Part shown: positions 1-42,533 of the stretch, piece by piece
How positions within the stretch are numbered: position 1 is the stretch's first letter
Layout of the letters: every line of letters starts with the position of its first letter
Source: Ornithinimicrobium sp.
GTDB lineage: Bacteria > Actinomycetota > Actinomycetes > Actinomycetales > Dermatophilaceae
Reading direction: 5' to 3'
NCBI RefSeq assembly: GCF_030537745.1
Contig: NZ_JAUNVI010000027.1
Coordinates: 1 to 42,533 of the forward strand
DNA length: 42,533 nt
The notes under the pieces: generated by a model
Told to the model about the DNA's origin: nothing
Database searches by the model: none
The model's input: only the letters and a program-made list of their open reading frames with translations
Translations under genes and position numbers: made by a program

Positions 1-104
1 GTGAGTGGGTTGTGTTCGCTGGAGCGCGGTATGCCGTGCAGGCGCCACTCGCGTGAGTGGGTTGTGCTCGCTGGGGCGGGGTATGCCGTGCCGGCGTCCC
101 TCGT
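1..104. repeat. Tandem direct repeat, two copies of about 52 bp
   Basis: Positions 1-52 and 53-104 are two head-to-tail copies of a 52-bp unit beginning GTGAGTGGGTTGTG and containing GGTATGCCGTGC. They differ at only a few positions over the first 44 bases. At the junction CACTC-GCGT-GAGTG forms a short inverted repeat. No convincing gene lies in 1-190, so this is intergenic repeat DNA; the first copy may continue beyond the window edge. An upstream reading frame through it (from 57) exists only because the DUF2871 frame is open upstream. Confidence 0.8.
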
Positions 105-178
105 CCCCGACCTCGGTCCGAGCCAGTTCCCCATCAAAAGGTTGAGGCGGGCGGGATGATCGCAGCAGGTGAACTTCC

Positions 179-192
179 TAGCGTGGAAGACA
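179..192 (+). promoter_or_regulatory. Leaderless promoter of the DUF2871 gene, with dyad
   Basis: TAGCGT (179-184) is a good actinobacterial -10 (TANNNT) and lies exactly 7 bases before ATG 192, the spacing expected when transcription starts at the start codon. CTTCC (174-178) and GGAAG (185-189) form an inverted repeat around the -10. Nearly the same string recurs at 2391-2416 before the MMPL gene. Operator function is inferred. Confidence 0.55.
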
Positions 193-668
193 TGCTTACC
201 TACCTCTTTCGCTCCGCAGCCTCCTGGACCGCGATCGGCCTGGCCGGTGGCCTCGGCTACCGCGAGTTCACCAAGCTCCACGACTACACCGGGTTTACCC
301 AACTGGCACTCGTCCACACGCACGCCATCGTCTGGGGGACCATCTTCATGCTCGTGCTCCTGTCCCTGGCGATCGTCCTCCCGGGCCTGGCTGGTGATGC
401 CCGAATGCGCTGGGGCGTACACCTGCTCAACGGCGGTCTGGCCCTGACCGTCGGGATGCTCGGCTTCAAGGGGAGCCTGCAGGTGCTGGGCGCCGACTGG
501 GCCGACCACCCCGGCCTGGCGGGCGTCTCCGGTCTCGGCCACATGACGCTCACCGCGGCCCTCGTCCTGCTGTTGCTGGCCATCGGCCGCCAGACCAAGG
601 CGCTCTCCGCCACGAGCCTGCCGCTGGACGTCGACGAGGACGCCCGGGAGATGGCCGACCCTCGATGA
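192..668 (+). CDS. DUF2871 family membrane protein
   Basis: 158 residues, small polytopic membrane protein of the DUF2871 family, whose function is unknown. The sequence opens MLTYLFRSAASWTAIGLAGG and has four hydrophobic segments, with charged and His-containing loops (LVHTHAIVWG near residue 40, GLGHMTLTAALVLLLL near 120). Family membership rests on the overall pattern, which I recognise from similar actinobacterial proteins. I chose ATG 192 over upstream ATG 156 or GTG 183 because a -10 hexamer sits 7 bases before it. The stop overlaps the next ATG by 4 bases (ATGA), so it is translationally coupled to the MFS exporter. No catalytic motif is visible. Confidence 0.75.
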   Translation: MLTYLFRSAASWTAIGLAGGLGYREFTKLHDYTGFTQLALVHTHAIVWGTIFMLVLLSLAIVLPGLAGDARMRWGVHLLNGGLALTVGMLGFKGSLQVLGADWADHPGLAGVSGLGHMTLTAALVLLLLAIGRQTKALSATSLPLDVDEDAREMADPR

Positions 669-2362
669 GCCACCCGACTGGTCCGCACGCAGGACGTCGC
701 ACCACCTCGAACGGCGCGTCCCGGTCGCCGGAGCAACCAGGGGAAGGACCGCGTCACCGCTGGGCCGCGCTCGGTGTCCTGGCCGCGGCCCTGGCGATGA
801 TCGTCCTGGACGGGACCATCGTCGGCGTCGCCCTGCCCCGGATCATCGACGACCTCGAGCTGCACCTGACCGAGGCGCAGTGGGTCAACAGCCTCTACGC
901 GATGGTGTTCGCGGCACTGCTGCTGGCCAGCGGCCGCCTCGGCGACCGGGTCGGTCGGCGGTTGCTCCTCGTGATCGGGGTGCTCGTCTTCGTGGGGGGC
1001 AGCCTCGCGGCCGGCTCGGCGGACGGGCCGACCATGCTGATCGCCTCCCGTGCGGTGCAGGGAGTCGGTGGCGCGCTCGTGCTGCCGGCCACGCTTTCGA
1101 CCGTCAACGCGACGTTTCGTGGTCGTGACCGAGCGACGGCTTTCGGGGTGTGGGGAGCGGTCATGGCCGGCACCGCGGCGATCGGTCCCCTGCTCGGTGG
1201 CTGGCTGACGACGATCGCCGACTGGCGCTGGATCTTCTACGTCAACGTGCCAATCGGGGTTGCCGTGCTGGTCGGCGCCTTCCTGGTGGTCCCGGAGACA
1301 CGCGGCCAGAAAGGGGGCCGCGGGGTCGACGTGGACGGGGTGCTCCTCAGTGGCGCCGGGATGGCGCTGGTCGTCTTCGGGCTGATCGAGGCCACCGCGC
1401 TCGGCTGGTGGCGCCCCAAGGACGACTTTTCGCTGTGGGGTCTGACGTGGCCGCAAACCTGGCCGGTGTCGCCCGTTCCGGTCGCCCTGCTCGTCGGGGC
1501 CGCGTTGCTGATGATCTTTGTGCGGTGGGAACTGCACCGAGCCGTGGTCGGGCGATCGGCGCTGCTGGACCTGACCCTGTTTAGCGTGCCGACCTTCAGC
1601 TGGGGCAACCTGACCGCGATGGCCGTCGCCGCCGGCGAGTTTGCCCTGGTCTTCGTGCTCCCGCTCTATCTGGTCAACGCGGCCGGTATGTCGATCATGC
1701 GTGCCGGGGTGGTGCTCGCCGCGATGGCCTTCGGCGCCTTCCTCGCGGGCAGCTCTGCCCGGGTGCTGGCTGAGCGCTGGTCGGCCGCCACCGTGGTGGT
1801 CGGCGGATTAGTCCTCGAGCTGCTGGGCCTAGTGCTGCTGGCGCTGGCCACCCGGCCGGACCTGTCCACCTGGCTGATGGTGGTGCCCCTGGTCGTCTAC
1901 GGTGTCGGCCTGGGCCTGGCCTCGGCCCAGCTCACCTCGACCGTCCTTCGAGACGTCCCCCCGGAGCAGTCCGGATCGGCCTCGGCGACTCAGTCCACGG
2001 TCCGCCAGATCGGCTCGGCCATCGGCAGTGCTGTCGCCGGCACCAGCCTGGCCGCGGCGCTGGCGTGGGTGCTGCCCCGCCAGCTGGACGGCATACCGCA
2101 TCTGGACCCCGGTCAGGCGGCCCAGCTGCAGAGCGCCGTCATCGACTCCGCAGGAGGCGTCATCCCGATGGTGCGGGCCGGTGCTGGCCCCTTCGCCCAG
2201 CTCGGCGATGCCGCGCCGGCTGTCGCACGCGCGCTGGCCGACGGCTTCGGAGCGGCCACCGGCATCTCGGTCGCGATGGCGGCCGGCTTCCTCGCGCTCG
2301 GCCTCCTGGGTGCGATCCGCGTGGCCGTCGTGGCGCGCGCCACAGATCAACCCAAGGATTGA
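665..2362 (+). CDS. MFS transporter, DHA2 (14-TM) drug exporter type
   Basis: 565 residues with a hydrophilic N-terminus of about 35 residues followed by about 14 predicted transmembrane segments. This matches the DHA2 (EmrB/QacA-like) subfamily of proton-driven multidrug exporters. Visible markers are the early VLDGTIVGVALP segment (motif D region), motif A-like GRLGDRVGRR between TM2 and TM3, and the antiporter motif C-like GTAAIGPLLGGW in TM5. The start ATG overlaps the stop of the DUF2871 gene, so both are probably one transcription unit. The substrate cannot be told from sequence. The MMPL gene that follows has its own promoter with the same leader sequence, suggesting the efflux genes respond together. 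Confidence 0.88.
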   Translation: MSHPTGPHAGRRTTSNGASRSPEQPGEGPRHRWAALGVLAAALAMIVLDGTIVGVALPRIIDDLELHLTEAQWVNSLYAMVFAALLLASGRLGDRVGRRLLLVIGVLVFVGGSLAAGSADGPTMLIASRAVQGVGGALVLPATLSTVNATFRGRDRATAFGVWGAVMAGTAAIGPLLGGWLTTIADWRWIFYVNVPIGVAVLVGAFLVVPETRGQKGGRGVDVDGVLLSGAGMALVVFGLIEATALGWWRPKDDFSLWGLTWPQTWPVSPVPVALLVGAALLMIFVRWELHRAVVGRSALLDLTLFSVPTFSWGNLTAMAVAAGEFALVFVLPLYLVNAAGMSIMRAGVVLAAMAFGAFLAGSSARVLAERWSAATVVVGGLVLELLGLVLLALATRPDLSTWLMVVPLVVYGVGLGLASAQLTSTVLRDVPPEQSGSASATQSTVRQIGSAIGSAVAGTSLAAALAWVLPRQLDGIPHLDPGQAAQLQSAVIDSAGGVIPMVRAGAGPFAQLGDAAPAVARALADGFGAATGISVAMAAGFLALGLLGAIRVAVVARATDQPKD

Positions 2363-2396
2363 GGCCGGCCGGTCGAGGAGGAGACGCCCTCTTCCC

Positions 2397-2410
2397 TAGC
2401 GTGGAAAACA
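2397..2410 (+). promoter_or_regulatory. Leaderless promoter of the MMPL gene
   Basis: TAGCGT (2397-2402) is 7 bases before ATG 2410. The stretch 2391-2416 repeats the leader of the DUF2871 gene (174-200) with one inserted base and a few substitutions. TTCC (2392-2395) and GGAA (2403-2406) flank the -10. This is read as a second copy of the same leaderless promoter or operator. Confidence 0.55.
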
Positions 2411-4584
2411 TGCTCACCGATCGACTTCCTCGTCTGCTCACCGGCCGTGTCTGCGCCTGGATCACGCTGCTCCTGGCCGCCCTCATCGCCGCCGGACTCA
2501 TCGGCTCCCTGCGCGGTGCCGAGGTGGCTGCCGGCCACGGAACTGCCCCCGCCACGGCGGAGTCCTCCATCGTCGACCAGGTGGTCGGTGAACTGCCGGA
2601 CGCAGACGTCCAACCCCTCGTGGTCGTAGTCACCCGACCTGACGGTGCGGCGCTGACCGAAGCCGAGCAGCGGAGTCTCGGCGAGCTCACCGCGACGCTC
2701 CCGGCCACCGACGGGCAGCAGGCGTTCGGTCCGATCATGAGCGAGGACGGTCAGGCCGCCATGCTCCAGGTCCCGGTCCGCGTGGACGTCACCGACAACG
2801 ACGCGCTGCGGGCCACCGTGGACAGCGTCCGGACAGCGGTCGCCGACGCGCTCCCTGCGGGCCTGGAGGCCAGGACGACCGGTGGCGCCGCCTTCGGCGC
2901 TGATATCGCCGCTTCCTTCGACGGCGCCAATGTGCGGCTGCTCCTGGTGACGATCGGGGTCGTGGGGCTGTTGCTCCTGCTGACCTACCGCTCACCGATC
3001 CTGTGGCTCGTGCCGCTGACCGTCGTCGGTCTCGCGGACCAGCTCGCCGGGATCGTGACGGCTTCCCTCGGCGAACGCTTCGACCTCAACTTCGACGGCG
3101 GGATCATCAGCGTCCTCGTCTTCGGCGCCGGCGCCAACTATGCCCTCCTGCTCATCTCCCGCTACCGCGAGGAGCTGCGTCGGCACGACGACCACCGTCA
3201 GGCACTTCGGGCCGCCTGGCGGGCGAGCGTCCCCGCGATCCTGGCCAGCAACATCGCCGTCGTCCTGGCGCTCCTCACCCTCATCCTGGCGGCCGCGCCC
3301 GGCACCCGTGGGCTCGGGATCGCGTCGGCGGCAGGCCTGGTTGTCGCCCTGCTGGCTATCGTCCTCGTGCTGCCCGCGGCGCTCGCGGTCGTGGGTCGAG
3401 GGGCGTTCTGGCCCTTCGTCCCGGATCACAGCACCACGGACCTGCGGCCCGCCTCGTCGGCCTCGACCAGCCCTTCCCTCCGGCACGACCCGTGGGGAGC
3501 CGTGGCGACCGGTGTCGCGCGTCATCCGTGGCGGGTCCTGGTCGCCGGCGCCACGCTGCTCGCCGTGATGGCCACCGGACTGATCGGCACCAGCGTCGGG
3601 CTGAGTCAGGTCGACCGCTTCCGGGGAGGATCGGAGTCGGCTGACGGGCTCAGCATCCTCACCGAGCACTTCCCCGCCGGCAGCGCCGCACCGCTCGTCG
3701 TGGTCACCGACACCGCCGAGCTGGAGTCGGTCCAGGATGCCGTCACCGCCGTCGACGGCGTGGAGATGGTCCGCACTGGGGCCGCCGGGCCGAGCACCAG
3801 CCGTGGCGACGTCACGACCCTCACCGTCGTCGGCGACGCGGCCCCCGGGACGGAGGCCGAGCGCGAGCTCGTCGCCGACCTGCGGGAGGCCGTTCACGCC
3901 ATCCCAGGAGCCGACGCCCTCGTCGGGGGCTCGCCCGCCACCGATGTCGACTCCAGGGCCGCAGCGCGCAGCGACCTCTTGCTCATCGCGCCCGTAGTGC
4001 TCGCCCTCGTCGCAGTCGTCCTCGCGCTCCTGCTGCGCTCCCTCGTGGCGCCGGTGGTGCTGCTGGTGATCAACGTGGCGAGCACCCTGGCCGCGATCGG
4101 GGCCGGTGCGTGGATCGGGCGACAGTGGTTCGGCTTCGGCGCCCTCGACACCGACGTGCCGCTGCTGGCCTTCCTCTTCCTCGTCGCGCTCGGCATTGAC
4201 TACACGATCTTCCTGGCCCACCGGATCCGGAGCGAGGTGCCGAGCCACGGCACCCGCGCAGCGGTCGTGACGGGGGTGAGCACGACCGGTGTGGTCATCA
4301 CCAGCGCCGGCATCGTCCTGGCGGCTGTCTTCGCCGCGCTCGGTGTGCTGCCTCTCGTCACGCTCGGCCAGCTCGGACTGATCGTGGGGCTCGGCGTCGT
4401 TGTCGACACCTTCGTGGTGCGCACCCTCTTCGTCCCCGCAGTCATCTCGCTGCTGGGTGAGCGGTTCTGGTGGCCCACCCGGCCCGACTCCCGTGCGGGC
4501 ACCCGTGCGGGCAGCGGCGCTGATGACACCAGCGAGGGGCAGCCTGTCGAGGTGTCGGTGCGTGAGCCCGCCCTGACATCATGA
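2410..4584 (+). CDS. MMPL family (RND superfamily) exporter
   Basis: 724 residues. It is an inner-membrane exporter of the MmpL type: N-terminal TM, a large extracytoplasmic domain (about residues 40-170), a block of TMs, a second soluble domain (about 400-520), then five more TMs. Two proton-relay positions are visible: GAGANYALLLISRY near residue 243 and LGIDYTIFLAHR near residue 597. The first has Asn where classical MmpL proteins have Asp, the second keeps Asp-Tyr. ATG 2410 is preferred because the -10 and leader sequence sit directly before it; the frame is open far upstream inside the MFS gene. Four bases separate it from the histidine kinase, so the exporter and two-component system probably form one operon. 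Substrate unknown (lipid, antibiotic or metabolite). Confidence 0.85.
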   Translation: MLTDRLPRLLTGRVCAWITLLLAALIAAGLIGSLRGAEVAAGHGTAPATAESSIVDQVVGELPDADVQPLVVVVTRPDGAALTEAEQRSLGELTATLPATDGQQAFGPIMSEDGQAAMLQVPVRVDVTDNDALRATVDSVRTAVADALPAGLEARTTGGAAFGADIAASFDGANVRLLLVTIGVVGLLLLLTYRSPILWLVPLTVVGLADQLAGIVTASLGERFDLNFDGGIISVLVFGAGANYALLLISRYREELRRHDDHRQALRAAWRASVPAILASNIAVVLALLTLILAAAPGTRGLGIASAAGLVVALLAIVLVLPAALAVVGRGAFWPFVPDHSTTDLRPASSASTSPSLRHDPWGAVATGVARHPWRVLVAGATLLAVMATGLIGTSVGLSQVDRFRGGSESADGLSILTEHFPAGSAAPLVVVTDTAELESVQDAVTAVDGVEMVRTGAAGPSTSRGDVTTLTVVGDAAPGTEAERELVADLREAVHAIPGADALVGGSPATDVDSRAAARSDLLLIAPVVLALVAVVLALLLRSLVAPVVLLVINVASTLAAIGAGAWIGRQWFGFGALDTDVPLLAFLFLVALGIDYTIFLAHRIRSEVPSHGTRAAVVTGVSTTGVVITSAGIVLAAVFAALGVLPLVTLGQLGLIVGLGVVVDTFVVRTLFVPAVISLLGERFWWPTRPDSRAGTRAGSGADDTSEGQPVEVSVREPALTS

Positions 4585-4588
4585 GCGG

Positions 4589-5947
4589 GTGAGTGCCTCG
4601 ACCGCCGCGCTGATCCGCCGCCTTGCGCTCGTCCAGCACGTCCTCTTCCTCGTCCTGCTGACGATCGGTGTGGGGCGATCGCTGGCCACCCACGTCGCCG
4701 TCCTCCCGCTCCTGCTCAGCACCGTCCTCCTGCTGGGGTGGTATGCCGTGGGGGCGCGCCGAGCCGCGGTCCGGCCTCTCGGGACGCGTCTAGCCGCGGT
4801 CCAACCGCTCGAGGGCGCCTCCGTCTCGACCCGCCCGGCCACAGGCGCGGCAGGACAGGCTGCTCACGCGACGAGCTGGCACCTGGCCCGACCTGGCGCT
4901 GGCGGGTGGTGGCTGCTCGGTCTGGTGGGTTGCTGGCTGCTGGCCGCTGCCGTCTCCCCAGAGAACGTCTGGATCGCGTTCTCCCTCTGGCTGCTCGCCG
5001 GGCACCTGCTGCCGCTGCGCCTCGGCGGTGGCGTGAGTCTGCTCATCCTCGCCGTCGTCATCGCGCGGCAGTGGGACGGCGGCCTCAACCTCGCCCAGGT
5101 CGTCGGTCCGGCCGTCGGCATGGTCTTCGCGCTCGCGCTCTCCCGTGGTCAGCAGCTGCTGGTGCATGACGGTGTAGAGCGCGAACGTCTCCTGATCTCA
5201 CTGGTCGCCGCTCAGGAAGAGGCGGAAGTGCTGCATACCGAGCTCGCGCAGGCCCAGCGCGCCGCCGGTGTCCTGGAGGAGCGCACCCGCCTCTCCCGCG
5301 ACATCCACGACACCCTGGCCCAGGGCTTCTCCTCGATCTTGCTCCTGTCCAGGGCGGGTGCGGCGACGCAGGATCCGGCCGCCGGCCGTCGGCTGCTCGG
5401 GCAGATCGAGACGTCTGCGGCGGACGGGCTGGAGGAGGCCCGACGCCTGGTCGGTGCCCTGGCGCCGGCGCCGCTGGAGTCCGGGCTCGCCGACGCGCTC
5501 CGACGCCTGGTCGCACGGATGGCGCAGGAGGCCGGCGTCGGAGGTGAGGTGCGGGTGGAGGGTGACGTCACCGCACTGCCGCCCGTGGTCGAGGTTGCCC
5601 TGCTGCGGGTGGCGCAATCGGCACTGGCCAACGTGCGTCAGCACTCCGACGCGACGAAGGTCGTGCTCACGCTGGCCGAGGCGGAGGACTCGGTGCGGCT
5701 GGACATCGTGGACGACGGTCGCGGCTTCGATCTGGCGACGATCGTCTCCGACGGCGAGGACGTCAGTCGTGGCGGCTACGGGCTGCGGGCCAGCCGTCAG
5801 CGGCTGCGCGAGCTCGGCGGGGGTCTGGACGTGGAGTCCGAGCCGGGCGGGGGGACCGCCATCAGCGCCTCCGTGCCGCTCACCTGGGTAGCGCCCGGTG
5901 ATGCCGCCGGTTTGTCGTCCATGCGCGCCCCGCGGGTGCGACCGTGA
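4589..5947 (+). CDS. NarL/DesK-type sensor histidine kinase
   Basis: 452 residues from a GTG start. The N-terminal half has several hydrophobic segments (about residues 10-50 and 105-185) with no large sensor domain, so it likely senses membrane state or ligands. The dimerisation/phosphoacceptor region (HisKA_3) carries SRDIHDTLAQGFSSILLL, with His at residue 240. The HATPase_c domain follows with VDDGRGFD (N/G1 region) and GGYGLRASRQRLRELGG (G2). Between the first two TMs the sequence AAVRPLG/AAVQPLE is a degenerate tandem duplication at DNA level (about 4757-4812). The stop overlaps the regulator start (GTGA). The partner is the next gene; position after MMPL suggests control of efflux. Confidence 0.9.
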   Translation: MSASTAALIRRLALVQHVLFLVLLTIGVGRSLATHVAVLPLLLSTVLLLGWYAVGARRAAVRPLGTRLAAVQPLEGASVSTRPATGAAGQAAHATSWHLARPGAGGWWLLGLVGCWLLAAAVSPENVWIAFSLWLLAGHLLPLRLGGGVSLLILAVVIARQWDGGLNLAQVVGPAVGMVFALALSRGQQLLVHDGVERERLLISLVAAQEEAEVLHTELAQAQRAAGVLEERTRLSRDIHDTLAQGFSSILLLSRAGAATQDPAAGRRLLGQIETSAADGLEEARRLVGALAPAPLESGLADALRRLVARMAQEAGVGGEVRVEGDVTALPPVVEVALLRVAQSALANVRQHSDATKVVLTLAEAEDSVRLDIVDDGRGFDLATIVSDGEDVSRGGYGLRASRQRLRELGGGLDVESEPGGGTAISASVPLTWVAPGDAAGLSSMRAPRVRP

Positions 5948-6579
5948 GCCACTGCGCCATCACCGTGCTCGTCGTCGATGATCATCCGGTCGTCCGTGCC
6001 GGGTTGGTCGCGCTGCTCTCGGTGCAGCCGACCCTGCGGGTGGTGGGGGAGGCGGCCGACGGGGCGTCGGCGATCACGGCTGCGGGGCAGCTGCGCCCTG
6101 ACGTCATCCTCTCTGACCTGCGGCTCGGGGAGGGACCGGACGGCGTGGAGGTCACCCGGGCCGTCCGGGCCGGGACGGGTCTGGTGCCGGCGGTGCTGAT
6201 CCTGACCACCTACGACCACGACGCCGACCTGGTGCGCGCGGTCGAGGCAGGCGCAGCCGGCTATCTGCTCAAGGACGCGGCGCCGACCGTGATCGTCGCC
6301 GCAATCGAGGCTGCGGCCAGGGGTGAGTCGGTGCTCGGGCCGGAGCTGACCGAGCGCGTCGTGGCGAGCATGAGGATCCGACGTGCCGACCTTTCCGCTC
6401 GCGAGCTGGAGGTCTTACGTCTCGTCGCGCACGGGCTGTCCAACCGCGACGTGGCGCGCCATCTCGTGGTCAGCGAGGCCACCGTCAAGACCCACCTCAA
6501 CCACGTCTTCGCCAAGCTGCACGTCGAGAGCCGCACCGCAGCTGTGGCGTCGGCGCGCGGGGCCGGGCTCATCGACTGA
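5944..6579 (+). CDS. NarL/LuxR-type response regulator
   Basis: 211 residues, GTG start overlapping the kinase stop. The receiver domain shows the acidic pair DD (residues 12-13), phospho-acceptor Asp58 in ILSDLRLG, the switch Thr in LILTTYDHD and Lys in GYLLKDA. The C-terminal LuxR helix-turn-helix has LSARELEVLRLVAHGLSNRDVARHL followed by the recognition helix SEATVKTHLNHVFAKL. It is the DNA-binding output of the preceding kinase. Its 3' end overlaps the convergent next gene by 11 bases. Confidence 0.93.
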   Translation: MSHCAITVLVVDDHPVVRAGLVALLSVQPTLRVVGEAADGASAITAAGQLRPDVILSDLRLGEGPDGVEVTRAVRAGTGLVPAVLILTTYDHDADLVRAVEAGAAGYLLKDAAPTVIVAAIEAAARGESVLGPELTERVVASMRIRRADLSARELEVLRLVAHGLSNRDVARHLVVSEATVKTHLNHVFAKLHVESRTAAVASARGAGLID

Positions 6580-7348
6580 CCCGGGGCACCGCCCGAGTCA
6601 CTTGGTATGGCGTAGCGGAGGTGCCAGGTAAGACGGAGGGATCCGGCATGGCCGGGTCGCTCATCGGTGAGGTGCAGAAGATGATGCCGATACCGCAGCC
6701 GAGGTCCTTGGAGAAGAAGGAAACCTCGTGGGAGACGACGACCCAGTCTGCGTCGGGATCCAGGTCGAGCGATGGCACCGCTTGGGTCACCACGGTCTCG
6801 CTGGGGACAAACGACTCGGCAGTTCCTTGAACCATCGTCGGGATCTCGCAGGACCGGCCGGTCGCGCCCGCGGGGTGGGTGTGGGCGCTGACGAAACGGA
6901 AGCGTTTCTCCTCCTCCCGCAGCGGCAGGAACAGGAGGTCGCAGGTCTCTGGTGTGCTGGTCGTTGCGGACAGGCGGTACTTCTCGGTCAGCCCGTCAAG
7001 GTCCTCCACCTGGAAATAGTCGATCCCCTGCCACGAGCATTCCTGGTAGTAGTGATGGACGATCCACCCCTGGTCGCGGTGACCGATCTGGCAGGTGTAG
7101 CCGCGGGCTGATCGCGTCACGGGCATCCCCAGATCCCGCTCGAGCAGCACGGTAAGGGCCGCGAGCTCCTCGGCTCCGGTCTGCGCGCTGCTCGTCATCG
7201 CAGTCGTCGCCGCCGCCGTCGTGCGCCCGCTCATCGTGCCGAGCTGGATCAGCTTGCCGATCAGCGCCACGACGAGCAGCACCCCGATCCCGAGGAAGAT
7301 CCTCCGCACCCAGGTCCGCACCGGTCCCCTCCGCTTCCTCGCCGACAT
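6569..7348 (-). CDS. Membrane-anchored cysteine-containing protein, unknown function
   Basis: 259 residues. I do not recognise a family. A basic N-terminus (MSARKRRGPVRTWVRR) is followed by one hydrophobic helix (about residues 17-35), so the rest is probably outside the membrane. The soluble part has six cysteines (in TCQIG, ECSW, TCDLL, SCEIP, GCGIG and FCTS), enough for three disulfides. A Met 15 codons upstream (7393) would also be in frame, but it adds a hydrophilic stretch before the basic anchor, so 7348 is preferred. It converges with the response regulator and diverges from the monooxygenase gene. Confidence 0.7.
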   Translation of the reverse strand: MSARKRRGPVRTWVRRIFLGIGVLLVVALIGKLIQLGTMSGRTTAAATTAMTSSAQTGAEELAALTVLLERDLGMPVTRSARGYTCQIGHRDQGWIVHHYYQECSWQGIDYFQVEDLDGLTEKYRLSATTSTPETCDLLFLPLREEEKRFRFVSAHTHPAGATGRSCEIPTMVQGTAESFVPSETVVTQAVPSLDLDPDADWVVVSHEVSFFSKDLGCGIGIIFCTSPMSDPAMPDPSVLPGTSATPYQVTRAVPRVSR

Positions 7349-7466
7349 GCTGCCCACCCAATCACGTCCGGACGCGCAGAGGACGTCATACACCCGGTGC
7401 TGGAATGGAGAGGCCGAGTCGGCCGTTCAAGTAGGTGATCCATCAGTTAACTCGAGGAGTCGGGCC

Positions 7467-8618
7467 ATGCAGTTCGGTGTTTTCAGCGTCGGCGACGTCA
7501 CCATGGACCCCGTCACCGGTCGGACTCCGACCGAGGGTGAGCGGATCGAGTCCATGACCAGGATCGCGCTCAAGGCGGAGGAGGTCGGACTCGACGTTTT
7601 TGCGACCGGCCAGCACCACAACCCGCCGTTCGTGCCCTCCGCCCCGACGACACACCTGGCCTACATCGCGGCGAAGACCGAGCGGATCACCCTTTCCACC
7701 TCCACGACTCTCATCACCACCACCGACCCGGTCCGGATCGCGGAGGACTACTCCTTCCTGCAGCATCTCAGCGGCGGCCGGCTGGACCTGATGATGGGTC
7801 GGGGCAACACCGGCCCGGTCTACCCGTGGTTCGGCAAAGACCTCCGACAGGGTATTCCGCTGGCGATTGAGAACTACCATCTGCTGCGCCGCCTCTGGCG
7901 CGAGGACGTCGTGGACTGGGAGGGCAAGTTCCGCACGCCGCTGCGTGGCTTCACCTCCACCCCAAGGCCGCTGGACGGCACCCCGCCCTTCGTGTGGCAC
8001 GGCTCGATCCGGTCCACCGAGATCGCCGAGCAGGCGGCCTACTACGGGGACGGCTTCTTCCATAACAACATCTTCTGGAACATCGAGCACACCGCACAGA
8101 TGGTCCACCTCTATCGGCGCCGCTACGAGCACTACCAGCACGGTGCCGCTGACCAGGCGATCGTCGGGCTGGGCGGCCAGGCCTTCATGGCGGGCACCGA
8201 GGCGGAGGCCAAGAGAGCGTTCCGGCCCTACTTCGACAACGCACCGGTCTATGGCCATGGCCCGAGCATGGAGGAGTTCACCCAGATGACGCCCCTGACG
8301 GTGGGGACCCCGGAGATGGTCATCGAGCGCACGCTCGGCTTCGCCGACCAGGTCGGTGACTATCAGCGTCAGCTCTTCCTCATGGACCACGCCGGGCTCC
8401 CGATCGAGATGGCCCTGGAACAGATCGAGATCCTGGGCGAGGAGGTCGTGCCCGTGCTCCGCAAGGAGGGTGAGGCGCGGCGGCCTGCCCACGTCCCCAG
8501 CGACCCGCCCAGCCACGCCGCGCTCGTGGCGGCCGGCCCGGACTCGCCGTTCCATCTGGTCGCCCCCGCCCAGTCCGCGGCTGCGCGCGCGGAGTCCAAG
8601 GTCAGCGCCGATCTCTGA
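7467..8618 (+). CDS. LLM-class flavin-dependent monooxygenase, CE1758 family
   Basis: 383 residues, bacterial luciferase-like TIM-barrel flavoenzyme using reduced FMN. It begins MQFGVFSVGDVTMDP and shows the usual LLM features: GLDVFATGQHHNPPF near residue 47, ITLSTSTTLITTTDPVRIAEDY and FLQHLSGGRLDLMMGRGN. ATG 7467 has GAGGAG about 9 bases upstream. The next gene is the FMN reductase that typically accompanies this subgroup (the CE1758/CE1759 pair first named in Corynebacterium). The physiological substrate is unknown. The pair is probably unrelated to the catabolic island downstream. Confidence 0.9.
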   Translation: MQFGVFSVGDVTMDPVTGRTPTEGERIESMTRIALKAEEVGLDVFATGQHHNPPFVPSAPTTHLAYIAAKTERITLSTSTTLITTTDPVRIAEDYSFLQHLSGGRLDLMMGRGNTGPVYPWFGKDLRQGIPLAIENYHLLRRLWREDVVDWEGKFRTPLRGFTSTPRPLDGTPPFVWHGSIRSTEIAEQAAYYGDGFFHNNIFWNIEHTAQMVHLYRRRYEHYQHGAADQAIVGLGGQAFMAGTEAEAKRAFRPYFDNAPVYGHGPSMEEFTQMTPLTVGTPEMVIERTLGFADQVGDYQRQLFLMDHAGLPIEMALEQIEILGEEVVPVLRKEGEARRPAHVPSDPPSHAALVAAGPDSPFHLVAPAQSAAARAESKVSADL

Positions 8619-8662
8619 GCGACCAGCCAACCCCAGCCTTTCGCCCTACCCTGGAGGTCACC

Positions 8663-9340
8663 ATGAGCCGCAAGATCGTCGTCATCACGGCCGGACTGTC
8701 CCGGCCCTCGTCCACCCGCCTGCTCGCCGACCGGATCGCCGACTCCGTGACTACCCGGGTGAGTGCGCGCGGAGAGGTGGCGACAGTTGAGGTCATCGAG
8801 CTGCGTGAACTTGCCCAGGACCTGGCCATCACGATGACCACCGGCGGGCTGGCGACGCCTGCGGTCCACCGGGCTCGTGACCTGGTCACGGGTGCGGACG
8901 GGCTGATCGCCGTGACGCCGGTCTTCTCCTCGAGCTACTCGGGGCTGTTCAAGATGTTCTTGGACGTGCTCGACACGGACGCCATCAACGGCATGCCGGT
9001 CATCATCGCCGCGACCGCGGGGACCGCCCGGCACCAGCTGGTCCTGGACTATGCCCTGCGTCCCGTGTTCACCTATCTGCGCGCTGTCGTGGTCCCGACC
9101 GGTGTCTTCGCCGCGACCGACGACTTCGGCGGCAGCGAGAGCGGGGGGTCGGGGTTGACCTCGCGGATCGGGCGTGCGGCCTCCGAGCTTGCGGCGCTGA
9201 TCGTCGCCGAGTCCGGGTCCGTAGCGGGCTTCATACCTGAGTCGGGGGACCTCTCGCTAGCGCTGCGCCGCACCTCCGGCACGGAGTTGGACACCGACGT
9301 CACGCCGTTTGAGCAGTTGCTGCAAGGCCTGGACGGTTGA
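8663..9340 (+). CDS. NADPH-dependent FMN reductase, CE1759 family
   Basis: 225 residues with a flavodoxin-like fold of the FMN_red family. It opens VVITAGLSRPSSTRLLADRI (phosphate-binding loop), with TPVFSSSYSGLFKMFLDVLD around residue 90 and a conserved ATAGTARHQLVLDYALRP segment around residue 113. It should supply reduced FMN to the preceding luciferase-like monooxygenase, 44 bases upstream. GGAGG lies 6 bases before the ATG. The two genes are read as one functional unit. Confidence 0.88.
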   Translation: MSRKIVVITAGLSRPSSTRLLADRIADSVTTRVSARGEVATVEVIELRELAQDLAITMTTGGLATPAVHRARDLVTGADGLIAVTPVFSSSYSGLFKMFLDVLDTDAINGMPVIIAATAGTARHQLVLDYALRPVFTYLRAVVVPTGVFAATDDFGGSESGGSGLTSRIGRAASELAALIVAESGSVAGFIPESGDLSLALRRTSGTELDTDVTPFEQLLQGLDG

Positions 9341-9367
9341 TCCGCGCCCGAACGAGCAGGTGGTCCG

Positions 9368-10198
9368 GTGACCGATGACCGGGTTGTCGGTCGGCCTGTC
9401 GTGCCCGAGCCGCCGGAGCTGAGCGTCGGACCTCTCGAGCTGGCTGCTGCCCCTCCGGAGCTCATGGGCGGGCACCTCTCCCCGCCACCGCAGCGTGGGC
9501 GTTCCTGCCTGAGCGTGGTGGGCACGCTGGGGATCGTCCTGGCCGTCATCGTGGGCACCGTGATCGCGTCACCGGCGATGAACCTGGGCGACCTGCGTGA
9601 CGTCGTCCGCACCGACCCGCTCCACGGCGAGCCCGGGTCCGGTGGCGACGGCTACACCTACCTCATCACCACCCCGTCAGGCTCACCGATCACCTGGCCC
9701 TGCGCCGGCACCATCGCGATCGAGGTCAACCCCGAGCACGCGCCCAAGGAGTATGGCGAGTTGCTCGCGTCGGCGATCTCGACCGTCAACGAGTCCAGCG
9801 GGTTCACCTTTGAGGTGGTGGGGGAGACAGCCGACCGCGGGTTCGCGGACAAGCGGGTGGGTTCGGTGCTCGTCGGCTGGGCGGACGCGGACGAGGTGTC
9901 CGAGCTCTCCGGCCCCACGGCGGGGCTGGGTGGCGCGACCTACACCCAGGGTCCGGGCGGGGGAGGTCACGCGATCGGCGGCACGGTGGTCCTCGACACC
10001 GATCTGCCGGGTGGGTGGCTCCGCGACAAGAGCGGTGACCGGGAGCTGATCCTGACCCACGAGCTGATCCACGTCCTGGGCCTGGGGCACAGTGCCGACC
10101 CCACCCAGCTCATGGCCGCCGAGCACCGCGACCAGGTGCAACTCGGCGACGGCGACCGCGCCGGCCTCGCGGCCCTGCGCGAGGAAGCCTGTTCCTGA
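9368..10198 (+). CDS. Membrane-anchored matrixin-like zinc metalloprotease
   Basis: 276 residues, GTG start. About 45 polar residues precede one hydrophobic helix (LSVVGTLGIVLAVIVGTVIA, about residues 52-71), so the catalytic domain is placed outside the cell. The C-terminal domain carries the extended zinc motif HELIHVLGLGH (His231, Glu232, His235, His241) and a Met-turn candidate, Met249. This is the metzincin (M10 matrixin-like) pattern. Two cysteines, in WPCAGT and the terminal EEACS, could pair. Gene start follows the FMN reductase by 27 bases. No prodomain cysteine switch is obvious. The substrate is unknown. Confidence 0.8.
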   Translation: MTDDRVVGRPVVPEPPELSVGPLELAAAPPELMGGHLSPPPQRGRSCLSVVGTLGIVLAVIVGTVIASPAMNLGDLRDVVRTDPLHGEPGSGGDGYTYLITTPSGSPITWPCAGTIAIEVNPEHAPKEYGELLASAISTVNESSGFTFEVVGETADRGFADKRVGSVLVGWADADEVSELSGPTAGLGGATYTQGPGGGGHAIGGTVVLDTDLPGGWLRDKSGDRELILTHELIHVLGLGHSADPTQLMAAEHRDQVQLGDGDRAGLAALREEACS

Positions 10199-10204
10199 CT
10201 GGCA

Positions 10205-10250
10205 GGAGCGACCGCCCGGTGTGGCACGGGCGACCGCTCGGTGTGGGTTC
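10205..10250 (+). repeat. Dispersed repeat copy 1 (GCGACCG...CGGTGTGG pair)
   Basis: Two near-identical half units, GCGACCGCCCGGTGTGG and GCGACCGCTCGGTGTGG, are joined by CACGG. The same arrangement appears at 27072-27111 on the other strand and, diverged, at 34798-34885. It lies just after the protease stop. Confidence 0.6.
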
Positions 10251-10278
10251 ACCCCTTCCGCCGAGCCAGCGGCGGCTG

Positions 10279-10284
10279 TAGTGT
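10279..10284 (+). promoter_or_regulatory. Putative -10 of the SDR-monooxygenase operon
   Basis: TAGTGT fits TANNNT and would place the transcript start about 50 bases before the GTG at 10340, leaving a leader with the Shine-Dalgarno AAGGAGAAGAAG. No clear -35 is visible. CCGCC/GGCGG just upstream could form a small hairpin terminating the previous gene. The PaaX-type operator seen further right is absent here. Confidence 0.4.
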
Positions 10285-10339
10285 CTGCATGACGGCAATC
10301 GCAAGGACGCGATAGCCGCGCCGGACAAGGAGAAGAAGA

Positions 10340-11128
10340 GTGGCGACCCTGGACGGACGAGTGGCCCTGGTGACGGGGGGTGCGACCCTGATCGGTCGTG
10401 GGGTGGTGCAGTCGCTGCGTGACCATGGCGCCACTGTCGTGATCGGCGACATCGACACCGAAGGCGGGCAGTCCGCTGCCCAGACGATCGGCGAGGGTGT
10501 CAGTTTCGTGCCGCTCGACATCACCGACGACGCCGCCATCAGTGAGGTGGTCAGCGGGATCGTGGAGCAGCACGGTTCGCTCGACATCCTCGTCAACCTG
10601 GCCTGCAGCTATCTGGACAACGGCGGGGAGACCACCCGCCAGGACTGGCTCTCGGCCTTCGACGTCAACGTCGTCGGTGCCGTCGTCACCACCCACGCAG
10701 CGCGCGAGCATCTAGCTGCCAGCGGGCACGGCGCGGTCGTCAACTTCAGCTCGATCTCCTCCTCGGTCGCCCAGACCGGACGCTGGGTCTATCCCGCGTG
10801 CAAGGCCGCGATGGTGCAGCTCACCCGCTCGATGGCGATGGACCTGGCCGCCGACGGCATCCGCGTCAACTCGGTCAGCCCGGGCTGGACCTGGTCGGCG
10901 ATCATGGACTCCCTCAGCGGCGGCGACCGGGCCAAGACCGACCGCGTCGCCGCACCGTTCCACCTGACTCGCCGGGCCGGTGACCCCCGCGAAGTCGGTG
11001 AGGTCGTCGCCTTCCTGGCCTCCGATGCCGCTTCCGTGGTCACCGGCGCCGACTGGGCCGCCGACGGTGGTTACTCGGCGATGGGCCCGGAACAGGCTGT
11101 GCCCGCCATCCCCCAACTCGAAGCCTGA
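10340..11128 (+). CDS. SDR family oxidoreductase
   Basis: 262 residues, GTG start with a strong AAGGAG upstream. It is a classical short-chain dehydrogenase/reductase using NAD(P). The cofactor loop is TGGATLIGRG (residues 13-22), a variant of TGxxxGIG. The usual NNAG is replaced by NLACSY around residue 90. The catalytic triad is complete: Ser in NFSSISSS, Tyr151 and Lys155 in YPACK. It is first in a tight operon with a flavin monooxygenase (13-base gap) and a CrtI-like oxidoreductase (4-base overlap), so it probably oxidises or reduces an alcohol/ketone in the same substrate pathway. The exact substrate is unknown. Confidence 0.85.
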   Translation: MATLDGRVALVTGGATLIGRGVVQSLRDHGATVVIGDIDTEGGQSAAQTIGEGVSFVPLDITDDAAISEVVSGIVEQHGSLDILVNLACSYLDNGGETTRQDWLSAFDVNVVGAVVTTHAAREHLAASGHGAVVNFSSISSSVAQTGRWVYPACKAAMVQLTRSMAMDLAADGIRVNSVSPGWTWSAIMDSLSGGDRAKTDRVAAPFHLTRRAGDPREVGEVVAFLASDAASVVTGADWAADGGYSAMGPEQAVPAIPQLEA

Positions 11129-11141
11129 ACAGGAGCGTTCC

Positions 11142-12659
11142 GTGAAGATCGCCATCATCGGCGCCGGCTTTGCCGGCCTTTCCGCGGTGCGCGTCCTGCG
11201 CTCCTTTGGCCACGACGTCGTCGCCTACGAGAAGTGCCCGGACGTGGGAGGGGTATGGAGTGCCACCCGGCGTTATCCGGGCCTCACCACCCAGAACACC
11301 AAGGACACCTACTCGTTGTCCGAGCTGCCCATGCCCAAGCACTTCCCGCAGTGGCCGACCAGCGCTCAGGTGCAGGACTACATGGAGCACTACGTCGACC
11401 GCTTCGACCTGACCCCCTACCTGCGGCTGTCTACCGAGGTCACCCGGGCGGATCCTCGAGCGGAGGGTGGGTGGAGCATCACCACGCGCCCCGCCGAGGG
11501 CGGCGAGGAAGTGACGAGCGAGGTCGACTATCTCGTGGTGGCCAACGGGATCTTCTGCGAGCCGTTCGTCCCGCAGTATGACGGCCGGGCCGAGTTCGAG
11601 GCCGCGGGCGGACGAGTCCGGGCGCCCAGCGAGGTCCACTCCGCGGAGGAGGCCGCCGGGCAGGACGTGGTCGTCGTCGGCTACGGGAAGTCTGCCTGCG
11701 ACATCGCGGCCGGTCTCTCCGACGCCGCCGGATCCACCACCGTCGTGGCCCGACAGCTGATCTGGAAGATGCCCCGCAAGCTCGGCGGCGCGCTCAACTA
11801 CAAATACCTCATGCTGACCCGCCTCGGCGAGGGCTTGTTTGAATACCTGCGACCTAACAAGGTCGAGAAGGTCCTGCACGGGCCGCTCAAGCCGGTCCGC
11901 AACAGCATGCTCGGCCAGCTCGCGTGGGTCGCGACGAAGCAGGACTCCCTGAAATCCCTGGGGTTGGTCCCCGAGGGCGGTTTCGAGCGGATCGCGCGCA
12001 GCACGGTCAGCCTGACCACCGATGGCTTCTTCGCCAAGGTCAAGGAGGGCAGCATCTCAGTCGTCCGCGACACGCACATCACTCGTCTGGGCGCGGTCGA
12101 TGGGCGTCCCGTGGCCGAGCTGGCCGACGGCACCACGCGCCCGGCGGACCTGGTTGTCTGCGCCACGGGCTTTCGGCAGGAGGTGCCCTTCCTCCCGCAG
12201 GACGTGCAGCAACGCCTCACCGACGAGCGCGGCAACTTTGTCCTCTACCGCCAGATCCAGCCGATCGGCATACCGGATCTGTCGTTCTGCGGCTACAACT
12301 CCAGCTTCTTCTCCCCGCTGTCGGCGGAAGCCGCTGCCCTCTGGATCGCCTGCCACCTCGAGGGCATGCTCTCCCTGCCGGAGCCAGAGGAGCAGCGCCG
12401 TCTGATCGAGGAGCGACTGCGCTGGATGGAGGAACGCACCGAAGGGCACCACGCCCGCGGCACCAACCTCATCCCGTTCTCGATGCACAACGTCGACGAG
12501 ATCCTGGACGAGGTCGGCGTGACCCGGTCCAAGGCCACCACGGCCAAGGAATGGCTGATGCCGATCGACCCGTCCTCCTACCGCGGCATGGTCGAGGAGA
12601 TGCTGGCCCGCAGGCCGGCCCAGACGCAGGTGGCTGCGAGCGCTGAGGGCCGTTCGTGA
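11142..12659 (+). CDS. Class B flavin-containing monooxygenase (FMO/BVMO type)
   Basis: 505 residues, GTG start after AGGAG. Two Rossmann dinucleotide motifs are present: FAD-binding GAGFAGLSAVRVLRSFG at the N-terminus and NADPH-binding VVVGYGKSACDIAAGL near residue 183. GGVW...RYPGL is typical of FMO and Baeyer-Villiger enzymes. The class fingerprint FxGxxxHxxxY/W is degenerate: only a SEVHS-like remnant precedes the second Rossmann motif. Such enzymes hydroxylate, N- or S-oxidise, or insert oxygen next to a ketone. Co-transcription with an SDR suggests an alcohol to ketone to ester or hydroxylated product series, but this is inference. Confidence 0.85.
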   Translation: MKIAIIGAGFAGLSAVRVLRSFGHDVVAYEKCPDVGGVWSATRRYPGLTTQNTKDTYSLSELPMPKHFPQWPTSAQVQDYMEHYVDRFDLTPYLRLSTEVTRADPRAEGGWSITTRPAEGGEEVTSEVDYLVVANGIFCEPFVPQYDGRAEFEAAGGRVRAPSEVHSAEEAAGQDVVVVGYGKSACDIAAGLSDAAGSTTVVARQLIWKMPRKLGGALNYKYLMLTRLGEGLFEYLRPNKVEKVLHGPLKPVRNSMLGQLAWVATKQDSLKSLGLVPEGGFERIARSTVSLTTDGFFAKVKEGSISVVRDTHITRLGAVDGRPVAELADGTTRPADLVVCATGFRQEVPFLPQDVQQRLTDERGNFVLYRQIQPIGIPDLSFCGYNSSFFSPLSAEAAALWIACHLEGMLSLPEPEEQRRLIEERLRWMEERTEGHHARGTNLIPFSMHNVDEILDEVGVTRSKATTAKEWLMPIDPSSYRGMVEEMLARRPAQTQVAASAEGRS

Positions 12660-14314
12660 GCCTGCATGACGTCGTTGTGGTCGGGTCCGGGATCAACGGG
12701 CTTGTCGCTGCGGCCGAGCTCGCGGGCGCCGGGCTCGACGTCTGTCTCGTGGAGCGCAACGACCGGCTCGGCGGCTTCATCGCCTCCGACGAGCTCACGG
12801 TGCCCGGCTTTGTCCACGACACCTACTCCTCCTGGCACCCCCTCTTCGTGACCGGCGGTGCGTATGCCGCTCTCGGTGAGGACCTGGCCCGCCACGGACT
12901 GACCTACTGCCAGACCGATGACGTGGTCACCGCCAGCGTCGACCGCGAGGGCAACGCCGTGATCGCCTACCGCGATCCGGCCCGCACGGCGGAGGGACTG
13001 CGCGATGGGGCCGACCGCGCGGCCTACCTGGAGATGGTCGATGAGTTGGTCGCCGACATCGACCTCATCGGCGCGCTGCTGGGCACCGAGCTGCGCGGAC
13101 CCGGCCTGGCCTCAGTCGGCGCCAAGATGGTGCGGCGGCGGGGTCGAAGCGGGGCCGAGAGTTATGTCCGGCAGGTCGCCACGAGCGGGCGCAACTGGCT
13201 GCGCGGCCGGTTCGTCGGGACGCAGGTCGACCAGCTGTGGGCGCCCTGGCTGCTGCATGCCGGCCTGTCGCCGGACAGTGCCTCGGGCGGGCTGATGATC
13301 CCCCTGCTCGCCGCGACCATGCACGGTGCGGGGCTGCCGATCGTCAAGGGTGGCCAGGGTGTCTTTCTCAAGGCCTTCGAAGGGCTCCTGGCCGAGCGTG
13401 GCGTCACCGTGCACACGGGCGTCGAGGTGGACCGGATCCACCCGCACGACGGTCGGGTCGCGGTGGTGCGCGCCGGTGATCAACGGTGGGAGGCGAGGAC
13501 CGCGGTGCTGGCGTCGGTGTCGCCCACCTCGCTCTACGACCGTCTCCTGCCCCGCGCGAGCGTCCCCGAGCCGGCTCGCGTGGAGGCGGCCGCCTACCGT
13601 CCGGGACGTCGCGCCATGCAGCTGCACTTTGCCCTCAACGGGCCGATCCCGTGGACCAACCCGGCGCTGGCCGCCGTCCCGCTCGTGCATCTGAGCGACG
13701 GGTCGGGCAGCACCGGCATCGCGTGCGCGCAGGCCGAGGCCGGTCTGCTGCCGGCTCGGCCGACGGTCGTCGTCGGGGCGCAGCATGTCCTTGACCCGAC
13801 GCGGGTGCCCGACGGCAAGGCACTGCTCTGGCTGCAACTGCAGGAGCTGCCCGGCGAGCTGCGTGGTGATGCAGCTGGCGAGCTGGACGTCAGCAGCGGG
13901 TGGACACCTGGGCTCGTGCAGGGGTATGTCGATCGTGTCCTGTCCCTCGTCGAGGAGCAGGCGCCGGGCGTGCGTGAGCTCGTCGTCGGCCAGCACGAGT
14001 TCAGCCCGGTCGACCTCGAGGCGCACAACCCCAACGCCATCGATGGCGATCCCTATGGCGGTTCGGCCGAGCTGGACCAGAACCTCCTGTGGCGTCCCGG
14101 CCCCACGACGTCACGCCACCGCACGGCAGCGCCCGGCGTTTGGCACATCGGCGCGGCGACCCACCCCGGCCCCGGGCTCGGCGGCGGCTCCGGCCACCTG
14201 GTGGCCCAGGCGTTGATCACCGGCACCGGCACGACCGTCGGGACGATCAGGCACGGACTGGAAGCGGCCACCGAGGGTGTCCGGTCGCGGCTGGGCGGGC
14301 TCCTGCACCGCTGA
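12656..14314 (+). CDS. CrtI/PYROXD2-like FAD-dependent oxidoreductase
   Basis: 552 residues, GTG start overlapping the previous stop by 4 bases. The N-terminal FAD motif is VVVVGSGINGLVAAAELAGAG followed by the VERNDRLGG segment. The C-terminal FAD contact GAATHPGPGLGGGSGHLVAQ is typical of phytoene-desaturase-like amine oxidoreductases. No carotenoid genes are nearby, so a role in pigment synthesis is unlikely. In this operon it probably desaturates or isomerises the product of the adjacent SDR/monooxygenase. Function remains open. It ends the operon and converges with the TPP enzyme gene. Confidence 0.82.
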   Translation: MSLHDVVVVGSGINGLVAAAELAGAGLDVCLVERNDRLGGFIASDELTVPGFVHDTYSSWHPLFVTGGAYAALGEDLARHGLTYCQTDDVVTASVDREGNAVIAYRDPARTAEGLRDGADRAAYLEMVDELVADIDLIGALLGTELRGPGLASVGAKMVRRRGRSGAESYVRQVATSGRNWLRGRFVGTQVDQLWAPWLLHAGLSPDSASGGLMIPLLAATMHGAGLPIVKGGQGVFLKAFEGLLAERGVTVHTGVEVDRIHPHDGRVAVVRAGDQRWEARTAVLASVSPTSLYDRLLPRASVPEPARVEAAAYRPGRRAMQLHFALNGPIPWTNPALAAVPLVHLSDGSGSTGIACAQAEAGLLPARPTVVVGAQHVLDPTRVPDGKALLWLQLQELPGELRGDAAGELDVSSGWTPGLVQGYVDRVLSLVEEQAPGVRELVVGQHEFSPVDLEAHNPNAIDGDPYGGSAELDQNLLWRPGPTTSRHRTAAPGVWHIGAATHPGPGLGGGSGHLVAQALITGTGTTVGTIRHGLEAATEGVRSRLGGLLHR

Positions 14315-14348
14315 GCAGCACCAGCCCGCCCAGGGCACCACGGCACCG

Positions 14349-14370
14349 CCTGCTAGGCGCCGGCAGCAGG
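14349..14370. terminator. Possible hairpin between convergent genes
   Basis: CCTGCT (14349-14354) and AGCAGG (14365-14370) are perfect inverted arms in the 58-base gap between the converging CrtI-like and TPP-enzyme genes. There is no T-tract, so it is only a weak candidate for a bidirectional terminator. Confidence 0.3.
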
Positions 14371-14372
14371 GG

Positions 14373-16013
14373 TCAGTGCCCCTTGAAGGCCTCCTCCAGC
14401 CACCACGACGCCTCATCCTTGGTGACCTTGGCATGCACGAGCATCGGCCCGGTCGGACCGGCAGCGACCCAGTCGCGGACGGGCGCCAGATCCTCCATGG
14501 AGGTCACCGTGACCGCCGCCATGCCGTAGCCGCGGCCGATCGCGGCGATGTCGGTCGGTGGGAACTGCACGGTGTCCAGGCCGTAGCCGTGGGGGCCGAA
14601 GTGATGCACCTCGGCGCCGTAGGCCTCGTCGTCGTAGACCACGACGAGCATCGGCAGGCCCAGGCGCACGACGGTCTCGAGCTCGCTGGCGCCCATCAGC
14701 GCGCCGCCGTCGCCGAGTGCTGCGACGGGGAGCCGGTCCGGCTGGGCGAGCGCGGCGCCGATCGCGGTGGCCAGGCCGAGCCCGATCGACTGGAAGGCCT
14801 GCGTGAAGCAGAAACCCTGCTCGTCGGGCACCTGCAGGAACATGCTCGGATAGCCCATGAAGTTGCCGGAGTCGACGGCCACGACACGCTCGGTAGGGAG
14901 CAGGTCGTCGAGGGCGATGGACAGCGTGCGCGGATCGATGAGCGCGTCTGTCCCGGTGTCTTCATAGCCCACGTCGCGCCAGCGCAGCTCCTTGTCCAGA
15001 CGGTCCCGCAGCTGTGGGCTCCGGTATGCGGTGCGGCGCTCATCGAGGGCGTCGCACGCGGCGAGAGCGGTCCGCGTGACGTCGCCGACGACCCCGAAGG
15101 TGAGCTCGCGGTGGACGCCGATCGCGTCGGCGGTGTCATCGACCTGGACGACGATCGCGTCGTCAGCGATCAGCCTCCCGTGTCGCATGGTCCACATGTT
15201 GAGGGCGCAGCCCCAGCCGACGATGAGGTCGGCGCCGTGGACCAGCTCGGCGGTCAGTGGTGAGGAGAAGCCGCCGGAGATGTCGAGCTGCCAGGGGTCG
15301 TCGTGGAAGAGTCCCTTGGCGACCGCAGAGGTGGCCAGCAGGGCACCCGCCGTCTCGCCCAGCTCTCGGAGCGCGTCTCGGGCGGCGTGCGACCGGCCGC
15401 CTCGTCCGGCCACAAAGACGGGTCGTCGTGCGTTGCGCAGTGCGGCGACGAGCCGCTCGAGGTCCTCGGCCGACGGCTCGACCGGGCTGGGGGCCGGTGG
15501 CAGGGCCGCGCCATCGAGAGCGCCCTCGGGCACCTCTTCCTCCTGCACGTGCAGCGGCAGGTTGAGCACCACGCTGCGCCGTCCGTGCACCGCCTCGGCG
15601 ACTGCGGCCACCGTCTGGGCAACCGCCTCAGCGCCGGAGGTGATCCGGTGCGGCACGGCGCCGACAGCCCGCGACATCGCCTCCTGGTCCACGAAGAAGT
15701 TGGACCGCGGCTCCGTCACCTCCGCAGCGACCACGATCAGCGGGGTCCGGCTCTTGGCCGCCTCGGCCAGGCCGGTCAGCGTGTTGGTGAAGCCACAGCC
15801 TTGATGCACCGTGACGGCGGCGGGTCGCCCCGAGGTGCGGGCGTAGCCGTCAGCGGCGGTGGTCCCGCCGCCCTCGTGACGGGTCGCGACGAAGCGCGCC
15901 CCGGCGTCGGCCATGGCATTGGTGACATGGAAGTTGCCCGAACCGACGACGCCAAAGACGTGGTCGACACCGCAGGCGACGAGCGCCCGACCGACAGCCT
16001 CGGCGACGAACAC
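14373..16013 (-). CDS. TPP-dependent decarboxylase-like enzyme, isatinate decarboxylase candidate
   Basis: 546 residues, GTG start, 3 bases after the isatin-hydrolase-like gene. It has the three-domain layout of acetolactate synthase/benzoylformate decarboxylase enzymes: N-terminal PYR domain with the activating Glu47 in RHEGGG, a central domain, and the C-terminal PP domain with GDGG at about 434. The second part of the TPP motif, usually NN after about 25 residues, is YDDEAYG here, so Asp replaces Asn. Tight pairing with a cyclase-family isatin hydrolase matches the known auxin route in Bradyrhizobium, where isatin is hydrolysed to isatinate and a TPP-dependent enzyme decarboxylates it toward anthranilate. 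Alternatives are benzoylformate decarboxylase or a cyclohexanedione-hydrolase-like ring cleaver. Confidence 0.8.
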   Translation of the reverse strand: MFVAEAVGRALVACGVDHVFGVVGSGNFHVTNAMADAGARFVATRHEGGGTTAADGYARTSGRPAAVTVHQGCGFTNTLTGLAEAAKSRTPLIVVAAEVTEPRSNFFVDQEAMSRAVGAVPHRITSGAEAVAQTVAAVAEAVHGRRSVVLNLPLHVQEEEVPEGALDGAALPPAPSPVEPSAEDLERLVAALRNARRPVFVAGRGGRSHAARDALRELGETAGALLATSAVAKGLFHDDPWQLDISGGFSSPLTAELVHGADLIVGWGCALNMWTMRHGRLIADDAIVVQVDDTADAIGVHRELTFGVVGDVTRTALAACDALDERRTAYRSPQLRDRLDKELRWRDVGYEDTGTDALIDPRTLSIALDDLLPTERVVAVDSGNFMGYPSMFLQVPDEQGFCFTQAFQSIGLGLATAIGAALAQPDRLPVAALGDGGALMGASELETVVRLGLPMLVVVYDDEAYGAEVHHFGPHGYGLDTVQFPPTDIAAIGRGYGMAAVTVTSMEDLAPVRDWVAAGPTGPMLVHAKVTKDEASWWLEEAFKGH

Positions 16014-16016
16014 GGC

Positions 16017-16787
16017 TCAGCGCTCGATGAGAGCGACCACGCGCACGGGTGAGCCCGAGCCGTCGACGATCTTCAGCGGAGAGGCCAGGACCATCGCCCC
16101 GGCCGCAGGCAGTTGGTCGAGGTTCTGCAGCTGGGCCAGGCCGTACTTGCCGGCGCCGAGGAGCATGGAGTGGCACGGGAAAGCGGGGTCGAAGGAGTGG
16201 GCAGCGCCAGCATCGGTCCCCACGGTCTCCACGCCGATGCCGATGAGGTCGCTCTCCTGCGCGACCCAGCGGGCGCACTCGACGGACATGCCCGGGCTGG
16301 TCGGGCCGGTCTGCGTGTTGTTGATCATGTCCTCTTGGGTGGTGCGGGCGGACCATCCGGTGCGGCACAGGAGCCAGCCGCCGCTGGGCAGCGCGCCGTG
16401 CTCCTCCTCCCACTCCTGGAGGTGCTCCCGCTCGATGAGGAAGTTGGGGTCGGCCGCCACCTTGTCGGTGACGTCGAGGACGGCAGCAGGCCGGACGAAG
16501 ACGCCCGCCGGGACCTTGGAGATGTCGTCGAGGTCCTTGCCGGTCACCCAGTGGATCGGGGCGTCAAAGTGGGTGCCGGTGTGCTCACCGGTGCGGAAGT
16601 TGTTCCAGTACCACCCCGGGCCGCGGTCGTCGTAGCGGCTGATCTCCTCCAGCTGGAACTGCGCGGTCTGACCGAACTCGGGCGGCAGCTCCAGGAGAGG
16701 GGTCTGCGAGGACAACGGAGCAGTGAGGTCGATGACCTCGATGCTGCCGTCGCGCAGCGCCTCGGCAAGCTGGGTGAGGATAGACAT
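16017..16787 (-). CDS. Cyclase-family metal-dependent hydrolase, isatin hydrolase-like
   Basis: 256 residues, the typical length for this family. It carries the metal signature HTGTHFDAPIHW: His69, His73 and Asp75 as metal ligands, His79 as candidate catalytic base. The preceding WYWNNF places aromatic residues (Trp59, Trp61) where isatin hydrolase holds its flat substrate. A further conserved His lies in FPCHSMLLGAGKYGLAQL. The fold also includes kynurenine formamidase (KynB), but no kyn genes are nearby, while a TPP decarboxylase follows 3 bases downstream and anthranilate-CoA genes lie in the same island. It would open isatin to isatinate. ATG 16787 has GGAGG 5 bases upstream and a PaaX-type promoter before it. 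Confidence 0.78.
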   Translation of the reverse strand: MSILTQLAEALRDGSIEVIDLTAPLSSQTPLLELPPEFGQTAQFQLEEISRYDDRGPGWYWNNFRTGEHTGTHFDAPIHWVTGKDLDDISKVPAGVFVRPAAVLDVTDKVAADPNFLIEREHLQEWEEEHGALPSGGWLLCRTGWSARTTQEDMINNTQTGPTSPGMSVECARWVAQESDLIGIGVETVGTDAGAAHSFDPAFPCHSMLLGAGKYGLAQLQNLDQLPAAGAMVLASPLKIVDGSGSPVRVVALIER

Positions 16788-16822
16788 GAATACCTCCGAT
16801 AGGGCGGGTCGCGGTTGACCTC

Positions 16823-16852
16823 AGCCTATGACGGATCGATGACGGTCGTCTA
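16823..16852 (-). promoter_or_regulatory. PaaX-type promoter/operator 1 (isatin hydrolase operon)
   Basis: Read on the minus strand: -35 TAGACG (16852-16847), 18 bp, -10 TAGGCT (16828-16823). The near-palindrome AGACG-AC-CGTCA (16851-16840) overlaps the -35. Operator, 8-bp spacer and WCATAS at the -10 match the other promoters of the island base for base in layout. Confidence 0.65.
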
Positions 16853-16913
16853 GAGGTCGCAATAGTCGCCGAACGTCAGGCAGATTGTCGCCGCTCCTGG
16901 CTGACTCTCCTGC

Positions 16914-17711
16914 TTAGCGCCAGGGGCTGAAGTCCGGTGCTCGCTTCTCGGCAAAGGCGTTGGCGCCTTCTTTGGCCTCGTCCGACTCCACGAACAGGTC
17001 CAGCCCCGCGAAGGCGATATTGCCCAGGCCCTGCATGTGGTCGGAGTCGGCGTTGAAGCTGGCCTTGAGGAACCGCAGCGCGGTGGGTGAGAGAGCAGAG
17101 ATCTTGCGGGCGTACTCTCGCGCCTTGTCCATCAGCTCCGCCGCCGGGACCACGTCGTTGACCAGGCCCCACCGCTCGGCGGTCTGCGCGTCATACAGGT
17201 CGAGCAGGAACCAGATCTGCCGTGCTCGCTTCTCGCCGACCACCCGAGCCAGGTAGGCGGAACCGAAGCCAGCGTCGAAGGAGCCGACCCGTGGTCCGCT
17301 CTGCCCGAAGCGCGCCGTGTCGGCCGCGATCGACAGGTCGCACAGGACGTGCAGCACGTGGCCGCCGCCGGCCGCGACGCCGTTGACGGCCGCGATGACC
17401 GGCTTGGGCATGTCGCGCATCGCCTGGTGCAGCTGCTGGATCTGGAAGATCCCCCATTCGGTCTGGCCGTAGCTGCCCGTCTCAGCCCGCTCCTTGACGT
17501 CGCCACCGGCGCAGAAAGCCTTCTCGCCGGCCCCGGTCAGGATGACGCACGCGACCTGGCGATCGGCCCACGCGTGCTTGAAGGCGGCGAGGAGCTCGTC
17601 GACGGTGCGTCCTCGGAAGGAGTTGTAGCGTTCGGGGCGGTTGATGGTCACCACCGCCCAGCTCTCCTGCACCTCGTAGGTGATGTCGGTGAAATCTTCG
17701 GGCCTGATCAT
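16914..17711 (-). CDS. Crotonase family MenB/BadI-like hydrolase, ring-cleavage candidate
   Basis: 265 residues. This crotonase-fold CoA enzyme resembles MenB (dihydroxynaphthoyl-CoA synthase) and BadI (2-ketocyclohexanecarboxyl-CoA hydrolase) rather than ordinary enoyl-CoA hydratases. Visible matches are NRPERYNSFRGRTVDEL, the oxyanion loops CAGGD and NGVAAGGGHVL, the GSFDAGFGS active-site segment (143-151), LARVVGEKRARQIW and the C-terminal EGANAFAEKRAPDF. No menaquinone genes adjoin it, while the island needs an enzyme opening a 2-ketocyclohexane-carboxyl-CoA ring, so the BadI-like role is preferred by inference. ATG 17711 has AAGGAG upstream. It is divergent from the SDR-RidA pair, sharing a perfect palindromic operator. 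Confidence 0.82.
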   Translation of the reverse strand: MIRPEDFTDITYEVQESWAVVTINRPERYNSFRGRTVDELLAAFKHAWADRQVACVILTGAGEKAFCAGGDVKERAETGSYGQTEWGIFQIQQLHQAMRDMPKPVIAAVNGVAAGGGHVLHVLCDLSIAADTARFGQSGPRVGSFDAGFGSAYLARVVGEKRARQIWFLLDLYDAQTAERWGLVNDVVPAAELMDKAREYARKISALSPTALRFLKASFNADSDHMQGLGNIAFAGLDLFVESDEAKEGANAFAEKRAPDFSPWR

Positions 17712-17727
17712 CGTGCGCTCCTTGGTG

Positions 17728-17757
17728 TGGGTATGTCGTTATCTTGACGGTCGTCAC
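17728..17757. promoter_or_regulatory. PaaX-type operator 2 between badI-like gene and SDR
   Basis: TGACG-GT-CGTCA at 17745-17756 is the only perfect copy of the palindrome. For the minus-strand gene it forms the -35 (GTGACG), followed by 18 bp and a weak -10 TACCCA (17733-17728). For the plus-strand SDR it lies about 20 bases before a possible leaderless -10, CAAGGT (17767-17772... up to 6 bases before GTG 17779). The SDR-side -10 is tentative. Confidence 0.62.
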
Positions 17758-17778
17758 GGACCGTGGCAAGGTCACAGC

Positions 17779-18546
17779 GTGTCGACACGTGTTTCGCAGC
17801 CGGTCGCCCTGGTCACCGGGGCAGGTAGAGGGATCGGTGCTGGGGCCGCCATAGCGCTCAGCGAGGCGGGGTATGCGGTCGCGCTCACCGCTCGCAGCCG
17901 CGAGCAGCTGGAGGAGACAGCGGCGCGCTGCCCGGGACCCACCCTGGTCCTGCCGGCCGACATGCTCGCCGCCGGCTCCGTCGACGAGCTGCTCGACCTG
18001 GTCGAACGGGAGTGGGCCGCGCCGGAGGTCGTCGTCGCCAACGCCGGCGCCGGGATCTCAGCGTCGGTGGAGAAGACGACCGACGAGCAGTGGGCGCGGA
18101 TGCTGGACCTCAACCTCACCGCACCCTTTCGGCTGCTGCGCCGGACCATCCCGGCGATGAAGTCCGCCGGCCACGGTCGCATCGTCGTCGTGGCCTCAGT
18201 GGCAGCCAAGCTCGGCGAGCCTTATATCTCCGCTTACACGGCGAGCAAGCACGGGGTGCTCGGGTTGGTCCGTTCAGCGGCGATGGAGCTCGCGCGGACC
18301 GGTGTCACCGTCAACGCGGTCTGCCCCGGCTACGTCGACACCCCGATGACCGAGGCGACCCTGCAGGGCATCGTCGACAAGACCGGCCGCAGCCTCTCCG
18401 AGGCCCGCGCGGCGCTCGAGGCCAAGCAGCCCATCAACCGGCTCATCACGGTCGAGGAGGTCGTCGAGGCCATTGTGACCTGCGTGCGCAACGGTGGCAT
18501 GAGTGGACAAGGAATCAATGTCGACGGAGGAGGGCTCCAGTCATGA
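17779..18546 (+). CDS. SDR family oxidoreductase, 3-hydroxyacyl-CoA/ring-alcohol dehydrogenase candidate
   Basis: 255 residues, GTG start; upstream codons in the same frame run through the operator, so they are excluded. Classical SDR: cofactor loop TGAGRGIGAG, NAGAG, catalytic Ser in VVVASVAAK, and YTASK with Tyr and Lys. C-terminal VDGGGLQS is standard. It overlaps the RidA-family gene by 4 bases (ATGA), so the two are co-translated. In the proposed pathway it could reduce the 5-oxo group of the dearomatised ring or act in later beta-oxidation. Which SDR does which step cannot be decided from sequence. Confidence 0.85.
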   Translation: MSTRVSQPVALVTGAGRGIGAGAAIALSEAGYAVALTARSREQLEETAARCPGPTLVLPADMLAAGSVDELLDLVEREWAAPEVVVANAGAGISASVEKTTDEQWARMLDLNLTAPFRLLRRTIPAMKSAGHGRIVVVASVAAKLGEPYISAYTASKHGVLGLVRSAAMELARTGVTVNAVCPGYVDTPMTEATLQGIVDKTGRSLSEARAALEAKQPINRLITVEEVVEAIVTCVRNGGMSGQGINVDGGGLQS

Positions 18547-18941
18547 TCGAACGCGTCAACCCGCCCGAGCTGGGCGAGCCACGAGGCTTCAGCAACGCCG
18601 TCGTCGGGACCGGGACGGTGGTCTTCCTGGCCGGGCAGACCGCGCTGAACCGCGAGGGGGTGATCGTCGGCGAGACCGTCGTCGAGCAGTTCGAGAAGGC
18701 GCTGAGCAACCTGCTGGCCTCGCTGGCCGCCGCTGGCGGCACGCCTGCCGACCTGGCCAGCCTGACGGTCTACATCGTGGACATGGACGACTACAAGGCC
18801 AACGGCCGCGAGATCGGTCGGGTCTGGAAGCGGCTCATGGGCACCGACTATCCGGCGATGGCCGGCATTGGTGTCTCCCGTCTCTGGGACGTCGAGGCGC
18901 TGGTCGAGGTCCAGGGTATGGCGGTCCTGCCCTCCGCCTGA
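18543..18941 (+). CDS. RidA/YjgF-family protein lacking the catalytic Arg, enamine deaminase candidate
   Basis: 132 residues with the full RidA (YER057c/UK114) fold pattern: FSNAVVGTGTVVFLAGQTALN, a central helix FEKALSNLLASLAAAGG, LTVYIVDMDDY, and a C-terminal VEVQGMAVLP strand. Canonical RidA hydrolyses enamines/imines using an Arg in the PAR motif near the C-terminus. Here that position is Met106 (YPAMAGIG). It thus belongs with the Arg-lacking Rid relatives, whose chemistry differs or is unknown. The neighbours supply a striking candidate substrate, the 2-amino-cyclohexene-carboxyl-CoA enamine made by 2-aminobenzoyl-CoA monooxygenase/reductase. That assignment is inference. Confidence 0.85.
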   Translation: MIERVNPPELGEPRGFSNAVVGTGTVVFLAGQTALNREGVIVGETVVEQFEKALSNLLASLAAAGGTPADLASLTVYIVDMDDYKANGREIGRVWKRLMGTDYPAMAGIGVSRLWDVEALVEVQGMAVLPSA

Positions 18942-18963
18942 GCGGTCAGCGGCTGGGTGCGCC

Positions 18964-19563
18964 CTAGCCGGTCGCCAGGTGGTGACTGGGTGGCTCGTCC
19001 AGGCCGTCGTTGGCCTGCCGTGCCAGCACATAGAGCAGGTCGGAGACCCTGTTGAGGTAGACCAACGGCCAGCGGTGGGCATCGGCGCCCTCTGCCGTCC
19101 CGGTCAGGGGATCCGGTCCGGCCCCCGGACCACGGCATCCGACGAGTTGGCGCTCGGCGCGTCGCACGATGGTGCGCCCCAGGTCGATGGCCGCTGAGCC
19201 GAGGCTCTCGCCCGGCACCACGAAGACCGGTCGGAGCGGTTGCTCGGCGACCAAGGTGTCGATGAGGGCCTCGATGTCGGCGACCATGCCGCTGGTCACC
19301 AGCGAGACACCGGCGACCAGCTGATCGCGGGCCCGCGGGTTGCTGGCGATGTCGGCGCCCACCACGAAGAGCTCCCGCTGCACGCGCAGGATCTGCTCAC
19401 GCAACTGCCGGTGCGACAGGCTGGCCCGGGCCAGGCCGAGCGCTGCCACCGCCTCATCGAGGGTGCCGACGACCGCGACGAGGTCATCGGCCTTGGAGAC
19501 CCGTCCGCCGAACAGCAGCCCGGTGCTGCCATCGTCCCCCAGTCGGGTGTAGACCCGGCTCAT
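18964..19563 (-). CDS. PduO-type cob(I)alamin adenosyltransferase
   Basis: 199 residues. It transfers the 5'-deoxyadenosyl group from ATP to cob(I)alamin, making coenzyme B12. Signature elements are VYTRLGDDGSTGLLFGG at the N-terminus (ATP binding), RAERQLV in the middle-to-C-terminal region and LNRVSDLLYVLARQAN. ATG 19563 overlaps the previous gene's stop by 4 bases. It is last in a minus-strand trio with the reductase and DsbA-like genes. Its presence matches the adenosylcobalamin-type mutase encoded at the end of the island. The reductase before it could reduce cobalamin, a guess from position. Confidence 0.88.
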   Translation of the reverse strand: MSRVYTRLGDDGSTGLLFGGRVSKADDLVAVVGTLDEAVAALGLARASLSHRQLREQILRVQRELFVVGADIASNPRARDQLVAGVSLVTSGMVADIEALIDTLVAEQPLRPVFVVPGESLGSAAIDLGRTIVRRAERQLVGCRGPGAGPDPLTGTAEGADAHRWPLVYLNRVSDLLYVLARQANDGLDEPPSHHLATG

Positions 19564-20366
19564 CGGGCACGCTCCGTCGGCTCCGGCGCGGCCGTGCCCC
19601 AGGGCGTGGGGTCGGCGAAGAACTCCTCGCCGTGCACGGCCGCCCGAGCTGCGCCCAGGTCGAGCGCGGCCCGGGAGGCATCCGAGACGAAGTCCCCGGG
19701 GCCTGCGGTGAAGACTTCCCATCCCGACAGGTCCGGCTCCGGCAGGAGGCTCGCGAGGCATTCGGGCAGTCGTGGCGCACGCGGCTCGCCACGGGGCCGG
19801 GTCAGGAGGTAGCGGTAGTCGAAGCGGGCGTGCTGACTGGCCAGCCGCAGGTAGCGCGCCCGGTCGATGACGTCCGCCCGGGTCCGCCCGGAGAAGATCA
19901 GGGTGACCGGCCGGCTGCCGGTCAGCAGCTCCTGGGCCAGCGCCGCCAGCGGCGCTAAGCCCGACCCGGCGGCCAGCAGGAGGACCGGACCGTCGTGCGC
20001 GTCCGAGAGGGTGAAGGTGCCGAACGGGCCGCTGACCGCGACCTCGTCGCCGGGCCGCAGGTCGTCGTGCGCCCACGTGCTGGTCCGGCCCGCCCCGTAA
20101 CGGGTGATCAGTAGACGCAACCACCGGTCTTGCCGCGGTGCGTTGGCGATGGAGTAGGAGCGCTCGGGCAGCCGGTGGTCGACGTCGCTGAGCAGGAGGT
20201 ACTGTCCCGCGACGTGCTGCAGGCTCGCCGCGGCCGGCGCCAGCACGAGGTCGCGGACGACGGGCGTGGCGCTGTGGGCGGCGATCACCCGGTAGGAGAC
20301 CTCCTCCCACGAGTCGGCCCAGACAGAGAGGCTCTCTCGGGGAGAGGCGTCTGCCGGACTGCTCAT
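19560..20366 (-). CDS. FAD/NAD(P)-binding oxidoreductase, ferredoxin reductase-like
   Basis: 268 residues. It has the ferredoxin-NADP reductase-like two-domain layout: FAD domain with RSYSIANAP (the RxYS motif) and VAVSGPFGTF, then the NAD(P) domain starting LLLAAGSGLAPLAALAQEL. No 2Fe-2S domain is attached, so it needs a separate partner; the 7Fe ferredoxin two genes away is one possibility. ATG 20366 shares its A with the stop of the DsbA-like gene (TGATG), indicating translational coupling. It could feed electrons to ferredoxin or reduce cobalamin for the adenosyltransferase encoded next. Both roles are inferred from neighbours. Confidence 0.8.
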   Translation of the reverse strand: MSSPADASPRESLSVWADSWEEVSYRVIAAHSATPVVRDLVLAPAAASLQHVAGQYLLLSDVDHRLPERSYSIANAPRQDRWLRLLITRYGAGRTSTWAHDDLRPGDEVAVSGPFGTFTLSDAHDGPVLLLAAGSGLAPLAALAQELLTGSRPVTLIFSGRTRADVIDRARYLRLASQHARFDYRYLLTRPRGEPRAPRLPECLASLLPEPDLSGWEVFTAGPGDFVSDASRAALDLGAARAAVHGEEFFADPTPWGTAAPEPTERAR

Positions 20367-21001
20367 CAGGAGGTCACCGCGGCCAGGGCATCCAGAGAGC
20401 TCAGCGCGGCAACTCCCGTGGGACTGCCGGAAGGACCGTCGAGGGTAAGCCCGACAGGCGTGCCGAGCGCAAGCCATTCCTGCTGCCAGCGGTGGACCAG
20501 CCGGTAGGCGCCGGTCGTGACGGGTGAGCGCTGGGGGGAGACGGCATACCCCCAGTCCTGGATCGGGTCGAAGGTGCGCCGACCCTTGGCGAAGGCGGGC
20601 GGCACGAGACGGCGCAGCACCTCCGGCTGGCCGATGTCCTGGCCCTCCATCCAGTAGGCCCGCAGCAGCAGGCCCCGCACTTCGTCGGCGACCCCGGCCA
20701 GGTAGGCCTCGGCATACACGGCCGTCGCTGAGCCAGGGTGCGGCAGCAGGCGCGGAGCCTGCTCCGGCAGCACCTCACCGGGCAGCAGGTGGTCCCGGAG
20801 CCGGTCCAACTCCTCCTGCCGGTTGGCCACGGCTCTGCTGTCCAGGGGTATGCCGATCTCCGGCATCGTCGGGCGGAAACTGACTGCGCGCCAGTCCGGT
20901 GCGGGCAGCCCCGCGGCACCGAGGCGGTCCAGGCGCTGACTGGCCAGCAGGGCGAGCGGGGAGGTGAAGTCTGCGTAGATCGCGTCGGAGGGGGTGTCCA
21001 T
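20366..21001 (-). CDS. DsbA/HCCA-isomerase-fold protein without active-site cysteines
   Basis: 211 residues. The opening DAIYADFTSPLALLASQRLDRL aligns with the YxDFxCPWCY start of DsbA-like and 2-hydroxychromene-2-carboxylate isomerase-like proteins, but the CPWC site reads SPLA, so it cannot act as a thiol oxidoreductase. The middle inserted helical domain (about 70-150) is present. ATG 21001 has GAGGAC upstream; a GTG at 21022 is also in frame. It heads a minus-strand trio with the reductase and adenosyltransferase and is divergent from the ferredoxin gene. Role unknown; GST-kappa-like or isomerase chemistry is possible. Confidence 0.72.
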   Translation of the reverse strand: MDTPSDAIYADFTSPLALLASQRLDRLGAAGLPAPDWRAVSFRPTMPEIGIPLDSRAVANRQEELDRLRDHLLPGEVLPEQAPRLLPHPGSATAVYAEAYLAGVADEVRGLLLRAYWMEGQDIGQPEVLRRLVPPAFAKGRRTFDPIQDWGYAVSPQRSPVTTGAYRLVHRWQQEWLALGTPVGLTLDGPSGSPTGVAALSSLDALAAVTS

Positions 21002-21055
21002 GGTGTCCTCTGGGCCGGTCACCCGAGTGGCGGGCGAGAGATGGGAGTGTCGGCC

Positions 21056-21091
21056 CTTGTTATTACAGCATTTATAGTGAAAACTAACAAG
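21056..21091. promoter_or_regulatory. AT-rich dyad and shared TTACAG-N8-GTGA element before ferredoxin
   Basis: CTTGTTA (21056-21062) and TAACAAG (21085-21091) are perfect 7-bp inverted arms in an unusually AT-rich stretch. Inside are TTACAG (21063-21068), 8 bases, GTGA (21077-21080), the same spaced element seen before the SufR-like gene. TATAGT (21073-21078) is a strong -10 for the ferredoxin gene; the divergent DsbA-like gene would use the other strand. Confidence 0.55.
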
Positions 21092-21127
21092 AGTCCGGAC
21101 GCCAACCCTTCCCAGGAGATCAGCACC

Positions 21128-21472
21128 ATGACCTACGTGATCGCCCAGCCGTGCGTCGATGTGATGGACCGCTCGTGCGTCGAGGAGTGTCCGGTCGACT
21201 GCATCTACGAGGGCGAGCGATCGCTATACATCCACCCCGATGAGTGCGTGGACTGCGGTGCCTGCGAGCCGGTGTGCCCCGTGGAGGCGATCTACTACGA
21301 GGACGACCTGCCCGAGGAGTTCGAGCCCTACCTCAAGGACAACGCGGACTTCTTCTTCCAGACTCTCCCCGGCCGGGACGAGCCCATCGACTCCCCCGGG
21401 GGAGCGGCCAAAATCGGGGCCTACCACGTCGACACCGTCCTGGTCGCCGCGGTGGCGCCGCAGGTCCCCTAG
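21128..21472 (+). CDS. fdxA: 7Fe ferredoxin (3Fe-4S/4Fe-4S), FdxA type
   Basis: 114 residues, the usual length for actinobacterial FdxA. It starts MTYVIAQPCVDVMDRSCVEECPVDCIYEG, giving the 3Fe-4S ligands, followed by the complete 4Fe-4S motif CVDCGACEPVCP. The acidic C-terminal tail with DNADFFFQTLPG is typical. ATG 21128 has CAGGAGATC upstream. It is a small cytosolic electron carrier, possibly serving monooxygenase or cobalamin reduction in the island through the neighbouring reductase. Its promoter shares an element with the SufR-like regulator gene. Confidence 0.93.
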   Translation: MTYVIAQPCVDVMDRSCVEECPVDCIYEGERSLYIHPDECVDCGACEPVCPVEAIYYEDDLPEEFEPYLKDNADFFFQTLPGRDEPIDSPGGAAKIGAYHVDTVLVAAVAPQVP

Positions 21473-21478
21473 CGCTCG

Positions 21479-22183
21479 TTAGCGCTGGTCGGCCGTGAGG
21501 TGCGCTATGCAGCGTCGCGGTCGAACGAACGGGTCGAGCCGTTGCACGCCGACGGGGGAGTCGCGGGCGAGCAAGGCCCCTTCCATCAGTCCCAGGTGCA
21601 GTGCGCAGACGACGTCGCGGTGCTCGCGGGCGGCCTCGTAGAAGGGGCAGTGCTGCATCCAGATCTCCTGCGGCGCTCCAGGACTCCCGCTCTGGACCAG
21701 CTCAGGCTGGAAGCCGACGTCGGTCAGCAAGGTCAGCAACTCCGCGACCGGCTGGTCGCAGTCGTTGTCTTTGTCGTTGTCGCGCACGGGGCCATCGCGC
21801 CTCTGCGGCTCTGCCATCTCCAGCCGCCCCCAGGCGACGCCTGCCACCCGCGCGCTCGCGCCGGGATCCGGCACGCCGGTAGCCACGACGCCGGCCAGCA
21901 TCCGTGCGAGCACGCCATAGTTACGTTCTCGCACGGGTGCTGAACGCAGATAGGAGATGCGGGGGCGTCCGGGCCCGGTCGGCGGCTCGGTCGTCTGGGT
22001 GACCTCGCCGTCGGCGAGGAGACGCGCCAGGTGGAAGCGCACCGTGTTGGGATGGAGCTCGAGCGAGGCAGCCAGCTCCGCGACCCCCACCCCGACACGG
22101 TCAGGAGCGCCCTCCACCTCGCGCAGCACCGCTTCCCGGCGCTCGCCGGCCCGGCGCATATCGCCTGCGTTGATGCTGGACAT
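21479..22183 (-). CDS. SufR-like Fe-S-sensing helix-turn-helix repressor
   Basis: 234 residues. An N-terminal winged helix (about 15-65, VAELAASLELHPNTVRFHLARLLADGEV) is followed by a C-terminal domain with the pattern CPFYEAAREH (Cys179), VVCALHLGL (Cys193) and RRCIAHL (Cys225). Cys142 lies in the linker. This spacing resembles SufR-type ArsR-like regulators that bind an Fe-S cluster. No suf genes are in the window, so the target is likely local: the ferredoxin gene and its own promoter share TTACAG-N8-GTGA. ATG 22183 is preceded by TATCCT and exactly 6 bases, indicating a leaderless transcript. It converges with the ferredoxin gene 6 bases away. Confidence 0.83.
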   Translation of the reverse strand: MSSINAGDMRRAGERREAVLREVEGAPDRVGVGVAELAASLELHPNTVRFHLARLLADGEVTQTTEPPTGPGRPRISYLRSAPVRERNYGVLARMLAGVVATGVPDPGASARVAGVAWGRLEMAEPQRRDGPVRDNDKDNDCDQPVAELLTLLTDVGFQPELVQSGSPGAPQEIWMQHCPFYEAAREHRDVVCALHLGLMEGALLARDSPVGVQRLDPFVRPRRCIAHLTADQR

Positions 22184-22212
22184 TTTTACAGGATACGTGG
22201 TGACAACCGTCG
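22184..22212 (-). promoter_or_regulatory. Leaderless promoter and operators of the SufR-like gene
   Basis: On the minus strand TATCCT (22195-22190) precedes ATG 22183 by 6 bases. On the plus strand TTACAG (22186-22191), 8 bases, GTGA (22200-22203) repeats the ferredoxin element. TGACAACCGTCG (22201-22212) matches the PaaX-type operator at 10 of 12 positions, a weak sixth copy. Confidence 0.5.
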
Positions 22213-22290
22213 CTGCCATCGCTACCGCCGACGCTCTCGTGGTCGGCCCGTCGCCCACCGCGGCCCTGGACGTCACGATTGGGTCACCCT

Positions 22291-22333
22291 CTGTGTCGTG
22301 TTGTAGACGGGCGACACAGAAACGGCATAAGGT
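22291..22333 (+). promoter_or_regulatory. ABC importer promoter with PaaX-type operator and 8-bp dyad
   Basis: -35 TAGACG (22304-22309), 18 bp, -10 TAAGGT (22328-22333). AGACG-GG-CGACA (22305-22316) is a diverged copy of the island operator at the same place in the promoter. Independently, CTGTGTCG (22291-22298) and CGACACAG (22312-22319) are perfect 8-bp inverted arms across the -35. In the leader a GCGGC/GCCGC hairpin precedes the ribosome site. Confidence 0.55.
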
Positions 22334-22387
22334 TTCGGACGAAGGCGGCGCGATGCCGCGCCCGTGGACCCCAGGAAGGCCCTTGCG

Positions 22388-23569
22388 ATGAACTCTCGCT
22401 CGACATACCTGCTCGCTCTCGCCGCCACCGGCGCCCTCGTCCTGAGCGGGTGTGGCGGAGGCACTCTTGGGGGAGACGAGACGACGTCCGACGGACCCAT
22501 CAAGATCGGCGTCCTGGTCCCGCAGTCCGGGGTGTACAAGTCTCTGGGCGACGACATGCTGGCCGGCTTCCAGGTCTACCTGGAGGAGCACGACAACAAG
22601 CTGGGCGGGGCTGACGTCGAGGTGGTGCTCGCCGACGAGGGGGAGACGGCAGACTCCGGCAAGGCCGCCGCGGACAAGCTCGTCAAGCAGGACAAGGTCA
22701 CCGTCGTCACCGGCGTGGTCAGCTCGGCCGTGATGAACGGCGTCGCCGACCTCTTCGAGACGAGCAAGATCCCGCTGGTCGGCTCCAACGCCTCCCCGAC
22801 GACCCTGACCGACGCGACCTACATCTGGCGCACCTCCTACGTCAATGACGAGCCAGGAGAGGCGCTGGGCAAGTATGTCGCCGAGAACGTCGACGGCGGT
22901 GTCTACTTCCTCGCGGCCGACTACCAGGCCGGCAAGGACGAGGTCGAGGGCTTCAAGAAGACGTTCGAGCCCGCTGGCGGCGAGATCGTCGATGAGGTCT
23001 ACACGCCGTTCCCGGCGACGAGCAACTACCAGCCTTTCCTGGCCAACGCCAAGTCTTCGGGCGCCAAGGCCCTGTTCTCCTTCTACGCTGGCGGCGCCGC
23101 GGTGGAGTTTGTCAAGCAGTACGACCAGTTCGGGCTCAAGGGCGAGATCGCTCACTACAGCGCCGGCTTCCTGACCGAGGGCGGCGTCCTCAACGGCCAG
23201 GGACCTGCGGCCGAGGGCACCTTCACCTCGATGAACTACAACTACGACCTCGACAACGAGCTCAACAAAGCCTTCGTCGAGGCCTACCAGGCCAAGACCG
23301 ACCGCACTCCGACGACCTACGCGATGGCCTCCTATGACGCGGCCAAGGTGCTCGACCTGGCGATCAAGGAGGCCGGCGGCAAGGCTGACCCGGAGGCCAT
23401 CAACACCGCCATCGGCAAGATCACGGAGATCGAGTCGCCGCGCGGCACGTGGACCTGGTCCGACATGGGCACCCCCGTGCAGATGTGGTATCTCCGCGAG
23501 GTCAAGGACGTCGACGGCAAGCTGGCTAACGTCGTCATCCAGGAGCTCGGCAAGCTCGGCGACAACTGA
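22388..23569 (+). CDS. ABC transporter substrate-binding lipoprotein, LivK type
   Basis: 393 residues. A lipoprotein signal with LALAATGALVLSGCGGG (lipobox LSGC) anchors it outside the membrane. The mature part is a Peripla_BP_6 (branched-chain amino acid/aromatic acid) binding protein: IKIGVLVPQSGVYKSLGDDM, VVTGVVSSAVMNGVADLFE, LVGSNASPTTLTD, and C-terminal GTWTWSDMGTP. ATG 22388 with AGGAAGG upstream is chosen over GTG 22364. First gene of a five-gene importer operon. The island context suggests an aromatic acid such as anthranilate or an indolic acid as ligand. The promoter carries a PaaX-type site. Confidence 0.9.
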   Translation: MNSRSTYLLALAATGALVLSGCGGGTLGGDETTSDGPIKIGVLVPQSGVYKSLGDDMLAGFQVYLEEHDNKLGGADVEVVLADEGETADSGKAAADKLVKQDKVTVVTGVVSSAVMNGVADLFETSKIPLVGSNASPTTLTDATYIWRTSYVNDEPGEALGKYVAENVDGGVYFLAADYQAGKDEVEGFKKTFEPAGGEIVDEVYTPFPATSNYQPFLANAKSSGAKALFSFYAGGAAVEFVKQYDQFGLKGEIAHYSAGFLTEGGVLNGQGPAAEGTFTSMNYNYDLDNELNKAFVEAYQAKTDRTPTTYAMASYDAAKVLDLAIKEAGGKADPEAINTAIGKITEIESPRGTWTWSDMGTPVQMWYLREVKDVDGKLANVVIQELGKLGDN

Positions 23570-23600
23570 GGCGACCGATGACGCACCCTGACCGGGCCTC

Positions 23601-24476
23601 ATGATCGGGTGGCTCGACGCGCACTTCGTCAGCATGCTGGACGGGGTCGCCTACGGATTGCTGCTCTTCACGTTGGCGGTGGGACTTTCCCTCGTCTTCG
23701 GGATGATGGACGTGCTCAACCTTGCGCACGGGACGCTCTACCTCGCCGGTGCCTATACGGCCTATGCCCTCTCGGACGGCAGTTGGCTCGGGATGCTCCT
23801 CGCCCTCGTGGTGGGGCTGGTGGTCGGCCTGCTCGGTGGCGGCCTGTTGGCGGCGGCCGTGGCCCCGCTCCAGGGGCGAGGCCATCTGGATCAAGCTGCG
23901 CTCACCCTTGGCATCATGCTGATAGCGGGTGAACTGATGACGATGGTGTTCGGTGCGGAGGTCCTCCCGACCGCCCCTCCGACGGCGCTGGCGCACTCGA
24001 TCTCGATCCTGGGCAACTCCTACCCGCTCTACCGACTCGTCTTCATCGGGGTCGCGGGCGGCCTCGCGGCCCTGGTCTACCTCGCCTTCGAGCGGACCTC
24101 CATCGGTGCTCTCGTGCGGGCCACGGTCGCCGACCGTGACATGGTCCGCGCGATGGGGGTTGACACCCGAAAGGTGCTCTTCGGGGTATTCGGCTTCGGC
24201 GCGGCGCTCGCGGCGGTCGGGGGGGTCCTGGGCGCACCGATCATCGCGCCGGGCCCAGGGATCGACGAACGGGTCTTGGTCCTTTCCCTGGTCGTCGTCG
24301 TCATCGGCGGGCTCGGCTCGGTCCGCGGAGCACTGTTCGGCGCGATTCTGATCGGTCAGGTCCAGACCTTGGGGGTTGCGTTGGTGCCGACATTCGCGCC
24401 GTTTCTGCTTTTCGGTGCGATGCTGCTCGTGCTCGCCCTCCGCCCACAGGGCCTGTTCGTGGCGGCGCGGACATGA
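23601..24476 (+). CDS. Branched-chain/aromatic-acid ABC transporter permease, LivH type
   Basis: 291 residues, about eight hydrophobic segments. Typical LivH features: LDGVAYGLLLFTLAVGLSLVFGMMDVLNLAHG near the start and the coupling loop RATVADRDMVRAMGVDTRKV around residue 170, followed by the SVRGALFGA segment. It follows the binding protein by 31 bases and overlaps the next permease by 4 bases (ATGA). Forms the membrane channel with LivM. Confidence 0.9.
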   Translation: MIGWLDAHFVSMLDGVAYGLLLFTLAVGLSLVFGMMDVLNLAHGTLYLAGAYTAYALSDGSWLGMLLALVVGLVVGLLGGGLLAAAVAPLQGRGHLDQAALTLGIMLIAGELMTMVFGAEVLPTAPPTALAHSISILGNSYPLYRLVFIGVAGGLAALVYLAFERTSIGALVRATVADRDMVRAMGVDTRKVLFGVFGFGAALAAVGGVLGAPIIAPGPGIDERVLVLSLVVVVIGGLGSVRGALFGAILIGQVQTLGVALVPTFAPFLLFGAMLLVLALRPQGLFVAART

Positions 24477-25462
24477 CGGCATCGAGGGTGCGCACCGGGC
24501 TGCTCGTGGCTGCGGTGGCGGTGCTCCTGGTGCTGGTGCCGTGGGTCTTTGGCACCTTCACGGTGATGACGTTTACCCGGGCGCTGGTCTTCGCGGTGCT
24601 CGCGATGAGCGTCAACCTGCTCACCGGGGTGGCTGGCATGCCGACGCTGGGGCAGGCGGCCTACTTCGGGGTCGGTGCCTATGCCGGCGCGCTCGTGGGC
24701 ATCCACTGGTCCGAGCTGGGCATCGTGCAGCTCGTCGTCGCGACCCTCGCCGGCGTGGTGGCCGCGCTGCTGACGGGTCCGCTGGCGATCCGCGGGCGCG
24801 GCGTGGCCTTTTTGATGATCACCCTGGCGATCGGCGAGATCGGCTACTCCGCAGCTGGCCGCCTCGACTCGGTGACAGGCGGGTCCGACGGGCTCAGCGG
24901 CATACCCCCGGTCGTGGCCGTCCCCGGCTCGCCGGGATTAGTCAACGAGGGTCTGATCTATTACTACGTCCTCGTCGTCGCGGTGGTGGCCTTTCTGGCG
25001 GTGGCGGTGCTGATGCGCTCGCCCTTTGGGCTGACGCTTCGCGGCTTGCGAGATAACGAGTCTCGGCTTCGCGCGGTCGGCTACCGGACGGACACCTATG
25101 CGCTCGCGGCCTATGTCTGGGCCGGTGGTCTGGCGGCGCTGGCCGGGTCGCTCTGGACCTCTTCGCAACGTTTCGTGGCGCCGGGTGACCTCGGCTTCGA
25201 GGTGTCGGCACTGGCGCTGCTGGCCGTGATCGTCGGTGGTGTCGGATCGATGTGGGGCGCGTGTCTGGGGGCGCTGCTCGTCGTGTTTACCAAGGACTAC
25301 CTCGGCCAACTCTTCTCCGGACACGCTCCACTGCTGCTCGGTGCCCTCTTCGTCATCACCGTCTACCTGCTGCCCAAGGGCATCGCGGGTGGTCGAGCCC
25401 AGTGGCGACGGCTTGTCTCCCGGGACCGTGCCGACGATGCGAAGGCGGTGACGCCCGCATGA
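24473..25462 (+). CDS. Branched-chain/aromatic-acid ABC transporter permease, LivM type
   Basis: 329 residues, about ten hydrophobic segments. LivM features: LLTGVAGMPTLGQAAYFGVGAY, LAIRGRGVAFLMITLAIGEI, a SDGLSGIPP loop, coupling-loop LRGLRDNESRLRAVGYRTD and GGVGSMWGACLGA. It overlaps both neighbours by 4 bases. Pairs with LivH. Confidence 0.9.
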   Translation: MTASRVRTGLLVAAVAVLLVLVPWVFGTFTVMTFTRALVFAVLAMSVNLLTGVAGMPTLGQAAYFGVGAYAGALVGIHWSELGIVQLVVATLAGVVAALLTGPLAIRGRGVAFLMITLAIGEIGYSAAGRLDSVTGGSDGLSGIPPVVAVPGSPGLVNEGLIYYYVLVVAVVAFLAVAVLMRSPFGLTLRGLRDNESRLRAVGYRTDTYALAAYVWAGGLAALAGSLWTSSQRFVAPGDLGFEVSALALLAVIVGGVGSMWGACLGALLVVFTKDYLGQLFSGHAPLLLGALFVITVYLLPKGIAGGRAQWRRLVSRDRADDAKAVTPA

Positions 25463-26328
25463 GCGAGCCAGAGCCGCAGCGGCAGCTGCGCCAGGATGCG
25501 CAGCAGCAGTCCCCAGCGCCCGCGCACCCCGTCGCGTCCTCGGACCCCGTCGCGGCCGCGTTGCGGGTCGAGGGGCTCAGTCGTCATTTCGGCAGCCTCA
25601 AGGCCGTGGACGACGTGAGCTTTGAGGTCCGGCCAGGGAGCCGCCACGCGGTGATCGGTCCCAACGGCGCCGGCAAGTCCACCCTCTTTGCCCTCGTCGC
25701 GGGGGCGCTCCGCGCCACCTCCGGCAAAGTGTGGCTGCACGGCGAGGATGTCACCTCCCTGGCGGAGCACGCGCGCGCCCGACGGGGCCTGGTGCGCACC
25801 TTCCAACACTCCTCGCTCTTCCTGACCGCGTCCGCCCGCGAAAACGTCCTGCTCGCCCTCCAGCGCAAGCACGGGATCCAGGGACGTCCCTGGGGGGCGA
25901 TCACGCGGCGCCGCGCGCTGGTGGCGGAGGCGGACGCCGTGCTCGAGCAGTTCTTCCTGCACCACCGTGCCGCGCAGGTCGCTGGCGCCCTCTCGCACGG
26001 AGAGCGCCGTCAGCTCGAGGTGGCGGTCGCGCTGGCTACCTCGCCGTCGGTCCTGCTTCTGGACGAGCCGGCCGCGGGCATGTCGCCCGCGGACACGCAG
26101 GCCTTCCAGGAGATCGTGCTGGGGCTGCCGGCCGAGGTGACCGTCCTGCTCGTCGAGCACGATCTCGACCTGGTCTTCGGCGTCGCGGACCAGGTCACCG
26201 TCATGCAGCTGGGTCGACACCTGCTGACCGGCGACCCGGCGCAGGTGCGCTCCAGCGACGCGGTCCAGCAGGCCTACCTCGGCGATGAGGACACGTCAGA
26301 CCTTTTCCTGCAGGACGGCCACGTATGA
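25459..26328 (+). CDS. Branched-chain/aromatic-acid ABC transporter ATPase, LivG type
   Basis: 289 residues. About 35 extra polar residues rich in Gln and Pro precede the ATPase domain. Walker A GPNGAGKST (about residue 70), Q-loop TFQHSSLF, signature LSHGERRQLE, Walker B VLLLDEP and switch His in LLVEHD are all present. The signature Ser-His-Gly variant is common in LivG proteins. ATGA overlap with both neighbours. Energises uptake. Confidence 0.9.
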   Translation: MSEPEPQRQLRQDAQQQSPAPAHPVASSDPVAAALRVEGLSRHFGSLKAVDDVSFEVRPGSRHAVIGPNGAGKSTLFALVAGALRATSGKVWLHGEDVTSLAEHARARRGLVRTFQHSSLFLTASARENVLLALQRKHGIQGRPWGAITRRRALVAEADAVLEQFFLHHRAAQVAGALSHGERRQLEVAVALATSPSVLLLDEPAAGMSPADTQAFQEIVLGLPAEVTVLLVEHDLDLVFGVADQVTVMQLGRHLLTGDPAQVRSSDAVQQAYLGDEDTSDLFLQDGHV

Positions 26329-27071
26329 CGTCCCAGTCGCCGCAGTCTTCGCCGCCGCCGCATTCCCACACGCCGGTGTTGTCCACCCATGGCTTGGTCT
26401 CGGGCTATGCCGGCTCTCGGGTGCTGCACGGGGTGGACATCGCTATCCCCGAAGGCGGCGTCCTCGCGCTGCTCGGCCGCAACGGAGTCGGCAAGACCAC
26501 CCTGGTCAGCACCATCATGGGCCTGATCAGACCGATGGCCGGCTCCGTCATGATCGCGGGGCAGGAGGTGGCCGGCGCGCGGCCGGACCGGATCGCGCGG
26601 CTCGGTGTGGGTCTGGTGCCCCAGGGCCGACGGGTGTTCGCGCCACTGACGGTCGCTGAGCACCTGGAGATCGCCGACCGGTCCGGTCGCAGCGGCTCCT
26701 GGACCCAGGACCGCGTCATCGAGCTCCTGCCCAGACTCGGTGAACGGCTGCGCAACCGCGGCGACCAGCTCTCCGGCGGCGAGCAACAGATGCTGGCGAT
26801 CGCCCGCTCCCTGCTGACCAACCCCACGATCCTGCTCCTGGACGAGCCGTCCGACGGTCTCGCCCCCTCGATCGTCAACCAGGTTGCCGACGTCATCCAC
26901 GAGGTCTGCGGTCACGGGATGTCAGTGCTGATTGTCGAGCAAAACCTGCGCCTGGCCCTGTCCGTCGCCGACCACGTGGTCGTCATGCAGAAGGGCACCG
27001 TCCAGTGGGACGTCCCCGTCGAGGAGTTCCGCCGCAACCGCCTACGGGCAGAGGAACTCCTCGGCATCTAG
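26325..27071 (+). CDS. Branched-chain/aromatic-acid ABC transporter ATPase, LivF type
   Basis: 248 residues. Walker A GRNGVGKTT, Q-loop LVPQGRRVFAPLTV, signature LSGGEQQMLAIARSL, Walker B ILLLDEPSDGL and H-loop VLIVEQN. The EQN ending is characteristic of LivF. Last gene of the importer operon; it converges with paaX, with a dispersed repeat in the 40-base gap. Confidence 0.9.
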   Translation: MTSQSPQSSPPPHSHTPVLSTHGLVSGYAGSRVLHGVDIAIPEGGVLALLGRNGVGKTTLVSTIMGLIRPMAGSVMIAGQEVAGARPDRIARLGVGLVPQGRRVFAPLTVAEHLEIADRSGRSGSWTQDRVIELLPRLGERLRNRGDQLSGGEQQMLAIARSLLTNPTILLLDEPSDGLAPSIVNQVADVIHEVCGHGMSVLIVEQNLRLALSVADHVVVMQKGTVQWDVPVEEFRRNRLRAEELLGI

Positions 27072-27111
27072 ACCGGACGGTCGCCCTTGCCACTCCGGAC
27101 GGTCGCGGTGC
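27072..27111 (-). repeat. Dispersed repeat copy 2
   Basis: On the minus strand the two half units GCGACCGTCCGGAGTGG and GCGACCGTCCGGT are separated by CAAGG. They match copy 1 at 10205-10250. GACCG-GA-CGGTC at one end forms a small hairpin, so it may act as a terminator between the convergent livF and paaX genes. Confidence 0.6.
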
Positions 27112-27957
27112 TCAGCGCACGTCGTCGACGAACCGGTGTGACGGGACGTCGAGACGGCGGCGCAGGGCGAAGAAGAGATCGGCGGCCGTCGTCCCGGACC
27201 ACTCCCGCGGGAGCAGCTCGGGGGCCAGGCCCGGGTCCAGGTAGGGCAATCGGCGCCACGAGGTGAGGACTCGGATGTAGTCGGCGAACGCCATACCGGG
27301 CTCGTCCCTGCTGCGGCGTGAGCGCCACTTCGCCAGCATCGGCGAGAACTCCGCACAGAACTGCTGGTAGAGCTCGTCGAGGCTGTCCAGGTCCCACCAC
27401 GTGCCCACCTCCTCCGAGGCTGCCGAGAAGCCGAGGTAGCGCGCTTCGAAAAGATCGACATACCCCGAGAGCTCCTCCCGGTGCAGGACGTCGCGGGCCT
27501 CGTCGTAGAGGTGGGCGGGGGCGATCCAGACGCCGGGGCCGACCGAACCGAAGCCGAGCCACGAGAGCCGGGAGCGCAGGGTATGACGTCGACGCCGCTC
27601 GGCCTCGGGGACGCTGAAGACCGCTAGGACCCAGCCCTCGTCGACGGTGCCGCGCCGGCGGCCGAAGATGCGGCGGTCGCCTTCGTCGAGAATCTCCCGA
27701 GCGTTGGCTGACAGGGAGTAGCCGGCCCGCCCGTCGACGCGCTCCGCCTCCAGGATGCCGCGTCGCTTGAGGCGCGAGATCGAGGACCGCACCGCGGGCT
27801 CGTCGACGCCGAGCTCGGCCATCAGCCGGATCAGTGCGCCGACACTCAGCCAGCCCCCGACCTCTCGGGCGTAGAGCCCGTAGATCGTCACGATCAGCGC
27901 CCGCAGACCCGAGTCGGTGCCATTTCCTTGTGATGTCGCGCCCTTGACTGTCGTCAC
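27112..27957 (-). CDS. PaaX-family transcriptional repressor
   Basis: 281 residues, GTG start. The N-terminal winged helix (about 15-80) has LRALIVTIYGLYAREVGG and a VRSSISRLKRRGILEAERVDGRAGYSL recognition region. The middle and C-terminal parts (GWVLAVFSVPE, LGFGSVGPGVWIAP, YVDLFEARYLGF, FADYIRVLTSWRRLPYLDPGLAPELLP) are typical PaaX. PaaX proteins repress phenylacetate-type genes and are released by the aryl-CoA intermediate; here anthraniloyl-CoA is a plausible effector. TATGTT lies 6 bases before the GTG, and the operator overlaps the start codon, so it probably represses itself. Divergent from the CoA ligase gene. Confidence 0.9.
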   Translation of the reverse strand: MTTVKGATSQGNGTDSGLRALIVTIYGLYAREVGGWLSVGALIRLMAELGVDEPAVRSSISRLKRRGILEAERVDGRAGYSLSANAREILDEGDRRIFGRRRGTVDEGWVLAVFSVPEAERRRRHTLRSRLSWLGFGSVGPGVWIAPAHLYDEARDVLHREELSGYVDLFEARYLGFSAASEEVGTWWDLDSLDELYQQFCAEFSPMLAKWRSRRSRDEPGMAFADYIRVLTSWRRLPYLDPGLAPELLPREWSGTTAADLFFALRRRLDVPSHRFVDDVR

Positions 27958-27973
27958 AGAACTAACATACTGG
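27944..27973. promoter_or_regulatory. PaaX-type operator 3, divergent paaX / CoA-ligase promoter
   Basis: TGACT-GT-CGTCA (27945-27956). Rightward: -35 TTGACT (27944-27949), 18 bp, -10 TACTGG (27968-27973) for the ligase. Leftward: -10 TATGTT (27969-27964), then 6 bases to the paaX GTG, with the operator covering the start. The two -10s overlap. Confidence 0.7.
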
Positions 27974-28022
27974 GAGATACCACGGCACCGTCGCCACGAG
28001 TGCCCTGACGAGAGGTCCCTTC

Positions 28023-29723
28023 ATGCTGGACACCGAGCTCTCCCCGAGCGCGCACGTCGATACCTTCTGCCGTGACAACCTGCCGCCTCGAGAGCTCTGG
28101 CCCGAGTTTCTCTTCGAGGTGCCGGAGGTGCAGTATCCCGCGCAGCTCAACGTCGGGACGGTGTTGCTCGACGACGTGATCAACGGCGGCGGTGGCGATC
28201 GGCCGTGCATCCTCGCACCGGACGGCACCCGCTGGACCTATGCCGACCTGCGAGACCACGCCAACCGGATCGCGCACGTCTTCGTCGAGGACCTCGGCAT
28301 GGTGCCCGGCAACCGGGTGCTGCTGCGCGGCCCCAACAATCCCTGGCTGGTCGCGATCTGGTTTGCTGCGCTCAAGGCGGGGGCGGTCATCGTGCCGACC
28401 ATGCCCATGCTGCGGCCAAAGGAGCTGCGGACGATTTGCGAGATCGGCAACTTCAACCTGGCGATCTGCGACCACCGCTTCACCGGCGACCTCCTCGACT
28501 CGCAGATACCGGGGCTGCGCACCCTGACCTATGGGGGTCATGTCGACGGGCTGGACGACATCGTCGCGCTCGCGGAGAGCAAGCCGACCACCTTTGACGA
28601 CGTGCCGACCGCCGCCGACGACGTCTCGATGCTCGCCTTCACCTCTGGCACGACCGGCAAGCCCAAGGCCACCATGCACTTCCACCGCGACATCCTGGCC
28701 AACGCGGACACGTTCTCGCGCTATGTGCTCAAGCCGGAAGCGGACGATGTCTTCGTCGGCACCCCGCCGATCGCGTTCACCTTCGGGCTGGGCGGGTTGG
28801 TGATCTTCCCGCTGCGCGTCGGGGCGTCCACGCTGATGGTCGAGAAGGCCACACCCGAACAACTCGCCGACCTCATCACCGAGCACCAGGTGACGGTCTG
28901 CTTCACCGCGCCCACGGCCTACAAGGCGATGCTGGCCAAGGGCAAGGCGAGCTCGCTGCGCGGATTGCGCCGCGCCGTCTCGGCCGGTGAGCACCTGCCG
29001 CGGTCGACCTGGGAGGCGCTCCGGGACGCGACCGGGCTGCGGCTCATCGACGGGATCGGCTCCACGGAGATGCTGCACATCTTTATCGGCTCCTCCGACG
29101 ACGACATCCGCCCCGGCTCGACCGGCCGCCCGGTGCCCGGATACCGGGCCAAGGTTGTGGACAAGGCGGGCCGGGACGCGCCGGACGGCGTCGCGGGTCG
29201 CCTCGCGGTCAAGGGTCCGACGGGCTGCCGCTATCTCTCCGACGAGCGACAGACCGTCTATGTCCAGGACGGCTGGAATATCACCGGCGACACTTTCATC
29301 CGCGACGAGGACGGCTACTTCTGGTATCAGGCGCGCTCTGACGACATGATCGTCAGCTCTGGCTACAACATCTCCGGCACCGAGGTCGAGGAGGCGCTGA
29401 TCTCCCATCACGACGTCATGGAGTGCGCCGTCGTGGCCGCACCCGACGTGGACCGGGGTCAGGTGGTCAAGGCGTATGTGGTGCCGCGCGGCGGTCGGTC
29501 GATGCTCGGCGAGGAGGGCGAGATGCTGCTGCGCAAGCGGCTTCAGGACCACGTCAAGGACGTCATCGCGCCCTACAAATATCCGCGTCAGATCGAGTTC
29601 ATCGACGCGCTGCCGCGCACCTCGACGGGCAAGGTGCAGCGCTTCGTGCTCCGTTCGGACGCGATAGAAACCTCGGGCGTGAGCACCGACCCGGACTCGG
29701 CCAGCACCGCTGGCGCATCGTGA
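28023..29723 (+). CDS. Benzoate-CoA ligase family, 2-aminobenzoate (anthranilate)-CoA ligase candidate
   Basis: 566 residues, AMP-forming ANL enzyme. Core motifs: FTSGTTGKPKATMHFHRD (P-loop, about residues 213-230), the benzoate-CoA-ligase-type TAPTAYKAML, DGIGSTEMLHIF (A5-like), TGDTFIRDEDGYFWYQARSDDMI (A7/A8) and the catalytic Lys in PRTSTGKVQR (A10). Overall pattern matches the benzoate/2-aminobenzoate-CoA ligase group. It makes the aryl-CoA that the fused monooxygenase/reductase uses. AGAGGT precedes ATG 28023. The stop overlaps the thioesterase start (GTGA). Salicylate or benzoate are alternative substrates. Confidence 0.88.
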   Translation: MLDTELSPSAHVDTFCRDNLPPRELWPEFLFEVPEVQYPAQLNVGTVLLDDVINGGGGDRPCILAPDGTRWTYADLRDHANRIAHVFVEDLGMVPGNRVLLRGPNNPWLVAIWFAALKAGAVIVPTMPMLRPKELRTICEIGNFNLAICDHRFTGDLLDSQIPGLRTLTYGGHVDGLDDIVALAESKPTTFDDVPTAADDVSMLAFTSGTTGKPKATMHFHRDILANADTFSRYVLKPEADDVFVGTPPIAFTFGLGGLVIFPLRVGASTLMVEKATPEQLADLITEHQVTVCFTAPTAYKAMLAKGKASSLRGLRRAVSAGEHLPRSTWEALRDATGLRLIDGIGSTEMLHIFIGSSDDDIRPGSTGRPVPGYRAKVVDKAGRDAPDGVAGRLAVKGPTGCRYLSDERQTVYVQDGWNITGDTFIRDEDGYFWYQARSDDMIVSSGYNISGTEVEEALISHHDVMECAVVAAPDVDRGQVVKAYVVPRGGRSMLGEEGEMLLRKRLQDHVKDVIAPYKYPRQIEFIDALPRTSTGKVQRFVLRSDAIETSGVSTDPDSASTAGAS

Positions 29724-30127
29724 CCTCGGTGTCGTCGGCGCGGGTGGTCGACTGGATCGACACCGACGCCGCCGGCCACTATCACCACTCGGCCGTGATC
29801 CGTTGGGTGGAGGCGGCCGAGAGTGTGCTGCACGAAGATCTGGGGCTGCTCGAACTCTTCGGCACGGTGCCGCGGGTCCGGTATGAGGTGGACTACCTCG
29901 ACCGGCTCTGGTTCCGGGAGGAGGTAGTCACGTCGCTGTGGGTGGAGAAAGTCGGTGGCTCGTCGCTGACCTATGCCTTCGAGGTCGTCGGGCCGCGGGG
30001 TCCGGCCGCGCGGGGACGGATGATCTGCGTCAACATCGGCGGCCGGTCCGGCGACGTGCCGGAGGACGGCACTTCCTCCCCTGCGACAGCATGGCCGGAC
30101 GAGGTGCGTGCCCTGCTGAGCTCCTAG
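29720..30127 (+). CDS. Hotdog-fold acyl-CoA thioesterase, 4-hydroxybenzoyl-CoA thioesterase type
   Basis: 135 residues, GTG start overlapping the ligase stop. The signature VDWIDTDAAGHYHHSAVIRWVE is the 4HBT pattern, with the catalytic Asp in DTDAAG. YEVDYLDRLWFREEVVT follows as usual. Next to an aryl-CoA ligase it probably releases stalled or misformed aryl-CoA esters, recovering CoA. Similar ligase/thioesterase pairing occurs in other aryl-CoA pathways. Confidence 0.85.
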   Translation: MTSVSSARVVDWIDTDAAGHYHHSAVIRWVEAAESVLHEDLGLLELFGTVPRVRYEVDYLDRLWFREEVVTSLWVEKVGGSSLTYAFEVVGPRGPAARGRMICVNIGGRSGDVPEDGTSSPATAWPDEVRALLSS

Positions 30128-30150
30128 CCGTTGGCCTGCGTGAGCAGCGC

Positions 30151-30921
30151 CTACAACGGCATGAACCGCCCGCCGTTGACGTCCAGCACCACGCCGGTGA
30201 TGTAGGACGACTCGGGGCCGGCCAGGAAGAGGACCGGGTCGACGATCTCCCGCAGCTCGGGGAACCGGGCCAGAGGTATGGCGCTCAGCACCTCGTCGCG
30301 CTCGCTCGCCGGCATCTCGTCATACATCTGCTGCAGCCGGCCGGTGAGGAAGAGGCCGGGTGCCACCGCGTTGACGCGCTGCCCCCGAGCGCCGACCTCG
30401 CGAGCCAGGCGCCGGGTCAGGCCCAGGACCGCGGCCTTGGACGCGGCGTAGGGAACGCCGGTGACGGGGGAGGGCTGGCGACCGCCGATCGAGGAGACCG
30501 TGACCACCGTGCCGTCCTGCGGCATCCGCGCCAGGGCCGCCTGGGCACAGTAGAAAGTGCCCTTGACGTTGACGTCCACCACGAGGTCGACGTGCTCGGG
30601 CTCGATCTCCTCCAGGTTCTTGGGGGTGCCCAGCGATCCGCCGGCCAGCGTGACGAGGACGTCGAGGCCGCCCAGCTGCGCCACCACGGCGTCCATCACT
30701 TCCACCACCGCCGACTGGTTGCTGACGTCGAGCTCGAATCCCCGCGCTCGCACGCCATACGCCGCCTCGAGCTCGCCAGCGACCGCGCCGGTGCCCTGCA
30801 CGTCGACCACGGCCAGCGCCGCACCCTGTGCCGCAAAGCCCTCGCACACCGCGCGACCAATCCCGCCCGCGCCGCCGGTGACGACCACGACCTTGCCCTC
30901 GAAACGACCCTTGACGCCCAT
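30151..30921 (-). CDS. SDR family oxidoreductase
   Basis: 256 residues. ATG 30921 has GAGGAT upstream; the in-frame Met at 30966 lies inside the promoter and is rejected. Cofactor loop TGGAGGIGRAV, catalytic Ser in VTVSSIGG and YAASK. The usual NNAG is LAGGS. C-terminal YITGVVLDVNGGRFMPL is standard. It is divergent from the fused monooxygenase/reductase gene, with a shared operator, so reduction or re-oxidation of the dearomatised ring ketone/alcohol is the simplest guess. Confidence 0.87.
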   Translation of the reverse strand: MGVKGRFEGKVVVVTGGAGGIGRAVCEGFAAQGAALAVVDVQGTGAVAGELEAAYGVRARGFELDVSNQSAVVEVMDAVVAQLGGLDVLVTLAGGSLGTPKNLEEIEPEHVDLVVDVNVKGTFYCAQAALARMPQDGTVVTVSSIGGRQPSPVTGVPYAASKAAVLGLTRRLAREVGARGQRVNAVAPGLFLTGRLQQMYDEMPASERDEVLSAIPLARFPELREIVDPVLFLAGPESSYITGVVLDVNGGRFMPL

Positions 30922-30941
30922 GTCATCCTCATTCCGTCTTC

Positions 30942-30971
30942 TTGACGACCGTCTGAAAGACAACATAGTCT
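30942..30971. promoter_or_regulatory. PaaX-type operator 4, divergent SDR / monooxygenase-reductase promoter
   Basis: TGACG-AC-CGTCT (30943-30954). Rightward: -35 TTGACG (30942-30947), 18 bp, -10 TAGTCT (30966-30971). Leftward: -10 TATGTT (30967-30962), then 7 bases to the operator. This geometry is identical to the paaX/ligase region. Confidence 0.72.
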
Positions 30972-31007
30972 GAGCGGGCTGGCAACCACAACGGCGAAGG
31001 AGTCGGC

Positions 31008-33377
31008 ATGCGCATCGCGATCATCGGCGGAGGTCCGGGCGGGCTCTACTTCGCCGCCCTCACCAAGGCACTAGACCCTACGCACGAGATCACGGTGTGG
31101 GAGCGCAACGCCCCCGACGACACCTTTGGCTTCGGCGTCGTCTTCTCCGACGAGACGCTCGGCGGCATCGAGCACGCCGACCCCGCGATCTTCGAGTCGA
31201 TGCAGCGTGAGTTTGCCCGGTGGGACGACATCGACGTCCACCTCGACGGTCAGGTCTTCACCTCCGGGGGGCACGGCTTCGCCGCGATGACCCGCAAGCG
31301 ACTCTTGGAGATCCTCCAGGAGCGCTGCCGCGAAGTGGGTGTCGTGATGCACTTTCGCACCGACGCGCCTGACGTGGAGGAGCTCTCGGCGGACTACGAC
31401 CTAGTGCTGGCCGCCGACGGCCTCAACTCGATCGTCCGTCGCCGTTTCGCCGACACCTTCCAGCCCACTCTCGACGTGCGTCAGTGCAAGTACATGTGGC
31501 TGGGCACGACCAAGGTCTTCGAGGCTTTCAAGTTCTACATCCTCAAGACTCCCTACGGCGTGATGCAGGTCCACGGCTACCCCTACGACGCGACCGGCTC
31601 GACCTTCATCCTGGAGATGCACGAGGACGTATGGCGAGCGGCCGGACTTGACCACGCCGAGGGCCGGGCGTGGGTCCCCGGAGAGTCGGACGAGGAGTCC
31701 ATCACGTTTATCCGCGACCTCTGCGCTGACATCTTCGAGGGCGAGGAGGTGATGGCCAACAACTCGCGCTGGATCTCCTTCACCACCATCCGCAACCAGA
31801 CCTGGCGGCACGACAACGTCGTCATCCTCGGCGACGCTGCCCATACCGCCCACTTTTCCATCGGCTCCGGCACCAAGCTGGCGATGGAGGATGCCCTCGC
31901 GCTGGCCGCCTGCCTGCACGAGCACGACGACGTCGACGCCGCGCTCACGGCCTACGAGACGGAGCGCAAGCCCGTCGTGGAGTCGACGCAGCGCGCGGCG
32001 CAGGCCTCGCTGGAGTGGTTTGAGAACCTCGGGCAGTACACCGACCAGGCACCCGAGGAGTTCGCCTTCAACATCATGACGCGCAGCCGTCGCGTCACCC
32101 ATGACAACCTTCGCGTCCGGGACCCGGAGTTCGTGGAGCAGATCGATGAATGGTTTGCCTCCGCCACCCCCGGCAGCCAGCCCCAGACGCCACCGATGTT
32201 CCAGCCGTTCCGCCTCGGTGACCTCGAGCTCAACAACCGCGTCGTCGTCTCGCCGATGGACATGTATGTCGCCAACGGCGACGGCATGCCCACGGACTTC
32301 CACCTGGTGCACCTGGGCGGAAAAGCCATGGGCGGGGCCGGGCTGGTGATGACCGAGATGGTCTGCGTCTCGCCCGAGGGACGGATCACGCCCGGCTGCA
32401 CCGGCATCTGGACCGACGAGCAGGCGGAGGCCTGGAAGCACATCGTCGACGAGGTGCATCAACTCAGCGACGCCAAGATCGGCATCCAGGTCGGCCACTC
32501 CGGGCGCAAGGGCTCGACCAAGCTGATGTGGGAGGGCATCGACCAACCGCTGGAGGAAGACAACTGGGAGGTCGTGGCGCCCTCGCCGCTGGCTTATCTG
32601 GACGGGGTCAACCAGGTGCCGCGCGAGCTGACCCTGGAGGATCTGGAGCAGATCACGCAGGACTTCGTGGACTCCGCCCGCCGCGGTGCGGAGGCCGGCT
32701 TCGACGTGCTTGAACTGCACTGCGCGCACGGTTACCTGCTCTCCTCCTTCATCTCCCCGGTGACCAACCACCGAACGGATGAATACGGAGGCGGCGACGG
32801 TGCCGGTCTGGCCGGACGACTGCGCTATCCCCTGGAGGTCTTCGCCGCGATGCGGGCGGTCTGGCCGCAGGAGCGCCCGATGACCGTGCGCATCTCGGCG
32901 ACCGACTGGGTGGACGGTGGCATCGACGTAGAGGACGCCGTGCAGATCGCGGCGGCCTTCAAGGACGCCGGCGCGGCCGCGATCGACGTCTCCTCCGGCC
33001 AGGTGACGCCGGCGGAGACGCCCGCCTTCGGGCGGTCCTACCAGACCCCGTTCTCCGACGCGATCCGCAACAGAGTCGGGATCCCGACCATCGCGGTCGG
33101 CGTCATCTCCTCCTGGGACGACGTCAACTCCATCGTGCTGGCCGGGCGCGCCGACCTGTGCGCCATCGGCCGTGCGCACCTCTACGACCCGATGTGGACC
33201 CTCCACGCCGCGGTCGAGCAGGACTATGACGGGCCCGGCGCGGTCTGGCCGCTGCCGTGGCGCGCGGGCCGACGCAAGCCGCAGGCGGGGCGCAGCGATG
33301 AGGCCAGGCCGCGGCTGCAGTTGGTGCGTGAGGGCGAGGGCGGCACCAGGCACGCTCGATGGAGGCCGGGCAAGTGA
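31008..33377 (+). CDS. Fused FAD monooxygenase/Old Yellow Enzyme: 2-aminobenzoyl-CoA monooxygenase/reductase type
   Basis: 789 residues, two enzymes in one chain. Residues 1 to about 385 are a group A flavin monooxygenase: FAD motif IIGGGPGGLYFAALTK and GDAAHTAHFSIGSGTKLAMEDA. From about 397 (MFQPFRLGDLELNNRVVVSP) an Old Yellow Enzyme domain follows, with GIQVGHSGRKGST, LELHCAHGYLLSSFISP and DEYGG. This architecture is that of Azoarcus 2-aminobenzoyl-CoA monooxygenase/reductase, which hydroxylates and then hydrogenates the ring to a 2-amino-5-oxocyclohexene-carboxyl-CoA. Databases often call it bifunctional salicylyl-CoA 5-hydroxylase/oxidoreductase. Co-location with a RidA-family gene and isatin-type genes favours anthraniloyl-CoA. 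ATG 31008 has AAGGAG upstream. First gene of a four-gene operon. Confidence 0.9.
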   Translation: MRIAIIGGGPGGLYFAALTKALDPTHEITVWERNAPDDTFGFGVVFSDETLGGIEHADPAIFESMQREFARWDDIDVHLDGQVFTSGGHGFAAMTRKRLLEILQERCREVGVVMHFRTDAPDVEELSADYDLVLAADGLNSIVRRRFADTFQPTLDVRQCKYMWLGTTKVFEAFKFYILKTPYGVMQVHGYPYDATGSTFILEMHEDVWRAAGLDHAEGRAWVPGESDEESITFIRDLCADIFEGEEVMANNSRWISFTTIRNQTWRHDNVVILGDAAHTAHFSIGSGTKLAMEDALALAACLHEHDDVDAALTAYETERKPVVESTQRAAQASLEWFENLGQYTDQAPEEFAFNIMTRSRRVTHDNLRVRDPEFVEQIDEWFASATPGSQPQTPPMFQPFRLGDLELNNRVVVSPMDMYVANGDGMPTDFHLVHLGGKAMGGAGLVMTEMVCVSPEGRITPGCTGIWTDEQAEAWKHIVDEVHQLSDAKIGIQVGHSGRKGSTKLMWEGIDQPLEEDNWEVVAPSPLAYLDGVNQVPRELTLEDLEQITQDFVDSARRGAEAGFDVLELHCAHGYLLSSFISPVTNHRTDEYGGGDGAGLAGRLRYPLEVFAAMRAVWPQERPMTVRISATDWVDGGIDVEDAVQIAAAFKDAGAAAIDVSSGQVTPAETPAFGRSYQTPFSDAIRNRVGIPTIAVGVISSWDDVNSIVLAGRADLCAIGRAHLYDPMWTLHAAVEQDYDGPGAVWPLPWRAGRRKPQAGRSDEARPRLQLVREGEGGTRHARWRPGK

Positions 33378-35557
33378 GCTCTGGCGTGCGCGAACGCCCC
33401 AGCCTGCGACCCCTCTGGGACGCCCGCGGCATCGCGGTGGTCGGTGCCAGCGACCGGCCCGGCGCCGTCGGACGGTTGCCGATCCAGTTCCTCCAGCGCT
33501 ACGGCTACGCGGGCGGCATCTACCCCGTGCGACCCGACGGCGCCCCCGTCGCCGGGCTCACGTCATACCCCTCGATCGGCGCCGTTCCCGAGCCGGTCGA
33601 CCTCGCCATGGTGATGGTCGCTGCCGACAAGGTGATCGGGGCGGTGCGCGAGGCGGCAGCCGCAGGAGTGCCGGTCGTCATCGTGTGCTCCAGCGGTTTC
33701 GCCGAGACCGGTGAGGTTGGCCAGGTGCTGCAGGAGGAGCTGGTCGCCACGGCGCACGAGCTCGGTGTCCGTGTGCTCGGCCCCAACTGCATCGGCACCG
33801 TCGGCACCGCGACCGGCCAGGTCAGCTCCTTCTCGCCGTTGTTCTCCGGCGCGAGCACGCAGCTGGTGCCCGGCGGGCTCGGCTTCGTCAGCCAGAGCGG
33901 CGCGCTCGGCTATGGCGCCGTCTCCCTCGCGTTCGAGCGCGGCCTCGGCCTCGGCTGGGTAGTCAACACCGGCAACGAGGCAGACATCGGCGCTACCGAG
34001 GTGATGGCCGCCCTCGCGGAGGAACCTGGCTGCACCGGGATCCTGGGGTATGCGGAGTCGCTCGGAGGGTTGGACTCGCTGGCTGCGCTGGCCGCCCGGG
34101 GGATCCCGGTCGCGATGCTCAAGGCCGGCCGCTCCGACGCCGGTGCGCGGGCGGCTGCCTCGCACACGGGTGCGCTGGCGGCCGGCGACAAGGTCGTGGA
34201 CGCGGCGCTGCGCCGTGCCGGGGTGGTGCGGGTCGACGACATCGAGGAGCTCCTGGACGTCGGTGAGGTCATGGACCTGGTGCCGGGCGTGCGGGGCAAG
34301 ACGGTGCGGACGGTGGCCATCGTCACCACGTCGGGTGGCTCCGGCATCCTGGCCGCCGACGCGGTCGAGGCGCACGACCGCCACCTGCAGCTGGCGACCC
34401 TTTCCAGCGAGACGCTCGCCGCCCTAGACGAGATCGTGCCGGCCTACGGTGCGACCGCCAACCCGGTCGACGTCACCGCGTCGGTGATGAGCAACCCAGA
34501 CCTCTTCGACCAGGCGCTGACCGCGATCGCCGGCGACGCTGGTGTCGACGCGATCGTCGCGTGCTTCTGCGTGCTCGCCGGCAAAGACGTCGATGATGTC
34601 GTGGAGGCGCTGGCGCGGGTTCGTGCGGCGAGCGGAGTGCCGGTCATCGTGGTGCGCACGGGCGCCGACCACCTGGCACCCGAGGCCGCGGCGACCATGC
34701 GGGCCGCTGGTCTGCCGGTCTTCACGACGCCGGTGCGCGGCGTCCGGGCGCTTGCCGCCCTGGCGCAGATGGTGGAGCACGGGAAGCGGCAGCGGCCCGA
34801 CGGCCCGTCCGGTGTGGCAAGCCCGCCCGTCCGCTGTGGGGGGGGCGACCGGCCGGGGGGGCAGGGCGGACCGTCCGGTGGGGTGGGGGCGGGGATGGAT
34901 GAGCGTGAGCTCAAGACGGCCCTGGCCGCCGCGGGACTTCCGGTGCCGGTGGGGCGGATCGCCACCGATCGCGACGATGCCGTCACCGCCGTCGCCGAGG
35001 CCGGCGGGCGGGCTGTCGCCAAGGCGGTCGTGCCCGGTCTGCTGCACAAGTCCGATGCCGGCGGGGTGGTGCTGAATGTGACCGTCGAGGACGCGGCCGA
35101 GGTTTTCGACCGGCTGGCCGCGCTGGGTGGGCAGGTGCTGGTCGAAGAGATGGTGCCCGGCGGCGTCGAGGCACTGGTGGGCAGTGCCGACACCCCCCTG
35201 GGTCGGATCGTCAGCGTCGGCGTCGGAGGCATCCTCACCGAGGTGATCGCTGACGTCGCCCTGCGCCTCCTGCCCGTCGACCGGGCGGACGTCGAGGAGA
35301 TGATCGAGGAGACCCGCCTGAGCCAGCTTCTCGCTGGTGTCCGGGGCCAGGCGCCGGCTGATCACGATGCTCTGGTCGACACCGTCCTGGCCGTCGCCGA
35401 GCTCACCGCGACCCTCCCGGCCGGTGCCGAGCTCGACCTCAACCCCGTGACGGTCCTCGCCCAGGGAAAGGGTGCCCGGATCCTGGACGCTGCGCTCGCC
35501 CTGCCGCAGCTCGAGCAGCCCGAGCACGACATACCCGACCAGATTGCAGGAGACTGA
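33374..35557 (+). CDS. NDP-forming acyl-CoA synthetase (fused alpha-beta)
   Basis: 727 residues from GTG 33374, which has GGAGG 8 bases upstream and overlaps the previous stop; an ATG at 33359 is also in frame. Order: CoA-binding domain (WDARGIAVVGASDRPGAVG), ligase-CoA domain with the phospho-His candidate in SHTGALAAGD, then an ATP-grasp domain starting near MDERELKTALAAAGLPVP. It makes acyl-CoA from acid, CoA and ATP (ADP-forming), like acetate or pimelate-type synthetases. The glycine/proline-rich interdomain linker (about residues 475-505) is encoded by a copy of the dispersed repeat. A dicarboxylic acid released by ring opening is a fitting substrate, by inference. Confidence 0.87.
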   Translation: MSSGVRERPSLRPLWDARGIAVVGASDRPGAVGRLPIQFLQRYGYAGGIYPVRPDGAPVAGLTSYPSIGAVPEPVDLAMVMVAADKVIGAVREAAAAGVPVVIVCSSGFAETGEVGQVLQEELVATAHELGVRVLGPNCIGTVGTATGQVSSFSPLFSGASTQLVPGGLGFVSQSGALGYGAVSLAFERGLGLGWVVNTGNEADIGATEVMAALAEEPGCTGILGYAESLGGLDSLAALAARGIPVAMLKAGRSDAGARAAASHTGALAAGDKVVDAALRRAGVVRVDDIEELLDVGEVMDLVPGVRGKTVRTVAIVTTSGGSGILAADAVEAHDRHLQLATLSSETLAALDEIVPAYGATANPVDVTASVMSNPDLFDQALTAIAGDAGVDAIVACFCVLAGKDVDDVVEALARVRAASGVPVIVVRTGADHLAPEAAATMRAAGLPVFTTPVRGVRALAALAQMVEHGKRQRPDGPSGVASPPVRCGGGDRPGGQGGPSGGVGAGMDERELKTALAAAGLPVPVGRIATDRDDAVTAVAEAGGRAVAKAVVPGLLHKSDAGGVVLNVTVEDAAEVFDRLAALGGQVLVEEMVPGGVEALVGSADTPLGRIVSVGVGGILTEVIADVALRLLPVDRADVEEMIEETRLSQLLAGVRGQAPADHDALVDTVLAVAELTATLPAGAELDLNPVTVLAQGKGARILDAALALPQLEQPEHDIPDQIAGD
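34798..34885 (+). repeat. Dispersed repeat copy 3, inside a coding region
   Basis: GGCCCGTCCGGTGTGGCAAG, then CGCCCGTCCGCTGTGG, then further GACCG/GTCCGGTG elements. This is a diverged, extended copy of the repeat at 10205 and 27072, read through in frame as a Gly/Pro/Arg-rich linker between the two halves of the acyl-CoA synthetase. Confidence 0.5.
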
Positions 35558-35561
35558 CCTC

Positions 35562-37106
35562 ATGGACATCGGCACGCTCGTCACCCGCGCCGGCCACCGC
35601 TTCGGCGACCGGGTAGCCCTGGAGGGCGGCTCGGGCGAGCCCGGGCAACGGCGCACCTTCGCCGAGCTCGCGGACCGCGTCACCCGGATCGCCAGCGGCC
35701 TGCTCGCGCTCGGCCTCGAGCCCGGAGACCGGGTGCTGGACCTGCAGAGCAACAGCACGACGTATGTGGAGACTGACCTGGCCATCCGCGCGGCCGGTCT
35801 GGTGCGGGTAGCCCTCAACTACCGGCTGCACCGCAGCGACTGGGAGCGGATCGCCACCGACTCCGGGGCCCGCGGACTGATCTACCACGAAAAGTTCGCC
35901 GACGACATCAGCTCCGTCCGCGAGCAGGTGCCGCACGTCGTCGTGGTGGGTGAGGGCCCCGAGACCACGCTCGACGGGCTCGCCGCCGGTGCGACCGTCG
36001 GCCCGCTGCCGGTGCGCGCGCCCGACGACCTGTGCGGGCTGCACTACTCCTCCGGCACCACCGGCCATCCCAAGGGCGCCCAGCGGACCCACCGCAACTG
36101 GTTCGCCTCCGTCGTCAACATGACCCAGGATGTGCTGGGTGGCCCTCCCGGCCCTGACGACTGCTACGTCCACGCCGGCCCCGTGACGCACACCTCCGGG
36201 TTGTTCATCCTGCCCTTCCTCGTCGCGGGCGCCCGGCAGATCGTGCTGCCTTCCTGGGACCCGCAGACCTTCCTCGAGTCGGTCGGCCAGCAGGGCGCGA
36301 CCCACACCGCGCTGGTGCCCACCATGGTCGCCCGACTGCTGTCCGCAGGGGTGACCCGCGAGGACCTCGCTGACCTGCAGATGCTCGGCTACGCCGGTGC
36401 TCCCATGCCACCGGAGCAAATGCGCCGCGCGCACGACCAGCTCACCCCCCACCTGGTGCAGTACTACGGCCTGGTCGAGGCGATCCCGCCGGTCACCGTC
36501 CTGGACGCCGCCGACCACGAGCGGGGACTCACCGACGAGCCCGACCTGCTGACCAGCGCTGGGCGACCCGCACTCGGCGTCGAGCTCGCGGTCGTCGACG
36601 AGGACGGCCAGCGGGTCGCGCCGGGCGAGATCGGTGAGGTCATCACCCGTGGCGACCACGTCATGGCCGGCTACTACAACGCGGCCGAGCGCACCGACCT
36701 GTCCAAGGCGGTCGTCGACGGGTGGCTGCACACCGGTGACCTCGGGCGGCTCTCCGAGCGAGGTCACCTCTGGCTCATCGACCGCGTGGGGGACATGATC
36801 ATCTCGGGTGGCTACAACATCTACCCCCGAGAGGTCGAGGAGGTCATCGCCGAGATGTCGGACGTCGGGCAGGTCGCGGTGGTCGGGGTGCAGGACGCCG
36901 ACTGGGGGCAGCGGGTCGTCGCGTTCGTCACGCCACGAGCCGGCACCCAGGTGACGCAGGACCAGGTCCGCGCCCACTGCGGGAGCCGGATGGCCTCCTA
37001 CAAGAAACCCAAGGACGTCCACGTGCTCTCCGAGTTTCCGCTCAACTCCACCGGCAAGATCTCCAAGAAGGAGCTACGCGCCCAGCTGCAGGAGGGACGG
37101 CCATGA
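35562..37106 (+). CDS. AMP-forming acyl-CoA synthetase (ANL superfamily)
   Basis: 514 residues. Motifs: YSSGTTGHPKGAQRTHRN (P-loop, about residue 163), YYGLVEAIPPVTV, TGDLGRLSERGHLWLIDRVGDMIISGGYNIYPREVEE and the catalytic Lys in NSTGKISKKEL. FadD-like ligase of unknown chain specificity. ATG 35562 follows AGGAGACTG, 4 bases after the previous stop; further upstream frame is inside the preceding gene. Overlaps the mutase gene by 4 bases. Together with the NDP-forming synthetase it gives the operon two acid-activating enzymes, suggesting the pathway passes through free acids. Confidence 0.88.
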   Translation: MDIGTLVTRAGHRFGDRVALEGGSGEPGQRRTFAELADRVTRIASGLLALGLEPGDRVLDLQSNSTTYVETDLAIRAAGLVRVALNYRLHRSDWERIATDSGARGLIYHEKFADDISSVREQVPHVVVVGEGPETTLDGLAAGATVGPLPVRAPDDLCGLHYSSGTTGHPKGAQRTHRNWFASVVNMTQDVLGGPPGPDDCYVHAGPVTHTSGLFILPFLVAGARQIVLPSWDPQTFLESVGQQGATHTALVPTMVARLLSAGVTREDLADLQMLGYAGAPMPPEQMRRAHDQLTPHLVQYYGLVEAIPPVTVLDAADHERGLTDEPDLLTSAGRPALGVELAVVDEDGQRVAPGEIGEVITRGDHVMAGYYNAAERTDLSKAVVDGWLHTGDLGRLSERGHLWLIDRVGDMIISGGYNIYPREVEEVIAEMSDVGQVAVVGVQDADWGQRVVAFVTPRAGTQVTQDQVRAHCGSRMASYKKPKDVHVLSEFPLNSTGKISKKELRAQLQEGRP

Positions 37107-38638
37107 GCTGGGAGGACCCGCAGTTGCGGGTGGACTACGCCCCGGAAGAGGCAGAGCACCCCGGTGAGTACCCCTACACCCGCGGCGTCAGCGCCGAGCC
37201 CAAGGTCTGGATCATGGGGCAGTACGCCGGCTTCGGCACCGCCAAGGAGTCCAACGCCCGCTTCCGCTCGCTGCTCGACGCCGGGGTCACGGGCTTCTCG
37301 GTAGCGATGGACCTGCCGAGCCAGATGGGGATCGACTCCGACGACCCACGCGCGCTCGGCGAGGTGGGCCGGGTGGGGGTGGCTATCGATTCGCTGGCCG
37401 ACATCGAGGTGCTGATGGAGGGCATACCCCTGGAGGAGCTGTCGCAGGTCCGGACCACCGCTAACTCGATCGGCTATCTGTGGGCGGCGCTCTTCGTCGC
37501 GCTCGCTGAGAAGCGCGGCGTGCACCCCAACGAGTTCGGGATGTTCATCCAGAACGACGTGCTCAAGGAGTTCATCGCCCGCGGGACCCAGATCTTCCCG
37601 CCGGAAGCGTCGCTGCGGCTCTCGGTCGACTGCATCGAGTATGTCGCCCGCGAGACGCCGAGCTGGGTGCCGCTGGCGATGAGCGGCTACCACATCCGCG
37701 AGTCTGGATCGTCGGCGACGCAGGAAATCGCTTTCACCTTCGCCAACGCGCGCGCCTACCTCGACGAGTGCGTGCGGCGAGGCATCGACATCGACCAGGT
37801 CGCGCCGACGCTGTTCACCTTCTTGGCGATCACCAAGGACGTGCTGCCGGAGGTGGCAAAGTTCCGTGCCGCTCGTCGCGTGTGGGCAAAGCTGATGCGA
37901 GACACCTACGGCACCACGGACCCACGCAGCCAGCAGCTGCGGATCTTCGCCTTCACTGCGGGCTCCACCCTGACCGCGCAGCAGCCGCTCAACAACGTGA
38001 TCCGCGCTTCCGTCGAGGCGACGACCGCGGCGCTCGCGGGGGTGCAGACGATGCACGTCTCTGCCTACGACGAGGCGCTCGGCGTCCCGACCGAGCATGC
38101 CGCGACCCTGGCCCTGCGCACGCAGCAGGTGGTCGCTTTCGAGACCGGGCTCACCACCACCCTGGACCCGCTCGCCGGCTCGTATGCCGTCGAGGCGCTG
38201 ACCGACGAGCTCGAGGCCTCGATCTGGTCGCTGATGGAGGACATCGAGGAGCGTGGCGGGGCGCTGGAGGGGATCAGCTCCGGCCGGTTCGCGAGGGACC
38301 TGTCCGAAGCGGCCTACCGGCTCTCCCAGGCGATCGAGTCGGGAGAGAAGGTCGTGGTCGGAGTCAACCGCTTCCCCGCTCGGACCGAACCGTTGGAGGT
38401 CTTCTCTATCGACCCGGCGACCGAGCAGGGCCAGGCGCAGTCGGTGCGTCGGCTGCGCCAGACCCGCGACCAGAGCGCCGTCGACGCTGCCCTGGAGGCG
38501 CTGCGCACCGATGTGCGTGAGGGCCGGTCGGTGATGCCCGCGACGATCGAGGCGGTCAAGGCCTACGCGACCCTGGGTGAGGTGGTCGCCGTGCTCCAGG
38601 ATCAGTTCGGCACCTGGCGTCCCAGCGCGGAGTTCTAG
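37103..38638 (+). CDS. Adenosylcobalamin-dependent acyl-CoA mutase, large subunit only
   Basis: 511 residues: the TIM-barrel half of the methylmalonyl-CoA mutase family, without the B12-binding domain, so a separate small subunit is needed; none is in the window. Tyr41 (QYAGF) and Arg160 (EFIARGTQIFPP) match mutase Tyr89 and Arg207, which favour a carboxylated acyl-CoA over isobutyryl- or 2-hydroxyisobutyryl-CoA types (Phe/Ile and Gln there). Gln150 and His197 in SGYHIRESGSS are kept. But the loop before Tyr41 is about 3 residues shorter and reads WIMGQY rather than WTIRQY, losing the substrate-contacting Thr85 and Arg87. The substrate may thus be an unusual dicarboxylyl-CoA. Alignment is from memory of family sequences. 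Confidence 0.85.
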   Translation: MSWEDPQLRVDYAPEEAEHPGEYPYTRGVSAEPKVWIMGQYAGFGTAKESNARFRSLLDAGVTGFSVAMDLPSQMGIDSDDPRALGEVGRVGVAIDSLADIEVLMEGIPLEELSQVRTTANSIGYLWAALFVALAEKRGVHPNEFGMFIQNDVLKEFIARGTQIFPPEASLRLSVDCIEYVARETPSWVPLAMSGYHIRESGSSATQEIAFTFANARAYLDECVRRGIDIDQVAPTLFTFLAITKDVLPEVAKFRAARRVWAKLMRDTYGTTDPRSQQLRIFAFTAGSTLTAQQPLNNVIRASVEATTAALAGVQTMHVSAYDEALGVPTEHAATLALRTQQVVAFETGLTTTLDPLAGSYAVEALTDELEASIWSLMEDIEERGGALEGISSGRFARDLSEAAYRLSQAIESGEKVVVGVNRFPARTEPLEVFSIDPATEQGQAQSVRRLRQTRDQSAVDAALEALRTDVREGRSVMPATIEAVKAYATLGEVVAVLQDQFGTWRPSAEF

Positions 38639-38681
38639 GGCTGGATGGTCCCCAGCAAGGGTGCGCCGAAGTTCCCCGAGT

Positions 38682-38694
38682 TAGTCTGGTGAGG
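38682..38694 (+). promoter_or_regulatory. Leaderless promoter of the next membrane protein
   Basis: TAGTCT (38682-38687) is followed by 6 bases and GTG 38694. No ribosome site is visible, which fits a leaderless transcript. Confidence 0.5.
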
Positions 38695-39389
38695 TGCCGG
38701 CCGACGATTACAGCGCCCCCGCCTTTCTCACCGCGAAGCAGTTGGCCAGGAGCGTCCTCATCATCCGAGGCATGGCCCTCGGACTCGCAGTCTTGGCGGC
38801 CTCGTTTGCGGTGGCGGCCATGCTGGATATTCTTGACTCCGCCTCGGACCCCAAACTGATCGTCGGCTACGCCATCTTCGTTCTTGCGGTTGGCTTCGGT
38901 GCCTTCCGGCTGTGGCGATCTGCTGACACGGGGGACCCCTCGGTCCTGAAACCCGGTGACCCGCCCGGTCTACGGCTCCTCGACGCGCTGCCAGCCAAGA
39001 CCGGGCCCGTCCGTGTGCCGCTCGCCGAACCCTCTGGGGACGTCATCGTCCTCACCAACGACGGCATGCACCTGCCTGCAGGCATCATCGCGACTCGAGG
39101 TCTCGGCCGGAGGGTCGAGGAGGGAAAGGCGGCCCTGGCGGGGCTGACCCCCCTGGTTGTCCCCTGCTTCCTTCCGTGGTCGGAGCTGGTGAAGTGGTCG
39201 TACTGCACGAACGCGGAAGGGTCGCCCGCCTCCCACCGGCTCGACCTGACCGATCATCGCGTCCTCTCCATCAGCAAAGCGACGTTGGGCGACCACTACG
39301 TCTCTCTCCTCGATGCGGTGCGGTCGGTTGGTGGCCAACCGGTGGAAGTGGTTCTGCCCGCAGATTCCAGCGAGAGCTACATAGTTTGA
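38694..39389 (+). CDS. Two-TM membrane protein of unknown function
   Basis: 231 residues, GTG start. I do not recognise a family. A tight hydrophobic hairpin (about residues 25-45 and 57-75) is followed by a soluble, probably cytoplasmic domain of about 150 residues, containing GLRLLDALPAKTGPVRV and VVPCFLPWSELVKWSY, which recall PH-like (bPH) membrane-associated domains in general pattern only. Its stop abuts a decayed aldo/keto reductase on the other strand. Not linked to the catabolic operon: it has its own promoter-like element. Confidence 0.65.
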   Translation: MPADDYSAPAFLTAKQLARSVLIIRGMALGLAVLAASFAVAAMLDILDSASDPKLIVGYAIFVLAVGFGAFRLWRSADTGDPSVLKPGDPPGLRLLDALPAKTGPVRVPLAEPSGDVIVLTNDGMHLPAGIIATRGLGRRVEEGKAALAGLTPLVVPCFLPWSELVKWSYCTNAEGSPASHRLDLTDHRVLSISKATLGDHYVSLLDAVRSVGGQPVEVVLPADSSESYIV

Positions 39390-39716
39390 CCAGGTCGATG
39401 TTTGACCTGATCCGCTCGGGCGAGTAGGCCTCCACCGCGATCCCGGCGGCCCGGGTGGCCTCCTGCGTCGCCACCTGCTGGATCGTCGGGTGCAGCTCAA
39501 TCTGGTTCACCACCGGCACCACCTCGGCCTGCTCAGCAGCGTCGCCAGGTGGTCGGGCAGGAAGTTGGAGACGCCGATCGCCCCGACGGCACCCTCGACG
39601 TAGAGGTTCTCGAGGGCGCCCCAGGTCTCGACAGCCCCTTGCTCGGCACCGGCCAGTGGACGAGGTGAAGGTCGACGACGTCCAGGCCGAGAGCCGTGCG
39701 GCTGCGCTGACGTAGT
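39390..39716 (-). pseudogene. Aldo/keto reductase remnant with frameshifts and internal deletion
   Basis: Read leftward, three frames together give AKR sequence: ALGLDVVDLHLVHWPVPS, then (frame change near 39645) VETWGALENLYVEGAVGAIG followed by VSNFLPDHLATLLS, then (frame change near 39533) AEVVPVVNQIELHPTIQQ. After GIAVEAYSP it jumps directly into ERIRSNIDLVK, which in intact enzymes lies some 50 or more residues later, so an internal segment is deleted. Both ends are missing. It fills the 335-base gap between the membrane protein and SelO; no intact gene is present there. Confidence 0.85.
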
Positions 39717-39725
39717 CTCGGGGCG
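39713..39725 (+). promoter_or_regulatory. Leaderless promoter of selO
   Basis: TAGTCT (39713-39718), 6 bases, GTG 39725: the same hexamer and spacing as at 38682. It overlaps the truncated 5' edge of the AKR remnant. Confidence 0.5.
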
Positions 39726-41191
39726 TGAGCGTGACATCCCGACCGGCGGCCGTCTCCTTCGAGAATCGATTCGCCCGCGAGTTCCCGGAGATGGCCGTCG
39801 CCTGGCGGGCCGAGGAGTTGCCCGACCCCCGGCTTCTGGTGCTCAACGAGACCCTCGGCACTGAGCTGGGGCTCGATCCCTCCTGCCTGCGCGGCCCCGA
39901 GGGCGTGCGCTTCCTGACCGGCCAGCTCCTGCCTTCAGGCAGCACCCCGGTGGCGCAGGCCTACGCCGGGCACCAGTTCGGCGGCTACTCCCCTCGCCTC
40001 GGCGACGGGCGGGCGCTGCTGCTCGGTGAGGTCGTCGACGCCACGGGCCACGAGCGGGATGTGCACCTGAAGGGCTCCGGGCGCACGCCGTTCGCCCGCG
40101 GCGGTGACGGCCGGGCCACGGTCGGGCCGATGCTGCGCGAGTATGTCGTCAGTGAGGCCATGCACGCCCTGGGCATTCCCACGACCCGTTCGCTGGCGGT
40201 GGTGGCCACGGGACGGTCCGTGCCCCGCGAGACCCTGCTCCGCGGAGCAGTGCTGACCCGGGTCGCTAGCAGCCACCTGCGTGTAGGTAGTTTCCAGTAC
40301 GCCCGGGCCACGGGTGACCTCGACCTGCTGCGCCGTCTGGCAGAACACGCGATCAGCCGACACCACGCCAGCGCCACGCAGGCCGAGAACCGGTATCTCG
40401 GCCTGCTCCAGGCCGTGGTCGAGGCCCAGGCGGAGCTCGTCGCCCGGTGGATGCTCGTGGGGTTCATCCACGGGGTCATGAACACGGACAACATGACCAT
40501 CTCGGGAGAGACCATCGACTACGGGCCGTGCGCCTTCATGGAGGCGTTCGACCCGGCGACGGTCTACAGCTCCATCGACGTCGGTGGACGCTATGCCTAC
40601 GGCAACCAGCCGGTCATCGCCCAGTGGAACCTCGCTCGGCTCGCCGAGGCGTTGCTCCCCCTGCTCGACCCACAGGAGGAACGGGCCGTCGACCTGGCCA
40701 CGGAGTGTGTGGATACGTTCTCCGGGCAGTACCACGCCAGATGGTCGGGGGGCATGAAGCTCAAGCTGGGCGTGCCGGACAGCCTGGAGGATGAGGTCTT
40801 CGCGCCCCTGGTCGCCGAGCTGCTCGCGGTGCTCCAGGAGGACAAGGTCGACCACACGTCGTTCTTCCGCAGCCTGGGCCCGGCCGCTCGCGGTGATGCG
40901 GAAGCATCACGCGGCGTGTTCCTGCAGCTCCCGAGATTTGACGCCTGGCTCCGGCGTTGGCTCGCCCTGCATCCGGACGCCGACCTGATGGAGCGGGTCA
41001 ACCCCGTCTACATACCCCGCAACCACCTCGTCGAGGAGGCCCTGGCCGCCGCTTCCGACGGGCATCTCGACCCGTTCGAGGCGCTCCTGGACGCGGTGAC
41101 CGACCCTTTCCACGAGCATCCGGGCCGGGAACGCTACGCCGCCGCGGCCCCCGAGGGCTTCGGTTCCTACCGCACCTTCTGCGGGACCTGA
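39725..41191 (+). CDS. selO: Protein adenylyltransferase SelO (YdiU)
   Basis: 488 residues, the normal length for bacterial SelO. This pseudokinase transfers AMP from ATP to Ser/Thr/Tyr of proteins and is linked to redox stress. Recognisable segments: [82 protein letters not shown] (metal and nucleotide-binding residues) and [15 protein letters not shown]. The C-terminus ends TFCGT, with Cys486 at the position of the redox-active Cys or selenocysteine. The GTG start is preceded by a -10 with leaderless spacing. Confidence 0.94.
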
Positions 41192-41300
41192 AAGGCTCTC
41201 GCCAGGTGTGCGGAGCTGGAGGCTTCCCAGTGACGTGGACGGCCGTGCCCGGGCCGCTGGCGGTCGCAGCTGACGCTGCCCACCGACGGACAGCACCGTG

Positions 41301-42482
41301 CTACGGACTCACCTGCACCATGACGGCGGTGCCCTGGCCGACGCCGATGCACGCCGCCGCGACGCCGAGTCCGCCGCCTCGCCGCCTCAACTCCCGGGCC
41401 AGGTCGACAACCACGCGGGGGGCGCTCGCGCCGAGCGGGTGGCCGATCGCGATCGCCCCGCCGTTGACGTTGACCTTGTCCCGGTCCAGCTCGGGCAGGT
41501 CGTGCAGGGTCGATAGGACCATCGCGGCGAAGGCCTCGTTGATCTCCCACAGGTCGACGTCGGCAAAGCTCCTGCCTGTCCGCTCCAGCAGCTGACGGAT
41601 CGCCGGCACCGGAGCGACGGCGAAGAGCTCCGGCGAGACGGCCACGGTGCGTGAGGCGACGATGCGGGCGATCGGCTCGACCCCCAGCTCCTGGGCCACC
41701 TCCGCCGTCCCCACCAGCGCCGCGAGGGCACCGTCGTTGACTGGTGAGGAGTTGCCCGCAGTCACGGTCCCCTCCTTGGAAAACGCGGGCCGCAGCGCCC
41801 CCAACGTCTGCTTCGACGCGTCCGGGCGCAGCGACTCGTCCCGCTCGACGCCCTCCAGCGGCAGCACGAAGCCGTCGTGCAAGCCCTTCTCGTAGGCCGC
41901 GTGGACGAGGTGGTGCGAGCCAACGGCATACCTGTCCATCTGCTCGCGCCCGATTCCTCGGGCGGTGGCGACCGCCTCCGCGCTCGCGCCGAGCGACATG
42001 GTCCATTCGTCCGGGAACGACGGGTTGGCCATCCGCCAGCCGACGGTGGTCTGGTGCAGCTCCATCCGCCGGGGCAGCGCCTCCTCGGGCTTGGGCAGCA
42101 CGTAGGGCGCCCGGCTCATGCCCTCGACCCCACCGGCGACGACCAGCCGTGCGTCACCGACCGCGATCGCGCGTGCCGCCTGCAGGAGCGCCTCGGAGCC
42201 CGAGGCGCAGAGCCGGTTGACGGTCGCGCCGGGAACGCTGACGGGCAGCCCGGCCAGCAGCGCCGCCATCCGGCCGACGTTGCGGTTCTCCTCGCCAGCC
42301 CCGTTGGTGTTGCCGTAGTAGACGTCCTCGATCGTCGCCGGGTCCAGGCCAGGGTGCCGGGCGATCAGCTCGCGTAGCGGCCAAGCGGCCAGATCATCGG
42401 TGCGCACGTGCGACAGTCCGCCGCGCAGCTTGCCGAACGGCGTGCGCACGGCGTCCAGCAGGAAAACCTCTTGTCCGAGCAT
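41301..42482 (-). CDS. Thiolase family acyltransferase (acetyl-CoA/3-oxoadipyl-CoA thiolase type)
   Basis: 393 residues from ATG 42482; an in-frame Met 11 codons upstream is less likely because family members start shortly before [13 protein letters not shown]. Catalytic elements: nucleophilic Cys in [12 protein letters not shown] (about residue 89), His in [14 protein letters not shown] and the second Cys in [28 protein letters not shown] resembles PcaF/PaaJ-like 3-oxoadipyl-CoA thiolases. It could finish beta-oxidation of ring-opening products, but it lies outside the PaaX-operator region and has no such site in the 51 bases visible upstream. The 109-base gap to selO holds nothing I can assign. 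Confidence 0.88.
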
Positions 42483-42533
42483 GGGTCCATCATGCCCCGC
42501 GCACGATGGATCCACGACGAGTGCCAGGTGACC

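Follow-up and report, generated by a model that had tools for sequence, protein, structure and literature searches.

A candidate B12-dependent mutase module in the aerobic 2-aminobenzoyl-CoA pathway of an Ornithinimicrobium-like actinobacterium

An island of Ornithinimicrobium sp. DNA probably serves an Ornithinimicrobium-like actinobacterium as an isatin/anthranilate catabolic cluster that works via coenzyme A compounds. Comparative gene content supports the conclusion that a mutase module belongs to the pathway of the fused 2-aminobenzoyl-CoA monooxygenase/reductase (ABM) and takes the position that two alternative lower modules occupy elsewhere. We tentatively propose that its B12-dependent acyl-CoA mutase (MUT) is a new carbon-skeleton mutase, a 4-oxoacyl-CoA mutase that would convert 4-oxopimelyl-CoA to 2-methyl-3-oxoadipyl-CoA and split the C7 compound without beta-oxidation. 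The pathway as a whole, mutase and then thiolysis, is the best explanation we have, at a confidence somewhat short of even, and its substrates and products after ABM are predicted ones.

Profile searches (Pfam and NCBIfam) of the window, by which we mean the whole 42,533-nt stretch analyzed, found every component named in the original prediction: isatin hydrolase, TPP enzyme, ligase, thioesterase, monooxygenase/OYE, SDRs, Rid protein, MenB/BadI-like hydrolase, importer, and PaaX regulator (Table 1). Those parts were right, but two further ligases, the B12 mutase, and a thiolase went unmentioned, and the predicted route stopped at a C7 diacid. The region singled out at that time (14373 to 38638) also holds an NDP-forming ligase, a second AMP-forming ligase (LIG2), MUT, a PduO-type adenosyltransferase, a reductase, and a ferredoxin; beyond it lie the thiolase (THIO) and a block of SDR, FMO-like, and amine-oxidase-like genes. 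The window's MenB/BadI-like ring hydrolase (ECH), thiolase, SDRs, Rid gene, importer, PaaX, ligases, thioesterase, ABM, and mutase occur together in another genome, G368, at 59 to 81% identity, and similar sets are present in further genomes. Thus, the clustering is more than chance. As to the synteny proposed as a check, ECH, the Rid gene, and ABM lie together in G368, and the isatin hydrolase and TPP genes lie near ABM in other loci. All five importer genes also occur in G368, G509, G499, G506, and G488. Searches of the window gave no cobalamin riboswitch or other Rfam element at gathering thresholds and no tRNA.

Table 1. Features of the window discussed in the text.
Feature	Coordinates	Strand	Basis or remark
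SDR0	10340..11128	+	Pfam adh_short_C2
FMO-like flavoprotein	11142..12659	+	PF00743
Amine-oxidase-like flavoprotein	12656..14314	+	PF01593
TPP-dependent decarboxylase	14373..16013	-	PF02776/00205/02775
CYC, predicted isatin hydrolase	16017..16787	-	PF04199; best solved match 5nnb
ECH, MenB/BadI-like ring hydrolase	16914..17711	-	NCBIfam menB and badI, both below cut-off
SDR1	17779..18546	+	Pfam SDR
Rid-family protein	18543..18941	+	PF01042
PduO-type cobalamin adenosyltransferase	18964..19563	-	PF01923; TIGR00636 over cut-off
FNR-type flavin/NAD reductase	19560..20366	-	PF00970/PF00175
Ferredoxin, FdxA-like by eye	21128..21472	+	Fer4
Branched-chain-type ABC importer: binding protein, 2 permeases, 2 ATPases (five genes)	22364..27071	+	
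PaaX-family regulator	27112..27957	-	PF07848/20803/08223
LIG1, benzoate-type, 2-aminobenzoate (anthranilate)-CoA ligase	28023..29723	+	best solved match 4wv3, an anthranilate-CoA ligase
4HBT-type thioesterase	29720..30127	+	PF13279
SDR2	30151..30966	-	divergent to ABM
ABM, fused 2-aminobenzoyl-CoA monooxygenase/reductase	31008..33377	+	FAD monooxygenase domain PF01494 fused to OYE domain PF00724
NDP-forming acyl-CoA ligase	33359..35557	+	PF13380/13607/13549
LIG2, AMP-forming acyl-CoA ligase	35562..37106	+	PF00501/13193; directly before MUT
MUT, MCM-like B12-dependent acyl-CoA mutase large subunit	37103..38638	+	PF01642
THIO, thiolase	41301..42515	-	NCBIfam PRK09050, pcaF, below cut-off

The upper part of the pathway would run from isatin to anthranilate through the isatin hydrolase and the TPP enzyme. 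By its sequence, CYC is an isatin hydrolase, nearer to isatin hydrolases (isatin hydrolase A 5nnb, E = 4e-81; 4j0n, 4e-66) than to kynurenine formamidases (4cob, 2e-7). The TPP enzyme, whose gene lies near CYC in other loci too, is a candidate isatinate decarboxylase, and among its matches listed it reached the cut-off of none of 25 NCBIfam models. Both genes lie near ABM in further loci of all three types described below, A, B, and C, including a Deinococcus plasmid. The original prediction saw no isatin-forming oxygenase, but a block just upstream (10340-14314) may fill that role. In it, SDR0 is a candidate dioxindole/indole-derivative dehydrogenase, the FMO-like flavoprotein a candidate isatin-forming oxygenase, and the amine-oxidase-like flavoprotein a putative further member. 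Homologs of SDR0 (66 to 69%) and of the amine-oxidase-like protein (51 to 61%) lie near CYC/TPP in G438, G101, G218, G251, and G114, and FMO-like homologs (57 to 58%) accompany CYC/TPP in G438 and G101. The FxGxxxHxxx fingerprint was not found in the FMO-like flavoprotein. A luciferase-like monooxygenase and FMN reductase (7221-9340) were left out of the block, as no homolog of at least 40% was present in the other loci.

Anthranilate would then be activated to 2-aminobenzoyl-CoA by LIG1, which ends 1.3 kb upstream of ABM and is 58% identical to the Arthrobacter Rue61a ligase, itself adjoining the ABM of that strain. ABM exceeds the curated cut-off of NCBIfam PRK08255 (1228.8 versus 1078), a model named for salicylyl-CoA. 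The Azoarcus enzyme converts 2-aminobenzoyl-CoA to 2-amino-5-oxocyclohexenecarboxyl-CoA, and ABM would dearomatize its substrate in the same way. The predicted sequence from isatin via isatinate, anthranilate, and 2-aminobenzoyl-CoA to a dearomatized CoA ester thus agrees with the enzymes, and the isatin and TPP genes recur near ABM. The joining of isatin to the 2-aminobenzoyl-CoA route is, however, less new than claimed, and this upper part is already known in kind. In the portions of these sources available, Arthrobacter Rue61a apparently degrades anthranilate by the CoA route only (PMC3534580), Variovorax takes auxin through isatin to anthranilate (PMC9613470), and a Cupriavidus indole degrader is said to depend on a 2-aminobenzoyl-CoA cluster to use anthranilate (review PMC6221969).

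What follows ABM differs among loci. Among 52 ABM loci, 28 were type A (cupin/thioesterase, mostly with FAH), 9 type B (acyl-CoA dehydrogenase/ECH2), 14 type C (the mutase set), and 1 unclassified, and none carried markers of two types; the type B genome G465 also carries an FAH-family gene at 42%. Types B and C are interleaved on the ABM tree, with seven changes for C (five forced by well-supported branches) and five for B (four forced), counting G941 as type C. Because the ABM of G941 has an ECH2-like neighbor, the MUT of that genome may serve another pathway. Moreover, MUT keeps company with ABM. In the order sample, MUT occurred in 3 of 396 genomes, all 3 among the 30 with a full fused ABM (Fisher P = 4e-4, relatedness ignored), and in the family it occurred in 13 of 186 genomes, of which 12 belong to the 36 that carry ABM (Fisher P = 6e-9, relatedness ignored). 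When 19 genomes were reached through MUT instead, 17 had ABM, 15 had ECH at 67% or more, and in 2 no ABM was seen. MUT lies without ABM beside it at three loci (L115, L116, and L118).

MUT is a PF01642 protein (E = 3e-174; 580.8 bits versus a cut-off of 22.1), and its clade is separate with a support of 100/100. By what we take to be the residue numbers of Propionibacterium shermanii methylmalonyl-CoA mutase (MCM), Phe-Ala-Phe replaces His328-x-Gln330 in 22 of 22 clade members and in none of seven reference mutases, all of which have HxQ. All 22 read Met-Gly-Gln-Tyr with Gly for Arg87, the clade members compared share a three-residue gap in the PYPTMY segment, and the 21 clade rows read retain Tyr89, Arg207, and His244. 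A substituted succinyl-CoA would be just as compatible with that Arg and Tyr. At what are presumably Ile90 and Gln208 of 2-hydroxyisobutyryl-CoA mutase, MUT has Tyr and Arg. PF02310, the B12-binding domain, has no match in the window and matches in the genome at contigs C1, C95, C105, and C114 only; thus, MUT must borrow a B12 subunit, and the one on C1 is 141 amino acids long. The cobalamin adenosyltransferase is a second genome copy (the other is on C35) and was considered but set aside as the dedicated partner of MUT, its block being unseen between RidA and the importer in the five genomes that share the importer. The structure model of MUT is shallow: its mean pLDDT is 77.5, and some stretches, residues 20-43, 287-296, and 318-335 among them, score under 50. 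MCM, HcmA, and IcmF identities for MUT were rejected.

From the product of ABM, loss of the amino group, perhaps helped by the Rid protein, would give 2,5-dioxocyclohexanecarboxyl-CoA. In the passages available, the CoA ester of an acid with the composition C7H8O4, which is that of the dione acid, was reported from the type A strain Arthrobacter Rue61a only when the cells had been grown on anthranilate (PMC3534580). RidA-type deamination as originally proposed did not survive inspection of the residues: at the position of E. coli RidA Arg105, which we take to be catalytic, the Rid protein has Met, and Arg occurred in 0 of 49 Rid hits (one gene counted twice). Of the 14 type C loci, several of which are cut or split, only 8 showed the Rid gene. 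ECH would break the C1-C2 bond of the ring to yield 4-oxopimelyl-CoA, and the C7 dicarboxylyl-CoA predicted after BadI-like opening is compatible with the enzymes. ECH scored below the NCBIfam cut-offs of both badI (282.6 versus 467.6 bits) and menB (311 versus 342.7 bits), a separate MenB on C45 exceeds the latter (416 bits), and ECH matches of at least 40% were confined to type C among the ABM loci classified. MUT would next shift the thioester carbonyl from C2 to C3, by which a 4-oxoacyl-CoA that thiolase cannot cleave would become a thiolase substrate, and THIO would release propionyl-CoA and succinyl-CoA. PcaF-type (3-oxoadipyl-CoA thiolase) models rank first for THIO (PRK09050, 429 bits; pcaF, 424 bits, below its cut-off of 597); its best solved match is an unspecified thiolase (7vtr), with beta-ketoadipyl-CoA thiolase 6pca third. 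LIG2 and the NDP-forming ligase would reactivate 4-oxopimelate that had lost its CoA.

Gene arrangement is consistent with this sequence of steps. ABM, the NDP-forming ligase (whose first ATG overlaps the end of ABM), LIG2, and MUT overlap or nearly abut in an order kept in relatives. A THIO homolog adjoins MUT or ECH in relatives, and an ECH-THIO-SDR1-RidA block recurs in G368, G432, G939, G940, G943, G944, G945, and G949. Moreover, a paralogous THIO-LIG2-MUT set occurs in another acid-catabolism context, which is what consecutive action of ligase, mutase, and thiolase would lead one to expect. In titles and abstracts, a scope that left out most subscription papers, we found nothing relevant on the proposed intermediates or on a mutase in the pathway, and the word "mutase" is absent from the main text of the Rue61a paper (PMC3534580).

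The keto route leaves both SDRs without a required step and explains the further ligases by assumed CoA loss alone. A hydroxy version, which we consider unlikely, would employ both: SDR1 would reduce the 5-oxo group, ring opening would give 4-hydroxypimelyl-CoA, the mutase 2-methyl-3-hydroxyadipyl-CoA, and SDR2 the 3-oxo ester for thiolase to cleave. Among the loci read, SDR2 was confined to type C, and SDR1 was common to, and found only in, types B and C. Moreover, 4-hydroxyacyl-CoAs lactonize easily, which would account for the extra ligases, and the NDP-forming ligase scores with a 4-hydroxybutyrate-CoA ligase model, albeit far below cut-off. The paralogous THIO-LIG2-MUT set, however, has no SDR between its genes, and a radical next to C=O is more stabilized than one next to C-OH. 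It is quite unlikely that LIG2 and MUT, with THIO, form a separate cassette that simply shares the island while serving the catabolism of an acid such as 2-hydroxyisobutyrate or a levulinate-like 4-oxo acid. The genes do lie away from ABM at L118 and L115, and L116 has a BadI-like ECH in a genome in which no ABM was found, but most cassette genomes carry ABM, the gene order is shared, and the Tyr and Arg of MUT argue against 2-hydroxyisobutyrate.

Very unlikely, in our estimate, is that MUT is an extra MCM for the propionyl-CoA of the pathway, with the ring processed by ordinary beta-oxidation as the original prediction implied. Family membership and the retained Tyr89 and Arg207 positions are compatible with it; against it, the genome already has an MCM-like large subunit (44% identical to MUT), an IcmF-like fusion, and a B12 subunit, the replaced His328, Gln330, and Arg87 and the PYPTMY gap set MUT apart, and the type B acyl-CoA dehydrogenase marker was seen in 0 of 14 ABM-linked type C loci. 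That the substrate is salicylate is highly improbable: ABM orthologs are annotated as bifunctional salicylyl-CoA 5-hydroxylase/oxidoreductase after the name of PRK08255, but linkage to the isatin hydrolase and TPP genes and the closeness of LIG1 to anthranilate-CoA ligase, including that of Rue61a, point to anthranilate. In the passages available, the Rue61a ligase has published anthranilate activity and the strain does not grow on salicylate (PMC3534580). Exceedingly improbable is an IaaGH-type (2-aminophenyl)succinyl-CoA mutase that feeds 2-aminobenzoyl-CoA from auxin, although anaerobic auxin degradation does employ such a mutase upstream of 2-aminobenzoyl-CoA, according to the available parts of PMC8360864 and PMC9613470. 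The window genes scanned gave no Pfam match of the kind expected for IaaF (decarboxylating acyl-CoA dehydrogenase) or IaaL (CoA transferase), and MUT replaces a lower rather than an upper module; the identity was rejected on gene content and module position.

Several known systems resemble parts of the window. The aerobic pathway of Azoarcus evansii and Arthrobacter sp. Rue61a has the same CoA ligase followed by the fused monooxygenase/reductase, and the Rue61a plasmid pAL1 carries PaaX-type regulators and a Rid protein, as the window does. Unlike the window's mutase set, the lower part in Rue61a is FAH/cupin/thioesterase (type A), and that of Azoarcus is said, in the text available, to use beta-oxidation enzymes (PMC4539516). 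The iad auxin pathway of Variovorax and Bradyrhizobium shares the chemistry from isatin through isatinic acid to anthranilate (PMC9613470, as available), whereas in the window the isatin genes lie with ABM and the upper oxygenases are candidates. The 2-hydroxyisobutyryl-CoA mutase cassette (HCL ligase, HcmAB, and MeaH; PMC7176365, as available) likewise sets an AMP-forming ligase beside a B12 large subunit lacking a fused B12 domain, but MUT has 44% identity and other pocket residues. By score, ECH falls in the same MenB/BadI crotonase branch as BadI, the 2-ketocyclohexanecarboxyl-CoA hydrolase, and it would perform a similar C-C hydrolysis of a cyclic 2-oxoacyl-CoA, presumably a dione.

In the published passages available, the steps after the 2-aminobenzoyl-CoA monooxygenase/reductase are poorly defined. 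For these steps our comparison distinguishes three gene sets that exclude one another, and it links one of the three to radical B12 mutases that form a clade apart; the window's predicted mutase ending appears to set it off from related islands. If the proposal is true, the few acyl-CoA mutase reactions known would be joined by one on a further class of substrate, and gamma-oxo acids would have a route that is easy to test. The retention of a B12-dependent aromatic pathway in some actinobacterial assemblies of 1.5 to 1.9 Mb, one of them from Lake Pavin, would then be explained as well.

The upper pathway of the island is known in kind. Sequence and profile searches of the window (contig C87 of a 3.03-Mb assembly, completeness 93.9%) confirmed all of the island parts named in the original prediction. 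The nearest match of the window cyclase (CYC) was isatin hydrolase A, and that of the first CoA ligase (LIG1) was anthranilate-CoA ligase. ABM, the fused 2-aminobenzoyl-CoA monooxygenase/OYE reductase, scored above the curated cut-off of an NCBIfam family named salicylyl-CoA 5-hydroxylase (in full, salicylyl-CoA 5-hydroxylase/oxidoreductase). On plasmid pAL1 of Arthrobacter Rue61a, a fused gene also bears that name and adjoins what is, by gene order, the ligase with demonstrated anthranilate-CoA ligase activity in the Rue61a report (PMC3534580). LIG1 is 58% identical to the pAL1 ligase.

The original inventory did not mention an NDP-forming acyl-CoA ligase (NDP-ligase), an AMP-forming ligase (LIG2), the large subunit of a B12-dependent acyl-CoA mutase (MUT), or a thiolase (THIO). 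The first three follow ABM in that order, with the first ATG of NDP-ligase overlapping the ABM 3' end, four bases separating the NDP-ligase stop from the LIG2 start, and MUT overlapping the LIG2 stop. THIO lies 2.7 kb past MUT on the opposite strand and scores best against PcaF-type NCBIfam models. A SelO-type protein is encoded between the two in the window, and the thiolase is closely downstream of the mutase in G509, G499, and G506. The importer directly follows RidA in G368, G509, G499, G506, and G488, with no counterpart of the block found between them in the window.

Coordinates of the island genes and of associated loci
Feature	Position	Strand
Luciferase-like monooxygenase, FMN reductase, SDR, FMO-like and amine-oxidase-like flavoproteins	7221-14314	
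SDR0	10340-11128	+
TPP enzyme (TPP)	14373-16013	-
Isatin hydrolase-like cyclase (CYC)	16017-16787	-
MenB/BadI-like hydrolase (ECH)	16914-17711	-
SDR1	17779-18546	+
Rid-family protein (RidA)	18543-18941	+
Cobalamin adenosyltransferase, FNR-type reductase, DsbA-like protein (by eye), ferredoxin, HTH regulator (by eye), between RidA and importer	18964-22159	
LIG1	28023-29723	+
SDR2	30151-30966	-
ABM	31008-33377	+
NDP-ligase	33359-35557	+
LIG2	35562-37106	+
MUT	37103-38638	+
SelO-type protein	39725-41191	
THIO	41301-42515	-
141-aa B12-binding subunit (L083)	G000:C1:42395-42817	
Second THIO-LIG2-MUT set, Ornithinimicrobium cavernae	L118 7126-13812	

MUT, counted at an E value of 1e-180 or better, was found in 1 of 396 genomes sampled across the phylum (that of the window), 13 of 186 family genomes, and 3 of 396 genomes of an order sample, and thus its clade is rare. 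ABM was present in all three of the order genomes (Fisher p 4e-4) and in 12 of the 13 family genomes (Fisher p 6e-9). Neither test takes relatedness into account, and a single genus supplies 9 of those 13. A one-genome-per-species scan returned 21 MUT loci, 20 of which are labelled actinobacteria. For 19 of the 21, the genomes were searched: ABM was found in 17 and not in the other 2, and ECH of at least 67% was found in 15. LIG2 immediately preceded MUT in all 20 loci in which the MUT gene start was on the contig. ECH, THIO, SDR1, and RidA form one block in eight genomes (G368, G432, G939, G940, G943, G944, G945, and G949), and locus L124 reads SDR2-ABM-ECH-THIO-SDR1-RidA-NDP-ligase-LIG2-MUT, and isatin hydrolase is encoded 3 kb further on. 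Terrabacter tumescens and O. cavernae are among the cultivated relatives that have a type C (MUT) cluster. The second set in O. cavernae is paralogous and neighbors PaaX, a class III CoA transferase, and a tripartite tricarboxylate transporter. Locus L112 (isolate ATN4), whose Acidobacteria label is probably an error, has the cluster at 77 to 91% identity. ABM, ECH, and the mutase are retained in actinobacterial assemblies of 1.5 to 1.9 Mb (L122, L124, and L125).

Three alternative lower gene sets occur around ABM. The full fusion was found in 30 of the 396 order genomes, the window's included, and flanking sequence of at most 20 kb per side was taken in 28 of the 29 others, the ABM of G016 being on a 4-kb contig. 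With eight MUT-less family ABM loci, ten MUT family genomes, L124, and three plasmid loci added, such that 28 of the family's 36 ABM genomes were covered, 52 loci were typed by marker genes at 40% identity or more; typing of G016 and G504 spans separate contigs. Type A (cupin plus thioesterase) accounted for 28 loci, 27 of them with FAH, type B (acyl-CoA dehydrogenase plus ECH2) for 9, and type C (MUT) for 14; G533, a 7.9-kb contig, was unclassified. No locus of the 52 had markers of two types at that threshold, and ECH, SDR2, NDP-ligase, and LIG2 were confined to type C. An FAH-family gene at 42% also occurs in type B locus G465, and thiolases at 47 to 48% identity occur in five type A/B loci. 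G491, of the window's own genus, has SDR1, RidA, importer, PaaX, LIG1, thioesterase, and ABM in common with the window, and acyl-CoA dehydrogenase and ECH2 stand where the window has the mutase set. In a phylogeny of 59 ABM proteins (28 A, 9 B, and 22 C), type C required 7 changes and type B required 5, of which 5 and 4, respectively, were forced by well-supported branches; the three labels jointly required 7, versus a shuffled mean of 25. The C label of eight rows was first based on MUT presence in the genome, and the ABM contigs were then inspected. SDR2 adjoins ABM in G940, G943, G944, G945, G947, G948, and G950. In G941, counted as C in the tree, an ECH2-like gene adjoins ABM on a 5-kb contig, such that the locus resembles type B, and its MUT probably serves another pathway.

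We found no description of the type C lower route or of the mutase clade in the open-licence papers searched. MUT shares 44% identity both with the MCM-like protein of its own genome and with HcmA, and 20 aligned clade members from the species scan are 65 to 91% identical to MUT. The clade has 100/100 support and a long branch. By P. shermanii MCM numbering, MUT retains Tyr89, Arg207, and His244, has Gly at Arg87 and a three-residue gap in the PYPTMY segment, and has Phe at both His328 and Gln330. Phe-Ala-Phe and Met-Gly-Gln-Tyr motifs occur in all 22 clade members, and His-x-Gln occurs in all 7 reference mutases. These differences in sequence argue for a substrate unlike those of MCM, HCM, and ICM without indicating which one. 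The structure model (mean pLDDT 77.5, pTM 0.81) is in parts too weak to inform on residues. No B12 subunit was found in the window. The genome has a further MCM-like subunit, an IcmF-like fusion, and a B12-binding subunit (L083), which is encoded beside genes resembling sucCD by eye and at a distance of 14.5 kb from the MCM-like large subunit. L083 might serve both MUT and the MCM-like large subunit.

The isatin genes look like an optional upper module, judging from gene content. CYC and TPP are both near ABM in loci of type C (the window, G506, G488, G940, G943, and G944), type A (G042, G101, G114, G208, G218, G251, G314, and G319), and type B (G438 and a Deinococcus psychrotolerans plasmid). 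CYC occurs there without TPP in G541, G947, G949 (L124), and G951, TPP occurs without CYC in G155 and G261, and neither was found in many of the ABM stretches examined, including G368, G499, and G509. SDR0 and the amine-oxidase-like flavoprotein upstream of the island accompany CYC/TPP in G438, G101, G218, G251, and G114, and an FMO-like enzyme does so in two of these. We propose SDR0 and the FMO-like and amine-oxidase-like flavoproteins as a candidate isatin-forming block. The luciferase-like monooxygenase and FMN reductase show no such association with CYC/TPP elsewhere. Locus L084 (G000:C86) encodes a second TPP enzyme with 53% protein identity to that of the window, and 20 kb of surroundings held no other island genes except weak ABC ATPase matches.

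How type C might complete degradation can be proposed from ABM onward. The product of the Azoarcus enzyme has been reported as 2-amino-5-oxocyclohexenecarboxyl-CoA (PMC4539516), and ammonia loss would yield 2,5-dioxocyclohexanecarboxyl-CoA. The Rue61a report describes a CoA ester of C7H8O4 only in anthranilate-grown cells, a formula that fits this compound (PMC3534580). The RidA-type deamination originally predicted is unsupported by residue test, as Arg105, the catalytic Arg, is absent from the window Rid protein and from all 49 Rid matches compared (one gene counted twice). A Rid gene is nevertheless present in every locus of type A (28) and type B (9) and in 8 of the 14 of type C, several of the last being cut or split. 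The C1-C2 bond would next be hydrolyzed in a BadI-like step, yielding 4-oxopimelyl-CoA. Thiolases do not accept 4-oxoacyl-CoA. We propose a mutase step in which MUT, acting as MCM does on succinyl-CoA, would shift the thioester carbonyl from its position at C2 to C3 to give the cleavable 2-methyl-3-oxoadipyl-CoA. The main alternative is a hydroxy version in which SDR1 acts before the mutase and SDR2 after it. The SDRs and the requirement for three CoA ligases are accounted for only in part. In the keto route, a 3-oxoadipyl-CoA-type thiolase could cleave 2-methyl-3-oxoadipyl-CoA into propionyl-CoA and succinyl-CoA, and we infer all steps from the dearomatized CoA ester onward.
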